Source: a virus. Taken from it: a stretch of DNA of 36,464 nt. Location of the stretch: IMG/VR virus record IMGVR_UViG_3300045902_000346, positions 1-36,464 of that record. One strand, written 5' to 3'. Below are positions 1-36,464 of the stretch, piece by piece. Below the pieces are notes generated by a model that made no database searches, was not told where the DNA came from, and was given only the letters and a program-made list of their open reading frames with translations. The translations under genes were made by a program, and so were the position numbers. Each line of letters begins with the position of its first letter. Position 1 is the stretch's first letter.

Positions 1-61
1 AGGTCACGCTAGGGGTGACCGTGTTGACGGGAGTTTCTTCTTTTTTATTTTCGTTTGACAT
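1..61 (-). CDS. Start of an unidentified protein, truncated by the window edge
   Basis: An ATG at 61-59 opens a minus-strand frame that runs without a stop to base 1. About 20 residues are visible, beginning MSNENKKEETPV, hydrophilic and rich in Glu, Lys, Thr and Val. The ATG overlaps the TAA stop of the upstream gene (TAATG), the junction style used throughout this operon, which supports it as a real start. No domain can be recognised in so short a piece. Confidence 0.5.
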   Translation of the reverse strand, partial: MSNENKKEETPVNTVTPSVT

Positions 62-261
62 TATTTAATTTTCTCCACGGTGATATTACCGTAAATGGTG
101 GTCGGCCAGTATGGGAAGTGCGCGTTCCTATCTACATACTTCAAGTATCTATCATAAATACTATACTCGACCACAATATATTTTTCAGTATTGAAGGGTT
201 CGCCGTCTATTAATATTTTGTACTCTGATGTTACTTCATCATCTATTACTTCTTGTTCCAA
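61..261 (-). CDS. Small hypothetical protein (66 aa)
   Basis: Not recognised. It is a 66-residue protein with an acidic N-terminus and a Tyr-rich centre (YSIYDRYLKYVDRNAHF). The start at 261 is a TTG; no in-frame ATG lies nearby, and an AAGGA sequence lies about a dozen bases upstream. It overlaps the end of the preceding gene by 16 bases and its TAA overlaps the next ATG, so it appears translationally coupled on both sides. There are no cysteine clusters or membrane segment. Confidence 0.5.
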   Translation of the reverse strand: MEQEVIDDEVTSEYKILIDGEPFNTEKYIVVEYSIYDRYLKYVDRNAHFPYWPTTIYGNITVEKIK

Positions 262-980
262 TTTTCATCCCATCCTTTAATAGAGTCCTTAATTTTTTCC
301 GGCTTTTGTTGATACTCATTGAGTACGCCAATCATCTTAACTGAGATAGAATATGGCACATCTTCAATCTTATCAAACTTGTTAGTACCTAAATTAATAT
401 ACTTCATTAAATTAATATTGTTTCTCTTACACAATTGTACTAAGAAATTAATTTGATTTTTAGTGATTTTTCCTACATTGTCTGGAGTGTCAGGAGCCAC
501 AGTGGTGATTTCCTCTGCTGCCACTACTCGCTTCAACATTAAAGCTTTACGAAGGGCTCTAGCTTCGGCTCTAGTAGAAGCTGTAGAAGTAGCAAAACGT
601 CGGAATTCTGCGTCACAGTTAGCGATATTTACGTCGGCTACTTCTCGGAAATAGATTTCTCGACCGGTTTCTCGATGGACAATTCTAACTGCGTGTTCTA
701 CTGTAGCAGAAAAATCGTTATTAGGAAGTGGAGCTTGAACTACGTTACAAACACTTTCTACTATATCACCAATTAACTTTTTAGTAACACGTCTTAACCC
801 ATCTACTGTAGGATTTCCGTCAATCATCTCATCTTCTTCAAAATGTTTAAAAACATAATCTGACCAATCTGGGTCAGTCATTTCAGGAACAATATCTTCC
901 TTTTTGATTTCTGGAACGATAATGGGAAGTGAGGAATCGACCTCTACATCTAATTTATTTAATGGATTATCTTCTGACAT
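246..980 (-). CDS. Putative ssDNA-annealing / recombination protein (Rad52/Sak-like, tentative)
   Basis: A protein of 244 residues. The core from about residue 55 to 155 contains PTVDGLRRV, then a beta-rich stretch, then the Ala/Arg-rich helix ASTRAEARALRKAL followed by VVAAEE. This layout (sheet, then a helix rich in Arg and Ala) resembles the DNA-binding core of Rad52/Sak-type annealing proteins. The C-terminal part (KITKNQINFLVQLCKRNNI...) looks like the small helical domain often appended to phage annealing proteins. The ATG at 980 overlaps the preceding TGA (TGATG) and is preferred over the GTG one codon upstream. It would act with RecA, SSB and the exonuclease encoded in this window. 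The family assignment rests on motif resemblance only; a RecA-loading mediator is an alternative. Confidence 0.4.
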   Translation of the reverse strand: MSEDNPLNKLDVEVDSSLPIIVPEIKKEDIVPEMTDPDWSDYVFKHFEEDEMIDGNPTVDGLRRVTKKLIGDIVESVCNVVQAPLPNNDFSATVEHAVRIVHRETGREIYFREVADVNIANCDAEFRRFATSTASTRAEARALRKALMLKRVVAAEEITTVAPDTPDNVGKITKNQINFLVQLCKRNNINLMKYINLGTNKFDKIEDVPYSISVKMIGVLNEYQQKPEKIKDSIKGWDENWNKK

Positions 981-1768
981 CACTTTACCTCTATTTCGAT
1001 TAAGCGCTTATCTTCATCGGGTGTCTTGAGACTTATTGATTCTAACACATTTAGGATATCTGTCAAGGCCCGACGCTTTTGGATTTCGGAAAGATTTTTA
1101 GTTAAATGTTTAACACGTAACACAATATAACCGGATTGTAATAATAAACCGTTTTTTTGCTGGTCAGCGCTAATATGCTTTTGGAGACTTTCTTCTCCCC
1201 AAATAGGAAAGAAGTGGGCTGGCCCATCTATTTCAATAACTACTGGAGGATTCATTTCTGAAAGAAATAAGTCTAACTGTAATTTTTCATTTTCTACCAC
1301 AGCTTCCTTATGAAAAACTACCTTGTAGCTGCGTCTTCCTAGTTCTATCAATAAAAATCGCTCTAGTTTAGAACCAATTTCCGCGCTTTCCCGAATCGCT
1401 TCGCCCGCTGCCTTTTGAATTCTTTCTCTGTCTTTATCTTCTAAATTTTCCCAATTTTCTTTAGCTACTTTAGAACGACGCTCTTTTTCTTCCGAAGAAA
1501 GATTTTCCCAATTTTTTGCGACAGATTCACTAATTTTAATTTTTTCTCGCTCGGTTCTTTTTCGACCCCGCGTAGGATGTTCGTGTCGCCCACTCTTTAA
1601 AGCTTGCTTTTGAGCTTCGGCTCTAGTTCTTAATGGGATGCCCGCTTTTTCTAAAACTCTAGCTACCTTATTAGGATATGTTTTTAGTATCTTAGCAATA
1701 TCATACGTACTTTTGCCTAAAGTTACATAAGCGTATACAATGTATTTTTCAGTAAATTCTATTTCCAT
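980..1768 (-). CDS. Homing-type endonuclease: HTH + NUMOD3-like repeats + Vsr-like (EDxHD) nuclease
   Basis: A protein of 262 residues. Residues 1-55 carry a helix-turn-helix-like segment (YDIAKILKTYPNKVARVL). Residues about 68-125 hold basic repeats with the pattern RTEREKIKISES and KNWENLSSEEKERR, resembling NUMOD3 DNA-binding modules of homing endonucleases. The C-terminal 130 residues form a Vsr-like nuclease with the residues expected for the EDxHD class: E in SKLERFL, D in LQLDLFL, D and H in EIDGPAHF, and D in SADQQKN. Such proteins are common free-standing nucleases of large phages. It is not inserted in a recognisable host gene here. Its TGA overlaps the next ATG. A general DNA-processing role rather than homing cannot be excluded. 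Confidence 0.72.
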   Translation of the reverse strand: MEIEFTEKYIVYAYVTLGKSTYDIAKILKTYPNKVARVLEKAGIPLRTRAEAQKQALKSGRHEHPTRGRKRTEREKIKISESVAKNWENLSSEEKERRSKVAKENWENLEDKDRERIQKAAGEAIRESAEIGSKLERFLLIELGRRSYKVVFHKEAVVENEKLQLDLFLSEMNPPVVIEIDGPAHFFPIWGEESLQKHISADQQKNGLLLQSGYIVLRVKHLTKNLSEIQKRRALTDILNVLESISLKTPDEDKRLIEIEVK

Positions 1769-2226
1769 ATTAGACTCACAAATTTATCTATATTAAAATC
1801 TTCTATCACGGTATCTATTTTAACACCCCACATCTTTTCAGTAATTTTAGCGTAGTCATCATTTCTAGCTATAAGTGTTAGGTTAGGATTGCTATATATT
1901 GGATATATCTTAGAAAATTGTTTATCTTCTAAATGAATCCATTCTAAATCCCAAATATAGAAGTAGCGGTTAGAAATAGTGGGTATATTGACAATATCAT
2001 TTGCTAAATTAAGATTGCAGGCTACCACATTACCATCGTACCCCCAAAGTTCTACAGCTTGCATACAAGCGAAATTGGGAGTTAAACAAGTTTTTATTAG
2101 GTTTTCATAAAAACCTATAATATCTATTTGATAATTCTCTTTAAGAAAATTATTGGAATTATTAATACATAAATACGCGGCTTGGTTTGCGCCTAAATTA
2201 GATAAAGCTAATCCTAATTTTCTCAT
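1759..2226 (-). CDS. Hypothetical protein of the glycosyltransferase cluster (155 aa)
   Basis: Not recognised. The protein begins MRKLGLALSNLGANQAA and has no obvious catalytic motif. Its final part (NLTLIARNDDYAKITEKMWG) resembles the end of a GT-B-like Rossmann half, so it may be a reduced glycosyltransferase-like fold. It starts at 2226, one base into the end of the upstream glycosyltransferase gene, and overlaps the start of the downstream nuclease gene by 10 bases, so it is part of the same operon. By position it may help the neighbouring glycosyltransferase, but this is inference. Confidence 0.45.
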   Translation of the reverse strand: MRKLGLALSNLGANQAAYLCINNSNNFLKENYQIDIIGFYENLIKTCLTPNFACMQAVELWGYDGNVVACNLNLANDIVNIPTISNRYFYIWDLEWIHLEDKQFSKIYPIYSNPNLTLIARNDDYAKITEKMWGVKIDTVIEDFNIDKFVSLIWK

Positions 2227-3131
2227 TATTTAACTCCTAATACTTTAAAGATTTCCTGCACTCTATCCGTATAACAATGATGATTATTAATTAGCCACTC
2301 TATTCCAGTTAATTCCAACTTCGGCTGCTTAACAATAATCTCTTCTAACTCTTCTACATTTTTAAAGAATAAGCAGGATTCTCCAAAAATGTCATGATAG
2401 TCAGGTAAAGATTCGTGTACTACTGGCGTCTTATTATATTTTAATATTTTAAATATTCTTTCGCTTGGAGAAGTAGAATTATCATTAGAAACACTAATAT
2501 TTATTTTAGAATTTTCTACTACCTCTTGAAACGAACGTTTATCTAAAGAACCTAAATAATTAGCTGTGGGCCAAGGACCGTAACCAAATAATTTTACTTG
2601 ATATCTTTCTAACAAAGGGTAGATAAACTCAGAGATATTTTTTTCTTTTCTCGCCTCATAGCATCCAATGAAAGAGATTTCTGACCGAAAGCTACTTTGA
2701 AGCGGTGAAGGAGCCGGTAGAACTAAATCAGCCGCAGGTAAGCAGGGAAGGATGCCATACACGCCGGAATGATGCCCCCAATGTAATCTCTCCTTGGATA
2801 TCAAGGTAGGAAAGGTAGTATTGAGAAGCACGCCAGCATTGCGGAGTTGGTAAACAAAGTTTTTTTCTTCTTCGGAAGCTTCTTCAAAGTTGCTAATGAA
2901 AAGAATGATTTTTATTTTCTTATCCAGAATTGCCCGCACAGCATCTCTCGTTAAATCTCGACTATGAGCCCAGACTAAATCTGGGTCAAACTCATCCATC
3001 GCATCAAAGGAAGAATCTTTTCCACATACCCAACTACGAGTCTGATGCCCTAGGAATTGAAAGGCGTGGAACCAACCGGAAGAGAGGCTCTGTGTGTCAG
3101 GCACCTTCCCTGCTGAAACTAAAATCTTCAT
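2226..3131 (-). CDS. Glycosyltransferase, GT-B fold (glycosyl transferase family 1-like)
   Basis: A protein of 301 residues. The N-terminal half begins MKILVSAGKVPDTQSL and contains DPDLVWAHSRD. The C-terminal half has a typical donor-binding region: ISFIGCYEARKEKN, then LFGYGPWP, then SERIFKILKYNKTPVVHE and the acidic VEELEEIIVK. It probably transfers a sugar from an NDP donor to phage or host glycan or to modified DNA; the substrate cannot be told. Two copies of the GC-rich repeat lie inside the gene in opposite orientation (2741-2760 and 3097-3117), and the interval between them looks more GC-rich than its surroundings. The start at 3131 overlaps the end of the nucleotidyltransferase gene. 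Confidence 0.75.
   Translation of the reverse strand: MKILVSAGKVPDTQSLSSGWFHAFQFLGHQTRSWVCGKDSSFDAMDEFDPDLVWAHSRDLTRDAVRAILDKKIKIILFISNFEEASEEEKNFVYQLRNAGVLLNTTFPTLISKERLHWGHHSGVYGILPCLPAADLVLPAPSPLQSSFRSEISFIGCYEARKEKNISEFIYPLLERYQVKLFGYGPWPTANYLGSLDKRSFQEVVENSKINISVSNDNSTSPSERIFKILKYNKTPVVHESLPDYHDIFGESCLFFKNVEELEEIIVKQPKLELTGIEWLINNHHCYTDRVQEIFKVLGVK
2741..2760 (+). repeat. GC-rich dispersed repeat, copy A
   Basis: Plus strand AGCAGGGAAGGATGCCATAC. It faces copy B inside the glycosyltransferase gene; the coding strand reads GILPCLP. It is preceded by GGTA, as in copy D. Confidence 0.65.
3097..3117 (-). repeat. GC-rich dispersed repeat, copy B
   Basis: Minus strand TTCAGCAGGGAAGGTGCCTG, continuing A. 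It encodes SAGKVP at residues 6-11 of the glycosyltransferase. Confidence 0.65.
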
Positions 3132-3850
3132 AACTTACCTTTCACTAAATTTCGCGCCTTGGTAATATCCTTGGAATAATCCACTTCCACAATCTTTGAG
3201 TTGGGACTGTAGTATTCTTGAAAATCAATTCCTTCTTCCAGCATCAAATTGAAAATTTCAAATGAAAAGAATTTGTTTCGATTTTCGTCATCCATGAAGT
3301 TTAGATAGGACTCCATCTCATTCTCTTCTAGATAACATATTTGTGACCATTTAATGTCAGACCCATAACAGAATGTGGATATTTTATCTTCGTTCTTTAA
3401 GATACCAATTTCATCTTTATAGAATTGATGGTTTTTATCTAATAAGACTCCACTTTTATCCCATTCAATTTCAGATAAAGTTTCCTTATTGAAAACTAAA
3501 TCTCCATACACAATTAAGTATTTATTTTTATCACAGTATTCTGTGGCAATACTAATACTTTTAGCTACATTATTATCTTCATAATGTTTATTATGTATAG
3601 TTTTGACTTCTTTACTTCCTAACACTCTTTTGAATTTCCACTCATTCACAAAGTTGTTAATTTTATTATGCTCAAATCCTGTAACAATTACAATATCGCT
3701 TTTAGGATATAATTCTTGAAGAATATTTAATTGCCTTCCTAAAATATTAGTATTATCCAGTAATATTAAACATTTAGGTCCGTAGCTTTTCATTCTCTTG
3801 CCAATTCCCGCTACCGGAATTATAATACTAAATTCTTTAAAATTATCCAT
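3128..3850 (-). CDS. Sugar/alcohol-phosphate nucleotidyltransferase (MobA/RmlA-like fold)
   Basis: A protein of 240 residues. The N-terminal glycine-rich nucleotide-binding loop reads IIPVAGIGKRMKSYGPKCL, the classical signature of NTP-transferases that activate sugar phosphates or phosphocholine. It is followed by LGRQLNILQELYPKSDIVIVTG and, near residue 115, the metal-binding-type YLIVYGDLVFN. It would make an NDP-activated precursor for the neighbouring glycosyltransferases. It overlaps both neighbours by 4-8 bases. The exact substrate is unknown; a CTP:phosphocholine-type enzyme is as likely as a hexose type. Confidence 0.72.
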   Translation of the reverse strand: MDNFKEFSIIIPVAGIGKRMKSYGPKCLILLDNTNILGRQLNILQELYPKSDIVIVTGFEHNKINNFVNEWKFKRVLGSKEVKTIHNKHYEDNNVAKSISIATEYCDKNKYLIVYGDLVFNKETLSEIEWDKSGVLLDKNHQFYKDEIGILKNEDKISTFCYGSDIKWSQICYLEENEMESYLNFMDDENRNKFFSFEIFNLMLEEGIDFQEYYSPNSKIVEVDYSKDITKARNLVKGKL

Positions 3851-4430
3851 TTGTTCTCTGTCTTGCTTTACTTAAGATATAATCTCTATTGCTATTAAGG
3901 GTTTTATTAGTAATATTAATATCCTTTTTACAGGAAACGTATAAACTTTCTGGAATATGAAAGATGGGAAACTTTTCGGAGATTCTTAGCCACATATCCC
4001 AATTTTCCAAAACTGAAAGTGAAACATCAAACTCCCCACAAGTTTCAAAAACTTCTCTTTTATAGAGAGCCGTGGTAGGAATTTGATGCCCAGAAGTTAT
4101 CTTTTGTCTATCGAAGGATGGTAGATATTGTCTGTAATATTCATTTTCAAAATCTGTATAGACTGCCCCCACGGGATATTTTTGAATGGCATCAAAACAT
4201 TTTTTGATATAGTCTAGTTTTAAACGTTGAGTAGTCTCTACAAACATTAAATACGGAGTTTGACATAATGACAACCCTTTATTTAATAATTCGCTTTTAG
4301 TATAATCTCCACCTACCATTAAACCTTTACCAAATTCACATTTTTGCGCTTTGATGGTACTTAGACATTGCGCTGTTTGTTCTTTATTATTGATAAAATC
4401 AATAATAATGACAGTTAGGATTTTATCCAT
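3843..4430 (-). CDS. Family 2 (GT-A) glycosyltransferase, short
   Basis: A protein of 195 residues with GT2 features: N-terminal strand LTVIIIDFINNKEQTAQCL, NKGLSLCQTPYLMFVE, AVYTDFENEYYRQYLPSF (the DxE-like metal site region), and the acceptor-side motif FDVSLSVLENWDMWLRI, which matches the ED..W.R signature of GT2 enzymes. It is shorter than most GT2 proteins because the N-terminal donor-binding part is compact. It is encoded between another GT-like protein and the nucleotidyltransferase, overlapping both. Confidence 0.72.
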   Translation of the reverse strand: MDKILTVIIIDFINNKEQTAQCLSTIKAQKCEFGKGLMVGGDYTKSELLNKGLSLCQTPYLMFVETTQRLKLDYIKKCFDAIQKYPVGAVYTDFENEYYRQYLPSFDRQKITSGHQIPTTALYKREVFETCGEFDVSLSVLENWDMWLRISEKFPIFHIPESLYVSCKKDINITNKTLNSNRDYILSKARQRTNG

Positions 4431-5238
4431 TTTTAATATCCTCGTATTTTTTAATTAGATATTCGTGACCATCTTTTTTGGCTAAATAATCCACTTTTTC
4501 TTTCAAGGTATTAAATACAACTTCTTTGCTTCCATTACCTTCTTCTAAGATTCTAGCTTCACTCATAGGAATATTACCTTGTAACTTCTTATGTAAGGCG
4601 TAGGATACAAAAGGTCCGCGCCCAATTTCTTCGTTAGGTAATATATAAGAGAATCTCAACATTCTTTCATTAAGAGATTCATCTATGTTAGCATAGAACT
4701 CATCATCATCTAAAGTTCCGCCGGGATATAAGATTACATAGAAATCTGCGTTTCCTTTTACTAAAGAGAAATCCAGTGAATCTAATTCATGAACTCTTTC
4801 CTTGTTTTCTCCAAGCATCACCTTATCTACTCTATAACTAAAATTATATTCTTTAGCTATTTTGATTAGTTTGGCTACACTTAAACTAGAATTATTATTG
4901 AATACTACTAGATTAGTTTTCAATAATTGTTTTTCTATACTGTCTAAAGTTTTCTTTAATTTGTCTTCTTGGTAATTTTCGTCATTAATATAAATAATAG
5001 TTTCGGTAGATATTAGTAATTCCGCTCTAACAATAATAGGTAGATTGAATCTATCTTTCTTTTCCGCCCATTTGTTAGTTCTTAAGGCTGAACAATATCT
5101 ACCTTTAATAGTCACATTACCATTCTCATCATGTTCTATAGTAGCCCCATTCTTTTGAAACGGGTCTAATCTTTCTAGTTGGCATTCTCCAGGCTTAGTC
5201 GCGAAAATACAATTTTTGCATTCCGTTTTGTAATTCAT
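4423..5238 (-). CDS. Glycosyltransferase-like protein with N-terminal Cys cluster
   Basis: A protein of 271 residues. The N-terminus has Cys-rich CKNCIFATKPGECQLERL, plausibly a metal site, and a further Cys in GRYCSALR. From residue 75 on, a GT-A-like core is visible: LLISTETIIYINDENYQEDKLKKTL, then LVVFNNNSSLSVAKLIKIAKEYNF and DFYVILYPGGTLDDDEFY, which matches the strand order of GT2 proteins. No complete DxD motif is seen, so it may be a divergent or inactive glycosyltransferase. The Cys-rich N-terminus recurs in phage glycosylation proteins and may bind zinc. It overlaps the downstream GT2 gene by 8 bases. Confidence 0.5.
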   Translation of the reverse strand: MNYKTECKNCIFATKPGECQLERLDPFQKNGATIEHDENGNVTIKGRYCSALRTNKWAEKKDRFNLPIIVRAELLISTETIIYINDENYQEDKLKKTLDSIEKQLLKTNLVVFNNNSSLSVAKLIKIAKEYNFSYRVDKVMLGENKERVHELDSLDFSLVKGNADFYVILYPGGTLDDDEFYANIDESLNERMLRFSYILPNEEIGRGPFVSYALHKKLQGNIPMSEARILEEGNGSKEVVFNTLKEKVDYLAKKDGHEYLIKKYEDIKNG

Positions 5239-5711
5239 TTTAATCTCTTTGCTTTGACGATAAAATTAAAGTTAATATATGTTTTCTCAATTATTTCAAA
5301 ATTTCTGTTCTTAAAGACTTCAGAAATGGAATCCATATTTAAAGCTGACTTTCTGAATTCCCAACTTTGATTCTGTTCACCGAATAACATCTTGTTAAAT
5401 TTGATGATGTCAATATCTCCCCGAGAATAAGCTTTGAACACTTTTTCAAAGTCAATTTCAGATATTTCTATAGTTCCACCTATTCTAATTTTAGAAATCC
5501 AGTTATTTAATATCTTATCAACTTTATTAGAGTCAAAAAAGCTTAAAACGTTATACGCTCGTAATTCGGTGCATTCTGCGATGTCTACGTATTCATCTAT
5601 ATTTGTTACGTCAGCTTTGATTTTACAGGTTCCAGCTTCTCTTAGAATAGGGTCTAAATTAAGATATCCATTTAAACAGTTTGGATTATCTAAAGTAATG
5701 TTGATTTTCAT
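5235..5711 (-). CDS. SAM-dependent methyltransferase-like protein
   Basis: A protein of 158 residues. GYLNLDPILREAGTC, ADVTNIDEYVD, then RAYNVLSFFDSNKVDKILNNW and IRIGGTIEISEIDF follow the pattern of class I methyltransferases that lack a full N-terminal GxGxG loop, with the 'bottleneck' strand (NVLSFF), a helix and the G-G-T-IEI strand. Such short methyltransferase-like proteins are common next to glycosyltransferases in phage and capsule clusters. The target is unknown. It overlaps the genes on both sides by about 4 bases. Confidence 0.55.
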   Translation of the reverse strand: MKINITLDNPNCLNGYLNLDPILREAGTCKIKADVTNIDEYVDIAECTELRAYNVLSFFDSNKVDKILNNWISKIRIGGTIEISEIDFEKVFKAYSRGDIDIIKFNKMLFGEQNQSWEFRKSALNMDSISEVFKNRNFEIIEKTYINFNFIVKAKRLK

Positions 5712-6655
5712 ATTTTTCCGTTAAATGTAGTATTTGATGTATTGATAATAAGTTTATTTATATCATGTGTAAAATGATGTGTAGAATGTTTTACAACTGT
5801 TTCGTAAGCATTTTTTCTAATTAAATCTAGTTCATTTTTAGAACAGTTTAAAACGTACTTTAAGGTATCGTTAATATCTTCTGCTTTAGTTAGAAAACCA
5901 TTATAATTATTATCAATTAACTCATGTGAAAAATGATTTTCTAAAGCTACTACAATACAACCACATGCCATCGCTTCTAATATTTGCATGGGTTGAGGAA
6001 CAAAGATGGTTGGATTGAAATATATCAAGTTAGTATTATATTGTCTAATTAATTCTTGCCAGTGAAGAAAATTATCTTGACCAAATATTTTGAGCGGTAA
6101 TTTTTTATCTATATTTTTGTGATAAACTCTGAAACCGTGCGACCAATCTCTTTCTTTCCACATTGGAATAGCTGTCATAATAGAATCTTCTCTATCTAAA
6201 TTCATATTATGAAACAAAACATTATCTACTCCGTTGCCTACTAGTTCAAAATTATTATTGAATCCCCAAGCATTTGCTTGTCTTTCATTAATAAAAACGT
6301 TTATATCACCTTCTTCTTTTTTAATTTCTTTATTTACATTAGGATAATCTAGTTCTAATAAAAGAAGTGGTAAATGATAAGATTTTGATATTTTTTTAGC
6401 ATCTTGAAGATGCCTGTTTCTGCCTAAACAAATTACTAAATCATAACCTATTCCATATTCTAAAGCCATGACTTGACGAAAATTTTCTGGAATTAAAGAA
6501 CCGGTATGATTCCATTTACCCATCAGATAGAAGTTATGGCCCGTTTTGGCTAAAAGTGATTGGTAACGCTCATTAGAGTTTAGTAAAATGATATTGAGCG
6601 GCTCACTGGAATCTCTAGTGGCCGCTCTAATAATAGATTCTAAAGCGATTGACAT
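5708..6655 (-). CDS. Glycosyltransferase, GT-B fold (family 1/4-like)
   Basis: A protein of 315 residues. The C-terminal half carries the donor-binding signature PQPMQILEAMACGCIVVALE followed by GFLTKAEDINDTLKYVL, which is characteristic of GT1/GT4 enzymes. The N-terminal half (DLVICLGRNRHLQDAKKI, PLLLLELDYPNV) is a Rossmann-like acceptor domain. The ATG at 6655 follows an AGGA sequence that lies partly in the right arm of the hairpin at 6665-6699, so the hairpin could mask the ribosome site. Confidence 0.75.
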   Translation of the reverse strand: MSIALESIIRAATRDSSEPLNIILLNSNERYQSLLAKTGHNFYLMGKWNHTGSLIPENFRQVMALEYGIGYDLVICLGRNRHLQDAKKISKSYHLPLLLLELDYPNVNKEIKKEEGDINVFINERQANAWGFNNNFELVGNGVDNVLFHNMNLDREDSIMTAIPMWKERDWSHGFRVYHKNIDKKLPLKIFGQDNFLHWQELIRQYNTNLIYFNPTIFVPQPMQILEAMACGCIVVALENHFSHELIDNNYNGFLTKAEDINDTLKYVLNCSKNELDLIRKNAYETVVKHSTHHFTHDINKLIINTSNTTFNGKI

Positions 6656-6664
6656 AAATGGTTC

Positions 6665-6699
6665 CTACTATTAAATCGGTATTTCCTAACTAATAGTAG
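6665..6699 (-). terminator. Intergenic hairpin between phoH and a glycosyltransferase gene
   Basis: A perfect 9-bp inverted repeat, CTACTATTA and TAATAGTAG, separated by 17 bases, fills the gap after the PhoH stop. No U-rich tail follows on the minus strand, so it may not be a classical rho-independent terminator. Its 3' arm touches the AGGA ribosome site of the next gene, so an RNA-processing or translation-control hairpin is equally possible. Confidence 0.45.
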
Positions 6700-6708
6700 T
6701 CCAAAAAG

Positions 6709-8472
6709 TTATGAATTGTCCATCCATCCGATTATTTTTGCTGTTAAACCATTTCGGACGATGTCTTTTTGGTCTAATTCGACGATTGCAATGTTATCAT
6801 CTCGGTCGTCTAATCTATCAATCATCACTTCATAAGGAACTCTTAGTGTTCTACCATCGTCAAATTTTTGCCAATATGGTAAGTCGCTTTGAGTACAGTC
6901 ACCCACGCAAATAAATTTGGAATTTTTACCCACGCGAGTAATTAACATTTTTAATTGTGGATAAGAACAGTTTTGAGCTTCATCCACCACAATATAAGTA
7001 TCATCAAAAGTTCGACCTCTCATGAATTCGCAAGTATCTATCACTAACCTTTCTTCATCTATGAGTGTCTGTAGATATTCTGGAGAGCAAAACTTAGAAA
7101 ACAAATCGGTAAAGGCTAACATATGTGGGGCTAACTTCTTGTCTTTTTCTCCAGGTAAGAATCCGATAGCACGACCACATTCTTGTAAAGGTCTAATTAA
7201 AAGTAATTTCTTGTATTTATCAGCTTTTAAGTATTCAATACCTTTACCTAAAGATAGGTGGGTATTGTGAGTCACAATAAAATTATTAGTTAAGTATAAA
7301 TGTTTTTCATCTTCAATCATAATACATTGAGATTTTTTTTCACCAACACTTTCTACATTTTCTACATATCTTACAGGTTTATATTTTGTTCTTTCTTTTT
7401 GTAAATCAGCCTTTCTTTTTAATGAAAAACAATTAATATTTGGTAGACATATACTTAATATCCAACATAATTTACCCTCTAGTATTTCATCTTTATATTT
7501 ATATTTAGGGATTTTACTAGACACTGAAACTGTTCCGCCTAATGAATTTATTAGATGAATAAAAGTTTCCTTTAATTTATTAGACGTTGTACATAAAATT
7601 GGAGTTCCAGTAGTTTTATTAACAGTTCCATCTCCGTCCATTATTCCTCTTAACAATTCAATTCTTTGTTCTATATTACCAAATAAATATTCGTCAGGAA
7701 TATATTTTTCGTAACTATATAATCCATGTAAATTAAGTCTTTTTAGTTCGTCATTTATTACATTTTTGTAATCATCATTATCATCACTCTTTTTTATAAC
7801 ATAATCATATTTTGAATTATGTTTAACTTTGGAGATAATATATTCTTTATTTAATACAGATTTTGCTTTATTTAATACTTCTTCATCAGAAGTTGTAAAT
7901 CTAGGATTTTGTTTTAAACATCCTTCTGATATTAATACTCCTAATAAATATGGATGTATAACATATTCTTTTTCTTTAAATTCTACTGGATTGCAAACTC
8001 CAATTTTTAAAACTTTTCTATTATTAGAATTCAAATAATTATTTTTAATAAAATTTGTATCAACTATTTTAGTCCAACCATTTTGAATATGAGTTACTTC
8101 CCATAAGTGTTCTCCGCAGCATTCGACTGAAGAACCATCATTAAAAGTTATTTTAAACAGTTCTTTAATAGGTTGTGGAAATACGCCGGTTACTTTTGAA
8201 GTACCATTTGGAGTACAAATTACATCTCCGACTTTAATATCTTTATTTAAGATAAAACCGTTTGGAGTATATATTTTTGAATCCATTGATAATGCTTTAC
8301 CCGAACCTGCGGGACCAGTACAGATTACGAATTCACAATCTTCAATAGCTTCCAATAAATCAATATGTCCGTCAGTCATAGGTTTTACTTTATACTTCTC
8401 AGAAAGAGAATCTAAAGTTTTTTTATCGAAAGTAGAACGATTAGGATTCGGTTTGCGTTCTTTCTTACTCAT
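6709..8472 (-). CDS. phoH: PhoH-like ATPase interrupted by an intein
   Basis: An open frame of 587 residues. Residues 1-59 and 404-587 together make a PhoH-type P-loop ATPase of about 243 residues, a protein common in large phages. The Walker A motif is GPAGSGK|T, cut by the intein exactly between K59 and T404. The C-terminal part holds RPLQECGRAIGFLPGEKDKK and the Walker B-like DDTYIVVDEAQN, then GDCTQSDLP, all typical of PhoH. The ATPase can work only after the intein is removed. The N-terminus (MSKKERKPNPNRS) is basic. A 9-bp hairpin lies after the stop. Its biochemical role is poorly known in the family; RNA/DNA-linked ATPase activity is assumed. Confidence 0.9.
   Translation of the reverse strand: MSKKERKPNPNRSTFDKKTLDSLSEKYKVKPMTDGHIDLLEAIEDCEFVICTGPAGSGKALSMDSKIYTPNGFILNKDIKVGDVICTPNGTSKVTGVFPQPIKELFKITFNDGSSVECCGEHLWEVTHIQNGWTKIVDTNFIKNNYLNSNNRKVLKIGVCNPVEFKEKEYVIHPYLLGVLISEGCLKQNPRFTTSDEEVLNKAKSVLNKEYIISKVKHNSKYDYVIKKSDDNDDYKNVINDELKRLNLHGLYSYEKYIPDEYLFGNIEQRIELLRGIMDGDGTVNKTTGTPILCTTSNKLKETFIHLINSLGGTVSVSSKIPKYKYKDEILEGKLCWILSICLPNINCFSLKRKADLQKERTKYKPVRYVENVESVGEKKSQCIMIEDEKHLYLTNNFIVTHNTHLSLGKGIEYLKADKYKKLLLIRPLQECGRAIGFLPGEKDKKLAPHMLAFTDLFSKFCSPEYLQTLIDEERLVIDTCEFMRGRTFDDTYIVVDEAQNCSYPQLKMLITRVGKNSKFICVGDCTQSDLPYWQKFDDGRTLRVPYEVMIDRLDDRDDNIAIVELDQKDIVRNGLTAKIIGWMDNS
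7264..8295 (-). mobile_element. Class 3-type intein with LAGLIDADG endonuclease inside PhoH
   Basis: Intein of 344 residues (PhoH residues 60-403). It starts with Ala (ALSMDSKIYTPNG) rather than Cys or Ser, and ends IVTHN before extein Thr. The three residues that define class 3 inteins are visible: Trp in block B (GEHLWEVT), Cys in block F (SQCIMIED) and Thr in block G (VTHN). The central part has two LAGLIDADG-like motifs, PYLLGVLISEGCL and ELLRGIMDGDGTVN. The first has Ser-Glu-Gly instead of Asp-x-Gly, so the endonuclease may be intact or weakened. The insertion point is the invariant P-loop. Confidence 0.87.
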
Positions 8473-9571
8473 ATATCGCCTTTTTAATTAGAGAACTTAC
8501 TTTTTCATGCGAATAGTCAAAAATCTTGTTTATACCATTTTCAGATTTTTCTTCTCTAAGTATTTTATTTTCATAAGCTTCTCGCATATTCTTTTGAAGG
8601 GATGGAATAGAGATAGAAGCCCATAATTCTCTTCCCGAAAATAAATTATCGCTATTACTATCCATTCCGAAAACAGGTTCAAGATGACAGTCAACTGTCC
8701 ATCCGGTAGATTCATTGATGTAATCTGTGTATCCACCAAATCTGGTTACAATTGGAGTGCGTCCAAAAAACATAGCTTCAAAAGCAGGAATACACCAGCC
8801 TTCTCCGTATGAAGTTGAAACGAAAACATCGCAATTAGTATGTATCTTATATATATCGTTATCACTAATATAATTAGATGGTAGTAAAATTTCTTCTTTC
8901 GTATTCCGTAAATTAAGTCCTTTTTTAATCTGTTGTAAAAAGTCTCTATCTGACATTTCGTTAGGATTATATTGTTTGATATATTTCAAAGCAATATTAA
9001 CCGGTTCATTCTTATCAAATTCTAAATGGAAAGCCTTGATAAGAGCCGCGTAATTTTTACGCCGAGAGAAAGCACCGGAAATATTGTAGAAAATAAAATC
9101 TCCGTTTTTTTCTTTCTTAAGCTGCTCATCTACTCCATAATTACGAAGATACGTAGATTCTTCACATCCTAACGGGATAACCTTAATAGGTTTAACTACA
9201 TTACTATTTAAACATGACGATTTTACGAATTGCGAAGGAACCCATATCTCATCCATCATATTTAATCTTTCAGGCCAATCACTATGCCTGAAATTATTAG
9301 TGTGATAATTTAAATAACATATATTTTTCTTAATTTTTTTATTGTAAACTAGCATATTAGGAGGAACATTCTGAATAATTATATCAGAATTAGAGCTACT
9401 AGTATTCTCCAGTTTAATTATCTCTGAGGATAATTTAGGTTGATACTGATTAAATTTGATAGGACGAATTGCTAGTGGTAAATCAGTCTTAATTAAAGAA
9501 TTGATAAGATTTAAAGAAAGATTAGAAGCCCCTGTTCCTTCACGATATGGCCCAACGTATAAAACTTTCAT
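8465..9571 (-). CDS. Glycosyltransferase family 4-like
   Basis: Starting at the ATG at 9571, which has GAGG six bases upstream, the protein is 368 residues and begins MKVLYVGPYREGTGASNLS, the usual GT4 N-terminal loop. It contains NYHTNNFRHSDWPERLNMMDEIWVPS (given here in parts: DEIWVPSQFVKSS), IPLGCEE, FIFYNISGAFSRRKNYAALI, and the donor-binding motif FVSTSYGEGWCIPAFEAMF with GRTPIVTRFGG. An ATG at 9610 would overlap a terminator-like hairpin and lacks a ribosome site, so 9571 is preferred. The last residues overlap the start of phoH by 8 bases. Confidence 0.82.
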   Translation of the reverse strand: MKVLYVGPYREGTGASNLSLNLINSLIKTDLPLAIRPIKFNQYQPKLSSEIIKLENTSSSNSDIIIQNVPPNMLVYNKKIKKNICYLNYHTNNFRHSDWPERLNMMDEIWVPSQFVKSSCLNSNVVKPIKVIPLGCEESTYLRNYGVDEQLKKEKNGDFIFYNISGAFSRRKNYAALIKAFHLEFDKNEPVNIALKYIKQYNPNEMSDRDFLQQIKKGLNLRNTKEEILLPSNYISDNDIYKIHTNCDVFVSTSYGEGWCIPAFEAMFFGRTPIVTRFGGYTDYINESTGWTVDCHLEPVFGMDSNSDNLFSGRELWASISIPSLQKNMREAYENKILREEKSENGINKIFDYSHEKVSSLIKKAIYE

Positions 9572-9589
9572 AATTATCCTCAAAGATGA

Positions 9590-9617
9590 AACCTGTATGA
9601 CCAATTTCATACAGGTT
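9590..9617 (-). terminator. Terminator-like hairpin upstream of a glycosyltransferase gene
   Basis: A perfect 11-bp inverted repeat, AACCTGTATGA and TCATACAGGTT, with a 6-base loop. On the minus strand it follows the 111-residue gene (9633-9968) and precedes the glycosyltransferase start at 9571. The tail after the stem is TTTCATCTTT-like, only moderately U-rich, so termination may be partial. Confidence 0.6.
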
Positions 9618-9632
9618 ATTCTAAAATTACTC

Positions 9633-9968
9633 TCAAACTACTTGAACCACTACATTAGTACGAAAGTATCGTAGAGCCCGTTCTTGCATTTCAACTAAAT
9701 CTCGTTTAATGCTATGAGGAATATTGTGAGGATTAGTCATACGAGCGCACTCAATAGCCTTATGAATACCAATATGCTTATCAAAGCTTTCTAGCTTAGT
9801 ATTACACTTACTCCAACCAACCTTAACAACACCATCATTATCTCGGAAAGAGATAATAACACCGGTGCGATTACCCTTACTATCCCGCTTATACTTTAGT
9901 AGAAACTTATTGTTAAGAACTTCTTGGTTACTCTTCTTGCAGAATTCCACATGGCTTGCGCGACTCAT
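9633..9968 (-). CDS. Hypothetical basic protein (111 aa)
   Basis: Not recognised. The protein begins MSRASHVEFCKKSNQEVL and is basic overall, with a central beta-rich part (GVIISFRDNDGVVKVGWSKC) and a helical end (KRDLVEMQERALRYFR). The start is well supported by GGAGAACGTT just before the ATG, and it overlaps the stop of the upstream glycosyltransferase gene by 4 bases. A terminator-like hairpin follows. It sits between sugar genes but looks like a small phage housekeeping protein rather than an enzyme of the cluster. Confidence 0.55.
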   Translation of the reverse strand: MSRASHVEFCKKSNQEVLNNKFLLKYKRDSKGNRTGVIISFRDNDGVVKVGWSKCNTKLESFDKHIGIHKAIECARMTNPHNIPHSIKRDLVEMQERALRYFRTNVVVQVV

Positions 9969-11593
9969 AACGTTCTCCTTTTTTCAAAATTGTTTTTCAT
10001 CTCACATAAATTCATTAAGTGCCGTGCTAACTTTTCTCTTGTAAACTCGCCAAATTTGGTATAAGCTTGAGAGCTATGGTCCGGGTCTACTAGTAAATTA
10101 GGTAAACCGTCAATACACATTCCCAAACCTAAATCTCTAGCTAATCTAATTGCTAAGTAACTATTTACTAAATCTGGTCTATTAGCAATTTTATCAAAAG
10201 CCCAATTAACGAATTCCGTGTTCGACATTTCTGAGCTTGGCACTCGCAGGTCCGATGAGCCAAGTTTAGCAGGTTCTTTCCACTTGTCAAGTGGAACTAC
10301 GGAATCAAAATGCTTTTCCCAAATAGCTGCTGTCTTTTCCCAAGTGTAGTATAGTTCTACAGCCTTTCTAGCTTCCACACCTTCTCTTATTCTTTCTTCT
10401 TTTGGCTTATGGAAAAATTTAATAAGTTTGTCAATTAAGTCATCATTATCCGGTAAAGCCCGGTAAGATTCAGTTCCAGAATCTCGAAACATTCTGTGAA
10501 TTCTAATAGGATACCCACTTAGTTTTTTAACTATATCTGACATAGCAGAGTAATCCACTGACATAATTGGAGTTCCTGAAGAGGCTGCTTCAATTTGTGG
10601 CATTCCGAAACCTTCACAAGTAGCATATTGAACATAAATATCAAATAGAGCCATAATTTCATTAAGAATACTAGGCGGAACTCCATTACGAATATTAGGA
10701 GTGTATACATCTGCTTTTCCACAGAATCGACAGCTAGCCCGACCGTCTTGGAAATGGGATGGGTATATCTCTTTGCAGGAGAGGCACTGGTATGTAAAAT
10801 ATGTTCTATGCCCCACGCCATATTCTTTCAAAAGCCTTGGGATGTCCCACCCTACATCCGGGTAGGCGGTATGTATATATAAATAGGAACGCTTGGCTAT
10901 TTCCGGGGGAGCCACATTTAAAAATTTCGCAAAAGCTTCCATCAAATCAGGATATAACTTTCTTACCTGATTCCTCATCACTGTTCCAATAATGAGAGCG
11001 TCTTCTGGTAAACCAATTTGTTTTCTGACTTTAATCTTATCCAAGCACTTATAATCTTTTAAATTAGCCCCAGGTGGAGCAGAAGAAATAGTTTTAATCC
11101 TACCTCGACCTTGTTGATTTAGAACGTCTAAACCCCAATCAGAATAAGTAAACACCGCGTCAGCATTGGTATAAGTAGGAATCCAATCATCATTTTGAGG
11201 CGCAGAATCTACCGTTGGCATAATAGCCCAATGGTAATATTGTCTCGCTGGAGAACGTTCTTCAAATTCTAACATCCACGTATCACGAATATCAAAGACA
11301 ATGTCTGGCTTAAAAGATGCGCAAACATTATCAAAAATAAACTCTCCGAATTGATTACTAGGTTTAGAATTATAAATAGCTTTACCTCTCTCATCATTCT
11401 CCCGAGGTAAAACTGGAAAATACTTCCAAGGAATATTATTGGAAGCCGGGTCGTCTGGTTTGCCGTATGCTGCTAATTCAGCTAATTCATATTTTCCCGT
11501 GTTGTAAAGTCGTGTAAGAACTTCATATCCATAAGTAGAATATCCAGTAGACAGAAGTGAGCTTTCATTACACATCAAAATTCTTTTTTTCAT
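9965..11593 (-). CDS. Glycosyltransferase family 4-like with zinc-ribbon insertion
   Basis: A protein of 542 residues from the ATG at 11593, which has AAGGA six bases upstream (the ATG at 11599 touches that site). The GT4 core shows RILMCNESSLLSTGYSTYG, a middle region LIIGTVMRNQVRKLYPDLME, and the donor motif FDIYVQYATCEGFGMPQIEA with GTPIMSVDY. Between about residues 272 and 305 there is a zinc ribbon, QCLSCKEIYPSHFQDGRA then SCRFCGKA, a CxxC...CxxC pair not part of ordinary GT4 enzymes. It is followed by the donor motif, so it lies inside the C-terminal Rossmann half. The C-terminal 90 residues are a helical extension. A copy of the GC-rich repeat lies in the ribbon. Substrate unknown. Confidence 0.82.
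   Translation of the reverse strand: MKKRILMCNESSLLSTGYSTYGYEVLTRLYNTGKYELAELAAYGKPDDPASNNIPWKYFPVLPRENDERGKAIYNSKPSNQFGEFIFDNVCASFKPDIVFDIRDTWMLEFEERSPARQYYHWAIMPTVDSAPQNDDWIPTYTNADAVFTYSDWGLDVLNQQGRGRIKTISSAPPGANLKDYKCLDKIKVRKQIGLPEDALIIGTVMRNQVRKLYPDLMEAFAKFLNVAPPEIAKRSYLYIHTAYPDVGWDIPRLLKEYGVGHRTYFTYQCLSCKEIYPSHFQDGRASCRFCGKADVYTPNIRNGVPPSILNEIMALFDIYVQYATCEGFGMPQIEAASSGTPIMSVDYSAMSDIVKKLSGYPIRIHRMFRDSGTESYRALPDNDDLIDKLIKFFHKPKEERIREGVEARKAVELYYTWEKTAAIWEKHFDSVVPLDKWKEPAKLGSSDLRVPSSEMSNTEFVNWAFDKIANRPDLVNSYLAIRLARDLGLGMCIDGLPNLLVDPDHSSQAYTKFGEFTREKLARHLMNLCEMKNNFEKRRTL
10775..10790 (+). repeat. GC-rich dispersed repeat, copy L (degenerate)
   Basis: Plus strand GCAGGAGAGGCACTGG, close to copy G without its GTGCC spacing. 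It lies in the zinc-ribbon coding part (CLSC) of the large glycosyltransferase. Confidence 0.4.
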
Positions 11594-11612
11594 TTTCATT
11601 CCTTAAAACTAA

Positions 11613-11644
11613 AAGACTCTGACATACTTATACATCAGAGTCTT
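11613..11644 (-). terminator. Rho-independent terminator after ssb
   Basis: A perfect 10-bp inverted repeat (AAGACTCTGA and TCAGAGTCTT) with a 12-base loop, followed on the minus strand by TTTTAGTTTT. It lies about 20 bases after the SSB stop and 20 bases before the next glycosyltransferase start. Confidence 0.78.
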
Positions 11645-11663
11645 CGTGTCTATCTAGAGTATT

Positions 11664-12080
11664 TTAGAAAGGGGTGGCGCTGTCGCCGTCATCAGCAGGA
11701 GGGGAATCATTATCGTCTGGCCCATCCTCTTCCTGCTTACCGCCACGCTTTCCGAGCGGTGGGAACCAGAATTCTTCTAGGCGAAACTTAATCTTACTGC
11801 GGTTGGTTTTGGTGGTTTTATCTTCCCATACTTCTTGTTTGGCCGCACAACGCACGGTAATGTAACTACCCTTCTCAAAGAATTTAGCGATAGTTTCAGC
11901 TTGTTTGTCCCAAGCTTCAATATCGAAGAAGTTGGTTTCTGTAACTTCTTTTCCATCCTTTTTCTTAAACTTTCTAGAACAGGCGATTGTAAAGCTAGCA
12001 ACTTTAGTGGAACCTACTTCTTTTACTTCCACGTCCCGAACTAGATTTCCAGTAAACAGACAAAAATTCATACTACTCAT
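11664..12080 (-). CDS. ssb: Single-stranded DNA-binding protein
   Basis: A protein of 138 residues with the OB-fold SSB pattern: NFCLFTGNLVRDVEVKEVGS, VASFTIACSRKFKKKDGKEV, NFFDIEAWDKQAETIAKFF, KGSYITVRCAAKQEVWEDK. The C-terminus is acidic and ends DDGDSATPF, the usual SSB tip that recruits partner proteins. It would coat ssDNA at the fork with the DnaB/DnaG/DnaE proteins encoded here. It has its own consensus promoter just upstream and a terminator downstream. Two facing copies of the GC-rich repeat are in the acidic tail coding region (11692-11709 and 11721-11740). Confidence 0.95.
   Translation of the reverse strand: MSSMNFCLFTGNLVRDVEVKEVGSTKVASFTIACSRKFKKKDGKEVTETNFFDIEAWDKQAETIAKFFEKGSYITVRCAAKQEVWEDKTTKTNRSKIKFRLEEFWFPPLGKRGGKQEEDGPDDNDSPPADDGDSATPF
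11692..11709 (+). repeat. GC-rich dispersed repeat, copy C
   Basis: Plus strand TCAGCAGGAGGGGAATCA, in the acidic tail of the SSB gene; it faces copy D twelve bases on. Confidence 0.55.
11721..11740 (-). repeat. GC-rich dispersed repeat, copy D
   Basis: Minus strand GTAAGCAGGAAGAGGATGGG. It encodes GKQEEDG in SSB and can pair with copy C as a short mRNA hairpin. Confidence 0.55.
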
Positions 12081-12114
12081 GGTACAAGTTCTCCAAAATA
12101 AATTAACCTAGTGA

Positions 12115-12143
12115 ATTATAACCGTTTAAATCTCATTTGTCAA
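12115..12143 (-). promoter_or_regulatory. Consensus sigma70-type promoter for ssb
   Basis: On the minus strand TTGACA, 17 bases, then TATAAT: a perfect match to both boxes with ideal spacing. The -10 box is about 35 bases before the SSB start, with GGAG ten bases ahead of the ATG. It lies at the very end of the upstream 124-residue gene. Confidence 0.85.
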
Positions 12144-12147
12144 GAAA

Positions 12148-12513
12148 TTATAACTTATTAATTCCATTCTTTTCAAAATCTTTACGTCTTTCAGGAGTAT
12201 CTTTCATAATTCTTACATTACCAAAAATTTTTTCTGTAGGGGCAGGAACTAGAACATCCTTCGTTCTCACAATTCTTACCAACCAACCTTCCTTAGCGTT
12301 TGCTTCTATTACTCCATGCATAGGCTGGTCATTAAAATATGGAATTACATGCTGCCTTCGACATATACCTTCGTTATAATAACTTCCATCTGGATTTAAG
12401 ATAGGTTTGTCTACATGAGCGTAATCAAAATCACTTTTAATTTTTTGACTACCTATAGAAATAGACGGAACTAAAAATCCTAAAATTGAAGATAAAAAAG
12501 TTCTTCTTATCAT
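12148..12513 (-). CDS. Small protein with Tat-like signal sequence
   Basis: A protein of 121 residues. From the second ATG at 12513, which has GAGG at a usable distance, it begins MIRRTFLSSILGFLVPS, a twin-arginine-like N-terminus (RRTFL followed by a hydrophobic run) that suggests export through the Tat system or a short membrane anchor. The rest is soluble (FDYAHVDKPILNPDGSYYNE, HGVIEANAKEGWLVRIV) and unrecognised. It overlaps the end of the DnaE C-terminal gene by a few bases. It is odd to find an apparent exported protein between two replication genes. Confidence 0.5.
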   Translation of the reverse strand: MIRRTFLSSILGFLVPSISIGSQKIKSDFDYAHVDKPILNPDGSYYNEGICRRQHVIPYFNDQPMHGVIEANAKEGWLVRIVRTKDVLVPAPTEKIFGNVRIMKDTPERRKDFEKNGINKL

Positions 12514-13112
12514 ATCTGCCATACCTCTTTTACAATTAGGGAACCCTTCTTATCTCTCTCACCATGAATCAAAACTGTGTTTCCTTCTACCAAGAATTCC
12601 GCGAATTGTTGATAGATGTCTGCCCAGACACACACATCAGATAGAGCGCAAGTGTCATCTGATATGGTTAGGAAAGCCATCGTTTTGCCAGCCGAATTTC
12701 CTTTTTTAACTTTAACTTCTCGGATTGATTGAATCGTTACTCCAAACATTAAATAACCCTTACGGCCAGCCAAATATTCTTTACAAGAACAGTTCACTCT
12801 GCTAGTATCACAAGAATCAATTTTATTACACGAAATAGAAATTCCTAAGTATTTTTCTTCCGTCCAAGCAATAAGATTGGGTTCATCGTTCATACTTTTA
12901 ATAGGATGTTCTAATACTTTAATTTTATCCTTTAAAATTTCTACTCGATTAGCAATAGAGCAGGCTCCACCTTCTTTTTTACTTTTAGCTGCCGCCTTTA
13001 AAACTTCTAAAAAATTGGAGTATTTATTAAAATTCTTTAACACCCATTCTTGTTCCTTATCTGTTAAAGATGAGTAAACTCGATATTCTTCTAACATTTT
13101 AGTTCTTGACAT
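12510..13112 (-). CDS. dnaE: DNA polymerase III alpha, C-terminal OB-fold part (separate ORF)
   Basis: A protein of 200 residues. The N-terminal half is helical and has Cys residues (NKIDSCDTSRVNCSCKEYL). The C-terminal half matches the OB-fold at the end of DnaE: KGNSAGKTMAFLTISDD, CALSDVCVWADIYQQFAEFL, EGNTVLIHGERDKKGSLIV. It begins one base after the stop of the middle DnaE fragment (TAAAATG), so the two are almost one protein with a stop between. It should bind the ssDNA template and stabilise the polymerase. Confidence 0.72.
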   Translation of the reverse strand: MSRTKMLEEYRVYSSLTDKEQEWVLKNFNKYSNFLEVLKAAAKSKKEGGACSIANRVEILKDKIKVLEHPIKSMNDEPNLIAWTEEKYLGISISCNKIDSCDTSRVNCSCKEYLAGRKGYLMFGVTIQSIREVKVKKGNSAGKTMAFLTISDDTCALSDVCVWADIYQQFAEFLVEGNTVLIHGERDKKGSLIVKEVWQI

Positions 13113-13113
13113 T

Positions 13114-14199
13114 TTATTTATCCATGTATTTCATGCCGCCAACTTCAATCAATCTTTCTATAACTGTTGAAGTAATCCTGGGAGAAACTAAAACTAAAAA
13201 TTCATACCAATTTAAATCTGCAAGTTTTTTACCATAAACCATTTCGGCTTCGGAAACAACTTTCCGTAGTTTATCTACCTGGACTTCTCCAATTCCTTTT
13301 ACATCGGCAATTCCAAAGCGGATAGTTTTACCATCTGTGTAAAAGTGCTTTTTCATAGCTTTTAAATCAGGTGTTAAAATTTTAATATCCATAAGTTTAG
13401 CTTCATTGATTAATTCCCTAATTTCTTCTAAAGGGTCTTGTTTATCGCGAGCTTGACGTAGCCATGAAGTAAAGAAATAAATAGGAAAATGACATTTGCA
13501 ATAAGCTGACCAATAACCATTTACTGCATATGACATAGAGTGCGATTTATTAAAGCTATATCTTTGTGATTCTTTAATCCAGCCGAAAACTTCATTAATT
13601 TGTTCTTCGCTTAAAATATTAACTTTTCTTGCGCCTTCTACAAACATCTTTTCCACTTTTGCCATTTCATCAGCTAATTTCTTACCAATAGCTTTCCGAA
13701 GCACGTCAGCGTCTTGCAAATTGAATCCGGCCACAATTTGAGCAATTTGCATAGCTTGCTCTTGATAAGTTAAAATACCATATGTACTTTTTAGGACGTT
13801 CTCCAGGCAGGGGTGAAGATACTCTACTTCCTTTAATCCATTCTTTCTTAAACAGAATAACTCTGTTAGACTACAACCAGTTTTTTTATCAATAGACTTG
13901 GTACAACCGGGACGTAATAACGCGCCTAATGCACATAGGTGGTCGATAGACGTGGGCTTCATTTCTTTAGTCCAACGTTTTCCAGTTGCACCTTCTAATT
14001 GGAAAACGCCTTTGACCAAACCCTTCCCCAGCATTTTCCAAACTTCAGGACAATCCATATTAATGTTCTGAATGTCTAACTTAATAGGTGGAACTAAATC
14101 GTTCTTTAAATACCAATCTAATTCCTTACCACGGGAAATTAAATGGGATTCGCTAATCTCAAATTCACAACCACAAGGTTTAGTATAGAATCTTGGCAT
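13114..14199 (-). CDS. dnaE: DNA polymerase III alpha, middle part (fingers and helix-hairpin-helix)
   Basis: A protein of 361 residues. From about residue 47 it matches DnaE after the palm: NMDCPEVWKMLGKGLVKGVF and QLEG, LCALGALLRPG, HPCLENVLKSTYGILTYQEQ, GFNLQDADVLRKAIGKKLADE and RYSFNKSHSMSYAVNGYWSA, then FTDGKTIRFGIADVKGIG-type HhH (GIADVKGIGEVQ). The first 45 residues (MPRFYTKPCGCEFEIS) are not typical of DnaE. The palm catalytic Asp residues are in the other ORF at 24556-26523, more than 10 kb upstream, so both must be present for activity. It has AAGGAGAG before the ATG and its own promoter. Confidence 0.9.
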   Translation of the reverse strand: MPRFYTKPCGCEFEISESHLISRGKELDWYLKNDLVPPIKLDIQNINMDCPEVWKMLGKGLVKGVFQLEGATGKRWTKEMKPTSIDHLCALGALLRPGCTKSIDKKTGCSLTELFCLRKNGLKEVEYLHPCLENVLKSTYGILTYQEQAMQIAQIVAGFNLQDADVLRKAIGKKLADEMAKVEKMFVEGARKVNILSEEQINEVFGWIKESQRYSFNKSHSMSYAVNGYWSAYCKCHFPIYFFTSWLRQARDKQDPLEEIRELINEAKLMDIKILTPDLKAMKKHFYTDGKTIRFGIADVKGIGEVQVDKLRKVVSEAEMVYGKKLADLNWYEFLVLVSPRITSTVIERLIEVGGMKYMDK

Positions 14200-14216
14200 A
14201 CACTCTCCTTTTCTCT

Positions 14217-14244
14217 AGGATACCACGTTTTTCAGCGGTGTCAA
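14217..14244 (-). promoter_or_regulatory. Sigma70-like promoter ahead of the DnaE middle/C-terminal genes
   Basis: Minus strand TTGACA, 16 bases, TATCCT. The -35 box is perfect, the -10 box matches 4 of 6. It overlaps the last codons of the WavE-like gene and lies about 20 bases before the start at 14199, so the DnaE fragment need not depend on the long upstream transcript. Confidence 0.65.
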
Positions 14245-14964
14245 CTGTATAGCTCTCCGTATAATTTTTGTAAGTATCCAAAAGGATATCCATTAGGGTA
14301 ATGTTTCGGCCATTCAATAGGATATAGAGGAAATGCCGTAAAAGCATATTTCATTTCAATCATCTCCCGATAAACCTTCAAAGCTTCATCTTTTTTAGGA
14401 GACTTATCTGTTAAATACTCTTTCTTTTTTCTAAGCATCTTTAACATCCTATAGTTAAATAGGAAATAGTACCACATACCTATATAAGTCTCACTTCGCA
14501 CATCTTCAAACTCATTATAGGGACCAGTTTCTTCGTCTAATGGAATATTAAATAAACGCTGAACAAATCTTTTTTGTCCTAAAAAAAACATGGTCCCGAG
14601 GATGAAAAGGAAAATTAGGATAGAGACTTAAACTAAAAATATTTTTTTCTCGACCTTCTTTTTCGTAGAAAGAAATCATTTCAGTTAAATATGGCAAAAA
14701 CATATCCGCTCTAATTTTAATAACTAAATTACAAGAGGCATGAACAATTCCAGCATAACTACTAACTATTTGACAATTCCTATTACCTTTACCTTTATTT
14801 TTAGGTAAGGTATTTAGAATAATAGTATCTGGATTGCATTCATCTACATTTTCGCCTTTCCAAGTAGAAAGAATAATTTCTTTTACAAATGGAAAGGCTC
14901 TATATCTTTCTATATATTCGGGTGTTTGTTTAGCTACTGGACCCTGTAAAACTACACTTAACAT
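14241..14964 (-). pseudogene. WavE-like LPS/glycan biosynthesis protein, frameshifted in a T8 run
   Basis: Two overlapping frames make one protein of the WavE family. The first (14548-14964, 138 aa) has LSVVLQGPVAKQTPEYIERY, VKEIILSTWKGENVDECNPD, IVSSYAGIVHASCNLVIKIR and FPFHPRDHVFF. The second (14241-14591, 116 aa) continues FFLGQKRFVQRLFNIPLDEE and RSETYIGMWYYF. They join at a run of eight A on the plus strand (14581-14588), eight T in the coding strand; seven would give an uninterrupted protein of about 240 residues. It may be a sequencing or assembly error, a real mutation, or slippage. WavE proteins take part in LPS core synthesis and probably are glycosyltransferases. Confidence 0.75.
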
Positions 14965-16025
14965 TATTTACTCTTTACGAAAGTAGTACATTTACTAAAA
15001 TGTTTAATATCATTAGTTCCAATATAAGCACAGGCTGAACGAATTCCGCCCATAATATTTTTGAGAGTTTCTTTAACCTTACCTTTGTACGGCATTTCCG
15101 TGGACCGTCCTTCGGGGGCACGATGTTCTGCCACTCCTCCATAATATTTTTCCATTGCGTCTTTAGATGACATGCCATAGAATTTTAAAGCCTTTTTGCG
15201 CGCCATACTTCTAGCCACCATAAAATCATCCAATCTTTTTTCTGGCCCGTTAAAAACTTTTTCATAAATCCATTCACCCTCGCATTCATCATGTCCAGCC
15301 AGCATAGAACCTAACATGACGAAATCCGCACCGGCTCCAAAAGCCTTACAGATATCTCCAGAAGTAGAACAGCCTCCGTCTGCGCAAATATGCCCATTTA
15401 AACCGTGTGCAATGTCAGCGCATTCAATAATTGCGGAGAGTTGATAATATCCTACTCCAGTTACTTTTCGAGTTTCACAAACTCTTCCTGGCCCAATGCC
15501 AATTTTGATAATATCAGCACCAGCTAGAATTAATTCTTGAGTCATATCAGGCGTAGCTACATTACCTGCCATAATAATTGCTTTAGGATGTAACTCTCTA
15601 ATCTTCTTTAATTTATCTACAAAAAACTTAGTATAACCATTAGCGACATCTACGCATATTTTATCAATTGTTACTCTATCACTCACATATTTAAGTTTAT
15701 CAAAATCGTCGTTAGTAATACCTAGAGTATAAAAAGCGTTATCTGAACTTTCATTATTATGAAAAAATTCTAATAACAATTCTGGTTGATAAAATTTGTG
15801 TAGACAAGTAAACATTTTTTCTTTATGCAACTCTTCACACATCATCAAAGTTCCAGTGGCATCCATATTAGCAGCCATAATAGGCACACCTTCAATAACC
15901 TGTTTTGAGTTACGAGTAACAAATTTCCTAACTAAATTAACATCTGCCCGACTACCAGTTTCAGAGCGTTTAGGGCAAATTAAAACATCGTCAAAATCTA
16001 ATTTAATATCATTGATTATACGCAT
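14964..16025 (-). CDS. guaC: GMP reductase
   Basis: A protein of 353 residues with clear GuaC similarity along its length: MRIINDIKLDFDDVLICPKR, PIMAANMDATGT, ICVDVANGYTKFFVDKLKKI, AGNVATPDMTQELILAGADI, and the catalytic loop IGIGPGRVCETRKVTGVGYY, whose Cys forms the covalent adduct. ICADGGCSTSGDICKAFGAG binds the phosphate, and LKFYGMSSKDAMEKYYGG, RSTEMPYKG and GGIRSACAYIG complete the family pattern. GuaC deaminates GMP to IMP with NADPH. About 25 extra residues (around WIYEKVFNGPEKRLDDFM) lie before FYGMSS compared with the enterobacterial enzyme. It is encoded inside a sugar cassette, possibly to adjust purine pools or GDP-sugar supply (inference). Confidence 0.95.
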   Translation of the reverse strand: MRIINDIKLDFDDVLICPKRSETGSRADVNLVRKFVTRNSKQVIEGVPIMAANMDATGTLMMCEELHKEKMFTCLHKFYQPELLLEFFHNNESSDNAFYTLGITNDDFDKLKYVSDRVTIDKICVDVANGYTKFFVDKLKKIRELHPKAIIMAGNVATPDMTQELILAGADIIKIGIGPGRVCETRKVTGVGYYQLSAIIECADIAHGLNGHICADGGCSTSGDICKAFGAGADFVMLGSMLAGHDECEGEWIYEKVFNGPEKRLDDFMVARSMARKKALKFYGMSSKDAMEKYYGGVAEHRAPEGRSTEMPYKGKVKETLKNIMGGIRSACAYIGTNDIKHFSKCTTFVKSK

Positions 16026-16431
16026 GTAATATACCTTTAAAATAATTTTTAGCTTGTTCTTCAGTGGGATTCCAGTTACGAAAATCTAATAGTTGTTCAT
16101 CAGTAATAGGATAATGTTTATCCCCTGGAATCGAGGGTATTTTAATTACCACAAGACAAGTATCCGCTAAAAAACACACATCTATTTGTTGATTAGGTTC
16201 TGTTATCCAATAAGAAGAATTCATTATTCTAATACTATTATCTAACATCACATCTCCAGTAACAACAATATTAAATTCTGTTGCTATTTTATGGATATGT
16301 TTGTCTCCAAAAGTTCCCTTGCTATGATAATGAATTCCCACTTCAAAATTAGGCGTCTTAAATAGAGCGGGACTAAAATCTCCAATTATCCATCCTTTTT
16401 GAAATTCTGTTAGTCCACCACATTTAATCAT
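16009..16431 (-). CDS. Cupin-like protein
   Basis: A protein of 140 residues. FEVGIHYHSKGTFGDKHIHK, TEFNIVVTGDVMLDN and the later VVIKIPSIPGDKHYP fit a cupin beta-barrel with His ligands in the first motif (HYHSKG...HIH) and a distal strand. Small cupins in sugar clusters are often isomerases or regulators, but no specific family is recognisable. It overlaps the end of rpiB and the start of guaC. Confidence 0.55.
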   Translation of the reverse strand: MIKCGGLTEFQKGWIIGDFSPALFKTPNFEVGIHYHSKGTFGDKHIHKIATEFNIVVTGDVMLDNSIRIMNSSYWITEPNQQIDVCFLADTCLVVIKIPSIPGDKHYPITDEQLLDFRNWNPTEEQAKNYFKGILHAYNQ

Positions 16432-16870
16432 TGTTTGCCATCATCCTTGTTTGATGTCTTCCACCGTCAAAGGTTTCTTGGTATAAAATGTTTAGAACGT
16501 TCCATAAAATTGTTTTATCATCTATTAAGTGGTGAGATGATAAAGCAAAAAAATTGCCCGCGTTATGTCTGATAGCATATTCTGCATTGTATTGGTCAGT
16601 AATTAGACAAGAACGAATTCCGTCGATTTTATTCGCGCAAATATTAATTCCCTGTCCACTTCGACAAATTCCAATACCGAAATACTCTTTATTTTTCAAT
16701 ACATAGTCTGCTGCCATTTTAACGTAGACATTATAATCACAGTCTTTAGTATTAAAACAGCCAAAATCAATATACTCAATTTTTCTATTAGATAATATCT
16801 TCATAATTTGTTGCTTTAATTCGTAACCAGAATGGTCACAACATAAAGCAAATTTTCTATTTAAAAATAT
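16424..16870 (-). CDS. rpiB: Ribose-5-phosphate isomerase B-like (RpiB/LacAB), unusual start
   Basis: The frame reads KFALCCDHSGYELKQQIMKI, the N-terminus of RpiB with its active-site Asp-His, then YIDFGCFNTKDCDYNVYVKM, the catalytic-Cys loop FGIGICRSGQGINICANKI, YAIRHNAGNFFAL and GGRHQTRM. It thus looks like a full RpiB of about 145 residues, interconverting sugar phosphates such as ribose-5-P and ribulose-5-P or a related heptose/pentose pair. The only ATG, at 16804, is inside the protein and would remove the CDHSGYELK segment. No ATG, GTG or TTG lies further upstream before the open frame merges with the end of the nucleotidyltransferase gene; coordinates to 16870 assume ATA. The frame is -1 relative to that gene's stop (see findings). 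Confidence 0.75.
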   Translation of the reverse strand: MFLNRKFALCCDHSGYELKQQIMKILSNRKIEYIDFGCFNTKDCDYNVYVKMAADYVLKNKEYFGIGICRSGQGINICANKIDGIRSCLITDQYNAEYAIRHNAGNFFALSSHHLIDDKTILWNVLNILYQETFDGGRHQTRMMANND

Positions 16871-17598
16871 CTATAAGAAACACTCTCGAAAAAATTAAAT
16901 TCTTCAGGAGTGCCCATAATATGAATTTTCTCAATAGAACGTTGAGTTATTACTGATGGAAAAATTCGTTCACAATTATCTTTTAATAGTTCATTATACA
17001 ATGGACAAATATGAGTTTCCTTAGAAGATTTATTAATATAATCTTCGGCGTAACTTTTAAATAGCCTAGTAGTCTTAAAACAGTAAACTCCTACCGAAGC
17101 TAGGTTGCTAGGAAGCACTTCTTTTTCTTTAGTAAGAATAACTTTACCCTGTTCATTTAATTGAACATAGCTATAGTTAGGACTATTAGATTTAAAAGTT
17201 AAAATTAACCCATCATTCTTAAAATCTTCATCACAAGGCTTATAACATGGAGAAAAAGTGGTATCTGGACAATAAACAACCAATGGTAAATCTTCAGATA
17301 AATCTTTTAATCCAATTAAAACGGTTTCAGTTGCCCCACTTGTGGCTTTTTCCGTAATCACAATTTTAATATTATGACCAAATTTATTCTTCAACCAACT
17401 GTCAATAGAATAATTTTTTACGTGTTCCTGTCTAACTACAAAAGTCACTTGACATTCACTCGTATCAATAGAATCCATTGACCATTCTAAAATACTTTTA
17501 TTTCCACATATCAACATCGGCTTAGGAAGAAAAAAGCCCCCATCTACCATACGTTGACCCTTACCCGATAGAGGCACCACTAGATTATACTTTACCAT
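16861..17598 (-). CDS. Sugar nucleotidyltransferase (RmlA/HddC-like)
   Basis: A protein of 245 residues. The nucleotide-binding loop is NLVVPLSGKGQRMVDGGFFL then PKPMLICGNKSILEW, with SGATETVLIGLKDL and VVYCPDTTFSPCY (the Asp of the metal site) further on, and VGVYCFKTTRLF and HIMGTPEEFNFF near the end, typical of RmlA-type sugar-1-phosphate nucleotidyltransferases. Preceded by the GC-rich repeat copy that also provides an AGGGAAGGG ribosome site. With the kinase, phosphatase and isomerase next to it, it would build an NDP-activated sugar. Confidence 0.82.
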   Translation of the reverse strand: MVKYNLVVPLSGKGQRMVDGGFFLPKPMLICGNKSILEWSMDSIDTSECQVTFVVRQEHVKNYSIDSWLKNKFGHNIKIVITEKATSGATETVLIGLKDLSEDLPLVVYCPDTTFSPCYKPCDEDFKNDGLILTFKSNSPNYSYVQLNEQGKVILTKEKEVLPSNLASVGVYCFKTTRLFKSYAEDYINKSSKETHICPLYNELLKDNCERIFPSVITQRSIEKIHIMGTPEEFNFFESVSYRYF

Positions 17599-17600
17599 AT

Positions 17601-17620
17601 GCCCTTCCCTGCTTACTTAC
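17601..17620 (-). repeat. GC-rich dispersed repeat, copy E (between genes)
   Basis: Minus strand GTAAGTAAGCAGGGAAGGGC, immediately before the ATG of the nucleotidyltransferase gene and overlapping the end of the kinase gene. It doubles as the Shine-Dalgarno region. Confidence 0.6.
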
Positions 17621-18314
17621 ATAAATTTTGATTTTCTTCTCGGAGCCAAGTTAGAACTTTTTCATGAGAAAGTTCAATACTCTCTTCAAAAGGAAGGTTT
17701 TGGACGAGATAGTTTTCAATGAAATTTCCAGCAAATTTGTCACCGGCACCTGTAACAAAAACGAAGTCTTCTTTTGCGTGATAATACTTAAAGGTTAATT
17801 TTCCTCTCTGAAAAAGCAAGCTGCCATTTTCACTGTGACAAATTAAAATTTTCTTATCGCTAGCCTTTTTCACTTTTTCAAAATGTTCGTGATGACACGA
17901 CATGAACACTATATCACAAGCTTCCACGTTTTGCAATGTGGATTCTAAGGAAATTGTTGGGTTAGGCCCATTAGATAAATCACAAGATTTATATTTACTT
18001 TTAAATTTTGAGATATCTAAATCTGGAATAGTGTTGGCATACATGAAATGTATCCAATCTGTTGTCACTATCTTATTCTCAAAAAATTTTTCAACTTCCT
18101 TTGTTTGATTTTTCTCAGCCCACGTCGCACAAGTTACCGGAGCAACTACATCAGATAGCAAATAGTAGGCTGAATTATAATCAGTAGCCACATTCGGAAA
18201 ATTAGTAATATTACTAATCCCACCCACACCTATCCATTTTTTAAATTTATGATTTTTAATAACATGGAAATAATCAGTAAAAGAACTTCCAACTACATAA
18301 ACTTCATGTTTCAT
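17613..18314 (-). CDS. PfkB/ribokinase-family carbohydrate kinase
   Basis: A protein of 233 residues. The PfkB signature with the catalytic Asp is clear at the end: FVFVTGAGDKFAGNFIENYL. The N-terminus, VYVVGSSFTDYFHVIKN, and GGISNITNFPNV, are the expected beginnings and substrate-binding Gly-Gly. It is shorter than typical PfkB proteins (about 300). It would phosphorylate a sugar or sugar phosphate, like the kinase half of HldE in ADP-heptose synthesis; the nearby isomerase, phosphatase and nucleotidyltransferase support an NDP-sugar pathway. Substrate unknown. Confidence 0.75.
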   Translation of the reverse strand: MKHEVYVVGSSFTDYFHVIKNHKFKKWIGVGGISNITNFPNVATDYNSAYYLLSDVVAPVTCATWAEKNQTKEVEKFFENKIVTTDWIHFMYANTIPDLDISKFKSKYKSCDLSNGPNPTISLESTLQNVEACDIVFMSCHHEHFEKVKKASDKKILICHSENGSLLFQRGKLTFKYYHAKEDFVFVTGAGDKFAGNFIENYLVQNLPFEESIELSHEKVLTWLREENQNLCK

Positions 18315-18799
18315 ACGGATACCTTTGAACTATTTTATCTTTAAAAGCTTCATAAAGAAGTTCTACTACACCATCTCCACCATTTCTATTTAAAACGTAC
18401 TTAACGTTACTTTTAACTATTTGAGCCGCATCTTTTGGGCAAAAACTCCAACGTAGATTAGCTAAAAGAGATAAATCGTAATAATCATCTCCCACATAAG
18501 CCACATCTTCTTTATTCACTTTATAAATTTCACATATTTTTTCTATAGCAACTTCTTTGTCTAATTGATTAGAAATTTCTTTAGCGTTATAGAATGGTAC
18601 TCCTCGACTTCTAGCCATTCCTCTATTAAAAGAATCTCCAGAAAGAAAAACTACTGGAATCATTCCAGACTGAAATCTTTTAATAGCCGTAAAATCTCTA
18701 TCGCAAAATTCTTTAGAAACTACTTCATGTTGACTATTATAAGTTTTTTTTACCGGTTGTTAAAACTCCATCAACGTCTAATACTAGTAACTTAAACAT
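18304..18799 (-). pseudogene. KdsC-like HAD phosphatase, frameshifted in an A8 run
   Basis: A HAD-type phosphatase of about 165 residues: MFKLLVLDVDGVLTTGKK (motif I, DVDG) in the frame of the GDPD-like gene, then after one frame change YNSQHEVVSKEFCDRDFTAI, MIPVVFLSGDS (motif II), VAIEKICEIYKVNKEDVAYV and GDDYYDLSLLANL (motif IV). The frame change falls in a run of eight T at 18744-18751 (eight A in the coding strand); seven would give one intact protein. KdsC-like enzymes remove the phosphate of a sugar phosphate such as KDO-8-P. Its ATG at 18799 follows the GDPD-like domain without a stop between. Confidence 0.72.
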
Positions 18800-19261
18800 T
18801 GTCGGAGCATATTCTTCAGTAGAAAAGGTGGATACCCAATGTGAAACAACTCCATATGCATCAAAATTGATTCCAGCTAATTTACCATTTAAATCTACAA
18901 CAATTTCATCATTAGAATATTTTGATGGAAATTTAGCGTCTTCATGATAAAGCACTTTATTTTTAGATGTTAAACATACATGGTCTAAATCTTGGTAAAA
19001 AGAATGAATAGTAGGATACTTCAATAATTTCTGAAAAGTTTCTATAGTTTTTGCGTGAACTAATAGTCTACTGTCTTCTAAGAATTGTTTAGTTATTTCT
19101 TCTTGAGGTTTATCGTGACCTAAATAATACTTCCCATTGATATATCGCACATCAATTTCTACATCAAAACCGTTTCTAAAAGCTTCATCAATGTAAGCGC
19201 GAGTATTTTCTAATTCAGATTTAGGGCCAGAAATATTCCCTCTATGAGCGTAAAACTTCAT
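18737..19261 (-). CDS. Glycerophosphodiester-phosphodiesterase-like domain fused to the start of a HAD domain
   Basis: From the ATG at 19261 (GAGG six bases before) the protein begins FYAHRGNISGPKSELENTRA, the GDPD/PI-PLC signature HRG...E-N-T, and continues GFDVEIDVRYINGKYYLGHD. This matches a compact GDPD-like TIM barrel of about 150 residues found in capsule and phage sugar clusters. Without a stop it runs into MFKLLVLDVDGVL, the first motif of a HAD phosphatase, before the frame ends at TAA after an A8 run. The natural product may be a GDPD-HAD fusion or two proteins with the HAD initiated internally. The ATG at 19312 lacks support. Confidence 0.68.
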   Translation of the reverse strand: MKFYAHRGNISGPKSELENTRAYIDEAFRNGFDVEIDVRYINGKYYLGHDKPQEEITKQFLEDSRLLVHAKTIETFQKLLKYPTIHSFYQDLDHVCLTSKNKVLYHEDAKFPSKYSNDEIVVDLNGKLAGINFDAYGVVSHWVSTFSTEEYAPTMFKLLVLDVDGVLTTGKKNL

Positions 19262-20144
19262 TAATAACCTCGCAGTAATTTTCGTAAAATTTTCTCTCCG
19301 ACCAATTTTCATAGAAATAATCTAAGGAAGGCGGATTTTCTAAAATACTTTTTAAACTTCTTTTTTCTAAACAAGTTTCAGGAGCGAAAGTCGTAATATG
19401 TCGAAACATTGGGTCATTAGTAACTGCAATTGGCCGTTTAGAAGCCAAAGCCCAATCTACTGAACTAGAACATCCCTGACTTAAGCTATTTGTATTTTTA
19501 TACATGAATACATTTATACTATTCTCAGAGAGCCAATTGACTAGCTGTTGCTCATCTTTATAATCATGTGTGACAACAAGTTTAATATTAGGCTTCAAAG
19601 GAATACTCTTTAATTTCTTAGACATTCTTAAAGCGTAATAACCACTGCTATCAACCTTAGTATTTAAAGGTATATGAATGCGAACAGTAGCTTGCTCAAA
19701 TTCATCATTAACTTTTTGTACTAAATCTTCAAATCCTTTATGGTCAAAACCGAATCCGAAGGAGCCTATTGTATCAGGAAGAACCTGATTTGGCAAGTCG
19801 AAATGTAGGATGGGACGCCCAACATTGAAATCAGTATTAGTATTTCCGAAAGTCGGGTCTGGACGAAACACAGAGATGTTATTAAAATTAGGTCTTTCAT
19901 CATGCATTAACAATGCAGATTTTCTAACATTGGTAAGAAAGGAGTTATTTATCCAAGACATAGTGCAAGGATGATAATTGAATACGATTAAATCGTAGTC
20001 AAATTTGTCTATTGGAGATGTAGTCTCTAAATATTCAAATTTATGAATATCATTATATTTAAGCAAAATCAGTGAGGTATTTTTTCCAAATTGATAAACA
20101 CCACACTGACTTTTTTCTTGATTAACAAATAGTATTTTACTCAT
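19242..20144 (-). CDS. Glycosyltransferase-like protein (GT-B, tentative)
   Basis: A protein of 300 residues. The N-terminus is MSKILFVNQEKSQCGVYQFG, a common start of GT4 proteins with a Gly loop. Then FDYDLIVFNYHPCTMSWINN, LLMHDERPNF and, in the C-terminal half, VRIHIPLNTK and the donor-side SLSQGCSSSVDWALASKRPI resemble a GT1/GT4 Rossmann half (the usual E-A-M-A is replaced by VDWALASKRP). It overlaps the genes at both ends. Moderate confidence for the fold, none for substrate. Confidence 0.6.
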   Translation of the reverse strand: MSKILFVNQEKSQCGVYQFGKNTSLILLKYNDIHKFEYLETTSPIDKFDYDLIVFNYHPCTMSWINNSFLTNVRKSALLMHDERPNFNNISVFRPDPTFGNTNTDFNVGRPILHFDLPNQVLPDTIGSFGFGFDHKGFEDLVQKVNDEFEQATVRIHIPLNTKVDSSGYYALRMSKKLKSIPLKPNIKLVVTHDYKDEQQLVNWLSENSINVFMYKNTNSLSQGCSSSVDWALASKRPIAVTNDPMFRHITTFAPETCLEKRSLKSILENPPSLDYFYENWSERKFYENYCEVINEVLRS

Positions 20145-21453
20145 TCCAACTTCTAACAGAAGAATCTAATTTATTAAACACCAGAGAACCATCCTTCCAT
20201 TCATACACTCCCGGTTCCGGCATTGCCACGATAAATTTTCCACCATTTCTTAAATAGTCTATTTTCTTATTAATAAAGAAGGAAGTAAAATGCCAAGGTA
20301 AAATTAGTAAATAATCTGGTTTCATAGCCAAACCTTCTGATTCACTAATAATTTTAATATTAGAACCAGCAGTATATTTACCAAATTTATCTTTACTAAC
20401 TTCTAAGATATACGGAATATCTGTCGATGTTAGTTTAGCGCATTGAAGATAAGTATTACCTTTAGTAGAAGCGCCTAGACCAAAGATTTTCTTACCCTTT
20501 TTATTTTCTTCTTTAATAAAAGAAGACGTTGATTCATTAATATGTTGAATAATTCTATTGAATTCTTTCCAATCTCTATTCTTAAACAACTCTTCTTCTT
20601 TATCTAAGCAGTTTTGTACTGAAGGCTTAATCTTGTGAGTATCTTCTTTGCAAATATAAACTCGAATAGACCATCCATTTACGTCATTATAAGAAACGTC
20701 AAAAATATCTAATTCACATTCTTTTAGTAGTTTTTGTAATAACTTTAAAGAATAGTATGCGATATGTTCATGGCAAATATTATCATAAGCATTGACTTTT
20801 AACATAGAAGTTAAATCGGTCATTTGCAGAACCCACACACCTTTTTCTGACAAGTTCTTTCTGATAGCGTTTGCAAATTTACGAGGTTCTGTCACATCGT
20901 AAAACATAGCAATAGAAGATATAATGTCGAAAGGCGCATCAAAATACACATCTGATGGAAAGTAAGTGTTAATAAATACATTGCAATTTTGTATAGCACT
21001 ACTAGCTAGATTATTAGCCGGGTCATATCCAACTTTAAAGAAATTGTCTGGATAAAAAGAAAGTAATGTGCCGTCATTAGCTCCAATGTCCATAACTCGA
21101 TTATATCGAATATCAGCTTTTTTGCTAGTCTTTTCTACTACATCTCTCAATGACTCTACCATACTATTATTCAACCCAGAACGATACCAATATTCTCGGT
21201 ACATACTATCTGGTGGAAGCACATTAGTTAACTGGACGAAATTACAATGTGGGCATTGTGATAACGAAAGTTCTTCTTTTTTCAGTAAGGAAGTTTGAGA
21301 AGGACTGTCTAAAAATAAAGACGGATAAATTTTTCCTAAATTTACGACCTTAGTATTAAATTTGGAATAAGTTTCCTCACAGTAAACACATTTAATTGAA
21401 AAGTTTTTTTCAACGTCCTGAAAAATTTCTCGTAAAGTATCAGAATCAATCAT
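20137..21453 (-). CDS. NDP-sugar C-methyltransferase-like enzyme
   Basis: A protein of 438 residues. The start at 21453 has GGAGAAATT before it; the TTG at 21477 lacks such a site. The N-terminal zinc-binding part has CVYCEETYSKF and SQCPHCNFVQLTN. The SAM-binding part is RVMDIGANDGTLLSFYPD, and VNAYDNICHEHIAYYSL is the family signature of C-methyltransferases that modify NDP-keto sugars. The last third (KKIFGLGASTKGNTYLQ) is the C-terminal Rossmann domain of the same family. It would add a methyl group to a ketosugar made by the neighbouring enzymes. Confidence 0.85.
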   Translation of the reverse strand: MIDSDTLREIFQDVEKNFSIKCVYCEETYSKFNTKVVNLGKIYPSLFLDSPSQTSLLKKEELSLSQCPHCNFVQLTNVLPPDSMYREYWYRSGLNNSMVESLRDVVEKTSKKADIRYNRVMDIGANDGTLLSFYPDNFFKVGYDPANNLASSAIQNCNVFINTYFPSDVYFDAPFDIISSIAMFYDVTEPRKFANAIRKNLSEKGVWVLQMTDLTSMLKVNAYDNICHEHIAYYSLKLLQKLLKECELDIFDVSYNDVNGWSIRVYICKEDTHKIKPSVQNCLDKEEELFKNRDWKEFNRIIQHINESTSSFIKEENKKGKKIFGLGASTKGNTYLQCAKLTSTDIPYILEVSKDKFGKYTAGSNIKIISESEGLAMKPDYLLILPWHFTSFFINKKIDYLRNGGKFIVAMPEPGVYEWKDGSLVFNKLDSSVRSWNE

Positions 21454-22496
21454 AATTTCTCCAATAAGTTTTTCCAATCCGCCATATTTTTGTCTATTGA
21501 GAAGTATTTTAAAGCTGCTTCTCTACCACCTTTAGATATTTGACGAGCTAAATTCTTATCTTCTAGTAAAAGTTGTAAATAACCTCTAAGTTCTTTTACA
21601 TCATCAGACCAGAAACCAGACACTCCATTTTCAATATAAGTATGTGCCTCAAAAGTAGGCTTATCTGGAGAAACGCTTCCAATCTTAGGGCCGATACTCA
21701 CTGTAGGTATTCCAGTAGAAAGAGCTTCCATGAAAGAATAAGTGAACGGTCCCGGCTTAGTACAAGTAGAAAAATAAACTCCAGCTTCTACTCGTAACTT
21801 TTGAATTTCAGCAGGAGAGAGGTCACCGGCTGAAAACGAAATGTCTTCATTCTCAAAGCCCCCTACGATTCTATTAAATCCTGCTGTTACGTCTAAGTAA
21901 GTATTCCAGGCGGAATAATCTCCACGCTTCTTCATCCATTTATTAATAGTTAAAACGTAATCTTTTTCACCGGTCCATCCTTGATAGTAATTTGTGTCTA
22001 CATAAGGTCTAATCACGGCATCAAAATCGTGAAATCTATTAATATATTTTTCGGTATTGGAATATGCCACTTTCTTTACTTTAGAAACGTAAGGACTAAA
22101 GTGGGTTTGAGGTTGGCCTATATATCTAACTATGACAGGTTTATTCTTAAAAGAGTCCCAATTCAATGTTAGATTTTCTTCAAAGTGAGCCACAATCAAA
22201 ACATCAAACAGTTTAGCAAACTCTTTATGTATTTTCTTATAATAAATACCTAATATATCTTTGATAGTGATTTTATCAAAGCGTTCAACAATTTCATCAT
22301 AGTTATGATAGAACTTAAATTTTTCTAATAACTCTTCATCAATTTTAATATCTAGTTTTTCACTTTTAGTAGGATGACAAGGTCGTCTGGGGTCAATATA
22401 ATGTCCAAACGAAAAAACTTGATGACCAAGTTTATCTAAAACTTTTAGTTCATCAAATTCTAACGTTTCGTGACAAGATAAGTATAATATTTTCAT
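21450..22496 (-). CDS. Glycosyltransferase, GT-B fold (family 4-like)
   Basis: A protein of 348 residues: MKILYLSCHETLEFDELKVL, DVLIVAHFEEN, KPVIVRYIGQ and the donor-binding region VYFSTCTKPGPFTYSFMEAL with STGIPTVSIGP, then GREAALKYFSIDKNMADWKN. All fit a GT4-like enzyme. A copy of the GC-rich repeat (21806-21829) and a weak facing copy (around 21879-21890) are inside it. Confidence 0.78.
   Translation of the reverse strand: MKILYLSCHETLEFDELKVLDKLGHQVFSFGHYIDPRRPCHPTKSEKLDIKIDEELLEKFKFYHNYDEIVERFDKITIKDILGIYYKKIHKEFAKLFDVLIVAHFEENLTLNWDSFKNKPVIVRYIGQPQTHFSPYVSKVKKVAYSNTEKYINRFHDFDAVIRPYVDTNYYQGWTGEKDYVLTINKWMKKRGDYSAWNTYLDVTAGFNRIVGGFENEDISFSAGDLSPAEIQKLRVEAGVYFSTCTKPGPFTYSFMEALSTGIPTVSIGPKIGSVSPDKPTFEAHTYIENGVSGFWSDDVKELRGYLQLLLEDKNLARQISKGGREAALKYFSIDKNMADWKNLLEKL
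21806..21829 (+). repeat. GC-rich dispersed repeat, copy F
   Basis: Plus strand TTTCAGCAGGAGAGAGGTCA, continuing CCGG; a weak inverted partner, TCCTGCTG, follows at 21879-21886. It codes for LSPAE in the glycosyltransferase read from the other strand. Confidence 0.5.
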
Positions 22497-22963
22497 TTAA
22501 TTACCGTTCCATCTCCATTTAATCTAATCGAGTCACTATCTTCATGGTGAGTAGAAATTTCTATTAAGGTCACATCAGTATGACCATATAATCTATGAAC
22601 CATTCCAGTTGGGATATGTAGGCTATCAGATTCATGTAATTTTACACATTGAGCCGTTAATTCACTCTTATCCCAAGATAGTAAAACGTTTAATTCTCCA
22701 TTGAGAATGTAAAAACATTCGTCTTTCTTTTCATGATAGTGCCAACTGGTATATTTACCCTTTTTAATAAAAAGAATTTTTCCACAATACAAAGGGCTAT
22801 TAATTATCCAGTTTTCATACCCCCAGGACTTGCTTACAAACTTTTGCGTTTCAGAAGTACGGGGAAAGTAGAACTCAAATAAGTCAAAAGGGTGGGCAGG
22901 CTTCCGTCCAAGCCAAGACGGAACACCCTTATCCACTGGCACCCTCTCCTGCTGATTTTGCAT
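22493..22963 (-). CDS. Cupin protein (sugar-isomerase-like)
   Basis: A protein of 156 residues. GYENWIINSPLYCGKILFIK, KGKYTSWHYHEKKDECFYIL and LHIPTGMVHRLYGHTDVTLI give the two cupin motifs with the His-His-Glu metal ligands, as in the C-terminal cupin of type II mannose-6-phosphate isomerases/GMP. It may be a sugar epimerase or isomerase of the cassette. The ATG at 22963 lies inside the 3' end of the exonuclease gene. The TTG at 22969 is also possible. Residues 2-11 contain QQERVPV, encoded by repeat copy G. Confidence 0.72.
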   Translation of the reverse strand: MQNQQERVPVDKGVPSWLGRKPAHPFDLFEFYFPRTSETQKFVSKSWGYENWIINSPLYCGKILFIKKGKYTSWHYHEKKDECFYILNGELNVLLSWDKSELTAQCVKLHESDSLHIPTGMVHRLYGHTDVTLIEISTHHEDSDSIRLNGDGTVIK

Positions 22964-23606
22964 TTCCAAAAACTCCTCTAAATGTGGTTTTGGCAGCGAT
23001 GTTTCTGTGAAACTTCATGAATCTCGCTAGAATCATAGCTGTATCTTTTACGTCTTTGATAGCATTGTGAGCCCCATCTTTGGGAATACCAAAATAGTCT
23101 CTTAAGGTATCAAGTTTATAATTAGCCACATCTTTGTTATTTTCAAACCACGTAAAACACAAACATAATAAATCTATTTTATCTCTACCGTGAAACAGAA
23201 TAGGTTCTTTACTTTTATTATCTAAAGGCCCGTATAGTTTGCACATTCTGTTTACAATATGCATATCATAACCTAAAATATTATGACCTGCTGCAATTGG
23301 AGCCCCCCAAAAGCTTTTCTTTTTATTATACTTATTGCAATAATTAGTAAATGCTTCCCAGGCTTCTTTTTGGTTAATCCCTTTTTTATCTACTACAGAT
23401 TTTTCAATCTTGTTAATAGCTAAAGCCTCGTCTTCAACTTTAGACCAGTCAGTAGGCTTAATATAAGTCTCAAATTCTGAATTTGGTTTTATTTCTAGAC
23501 TGCGAGAATCAATAGCTACGGCGGCTAATTGTAATGGTTCACAAGTATGAGGGTCTTTTCCACCAGTCTCAAAGTCAAAAACAATAATATCGTTATAGTT
23601 TATAAT
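22929..23606 (-). CDS. DnaQ-like 3'-5' exonuclease (DEDDh), non-AUG start
   Basis: The frame starts INYNDIIVFDFETGG, with the exonuclease motif I (DFET), then AAGHNILGYDMHIVNRM (motif II with Asp), and AHNAIKDVKDTAMILARFM (motif III, H...D). About 225 residues. The only ATG, at 23264, would cut off motif I and is therefore not the real start. Upstream of the true N-terminus there is GGAG, then ATT (23606) and ATA (23603), the latter overlapping the previous TAA as ATAA, but no ATG, GTG or TTG. It could be the proofreading partner of the DnaE proteins or a recombination exonuclease. The last residues are encoded by the GC-rich repeat. Confidence 0.85.
   Translation of the reverse strand: MINYNDIIVFDFETGGKDPHTCEPLQLAAVAIDSRSLEIKPNSEFETYIKPTDWSKVEDEALAINKIEKSVVDKKGINQKEAWEAFTNYCNKYNKKKSFWGAPIAAGHNILGYDMHIVNRMCKLYGPLDNKSKEPILFHGRDKIDLLCLCFTWFENNKDVANYKLDTLRDYFGIPKDGAHNAIKDVKDTAMILARFMKFHRNIAAKTTFRGVFGNAKSAGEGASG
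22934..22957 (-). repeat. GC-rich dispersed repeat, copy G (in a gene overlap)
   Basis: Minus strand TCAGCAGGAGAGGGTGCCAG, continuing TGGA. It lies in the overlap of the exonuclease end (SAGEGASG) and the cupin start (QQERVPV), so it is read in two frames. Confidence 0.65.
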
Positions 23607-23917
23607 GACTGTTCTCCGTTATCCTTAATAGAAATCAGAATTCCATTATCTTTTTCGCTAATACTTAGTTTATTTGATAGTTCCTCTTGAAGAACTACTG
23701 TTACAAAATTATTATCTACAACATATTCACCGTTATTAGCTAAAGCTATGGCGCTGAAAGTAGTGTAAACACTTCTTTTGAAATTCTCAAACTTAATGTA
23801 TTCGTTAGTGTATAGTTCATCCTTTAGTAAAGATGCCACTTTTAATTTCTCTACTTCAGCTTTTAGAGAAGCGATTTCTTTTTCCTTGTCAGATTTTTCC
23901 CAAAACTTAAGTTTCAT
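23600..23917 (-). CDS. Hypothetical protein with N-terminal coiled coil (105 aa)
   Basis: Not recognised. KEKEIASLKAEVEKLKVASL at residues 11-30 is a short coiled coil. The rest alternates strands and helices (FVTVVLQEELSNKL). ATG at 23917 overlaps the preceding stop (ATGA). By position it may be a small accessory to the exonuclease that follows. Confidence 0.5.
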   Translation of the reverse strand: MKLKFWEKSDKEKEIASLKAEVEKLKVASLLKDELYTNEYIKFENFKRSVYTTFSAIALANNGEYVVDNNFVTVVLQEELSNKLSISEKDNGILISIKDNGEQSL

Positions 23918-24273
23918 TTTATATTCCTGAAAAAATTAATAGTTTGTTCTTCTAGCTTCTTACCTCTTAAGAGTATATAAGAAACTGTATACCAAGGATA
24001 TACTTTGATATTATTGAACAGAAATTCTTTTCCCGCTATATCCTTCATCTTCATCTTTTTATTATTTAATATAGTAGACGTGCAAGCCTGACCTAATGAT
24101 ATTATACGAGTCGTTTGTATGTTTTTGAATTCCAAATTTTCATCATGGATACAAAAATTATTCTCTATGCCACTCTTCTTCAGTAGACAAATTAAATAAT
24201 CTCCGTATCTATTAGGAAACCATTCTTCTAGTATCTTACCACCCAATCTTTCTTCAGTAAAGATTCGTAGCAT
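23914..24273 (-). CDS. Uracil-DNA-glycosylase-superfamily-like protein (tentative, short)
   Basis: A protein of 119 residues from the ATG at 24273 (GAGG six bases upstream). RIISLGQACTSTILN and, about 40 residues later, IKVYPWYTVSYILLRG resemble the C-terminal half of family 4/5 UDG proteins, where LG.xA..xL and (V/T)YP..HP.yLLR occur. The His-Pro of the active site is replaced by Trp-Tyr, and an N-terminal E-A-P-G motif is not visible, so it is probably a divergent or inactive member, or unrelated. Confidence 0.35.
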   Translation of the reverse strand: MLRIFTEERLGGKILEEWFPNRYGDYLICLLKKSGIENNFCIHDENLEFKNIQTTRIISLGQACTSTILNNKKMKMKDIAGKEFLFNNIKVYPWYTVSYILLRGKKLEEQTINFFRNIK

Positions 24274-24556
24274 ATACTTCCTCATCGGTTTTACTAAGTT
24301 TATCATTCACTGAATTGTCTATAAATCTAGAAATAGCTTCATCCAGCTTTTCTTCTGCAAATTCTGCAAATTCTATATTATCTTCTGTGAGCTTACTCAC
24401 ATTCCATTTCTTTCTATCCCAAAATAAAGAAGATTGTTCGGACTCGACCCAAAATAAATCTTTTCTTTTTCCTAGGATATCTTTAATTAAATTATTAACA
24501 GAAACTTTTCTTTCTAGAGCGGAGTATTCTAAATCGTCTAATTTAATTCCAACCAT
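24254..24556 (-). CDS. Hypothetical acidic helical protein (100 aa)
   Basis: Not recognised. The protein has no Cys or membrane segment; its second half is rich in acidic helices (FAEFAEEKLDEAISRF). ATG overlaps the stop of the DnaE N-terminal gene (TAATG), so it is coupled to it, and a link to polymerase function is possible but unproved. Its end overlaps the start of the next gene. Confidence 0.5.
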   Translation of the reverse strand: MVGIKLDDLEYSALERKVSVNNLIKDILGKRKDLFWVESEQSSLFWDRKKWNVSKLTEDNIEFAEFAEEKLDEAISRFIDNSVNDKLSKTDEEVYATNLY

Positions 24557-26523
24557 TATTCACCCTCGATAGTTCCGTTTAAAAGCAACTCTTGAACACC
24601 CATAATTTTATCTAGGACAGCTACCCCTAGAATATCAAATTTCACATGCCCCATCGCCTCCAGAGCGCCCATTTCCATGCCCGCAATCATTAATCCAGTA
24701 GACTTGTCATAAACCATTGGGCAAACGTCGGCTAAGACGCTATTGGAAATCACCACGCCTGCGGCGTGCTTACCTTGACTTTTTTTAGTTCCCTCTAATC
24801 TAATAGCTTGTTCAAATAACTTAGAATACTGACCGTCTAAACTACCATCTTCCTTAATAAAGCACCACTGCTTTAGTTCTTTTGGCCGATTCTCTAGAGC
24901 CCATCGAAGAATACTAGCCTCACCAGTTTCTTCCATCATTAACTGTAGTTCATCTGAAATTTCAGCTTCTTGAGGTATGAACTCGTTAATTTTATTAATT
25001 TCTTCAAAGCTACAAGCGTCGTGAGCCCGAAATACGTCTTTGACCGCGCCTCTTCCTTGCATTCGGCTAAAGGTAACCATTTGAGCCACCTTATCCATTC
25101 CGTAGGTATTACGGATATAAGACAGTATCTCCTCACGGAAACTAATAGGGAAGTCACAATCAATATCGGGTAGAGAAACTCGACCGGGAGCATTTCTACC
25201 AGCGTTATAGAATCTCTCGAAGAGTAAATCATTCTTAATTGGGTCTACCACTTTGTCAGTAATACCGATTAAAGCTGAAACTAAACATCCAGCACCAGAA
25301 CCGCGCCCCGGAGAAAGTAAACATCCTTTACTTCTGGCGTAATTACAATAATCTTGAACAATTAAGAAGTAAGAGGCTAGACCAGCTTCTTTGAAAACGT
25401 CTAACTCCTTCTTAATTCTATCTCCGTATTTTGAGTATTCTTCCTTTTTAATAATAGGCTTAATAGTCTTCTTCCAACCTTCTACACATAATTCTCTTAA
25501 ATAATCATCTGGAGATAATCCGTTGGGACATTTGAATTGAGGAATAGAAGGTGTGCCAAGAATATCATATTCTTCACACATCTCATTAATTCTCATAGTG
25601 TTATTTATCTCTACATCTGTATGTAGACTTTCCATTTCTAAAGTTGATGGAATATGATAATTATTTGATTTAAAGAAACAGTCTAATAAGTAATTATCTG
25701 TATTAGCAATTTTATTCTTAACTTCTTTAAATGTAGTTTCCATTAAAGAACATACTAAAACTCTTTGGTCAATAGCATCTTCTTGAGTGGGATAATAATT
25801 ATTACCAATAGCCACTAATTGATTTTCAATTCCCTTTTCTTTAGCTAAATAACGAATAATCTTATTACTAATTGAGTTAGCTGGAGTATTTTTAGCATCA
25901 ATTAAATTAGAAGCTAAGAAAAAATTCTCTTTTCCAAAAATAGATTGATACTTTTCAATCATATCCAAACCACGTTTTTTCCAATCTGACTCTACATAAG
26001 ATTTTGCAATCTCATAAAGCTTAGTTGAATAAGCTAACTTCAGATTTTCCTTATTAAATAAACAATTGGACAAATCTGAGTTTAAATGACCGCTAATAGC
26101 AATCAGATTACCTTTTTGAGTAAACTTACTAAGTTCGTCTAAAGAAATACGAGGTTTATAGTAAAAGAAATCGGGGTGATTAGATTGAGAAATAATTTTA
26201 ATTAAATCTCGCCACCCCTCAAGATTTTTAGCTAAAACATAAACTTGTGATAATTTCCGATTAAATTCTTCTTTAATTGTTGGCTTACTATCACATAAAT
26301 ATAAATCGCAACCTAAAATTGGTTTAATCGCATAGCCTGATTCCTTTTTCATCTTCTTAAAAGATTTCATTACGTCAACTACACCACTTACACTACCTTG
26401 GTCGGTAATAGCGCAAGCGTTATATCCTAAATTCTTACATCTTTCAGCAATCTGATTAGCTTTGTTAGAGCTATTCAGTAGACTGTAGTGAGTATGACAA
26501 TTAAGTGGAATCCATTGTTTCAT
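24556..26523 (-). CDS. dnaE: DNA polymerase III alpha, N-terminal half (PHP + palm)
   Basis: A protein of 655 residues. The PHP domain begins PLNCHTHYSLLNSSNKANQI and ACAITDQGSVSGVVDVMKSF, with metal-binding His and Asp. The palm has LLSPGRGSGAGCLVSALIGI, SLPDIDCDFPISFREEIL (two catalytic Asp), VAQMVTFSRMQGRGAVKDV, KHAAGVVISN, and MGHVKFDILGVAVLD with the third Asp. It stops ~15 residues later (NGTIEGE), at the point where DnaE would continue to VFQLE. That continuation is encoded at 14199-13114. No intein fragment is visible at the end, so the two should associate non-covalently. PHP ligands appear present. Confidence 0.93.
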   Translation of the reverse strand: MKQWIPLNCHTHYSLLNSSNKANQIAERCKNLGYNACAITDQGSVSGVVDVMKSFKKMKKESGYAIKPILGCDLYLCDSKPTIKEEFNRKLSQVYVLAKNLEGWRDLIKIISQSNHPDFFYYKPRISLDELSKFTQKGNLIAISGHLNSDLSNCLFNKENLKLAYSTKLYEIAKSYVESDWKKRGLDMIEKYQSIFGKENFFLASNLIDAKNTPANSISNKIIRYLAKEKGIENQLVAIGNNYYPTQEDAIDQRVLVCSLMETTFKEVKNKIANTDNYLLDCFFKSNNYHIPSTLEMESLHTDVEINNTMRINEMCEEYDILGTPSIPQFKCPNGLSPDDYLRELCVEGWKKTIKPIIKKEEYSKYGDRIKKELDVFKEAGLASYFLIVQDYCNYARSKGCLLSPGRGSGAGCLVSALIGITDKVVDPIKNDLLFERFYNAGRNAPGRVSLPDIDCDFPISFREEILSYIRNTYGMDKVAQMVTFSRMQGRGAVKDVFRAHDACSFEEINKINEFIPQEAEISDELQLMMEETGEASILRWALENRPKELKQWCFIKEDGSLDGQYSKLFEQAIRLEGTKKSQGKHAAGVVISNSVLADVCPMVYDKSTGLMIAGMEMGALEAMGHVKFDILGVAVLDKIMGVQELLLNGTIEGE

Positions 26524-26528
26524 ATAAA

Positions 26529-26729
26529 TTATCCATTACCAATGATGACATCATCCGAATCAGAAGGTTCTACTTTACCATCCCAACGACCCAAATCTAA
26601 TTTACTAAATAGATAACGGGCTAATTCATGTCGTTTATATCTTAAAGGATTAACAGTGCTACCAGCACTATCTACACCTAACTCAGCTAAAGCTTCTTCA
26701 ATATCATATTCTGTTAATTTTTTACTCAT
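26529..26729 (-). CDS. Small hypothetical protein (66 aa)
   Basis: Not recognised. The protein, starting MSKKLTEYDIEEALAELG, is a short helical protein with an acidic end (SDSDDVIIGNG). It lies directly before the DnaE N-terminal gene. Confidence 0.5.
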   Translation of the reverse strand: MSKKLTEYDIEEALAELGVDSAGSTVNPLRYKRHELARYLFSKLDLGRWDGKVEPSDSDDVIIGNG

Positions 26730-26731
26730 CT

Positions 26732-26890
26732 TTATATCTTCCCATCATCACAACCATCGTAGGTTGGGCAATCTTCTCTATCATCTTGAGAACAGCCAGC
26801 TTTATGCGGAGTCACAAATTTACCACCATTAACTAGATTGCCACCACATTCATCACAAACTGAATTTTCCCAAAGTTCTTCATTATTCAT
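26732..26890 (-). CDS. Small Cys-rich (zinc-binding-like) protein, 52 aa
   Basis: The ATG at 26890 forms ATGA with the preceding gene's stop. The product has VCDECGGNLV, a CxxC, then GCSQ, DCPTYDGCDDG with further Cys, which suggests a small zinc ribbon. The function is unknown. The tight junction and composition support a real gene. Confidence 0.55.
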   Translation of the reverse strand: MNNEELWENSVCDECGGNLVNGGKFVTPHKAGCSQDDREDCPTYDGCDDGKI

Positions 26891-27102
26891 TTTATTTCTT
26901 CAACTTTCATTGGAATTAAGTGATACATTTCATGACGCGGTAATTCCTGCAAAGTTTCTAGTTCTGGTTTGGGATACTTACAAGAAATCCACCCTGAAAA
27001 CAGAGTGGCTCTTTCAAAATCTACAAACTCTTGTTCTTCTTCATTCCACCATTTTTTATCATCATAGTAACTTTGTAGCTTAAAATAAAATGGTTTATAC
27101 AT
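26887..27102 (-). CDS. Small hypothetical protein (71 aa)
   Basis: Not recognised. The protein starts MYKPFYFKLQSYYDDKKWWN and is rich in aromatic and acidic residues, with LFSGWISCKYPKPELETL in the middle. It overlaps both neighbouring genes by 1-4 bases. Confidence 0.5.
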   Translation of the reverse strand: MYKPFYFKLQSYYDDKKWWNEEEQEFVDFERATLFSGWISCKYPKPELETLQELPRHEMYHLIPMKVEEIK

Positions 27103-27425
27103 TATTCATACCTAGCGGCTTTCAAAACTCTATTTCTAGCTTCAATAGCTTCTTCTTTACTCTTAAACCTGACTACTACATGGTCTTGCCATTTAGAATC
27201 TTCATTAGGATATACAGTCATAACACTATTACTTTGCCACTTACGCCCTAAAGACGGGTCATATCCCACATAAATTAAAATTCCTTCTTTGCTATTCCCT
27301 CTCCAAGTATCCATATTCATTTGTTCGAGAGTTTTGATGCAAGTATGACCGAAAATAGCACCTAAAGTAAAAGTGACAATTATTATTACATATCCTATAA
27401 AAGCATAAGATATCTTATTAATCAT
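27102..27425 (-). CDS. Hypothetical membrane-anchored protein (107 aa)
   Basis: Residues 5-26 (ISYAFIGYVIIIVTFTLGAI) form one transmembrane segment; the rest is a soluble domain (GILIYVGYDPSLGRKWQSNS, HVVVRFKSKEEAIEARNRVL) with the last part like a small ferredoxin-type fold. No family recognised. It overlaps the Nudix gene end by 4 bases. Confidence 0.5.
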   Translation of the reverse strand: MINKISYAFIGYVIIIVTFTLGAIFGHTCIKTLEQMNMDTWRGNSKEGILIYVGYDPSLGRKWQSNSVMTVYPNEDSKWQDHVVVRFKSKEEAIEARNRVLKAARYE

Positions 27426-28018
27426 AATAATTCCTTAATGACAAATTGCGACCAATTCTCAAACAAACCAGAGTTCTGAACTAACCAATCATAATCGACA
27501 AATTCCCCGCTGTCAAGAGCCGGGTCTACAGGTTGCATGATTGCATTATGCATCATAGTTAGTCGGTGAACTACACCTAAGTGTACTTTCCCTACATCAT
27601 TAGACGGGTCATAAATCAACCCTAAAACTTCATTATGAAAATCTCCACGGAGAGCCACTTCTTCTTGTAGTTCTCGCTTCATCGCCGCATCATATGAGCA
27701 GGAAGGGATGCCGTCACATTCCGAAATATGCCCGCCGACTCCAATTGACCATTTATCATGCAGTCGGGATTCGCCACTTTTTTTAGTGCGTCGATAAACA
27801 AAAAAATTTTTCCTATTATCCCAACCGGCTTTGATTACACAATAAGGGATAAGCTGTTTATATTCGGGGTTAGTTTCAGCCTTAGAACGTTCTAGATAGA
27901 AAAGCGAATTTAAGAATTTGGGTTCACTCAACATAGTGACACCTTCCCTGCTGACTCCGGGTTTTCCACCTAATTCAAGGAAAATATTCTCTGGAACAAC
28001 TAAAACTTTTTCGTCCAT
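27422..28018 (-). CDS. Nudix hydrolase
   Basis: A protein of 198 residues. The Nudix box is recognisable: GGHISECDG...AAMKRELQEEVAL, with the RExxEE core present as RELQEE but a few extra residues between the first Gly and the Arg-Glu. The upstream part WSIGVGGH and the preceding IPYCVIKAGWDNRKNFFVYR are usual. It would hydrolyse a nucleoside diphosphate linked to another group. Two facing copies of the GC-rich repeat lie inside the gene (27696-27718 and 27936-27957), the second near the start. Confidence 0.8.
   Translation of the reverse strand: MDEKVLVVPENIFLELGGKPGVSREGVTMLSEPKFLNSLFYLERSKAETNPEYKQLIPYCVIKAGWDNRKNFFVYRRTKKSGESRLHDKWSIGVGGHISECDGIPSCSYDAAMKRELQEEVALRGDFHNEVLGLIYDPSNDVGKVHLGVVHRLTMMHNAIMQPVDPALDSGEFVDYDWLVQNSGLFENWSQFVIKELL
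27696..27718 (+). repeat. GC-rich dispersed repeat, copy H
   Basis: Plus strand GAGCAGGAAGGGATGCCGTC, continuing ACA. It faces copy I in the Nudix gene; the coding strand reads GIPSC. Confidence 0.65.
27936..27957 (-). repeat. GC-rich dispersed repeat, copy I
   Basis: Minus strand GGAGTCAGCAGGGAAGGTGT, continuing CA. It encodes VSREGV near the Nudix N-terminus, a different frame from copies B, G and K. Confidence 0.65.
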
Positions 28019-28054
28019 TTGTGATTACTCCGTGTAATATTTGTAGGAGGCTTT

Positions 28055-28384
28055 ATGAATTTTGAAAATATCTATCAGTGTTACTTTTTAGGTTTACTTT
28101 GGGGAGACGGTTATATGTCTAAACACCCAAGAGATAAAACTGTTTACGCAGGTATTAGGATAGAAACTATTACCTCTGATTCTGTTGTTTATGAAACTAT
28201 AGTTGAAAAATCAGGTTTTAATTTTGTTACTAGTTGTAGGAATAGAAAAAATAGAAAACCCCAAACTAGAATTTCAATTAATAGTATACCACTAGCTCAG
28301 GAATTTTTCAAGTATGATTACCATTTAAAATCACATATTTCTCCTGATAAATTAATATCTTGTCCATTCCCCCACTACAATTAA
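28055..28384 (+). CDS. LAGLIDADG homing endonuclease fragment (only plus-strand gene)
   Basis: A protein of 109 residues on the plus strand with GTAGGAGG four bases before the ATG. YFLGLLWGDGYMSK is a LAGLIDADG motif, followed by IRIETITSDSVVYETIVEKS and a basic stretch. One motif only, and the C-terminal part appears cut: after SPDKLISC the frame runs into the antisense of the decayed gene at 28352-28809 and ends at TAA. It is a truncated homing endonuclease, probably of the single-motif type and likely inactive. Confidence 0.72.
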   Translation: MNFENIYQCYFLGLLWGDGYMSKHPRDKTVYAGIRIETITSDSVVYETIVEKSGFNFVTSCRNRKNRKPQTRISINSIPLAQEFFKYDYHLKSHISPDKLISCPFPHYN

Positions 28385-28809
28385 CGGATAATCATTTTCA
28401 TTTGGCAAATCTTCCGGTTGAGGAATATATTTATCATTAGTCCAATAATGACAATTATACATCCATTCCTATTATTTTCTGAAATCCACCGTCGAGCTTC
28501 TTCAATAGAAGGCCAAACCCAAGCCTTATCTTTAGATTCCATTATAAACGCCGGTCCTTCATCTTGAAGTTCATAAAGAATTCGGAAACCTTTCGGAATT
28601 TCACTATATCCTTCTAATGGGTTAAATCTATTCTTAAGCCAATACATTCCGCTATGAACAATAGCTTTTGATGGTACATAATCCTTTAGAACACTATCTT
28701 CTTTAAGAATTTGTTTTAATCTATTAATCTCTTCTTGAATCTTATCAATTTCCTTTTATAACTCAATCTTTTTATTAGTTAGAAAATTAAAATATTCTTT
28801 GGTATACAT
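28352..28809 (-). pseudogene. Decayed gene with a nonsense codon and a frameshift, beside the LAGLIDADG fragment
   Basis: An ATG at 28809 (TAATG overlap with the preceding gene) starts MYTKEYFNFLTNKKIEL, then an in-frame TAA, then KEIDKIQEEINRLKQILKE in the same frame, GMYWLKNRFNPLEGYSEIPK and WVWPSIEEARRWISENN. There the frame must change by -1 to continue EWMYNCHYWTNDKYIPQPED, then NDYPLIVVGEWTRY and stop at 28352. This gives about 150 residues of one former protein, starting with a coiled coil. Only the part 28381-28647 looks open. The LAGLIDADG gene overlaps its end in antisense. Confidence 0.65.
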
Positions 28810-29834
28810 TATTCATCCTTATTACTACGACCACCGCCAGAACCATAATTAGATACGTCACTCTTAGAGTGTTTTAGCATAACACGGTCTACGCCTAATT
28901 GCAAGAGGTCATTTCCAATTTGAGAACAAATACTTTTCTCTTTATATTCTGCACTACTAATTTTATTACCTTCTAAATCATGTTTTCCGAAATGACACAG
29001 CTTAGTACATTTCCAGCTTGGATATATCTTTTTAGGTCTATAATTATTACGAATAACATTAAAACGCTTTTTTAACATTTCTTCAGTTTTAGCAATATCA
29101 TCTTTATTGAAATCCATGCTAAAAACGCCACCATCTTGAATATAAAAAATACTAACAATAATATGTTCTATTTCTGGAAATAATATAGATGTAGCATAAT
29201 GATACATTCTGAGTTGCGGGTCATTTCTGAGTTTTTTGTATGTCTTTTCTTCTCCGGTGTTCCAATCCATCCTTTTACCAGTCTTATAATCAATTAGCTC
29301 ATAAGTTTGAGTATCTAATTTGACTAATAAGTCTAATGTACCTTTGATACTAAAATAACCTTCTAGTTTTTCACCGTTTGGCATTTTGTAATTATAATAA
29401 GCCCACGGTTGACGTATTTCAATATCAAAGTATTGTTCTGGCTTAACGATATTTTGCTTTAAGGGATTAAACATTCCATCTCTATATTTTAGAGCGTCCC
29501 AAGTCCATTTTCTACAATCTTTGAAATCCTCTTCAGACCAATCGTAAAAAGTTTCTTTACTAGAAATATGATGATAAGCCAAATCTACACAGATATCAGG
29601 AGTTAGCTCAGAAATGTAAAATTTGCCCAACTCATCATTCACAATAAAATTTTGAAGATTTTGTTGGGCTAATTTAATTTGAGCTAACATTTCCAAGGCT
29701 TTATGAACTATAGTTCCTTTACTAGCTTTCTTATTAGCCGGGCTACGCCATCCTAATGTATAGTCTATAAAATACTTTCTTTCACAAAAGTCATAAGTAT
29801 TATAGCTGCTAGAGCGTAGGTATGTTACAATCAT
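28809..29834 (-). CDS. PD-(D/E)XK nuclease, Cas4/RecB-like with Cys cluster
   Basis: A protein of 341 residues. N-terminal SSYNTYDFCERKYFIDYTLG, GTIVHKALEML (His of motif I), IKGTLDLLVKL and YELIDYKTGKRMDWN (the D...DxK catalytic core), and Q...YHYA (motif QxxxY) are all seen. Cys residues in DFCERKY and WKCTKLCHFGKH and KSICSQI would bind an iron-sulphur cluster, as in Cas4 and AddB. It is most likely an exonuclease of phage recombination/replication rather than a CRISPR protein, since no CRISPR genes are nearby. It ends in a Gly/Ser-rich tail (SNYGSGGGRSNKDE). Confidence 0.85.
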   Translation of the reverse strand: MIVTYLRSSSYNTYDFCERKYFIDYTLGWRSPANKKASKGTIVHKALEMLAQIKLAQQNLQNFIVNDELGKFYISELTPDICVDLAYHHISSKETFYDWSEEDFKDCRKWTWDALKYRDGMFNPLKQNIVKPEQYFDIEIRQPWAYYNYKMPNGEKLEGYFSIKGTLDLLVKLDTQTYELIDYKTGKRMDWNTGEEKTYKKLRNDPQLRMYHYATSILFPEIEHIIVSIFYIQDGGVFSMDFNKDDIAKTEEMLKKRFNVIRNNYRPKKIYPSWKCTKLCHFGKHDLEGNKISSAEYKEKSICSQIGNDLLQLGVDRVMLKHSKSDVSNYGSGGGRSNKDE

Positions 29835-30295
29835 TAGAACGGAATCTCGCTTTCATCTTTTCTAAGCTTTAGCTTATCTAGTAAATCTTTTAGATTAAAG
29901 ACTACCTCAACATCTAAGACCCCAGTTCGAAGTAATCCCACTTCATTGACTTGGTCTTGATTTTCAGCTAAAACGAAAATCTTCTTATTTAAACTTAAAG
30001 CGTATCCTAATTCAATATAGGAACCGCGACCAGCAGGTAGAACTAGGACAAAGAAATCACAATATCGAATACCATGCAGTTGATTTACCATCTCATTATA
30101 ACGATATGTGCTGTCATCATTAAATTTTTCTTGATTAGTCTTAGTCCAATCGTGAGAAATCTTATAATCCATATGAGATAAAACTGCAACAATATCTCTA
30201 ATTCTATTAATGTTATTTTTAACAGAACCCGCTACATAAATTTTATTCTTTTTAACTTCCGGTGTCACTCGATTTGGTCGATAACTTGGATACAT
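29834..30295 (-). CDS. Nucleoside 2-deoxyribosyltransferase-like protein
   Basis: A protein of 153 residues. NKIYVAGSVKNNINRIRDIV, RYCDFFVLVLPAGRGSYIEL and GYALSLNKKIFVLAE follow the pattern of the deoxyribosyltransferase/DUF4406 fold, with the catalytic Glu in SYIELGYA. It could process nucleotides in the infected cell, next to the dNMP kinase. It overlaps the nuclease gene by 1 base. Confidence 0.68.
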   Translation of the reverse strand: MYPSYRPNRVTPEVKKNKIYVAGSVKNNINRIRDIVAVLSHMDYKISHDWTKTNQEKFNDDSTYRYNEMVNQLHGIRYCDFFVLVLPAGRGSYIELGYALSLNKKIFVLAENQDQVNEVGLLRTGVLDVEVVFNLKDLLDKLKLRKDESEIPF

Positions 30296-30300
30296 AAATA

Positions 30301-30792
30301 TTATCTCAGAGGTAATTGGGAAAATTTCACAAAACGCTCTAACTTCTGATAAAACTCTTCTAGAGTACCATTATTCTCAATCACGATATCCGCATAATCC
30401 GAAGTGAATTTAATTGTTGGGTCTTTCTTTACTCTTTTATTTTCAATCCAAATAATCAAATCTACCACATTTTCTTTACGGGTAGCAATAATTTCTTCTA
30501 AATCTCTAATACCACCTGTGATTTCTCCATATTGTAAAGCTTCTCGAATTAAAGTAGTTGGCCCCTTTTCTCTAACCTCATTACCTTTATTATACCAAGC
30601 TATCCTCATTTCATCTGATTCATGTCTTCTTCGATAAGCTTCTTCAAAAGATAATCCTAGTTCTTCAGCTACATAACGACAAAGGTATTTAGAAGTAGTT
30701 CCAGCATTTCTCAATAAAGTAATTTTTTCTAGAAAATCGCAAGCGGTATCTTTTCCCGCTCGTCCTTCTCCCACAAAACAAATAGTTTTCAT
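30301..30792 (-). CDS. Deoxynucleoside monophosphate kinase-like P-loop protein
   Basis: A protein of 163 residues. The P-loop is CFVGEGRAGKDTACDFLEKI. The middle has SFEEAYRRRHESDEMRIAWY and GPTTLIREALQYGEITGGIR, with the acceptor-binding Arg, as in dNMP kinases such as T4 gp1. It would provide dNDPs for replication. It overlaps the primase gene by 4 bases. The kinase family is diverse, so the substrate is not certain. Confidence 0.72.
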   Translation of the reverse strand: MKTICFVGEGRAGKDTACDFLEKITLLRNAGTTSKYLCRYVAEELGLSFEEAYRRRHESDEMRIAWYNKGNEVREKGPTTLIREALQYGEITGGIRDLEEIIATRKENVVDLIIWIENKRVKKDPTIKFTSDYADIVIENNGTLEEFYQKLERFVKFSQLPLR

Positions 30793-31955
30793 ATTCTTAA
30801 ACCTTTTAGAATTGGTAACAACTCTTCTTCTACAATTTGTTCAGTAAAATCTCCAGGGTCATTCACTGACAATTGCGGACAGAAAACTCGATAACTTCTC
30901 TCAATCTTCTTTTTAATAGTTTCAGTTCCTTCTTTACCTGCTTTATCCATATCTAGTAAAATCACTACATTAAAAACTCCTGACATTTCTAGGATAATCT
31001 GCTGTTCATCGGAAATTTCTGTACCAAATAAGGCTACGGAGTTATGAATTCCTAATTCTTCTAGTTTCCAAACGTCAGCCGGACCCTCTACCAAAATTAC
31101 TGTACCAGTTTCTTTAATAAATTTCTTACTAGACCAAAAATTATATAAATAAGAACTTACACTAGAATTACCACTATTTCTCCACTTAGAATATTTTAAT
31201 TCTCGATATTTTTCTTCAGGACATTTTTCTTGAGGATTGTGGTAATATTTACATTTTTCACATTTCGGATAAATACTTCTTCCAGTACAAGCCACCATAA
31301 ATTTCCTATCTTCATCATAGATAGGGGCTACTACCCTGTTATACATCTCTTTTCCAGGGTTTTTACAGAGTCCTACATCATAATTATCTAATATCTGTTT
31401 ACTAAAACCTTTATCTACAAAGAACTTAGCCGGAATTTCCAAAGATTCTCTAACCTGAGTTCTAGTAATTCCTTTAGGTTTTTCTTTCTGTTTAATGAGG
31501 GAGTTAACTTGATTAGCGAATTTCTTATTAGAAACTTCTTCAGAATTAATTTTAATATCTTGAAATTTTTTACCTAAAAAATTACAAATCCAATCTATCG
31601 TTTCTCTAAAAGATGCAACATGCTTAATATCATTGGGTCCACTCCAACCTTTTCTATTAGACAAAACTCCACGGATAAATCCAATTAAAGTTTTTTTGAA
31701 AACTTGTTCACAGTGTTTAGTTCGACATTTCCAAAAACCTTTAACTGAATAACCATCCGTGTATAAGTTTAAAGCACTATGGTTATCTCCTCCATGAATC
31801 GGACAACATCCAATATACATTTTGGCAGTTTTACTTAGATTAACCTCTAGTGCTTCAAATAGTTCTGTGTAACGACAACTTAAGATTTCTACTATCGCAT
31901 CTAATCGCGCTTGGTCAAAAGATTGGGGTAGACTCTCCTTCGTATTTAATGGCAT
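30789..31955 (-). CDS. dnaG: DnaG-like primase
   Basis: A protein of 388 residues. The zinc-binding N-terminus has IGCCPIHGGDNHSALNLY and FWKCRTKHCEQVFK. The TOPRIM domain appears later as VILVEGPADVWKLEELGI and VVILLDMDKAGKEG, with the Glu and DxD metal-binding residues. A second Cys cluster lies at KCEKCKYYHNPQEKCPEE, between the zinc and TOPRIM parts. It is shorter than bacterial DnaG (about 600), lacking the helicase-binding C-terminus. Its start overlaps the helicase gene by 41 bases, so the two are probably coupled. Confidence 0.88.
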   Translation of the reverse strand: MPLNTKESLPQSFDQARLDAIVEILSCRYTELFEALEVNLSKTAKMYIGCCPIHGGDNHSALNLYTDGYSVKGFWKCRTKHCEQVFKKTLIGFIRGVLSNRKGWSGPNDIKHVASFRETIDWICNFLGKKFQDIKINSEEVSNKKFANQVNSLIKQKEKPKGITRTQVRESLEIPAKFFVDKGFSKQILDNYDVGLCKNPGKEMYNRVVAPIYDEDRKFMVACTGRSIYPKCEKCKYYHNPQEKCPEEKYRELKYSKWRNSGNSSVSSYLYNFWSSKKFIKETGTVILVEGPADVWKLEELGIHNSVALFGTEISDEQQIILEMSGVFNVVILLDMDKAGKEGTETIKKKIERSYRVFCPQLSVNDPGDFTEQIVEEELLPILKGLRI

Positions 31956-33390
31956 GTTCTTTTTCCTTTACGGTAGCAGAAGCGGCGAGCCCACCATGAA
32001 CTTCACTGCGAGTATAGCCTTCTTCAATCTTAGCTATCTGACCAGTCATTTTCATGTTAATATAATCACCACTTTCCATACCAGCCCCGTGCCGAGCGAT
32101 GATAGGTACTAGTTTACGATTATACTTCTCTTTTGTCAAGGTGGATTCTTCAGCAATCTCCTCGTCCGTTTTTGCTTTATAAATTGTGAAATTACTACAG
32201 AGCCAAATAATTCTATCTGACCCGCTAGCCACATCAGTATCTTCTTTAGTAATACCTTCACGATTTAATTGAATAAACGATAAACATGCCGCACCGTAAC
32301 GAACCATGAAATTGTGCAATCCGGTCATCTGAAAACCTAAAACCTGATACTCCTGAAGATTTTTATTAATAGCTTCAGAACTCATCAATTTTAGATAATC
32401 ATAAATAATTAAGCAAGGTTTGGCTTCACCAGAATCTTCAAGACCCACAGTTTTCAATACCCACCGTCTCATAATTGAAACGATTTCTTCAAATGGTAAT
32501 CCAGCAATACTAATGTATTCATACGGAATACCCTTTAAATAATTAACAGCTTGTTTAACAGCTTCCTTTTGTTTAGTATTAGAAGAGAATTTACCTGTTT
32601 CTAGTTCTTTAATACTTACACCGGAAATATTAGCTAACATTCTGTTCCAGTGGTCTTCCTTACTCATTTCCGTATCTAAGTTTAGAACCGGAATTCCTAA
32701 CTTACCAGCAACATGCATAGCGATATTATCGGCTAGCATAGTCTTACCAACTTTAGCCCGAGCCCCAATCATATTAACAGTTTTTTTTCTAAAACCTCCT
32801 CCAATTGCCGCATCATACTTAGGAAAACCAGAAGAAATACCAATATTTTCAACGGGATTGTTAATAAGATGTTCTACATACTTTTCTAGACCGTCACTAA
32901 TCTTTTGGGGTCCATCGCTTTTTGATTCGGACAAACCTAAAGCGAAATCGTAAATAGGATTCTCAACTAAACTTAAAATCTCATCAATAGGTTCATTGCC
33001 AGTAACACTTACTAACGTGCTTTTAATTTCATCTAGCACATTATTAGCATCTCTAGCAATTTGTAATTTTTTAATACGTTTCGCCATTCCCCTAACGTTT
33101 TCTAAACGGATAGGGAAATTCATGACGGCACGTAAATGGCGTCTTTCTTCTTCAGTTTCAATGATGTGATTAAGATTTAAATTTGCAGCAGCCGCAAAAA
33201 CTGAAGCTAAGTCTGGAGTAACATTAACCTTATCTTTTAGTAAATGTTCTAAACATTTAAAAATAAATTGATTTGATTCAAGAGTAAATGTATTAATATC
33301 AATTATATCTGCAATATCTACATAGCAATTAGAGCCGTATTGGAATAAACCTGCTAATACGGCTTTTTCTGATGCGATATCTGAATTCAT
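31915..33390 (-). CDS. dnaB: DnaB-like replicative helicase
   Basis: From the ATG at 33390 (GAGG five bases upstream; the GTG at 33423 lies inside the preceding gene) the protein is 491 residues: MNSDIASEKAVLAGLFQYGS, then the RecA-like core with GISSGFPKYDAAIGGGFRKK, Walker A GARAKVGKTMLAD, Walker B CLIIYDYLKLM and the sensor FIQLNREG. An eight-base A run inside FRKKTVN is in frame here. It would unwind DNA at the fork and work with the primase encoded next to it. Its Walker A carries no intein, unlike RecA and PhoH. Confidence 0.93.
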   Translation of the reverse strand: MNSDIASEKAVLAGLFQYGSNCYVDIADIIDINTFTLESNQFIFKCLEHLLKDKVNVTPDLASVFAAAANLNLNHIIETEEERRHLRAVMNFPIRLENVRGMAKRIKKLQIARDANNVLDEIKSTLVSVTGNEPIDEILSLVENPIYDFALGLSESKSDGPQKISDGLEKYVEHLINNPVENIGISSGFPKYDAAIGGGFRKKTVNMIGARAKVGKTMLADNIAMHVAGKLGIPVLNLDTEMSKEDHWNRMLANISGVSIKELETGKFSSNTKQKEAVKQAVNYLKGIPYEYISIAGLPFEEIVSIMRRWVLKTVGLEDSGEAKPCLIIYDYLKLMSSEAINKNLQEYQVLGFQMTGLHNFMVRYGAACLSFIQLNREGITKEDTDVASGSDRIIWLCSNFTIYKAKTDEEIAEESTLTKEKYNRKLVPIIARHGAGMESGDYINMKMTGQIAKIEEGYTRSEVHGGLAASATVKEKEHAIKYEGESTPIF

Positions 33391-33391
33391 T

Positions 33392-34108
33392 CTATCCTCG
33401 TTTACTGAGTATACAATTATCACACTGATAACTTGTTAGGTCATCTCTACCTAATCTTTGAGGCGCTAAATGAGCGTCAATTCTATATTTTCTTTGACAT
33501 GAAAAACATCTAACTACAACCTTTTTAGATGGTTGTCTTTTAGGAATCATTTTTTTAGCAGCAATAGATTCTCTAGTTCTTACCTTTTTATCAAAAGTAA
33601 GAGTGTCAGTCTTAGCGAAAGCGGGATTATCTTTAAAATTATTTTTTCTTGGCCCCAAAGGAAAAGCTACTCTAACACATTGTTTATTGCGAGTTTCTCC
33701 CCCAGAACCAGCGTCTTCAATTACCTCTTCACCAAAGAACGGAATTTTACTAGGATTCTTCTTAGGAAGAACTTTTTCTTCTTCTTCATCAAAAACTTCT
33801 TCTTCTCCCACATCTAATAAAGAATTTTCAGCAGGAAGGGGCTCATCATTAGATGAATCCGCCGCCTCCGTCTCAATTTGAATCAGAGAGTCATCATAAT
33901 CCTCTGGTTCGGGTTCGATTTCTTTGTTTTCCACAGGAACCCTTTCCTGCTGACTCTCACTTAACAAGCTCAAAATCTGTTGCAGGTGAGAGTTATCCAG
34001 AGTTTCAACTTGAGTAGAAGTTAAGAGTTCGTAAGATTTTTTAATCTTGGAAAAATCTTTTTCTTCAATTCCTGTCTTTAGGAGTTGTAGGGCATTGGTA
34101 TCTAACAT
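33392..34108 (-). CDS. Acidic protein with C-terminal zinc ribbon (238 aa)
   Basis: Not recognised as a family. Residues 1-50 are helical, residues 55-130 are very acidic (EPEPEDYDDSL, EEEVFDEEEEKVLPKK), and residues 198-235 form a zinc ribbon: RCFSCQRKYRID and YQCDNC, a CxxC...CxxC. The acidic stretch carries two facing copies of the GC-rich repeat; the heptapeptide QQERVPV at residues 53-59 is also in the unrelated cupin. It is encoded just ahead of the helicase gene, so a role in replication or transcription is possible. Confidence 0.55.
   Translation of the reverse strand: MLDTNALQLLKTGIEEKDFSKIKKSYELLTSTQVETLDNSHLQQILSLLSESQQERVPVENKEIEPEPEDYDDSLIQIETEAADSSNDEPLPAENSLLDVGEEEVFDEEEEKVLPKKNPSKIPFFGEEVIEDAGSGGETRNKQCVRVAFPLGPRKNNFKDNPAFAKTDTLTFDKKVRTRESIAAKKMIPKRQPSKKVVVRCFSCQRKYRIDAHLAPQRLGRDDLTSYQCDNCILSKRG
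33826..33845 (+). repeat. GC-rich dispersed repeat, copy J
   Basis: Plus strand TTTCAGCAGGAAGGGGCTCA; it faces copy K about 90 bases away. In the coding strand it reads EPLPAEN. Confidence 0.65.
33934..33957 (-). repeat. GC-rich dispersed repeat, copy K
   Basis: Minus strand AGAGTCAGCAGGAAAGGGTT, continuing CCTG. It encodes SQQERVP in the acidic protein. Confidence 0.65.
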
Positions 34109-34263
34109 ATTTCTTTCCTTCTTCGGTCAACTTAATAAATTTTTTGTTTCTATCTGAATAGATAACCACTTTTCCAGTTTCTAGCAAAGCTTTCAGAAAA
34201 GAAATTGAGGTTATAAATTTCAGTTCTAATTTTTGGTAATCTAGTCTTCTATGGTGAGTTAAC
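34065..34263 (-). CDS. Possible winged-helix-like small ORF without a usual start
   Basis: The gap between 34108 and 34249 is open on the minus strand and reads EWLTHHRRLDYQKLELKFIT, SISFLKALLETGKVVIYSDR and NKKFIKLTEEGKKYVR, which resembles a winged helix with its beta hairpin. There is no ATG, GTG or TTG at the beginning after the in-frame TGA, so it may be entered by frameshifting from the preceding gene, use an unusual start, or be a remnant. It overlaps the start of the next gene by about 44 bases. Confidence 0.3.
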
Positions 34264-34608
34264 CATTCTCAACATTCTAGAATATCGGATTCCGGGCATA
34301 TTACTACCTACTTTTAGATTGTAATTCACGTAAGATGGTTCCTGATGTTTAATACCTTTCATATTAGCATAAACAGGATTCTCTCTCTTGAATTTCTCCA
34401 CTTCCTTTTCGTGTTCTTCAGTGTGAGTGTGGTGAAGAATAGGCGTAGGGCTTAAAGTAAAGATTCCATTGGAACATGACATATAAAATCCAATACTATT
34501 TGCGAAAGTTTTCACTTTAGTATAATAATTAACATTTTCATCTTTTATCTTGAATAATTCTTCCTCTCTATCATAGAGAGTAGTAGTTCCAGAAGTTTCA
34601 TTATCCAT
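34249..34608 (-). CDS. Hypothetical protein (119 aa)
   Basis: Not recognised. The protein starts MDNETSGTTTLYDREEELFK; the middle is beta-rich (GFYMSCSNGIFTLSPTPILH) and has a His/Glu-rich part (HHTHTEEHEKEVEKFKRENP). It overlaps the upstream gene by 8 bases. Confidence 0.5.
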   Translation of the reverse strand: MDNETSGTTTLYDREEELFKIKDENVNYYTKVKTFANSIGFYMSCSNGIFTLSPTPILHHTHTEEHEKEVEKFKRENPVYANMKGIKHQEPSYVNYNLKVGSNMPGIRYSRMLRMVNSP

Positions 34609-35083
34609 TTTTCATCCTCTTAGTTTGTTGTAAATCCGCGAAGCGATAAGAAAGAGCGTCCACTTTTGCTGATAGATAATTAATTTGGTCTACTCTAGCT
34701 TGAGCTTCAGTTCTTAAACGTTCACAAGACAAAGCAAATTCATTATCCTTAATCGCCATCATTTTTCGTTCGGAAGCTGAACTTGCAGTATAATTCTTCA
34801 TAATTGGAGCAATATATCTATCAATCATAGCTTGAGCCCAATTTACTCTACGAATTTCTACATTGAAACTTCTTTGTAGATAAAAAGAGTATTGAGCTAA
34901 AACAATAGACGCTTCACCACATTGTTCGGCCGACATTCTAGAAACTTCATCTTGAGACATTGTTAGATATTTTTCAGCCGGAATGTCAGGAGAGACATTC
35001 TTAATACCTAAACCCTTTTCATACTCTCTAAGAACTTCATCAACTTGTTTAGCTAAATCAGATAAGGAGTTCTTTCCAGACAT
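34601..35083 (-). CDS. Hypothetical helical protein near RecA (160 aa)
   Basis: Not recognised with certainty. It is almost all helical: KQVDEVLREYEKGLGIKN, ASIVLAQYSFYLQRSFNVEI and DQINYLSAKVDALSYRFADL, with the last part a coiled coil. Its place beside RecA, its size and its helical character make a recombination mediator of UvsY type conceivable, but no specific motif supports it. It overlaps the start of the next gene's end by 26 bases. Confidence 0.5.
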   Translation of the reverse strand: MSGKNSLSDLAKQVDEVLREYEKGLGIKNVSPDIPAEKYLTMSQDEVSRMSAEQCGEASIVLAQYSFYLQRSFNVEIRRVNWAQAMIDRYIAPIMKNYTASSASERKMMAIKDNEFALSCERLRTEAQARVDQINYLSAKVDALSYRFADLQQTKRMKNG

Positions 35084-35456
35084 CGACTGTCTCCTTGTAG
35101 GAACAGACTATTAAGGTGATATTGTTAATTCGACACCACTCAGCCTTATTAGAATCTCTTTTTTTACCTTTTATAAATCCCATCATATCACCATGAAAAA
35201 AATGCACATATTCATAGTGTTGCCGTCCATGAGCTTCTACCATCTTTTTTTGTTGAGGTAAATAAAAGTCTGCAAATAATCCCCCACTTCCCGGTAAGGG
35301 AACTTCCTCTAAAAGCGGACTGGAAGGAAAAGTGGCACGAAGTAATTCTCTGACTTCTAAATGTAAGGCACTGCGAGGCCGCTCATCAGACAGTTTGGGC
35401 TGATACCCAACTAAATACCACGAATACTCACGACCATCAAGACCTTTAACTCTCAT
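35058..35456 (-). CDS. Vsr-like (EDxHD-type) endonuclease
   Basis: A protein of 132 residues: Glu in LHLEVRELL, Asp in GLFADFYLPQQKKM, His in EAHGRQHYEYVHF, and Asp in KKRDSNKAEWCRINNITLIV make the E-D-xH-D pattern of Vsr-fold nucleases. It lacks the N-terminal DNA-binding parts of the nuclease at 980-1768. It follows recA directly, so it may be a dedicated DNA repair/recombination nuclease rather than a homing enzyme. Family assignment is by pattern only. Confidence 0.62.
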   Translation of the reverse strand: MRVKGLDGREYSWYLVGYQPKLSDERPRSALHLEVRELLRATFPSSPLLEEVPLPGSGGLFADFYLPQQKKMVEAHGRQHYEYVHFFHGDMMGFIKGKKRDSNKAEWCRINNITLIVCSYKETVDVWKELLI

Positions 35457-35470
35457 AATTAATTTTCCAC

Positions 35471-36464
35471 TCAGACATTCTTTATCCCTAACATTTTACT
35501 AATATCTTGTTCTAAATATTCCACCCAAGAAGGATTACTTTTTAATAAATTATAAAGCTTTTCTTCTCCTTGAGCTTTACATTTTTTAATAGCTTCATCG
35601 TTCCATTCTGTCACACCTAAAGATGGTAGTCGATTCTGCATAAAATCACAAACATACCAAGAGCCATTTTTGCTAATTAATCCCAAGTCGTTACCTAGAC
35701 AAATAACTTCTTTAACTTCATCAATACCATATCCATATCGGATATACGATTCAAATTCTTGTCCTGGCGGGGCACCCAAAGCTGTAGCTTCAGTTACCCA
35801 AGTAAGCTTTTGACCAATTCTCTTTCCATCATGCTCCCAGGCTTCAGTTGACTTACATCGTAATTTTACGTCAACTTGATATTGAACAGCGTTACCACCT
35901 TTTTCTTGTAGCGCCGCTCCATATCCACTAGTATTTGCCATTAATTGAGCTATACCTATTACAATACTTCGCTTGACAGGTACAACGTTTGCCATTTGCC
36001 GACAAAACTGAGCTAATAACGCTGCACCACCACCCCGAGTAGAAGTTCCCACTCCGTCCGTAATTTCTTTTTCGTGGCATAACATAGAAAACGAGTCTAT
36101 AATCAGGACACATTCCGGGTGATTCATCAATATTTTTTCACCGATATTTAGGTAGTCTTGAGCAGATAAAATCTTATCTTCACTAGAACCTATCACAGTA
36201 AAATGCTCAGGGTCTTTTTTCAGACCGTAAATACCATCTAAATTCATTTCTTTTAATCTGCCCTCAACATTCATATAGTAGATATGTTTACTACCATATT
36301 TAGGTTGTTGACATTTAGCGGCGAAATATAAAGCGGTAGTAGTATTATGAGTAGTAATAAAATTATTTGTTAAAAATAAATGATTATTATTATCAACTTC
36401 TATACATTGTGTTTCAGAATCTTCTATTTTTCTAATACTTATTATACTTCTTTTTAACTTAGTT
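35471..36464 (-). CDS. recA: RecA/UvsX-like recombinase with intein end, truncated by the window edge
   Basis: The C-terminal RecA extein runs from 36343 to 35471, 290 residues, starting TTTALYFAAKCQQPKYG. Walker B is CVLIIDSFSMLCHEKE; the L2 region and after is IVIGIAQLMANTSGYGAALQ then EKGGNAVQYQVDVKLRCK. Upstream, the frame continues without a stop to 36464 as an intein (next entry). The N-terminal extein and Walker A GxxxxGK lie beyond the window. The ATG at 36274 is an internal Met. RecA would pair strands in recombination-dependent replication. Confidence 0.9.
   Translation of the reverse strand, partial: TKLKRSIISIRKIEDSETQCIEVDNNNHLFLTNNFITTHNTTTALYFAAKCQQPKYGSKHIYYMNVEGRLKEMNLDGIYGLKKDPEHFTVIGSSEDKILSAQDYLNIGEKILMNHPECVLIIDSFSMLCHEKEITDGVGTSTRGGGAALLAQFCRQMANVVPVKRSIVIGIAQLMANTSGYGAALQEKGGNAVQYQVDVKLRCKSTEAWEHDGKRIGQKLTWVTEATALGAPPGQEFESYIRYGYGIDEVKEVICLGNDLGLISKNGSWYVCDFMQNRLPSLGVTEWNDEAIKKCKAQGEEKLYNLLKSNPSWVEYLEQDISKMLGIKNV
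36344..36464 (-). mobile_element. C-terminal end of a RecA intein (class 3-like)
   Basis: The frame reads IRKIEDSETQCIEVDNNNHL, FLTNNFITTHN, then extein TTTALYF. The block F Cys (TQCIEVD) and block G Thr (ITTHN) match class 3 inteins; the block B Trp lies outside the window. It is similar to the PhoH intein end (SQCIMIED, HLYLTNNFIVTHN), and the insertion point is the same (P-loop K|T). Confidence 0.82.

Follow-up and report, generated by a model that had tools for sequence, protein, structure and literature searches.

The 36,464-base stretch of phage DNA analysed here, referred to below as the window, contains, in 12 copies, an asymmetric word of about 22 bp, made up of TNAGCAGGRRRGG and a short tail rich in G and T, and this is a double-stranded-DNA recognition word maintained across the genes of this phage. 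The motif is real, belongs to the DNA level and is common to at least three phage genomes, between which its dialect shifts: the form is GCAGG in the window and in its relative G001, and GCAAG in a further relative, G532. Copies are gained and lost by point substitution. We infer that the word is held by selection or molecular drive and that its reader lies outside the conserved phage genes, and we give a probability of about 50% to the reading that it is a host-set, dialect-bearing DNA address motif read by an uptake receptor or a Chi-type enzyme. Only a few groups of bacteria are known to carry genome self-recognition words such as uptake sequences and Chi; a strong, dialect-bearing word in phages from a lineage not yet cultured would indicate a new self-recognition system.

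The motif and its copies

An earlier note on this DNA had listed eleven copies and a weak twelfth; on re-scanning the window, its positions were right within a few bases and its strands were right. A glycosyltransferase gene (2226-3131) contains a facing pair, with TAAGCAGGGAAGGATGCC (2739..2761, plus strand), antisense to the gene, as left arm and TCAGCAGGGAAGGTGCC (3094..3116, minus strand), sense and covering codons 6-11, as right arm. Three other pairs have the same layout: TCAGCAGGAGGGG (11692..11714, plus) in the acidic tail of ssb (11664-12080) with TAAGCAGGAAGAGG (11717..11739, minus) in the same gene, TGAGCAGGAAGGGATGCC (27695..27717, plus) with TCAGCAGGGAAGGTGTC (27932..27954, minus) in a Nudix-like gene (27422-28018), and TCAGCAGGAAGGGGC (33828..33850, plus) with TCAGCAGGAAAGGGTTCC (33931..33953, minus) in an acidic zinc-ribbon gene (33392-34108), the plus copy being the left arm and the minus copy the right arm each time. 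Elsewhere, TAAGCAGGGAAGGGC (17593..17615, minus) lies between genes 17613-18314 and 16861-17598, overlapping a stop codon, ribosome-binding region and start; TCAGCAGGAGAGAGG (21808..21830, plus) is antisense in gene 21450-22496; and TCAGCAGGAGAGGGTGCC (22933..22955, minus) is sense, in codons 5-11 of gene 22493-22969. The weak, motif-like copy TTTGCAGGAGAGG (10772..10794, plus) falls in a glycosyltransferase gene (9965-11599); this copy, the one listed at 10775, has TTT in place of TNA, lies over a conserved CxxC codon pair, and may be a chance match.

That the GC-rich core is commoner than chance, as the earlier note had held, is borne out by two kinds of control. GCAGGRARGG occurs 7 times in the window as against 0.06 in dinucleotide shuffles and a mean of 1.15 in 1000 within-gene shuffles of synonymous codons, which preserve both proteins and codon usage and never reached the observed count (maximum 3); the looser core GCAGGRRRGG occurs 10 times. 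An unbiased ranking of 9-mers in G001 places GCAGGGAAG at the top, well ahead of all other words (15 copies, 0.21 expected), and the same word heads the ranking of the window, so the motif is not a post-hoc pattern. A matrix search of relatives, which had been proposed as a check, found 37 further sites in G001, and a matrix trained on G001 alone re-found 11 window sites above 14 bits (0.38 expected from relatives); reciprocally, the window-trained matrix found 19 sites in G001, with 0.55 expected. With the iterated matrix, the window and G001 together yield 49 sites in 120 kb (12 and 37, respectively), compared with 15 sites in other relatives totalling 2.29 Mb. The resulting density is about 3-4 copies per 10 kb, or about 400 per Mb, and the motif holds about 18 bits over 14 columns, with conservation extending from position -3 (T in 49/49) to about +20. 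EcoP15I-like CAGCAG, KOPS and SRS were counted as candidates and dropped, as they do not account for the conserved TNAGCAGG part.

Position in genes and origin of the copies

G001 is about 95% coding and nearly all of its copies lie within open reading frames; copies are intragenic in proportion to coding density. With respect to the gene that contains them, 24 of the 49 copies are sense and 25 antisense. The former encode peptides such as NKQGS, SAGKVP, QQERVP and SREGV, the latter FPAN, SPAK and similar, and from this variety it follows that the encoded protein is not what is conserved. The earlier observation that copies lie inside genes, in several frames and on both strands, thus extends from the window to G001. 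Homologs could be aligned across 22 copies, and at 20 of these most homologous proteins run through without a gap, as they do at random positions, which indicates that the copies arose by point substitution and not by insertion. The copy in the DnaE gene of G001 (37832), for example, reads KAHFPAQFYCSF, as against KAHFPVNFYCNY in a relative.

These observations bear on two other explanations. In favour of a by-product of codon or amino-acid usage, one frame reads KQG or KQEG, and relatives conserve some of the peptides, KAHFP among them; synonymous shuffles, however, reach a mean of 7 and a maximum of 13 in G001, where 37 copies are observed, and fall short of the window in the same way, the copies are read in several frames and from both strands, and relatives possess similar proteins without the motif. 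We regard this account as the least credible of those considered. Scarcely more credible is a small mobile element that inserts within reading frames, the first option of the earlier note, which would fit the dispersal of copies through unrelated genes and several frames. Rickettsia palindromic elements and mitochondrial GC clusters are likewise short, GC-rich and dispersed inside genes, but they are insertions, whereas the motif copies arise in place with length unchanged. The alignment to homologs proposed as a check for clean insertion gave the ungapped result above, orthologous sites differ by single bases, and the TNA triplets flanking paired copies are not duplicated above chance and are no target duplications; the mobile element is largely refuted.

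Relatives and dialects

Relatives of the window were gathered via the DnaB helicase. G001 (IMGVR_UViG_3300001533_003623, 84 kb) is syntenic with the window, sharing the order RecA, zinc ribbon, DnaB, primase, PD-(D/E)XK nuclease, DnaE and glycosyltransferase block, and contains 10 copies of GCAGGRRRGG (reversed control, 0); none of 78 other relative contigs contains the exact 13-mer TNAGCAGGRRRGG. The nearest relative found for G001 is G532 (IMGVR_UViG_3300033145_000551, 34 kb, syntenic, DnaE 73% identical); it has 9 copies of TNAGCAAGRRR, against 0.34 expected and at most 3 in 100 shuffles, and only 3 of TNAGCAGGRRR; the GCAAG form occurs once in G001 and not at all in the window. At three orthologous places (8378/1445, 15365/10838 and 31270/27957 in G001/G532) GCAGG in the one genome corresponds to GCAAG in the other. 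Altogether 12 sites of G001 can be aligned in G532, of which three are kept with G->A, two are unchanged and the remainder are partly or wholly lost, while six of the nine GCAAG sites of G532 are new, three of the new ones being antisense. The change at the three orthologous sites falls on the third base of a glutamine codon, and since CAA is preferred in both genomes (0.74 in G001, 0.69 in G532), codon preference does not explain the dialect shift.

The DnaE tree joins G001 and G532 as sisters, adjoining the motif-free G018 and G022, and places the window in another, otherwise motif-free clade; the RecA tree likewise sets the window apart from G001. As the window and G001 share GCAGG while the sister of G001 uses GCAAG, specificity does not follow phage descent, and with the same dialect in distant phages and a different one in sisters, inheritance of a core phage protein is hard to invoke as its source. 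Among many relatives, the only further viral fragment hinting at the motif is the 4-kb L042, sister of G001 in the RecA tree, with three weaker GCAGG-type copies. A scan of the viral collection returned, among at least 120 matches listed, five from G001 and no other motif-rich virus, and the largest contigs behind the non-G001 matches listed showed no motif surplus.

The over-represented words of other relatives proved ordinary, those of G022 reflecting codon bias. Promoter-like intergenic words are repeated in G066 (L236-L246; [AT]CTTATTCG) and in G018 (L216-L223; TGGTGTATA), and in G043 (L224-L235) and G049 (L247-L254) a palindrome or hairpin repeat, CTGCCATTTTGGCAG, is clustered over about 20 kb, often paired 29 bp apart with a GC-rich spacer. 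In the window, DNA polymerase III alpha is distributed over three separate genes on the minus strand, 24556-26523 and, about 10 kb away, 13114-14199 and 12510-13112, the last two corresponding to one 701-aa gene in G001. An intein that includes a LAGLIDADG endonuclease domain splits the PhoH gene (6709-8472, minus) at the Walker A motif (GSGKA...HNTH). An upstream part (36342-36414) of the RecA-like gene at the window edge (35471-36464, minus) matches the PhoH intein DNA at 74%, which suggests that this gene holds a second, related intein. A single gene of the window is clearly on the plus strand (28055-28384); it looks like a small LAGLIDADG homing endonuclease, and G001 encodes an OrfB/TnpB-type IS605 transposase (phrog_506; L199:4681-5886).

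Facing pairs

Neighbouring copies less than 600 bp apart are arranged with the plus copy on the left and the minus copy on the right in 9/9 cases, 4/4 in the window and 5/5 in G001, as the earlier note had described for the window; when orientations were permuted, with a correction for how the distance threshold had been chosen, none of 20,000 trials produced this (p<5e-5). The two close pairs of G532 (1445+/1809- and 10838+/11041-) also face each other. Close pairs are no commoner than density predicts, other orientations being absent, and convergent pairs within genes span up to 583 bp. This rule is predicted by neither the uptake nor the Chi model, and it constrains the reading machine. The earlier suggestion that facing copies border swapped or inverted segments finds no support in the Nudix gene, the sole one in which homologs can be aligned across a pair, where the protein is colinear through both copies.

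Two further explanations draw on this regularity. Facing copies might form long-range stems in mRNA or single-stranded DNA, as the earlier note had also proposed, and every close pair is indeed convergent, and in annealing five of the nine surpass about 93% of randomly combined copies. Against such stems, the other four anneal no better than random, about 31 of the 49 copies are solitary and mostly without even a weak facing partner within 800 bp, and sense-strand bias is absent. In place of the paired, covarying sense-strand arms of a structured RNA we find copies that are mostly solitary and unoriented and whose pairing is mixed; scans of the window for Rfam families and tRNAs were empty. 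Complementarity within pairs exceeds that of unrelated copies only in part, and pairing would be at most secondary; as an account of the motif it is improbable. A phage-encoded repressor or nucleoid-like protein binding dozens of asymmetric sites, as at mycobacteriophage stoperators, with specificity varying like immunity groups, is a more serious candidate, if still an unlikely one. An asymmetric site of 13-22 bp in tens of copies, with a specificity that differs between close relatives, is compatible with such a regulator, and facing pairs could reflect dimers or loops; on the other hand, the copies are intragenic and antisense as often as sense, and no gene was found to accompany the motif, every G001 gene with a homolog in the window having one in motif-free relatives as well. 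The nuclease gene 980-1768, considered as specific to the window and G001, proved to be a core gene of the group. Because both sequences are incomplete, the two phages could share a gene that lies outside them.

A proposed host-read address word

We favour a recognition site, Chi-like or similar, among the options of the earlier note, the motif being enriched, intragenic, unoriented, substitution-derived and divided into dialects. Its reader would be a machine for handling DNA, specific for sequence and sensitive to orientation, which lies outside the conserved phage core and most likely belongs to the host. This could be the receptor of a DNA-uptake system, in which case the word would be the uptake sequence of the host, or else a recombination and repair enzyme of the Chi type; phages long resident in such a host would gather the word if fragments or ends bearing it were more often taken up, spared or recombined. 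More tentatively, and at somewhat less than even odds, we propose that the motif represents a hitherto unknown genome-wide address system with at least two dialects, distinct from known uptake sequences and from known Chi, whose copies have to be convergent wherever less than about 600 bp separates them; an orientation-sensitive machine belonging to an uncultured host would read it, and it would mark the past host of the phage. No host chromosome rich in the motif was present among 400 Chloroflexota genomes sampled (background counts), which were selected on account of relative contigs in a SAR202 MAG, or in two MAGs, and isolate phages provided no host clue, as megablast found no match and tblastn no close relative among them. 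Neither the window nor G001 encodes a tyrosine integrase, and the motif-bearing phages look lytic. A search of bacterial genomes for the motif would offer a means of tying these phages to hosts.

Comparison with known systems

The stoperators of cluster A mycobacteriophages resemble the motif in comprising dozens of asymmetric sites genome-wide with a specificity that varies between relatives, but they occupy short intergenic spaces, are oriented with transcription and lose their function on reversal (PMC9283540), whereas the motif copies are intragenic and unoriented. Chi sites, read by RecBCD or AddAB, are likewise asymmetric, G-rich, dispersed in genes without fixed positions and orientation-sensitive; the motif is longer and more degenerate than known Chi of 5-8 bp, matches none of the known Chi sequences, and follows a convergent-pair rule not expected of Chi.

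The uptake sequences of Pasteurellaceae (USS, Hin and Apl) and Neisseriaceae (DUS) are intragenic, occur in both orientations and form dialects (PMC2346458, PMC3630211). The motif has the same profile, an over-represented asymmetric word on both strands, mostly intragenic and present at hundreds per Mb (here about 400), and shares with them a core with a weaker tail, gain by point substitution, occasional inverted pairs and dialects that differ between related genomes. It differs in its sequence, which is unrelated to the variants tested (of two USS and four DUS dialects, at most one copy occurs in any of the three genomes), in having convergent pairs within genes that are separated by as much as 583 bp, and in belonging to phages that look lytic. 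Uptake sequences are scarce in the large Pasteurellaceae phages that are probably lytic; phages lysogenising Pasteurellaceae contain both host dialects at 100-750 per Mb (PMC6776037). The closest precedent for the present motif is the way in which phages of the Pasteurellaceae accumulate the uptake signal sequences of their hosts.

Follow-up and report, generated by a model that had tools for sequence, protein, structure and literature searches.

The stretch of viral DNA analyzed here (the window, 36,464 nucleotides) encodes a DnaE-type family C polymerase in three minus-strand ORFs, which we call N, C, and T (Table 1). As an earlier note on this DNA had it, the N-terminal half lies more than 10 kb from the rest, with 10,356 bp between the stop of N and the start of C, and T, the OB-fold tail, begins one base after C ends (stop at 13116-13114, ATG at 13112). 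The three products cover PHROG 405 (DNA polymerase, 1190 positions) in order: N 41-613, C 622-925, and T 929-1080. The interval had been described as about 10 kb of mostly sugar genes. The sugar cluster is indeed there, but three small ORFs also lie between the halves, as does an exonuclease gene, X, that had been overlooked. In most relatives, the N-X interval holds a single small ORF of about 60 aa. The order of the replication module is RecA-helicase-primase-N-X-C-SSB, and synteny is conserved on both flanks of the sugar cluster.

Table 1. Features of the split polymerase locus, in window coordinates
Feature	Position	Strand	Description
N subunit	24556-26523	-	655 aa; PHP + palm/thumb; all three catalytic Asp
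Three small ORFs, N-X interval	24254-24556, 23914-24306, 23600-23917	-	without Pfam match
X	22929-23606	-	DnaQ-like DEDDh 3'-5' exonuclease
Sugar-gene cluster	14241-22969	-	between X and C
Promoter-like TTGACA-16-TATCCT, TG before -10	14244-14217	-	upstream of C
C subunit	13114-14199	-	361 aa; fingers + HhH; Pfam, AF2, 2hnh alignment
C/T junction	13110-13122	-	GAT-AAATAAA-ATG
T	12510-13112	-	200 aa; OB-fold tail; fused to C in relatives
12/12 promoter-like match before SSB	12143-12115	-	promoter scan
SSB	11664-12080	-	PHROG match; gene after C in relatives

N matches the Pfam families PHP and DNA_pol3_alpha (1.3e-65), and C matches DNA_pol3_finger (1.6e-43); HHH_6 in C and the OB-fold family tRNA_anti-codon in T fall slightly below the cut-off. 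All three catalytic Asp residues are present in N, two in PDID and one in VKFD, and N ends 22 residues past VKFDILG, just as had been claimed for the PHP-palm half. FNKSHS is uninterrupted in C, which starts with a CxC hairpin (C9, C11) and has a further Cys at position 50. AF2 gave pLDDT values of 88.3 for N and 92.5 for C, in models of the single chains rather than of the complex. Aligned on E. coli alpha (2hnh), N covers residues 3-577 (Z 36.4) and C covers 576-893 (Z 22.2); the corresponding ranges in the Taq alignment are 5-637 and 636-949. N and C tile the known Pol III alpha structures exactly. A single polypeptide is usual in family C, if not strictly defining, and is not what is encoded here, so we class this polymerase as a split member of the family.

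Judged by its DEDDh residues (D, E, D, H, D), which are kept in 97-98 of 98 loci, X is a DnaQ/epsilon-type exonuclease; its Pfam and PHROG matches cover the C-terminal half. The gene has no ATG, GTG, or TTG start, with ATT/ATA near 23606, and it overlaps the stop of the preceding ORF. PolC, the Pol III of Gram-positive bacteria, is one chain with its exonuclease inside the PHP domain. The likeness lies in a polymerase and a DnaQ-type exonuclease forming one unit, although X, here, is a protein of its own whose gene lies between those of the two halves.

The split between N and C is widespread among relatives. In 156 of 163 related loci, three separate genes follow one another on one strand as N, X, and C (the loci of our several searches overlap, some contigs being matched twice; among the 163, 103 N ends are distinct). 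Contig ends truncate the other seven, and no locus has the genes fused. A deeper search gave 80 loci: 70 N-X-C, two N1-N2-X-C, five split without X between, and three unsplit. Another search yielded 59 loci. A single ORF encodes DnaE in 49 of them, and L316 shows the N|C split; in the remaining nine, one ORF spans palm and fingers, with a break upstream or truncation by a contig end. When nine of 80 loci in genome_contigs were laid out, L084 and L085 proved to be split N-X-C, and L086, L087, L090, L113, L135, and L157 had one ORF; L088 is truncated where its contig begins, and a single ORF there covers both palm and fingers. In trees of N, C, and N+C, all sampled split-type loci fall into one clade (support 0.992, 0.998, and 0.999, respectively). 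The trees contained 102 rows, made up of every second remaining locus plus chosen relatives and outgroups, with fragmentary or intein-broken rows (L003, L005-L010, L012, L178, and L179) omitted. The unsplit DnaE that the earlier note suggested looking for in related phages turns up in the sister of this clade (L394-L396). With no unsplit DnaE among the 163 clade loci, the N|C split is therefore old.

C proteins of the group are 32-75% identical to one of its members. Against 50,697 phage records, C reached at most 36.1% identity among the matches listed, and a PDDEXK gene of the window (28809-29834) had no match in them. We found no cultured member of the clade. Viral contigs searched with the window's N alone gave no match; the search succeeded with an alignment (A2) as the query.

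Each catalytic Asp is kept in 95 of 98 distinct loci, the window included, the remaining three rows being fragments of re-broken N genes. The motifs of C are also kept in these 98 loci, and Pfam finds the PHP, Pol III alpha palm, and fingers domains throughout (28/28 N and 28/28 C). In eight close pairs, dN/dS for N, X, and C is 0.013-0.119, and on these ratios all three genes are under purifying selection. One could suppose that N and C work independently, perhaps as a nuclease and a DNA-binding protein, while a host polymerase copies the genome. The five split records without X, in which 0.9 to about 14 kb separate N from C, would be compatible with such a division. We consider it very unlikely, however, given that both halves keep polymerase residues across the 98 loci and sit in the replication module between primase and SSB.

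These phages apparently encode no replicative polymerase other than the split DnaE. No PolA or PolB was found in the 36-kb window or in 24 large related records, which may be incomplete (PolA 0/24; PolB, PF00136, 0/24). DNA_pol3_alpha is present in 23/24 of these records and the finger domain in 24/24, and one record, G015, carries two DnaE sets. The earlier note had named a second polymerase together with loss of key residues as evidence against its view; we find no such polymerase in the window or the 24 records, and the residues are kept.

In cyanobacteria, DnaE also comes from two unlinked genes, whose products are rejoined by a split intein at FNKSHS. Here, that motif is intact, the break lies about 180 residues earlier, and no Hint/intein family was found in 28 N and 28 C proteins, in agreement with the original reading that there is no intein and that the break point is unlike the cyanobacterial one. 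Joining of the halves by protein or RNA trans-splicing thus strikes us as extremely unlikely, even though L178 has a C gene broken by a split intein at FNKSHS, which our analysis detected, and L003 has an endonuclease ORF before PDID. In 42 of the 44 loci displayed, N stops about 15-30 residues past (V/I)KFD(I/V)LG, the other two being N fragments; C starts with the CxC hairpin rather than with an intein end; and no Rfam family was found in the 97,729 bases of the window, L002, L003, and L011. Fission at N|C by a homing endonuclease or intron was rejected as well, with no ribozyme by Rfam in these four sources and with X being DnaQ-like. We also considered Cys601 of N, nearly invariant in A2, as a fourth ligand of a CxC metal site and dropped the idea because the split loci without X have Val there.

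What is particular to the window is the 8.7-kb sugar cluster at the X/C junction and the second break, between C and T. The cluster contains cupin, methyltransferase, glycosyltransferase, PfkB-like, NTP-transferase, RpiB-like, IMPDH-like, and WavE-like genes. From all of these, only ORF 21450-22496, of a glycosyltransferase family, was matched in 160 related loci (15 loci). In two further records, other DNA has been inserted at this X/C junction. The 10-kb distance did not give rise to the split; it goes back to an insertion that came later in the window's lineage. According to the earlier note, the distal part has its own promoter. The TTGACA-16-TATCCT sequence is present, but it is one of 70 promoter-like sites in the scan, compared to 63.1 +/- 7.9 in shuffled sequences, and a promoter of C is for that reason unproven.

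At the C/T junction, the window has 7 bases more than its relatives, which align there without a gap; the extra bases result in a TAA stop, one base, and an ATG. No Shine-Dalgarno sequence is evident before T. A gene in three pieces, with a stop within the former C gene, might be the remnant of a dead polymerase that is being lost. The PHP metal residues of the window's N are partly changed (D to N and H to Q), and N departs from 6 of 53 columns conserved in >=97% of the other loci (median, 0); L196 also departs from 6, and only L010, an N fragment, exceeds this. In addition, two neighboring sugar genes are frameshifted, at T8 and A8 runs. Still, decay is hardly probable: the catalytic residues are kept, the dN/dS values of the clade are low, the window's branch is not long (root-to-tip length 0.82, compared to a clade median of 0.93), and the N|C split is common to the whole clade. 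The same two frameshifts, and the lack of a second copy of the window in our searches, could also raise the suspicion that errors in sequencing or assembly produced the C|T break, or even the arrangement as a whole. We regard this as improbable, since N|C is seen in all 156 complete loci with conserved flanking synteny, two other records have their own insertions at X/C, and the C|T difference is one of 7 bases, not a slip in a homopolymer, with an ATG left that T can use.

The gene structure, its conservation in one clade under selection, and the structural tiling are observed; the reading we favor adds to them an ancient palm/fingers fission whose halves assemble non-covalently, to which we assign a probability of roughly 0.85. 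We imagine that an ancestral phage DnaE gene broke once at the palm/fingers boundary, giving an N part with PHP, thumb, palm, and the three catalytic Asp residues and a C part with fingers, HhH, and OB. N and C would be translated separately and associate into one family C core. X would supply 3'-5' proofreading, and the CxC hairpin at the new N terminus of C may aid docking. Sugar genes would later have entered the X/C junction in the window's lineage, leaving the halves 10 kb apart. The 7 extra bases would have made a stop, and an internal Met, reused as a start, would have released the OB tail T, probably translated by termination-reinitiation. The working enzyme assembled from pieces that the earlier note thought likely is thus the best-supported reading, with the key residues kept and its association and activity inferred.

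A stronger version would have N, X, and C form an obligate multi-chain replicase in which the split is itself functional; in the window, the process would have gone a step beyond this, leaving a polymerase of three chains whose OB subunit is free. The CxC...Cys hairpin on C of the split lineages would then clasp N, perhaps with a metal, X would be an integral part of the enzyme where palm and fingers meet, and expressing the halves separately would allow control over assembly. We think this version unlikely.

In an open-access literature search, we found no description of a DnaE split between palm and fingers with DnaQ between the halves. The nearest case is the split minimal DNA polymerase III alpha of group 2.2 jumbo phages, two stand-alone proteins (Iyer et al. 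2021, PMC7824862). These, too, are family C products of distant phage genes and are proposed to reconstitute an enzyme. The jumbo-phage module, as described there, is a minimal catalytic one without other Pol III domains, has its Mg-binding part on the C-terminal protein, and stands beside a family B polymerase, whereas here PHP, thumb, fingers, HhH, and OB are present, all catalytic Asp residues are on N, and no PolB is seen in the window or the 24 possibly incomplete records. In most genomes of the viral group of OM43 phages MEP401/402, the replicative polymerase is likewise divided over two ORFs that flank another gene, but it belongs to family A; the authors consider an intron possible (PMC10580990).

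A cut through the catalytic core of a replicative polymerase would hardly be expected to be tolerated, and yet here it is old. With the unsplit sisters L394-L396, this is a clear case of gene fission. As a Pol III split in nature and free of inteins, it can serve to study how palm and fingers assemble, and it gives engineers a split point that is ready to use. It also warns that annotation by length will miscall viral DnaE genes as truncated.

The palm/fingers boundary appears to have been broken elsewhere, too. In the cultured Rossellomorea phage phiT1 (gp20/gp18; L246), DnaE is split at the same boundary, with a 49-aa ORF between the halves instead of a DnaQ gene. Because none of the three trees places phiT1 in the split clade, its split is probably an independent break.

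The DnaE polymerase of the window, which the earlier note had placed in three ORFs with the N-terminal half more than 10 kb from the rest, is encoded by N (PHP and palm/thumb), C (fingers and HhH), and T (OB-fold tail), and these tile PHROG 405, a phage DNA polymerase family, in order and without overlap. AlphaFold2 models of N and C (pLDDT 88.3 and 92.5) align to residues 3..577 and 576..893 of E. coli Pol III alpha, respectively, and to 5..637 and 636..949 of Taq alpha. Since the models abut on both proteins, the gene is, as judged by the modeling, cut at the palm/fingers boundary with no sequence missing there. Given that C ends near E. coli residue 893, N plus C roughly matches the catalytic core seen in the 910-residue chain 2hnh, with T as the OB region beyond.

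Features of the window (virus record, 36,464 bases)
Feature	Position	Strand	Remark
N	26523-24556	minus	
Three small ORFs	between N and X	minus	
X, DnaQ-like exonuclease	about 23606-22929	minus	without standard start codon
Sugar-gene cluster	22969-14241	minus	
HAD-like gene	18744		frameshift
WavE-like gene	14581		frameshift
C	14199-13114	minus	
T	13112-12510	minus	
Small ORF, then SSB	after T	minus	
TTGACA-17-TATAAT	12143-12115		ahead of SSB
PhoH-like gene	6709-8472		
RecA frame	36150-36464		runs into contig end

C is separate from the palm, and starts at about the same place, in all of the best 80 of 156 viral loci with a C homologue. In the window, N ends 22 residues past VKFDILG; of the 44 loci displayed, 42 have this end about 15-30 residues past the motif, and the other two are N fragments. 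Among 163 loci (these 80, the best 80 of 593 from a search with N, two loci from bacterial or archaeal bins, L084 and L085, and the window), the order N-X-C on one strand was found in 156, contig ends cut the remaining 7, and none was fused. In most cases the X and C frames, taken stop to stop, share from a few to some tens of bases, a sign that their translation may be coupled.

When the C search was taken deeper, its best 80 of 587 loci comprised 70 of N-X-C type, 2 in which N is split a second time, 5 with N and C apart but lacking X (L388, L389, L391, L392, and L393), and 3 unsplit (L394-L396). The N-to-C distance in the five loci without X ranges from 0.9 to about 14 kb, and thus the distance stressed in the earlier note is not unique to the window. 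In trees, a single clade (support of 0.992 for N, 0.998 for C, and 0.999 for both) gathers the 59 rows of N-X-C type, the 5 that lack X, and L316 with its inserts; the unsplit loci are its sister (1.0, 0.909, and 1.0). The N-X-C subclade had support of 0.818 and 0.445 in the single-half trees and 0.999 in the joint tree. No refusion of N and C was seen among the split loci sampled. The simplest account is a single fission, retained ever since. The N genes of the five loci without X (loci L397-L401) carry about 100 extra residues right before PDID. In another viral DnaE lineage (L265, L266, L294, L301, and L302), the break separates PHP from the palm, which stays joined to the fingers.

How might the halves join? 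No Hint or intein family was matched in 28 N or 28 C sequences, and no Rfam RNA was found in four sources. The tests were able to detect such elements. In L178 (12792-15784) and L179, a split intein fractures C at FNKSHS: the sequence there matches Hint and intein-splicing families (the latter below the cut-off), and a homing-endonuclease-like ORF lies between the pieces. C is whole in L172 and L173. In L003 (7369-8262), a LAGLIDADG ORF interrupts N just before PDID, as in L004-L010 and L012. With neither intein nor RNA detected, the most likely link between N and C is direct binding of the two folded chains. A CxC hairpin is present on C in 87-89 of 98 loci and a third Cys in 93 of 98; both also occur in the five split loci without X and are absent from L316 and from the three unsplit junctions. 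We can only guess at a docking or metal role for the hairpin. Because L316 lacks it and has inserts in both halves, its split could be a separate event. Many N-X-C loci encode, in the N-X gap, a conserved protein of ~60 aa with an SCC motif and no PHROG match, which was not seen in the window.

By sequence measures, selection acts on the polymerase pieces: 95 of the 98 distinct loci have the catalytic Asp residues (the three exceptions are N fragments), 97-98 of 98 retain the X residues D, E, D, H, and D, the motifs of C persist across the distinct loci examined (n=98), and dN/dS is 0.013-0.119 for N, X, and C (8 close pairs). The window branch is not long (0.82 versus a median of 0.93); of 53 columns that are constant elsewhere, its N differs at 6, and part of the PHP metal site is altered. 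Neither PolA nor PolB was found within the window or in 24 records that range from about 100 to 231 kb; as these records carry no completeness value, this absence is supporting, not decisive, evidence. DNA_pol3_alpha is present in 23 of the 24, the exception being the record of L014, which is truncated before it reaches N; all 24 have the finger domain. The 206,326-bp record behind L179 contains DnaE twice, at sites about 146 kb apart; C is broken in one set and whole in the other, and the contig may combine two genomes.

C and T are one fused gene in relatives and two in the window, separated by GAT-AAATAAA-ATG. In an alignment with relatives, the 27 other rows cross this place ungapped, so that the window carries 7 extra bases; these create a stop, and an old internal Met becomes the start one base further on. 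We read this arrangement as a probable second fission with reinitiation. A sequence error is a less likely alternative, suggested by frameshifts in two neighboring sugar genes of the window (WavE-like and HAD-like), each at an 8-base homopolymer (T8 and A8). Those frameshifts themselves reflect slippage, decay, or sequencing error.

Synteny of the window with relatives is intact on both sides of the sugar cluster (RecA, DnaB, primase, PDDEXK, N, and X; then C, SSB, and glycosyltransferases). Within the cluster, no ORF had a match in 160 loci, except for one glycosyltransferase family member (matches in 15). Different cargo lies at the same X/C junction in L233 (3.6 kb: an FkbM-type methyltransferase, a DUF1559 protein, and ThyX) and L196 (4.4 kb: a D12 methylase and others), which argues from gene content that this junction tolerates insertion. 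The DUF1559 protein of L233 (13966-14958) is pilin-like, a type typical of Planctomycetes and thus a possible host hint.

Split Pol III alpha is known already. Group 2.2 jumbo phages are reported to have a split, minimal form with PolB alongside (PMC7824862). Among cultured phages in GenBank, DnaE lies in two ORFs in phiT1, Jayan, and Larrie. phiT1 is broken at the same palm/fingers boundary as the window clade but belongs to another lineage; Bacillus phage Jayan and Tenacibaculum phage Larrie have the break before PDID, at about the same place as L003. All three phages lack a DnaQ-like gene between their DnaE pieces, and we found no report of the clade's N-X-C arrangement in the open-access literature searched.

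Elsewhere in the window, the PhoH-like gene carries a LAGLIDADG insert (Pfam), probably an intein. By eye, the RecA frame extends to the end of the contig via an apparent intein C-terminus at the Walker A site (FITTHN/TTTALYF, the slash marking the junction). The promoter-like TTGACA-17-TATAAT is a perfect match.
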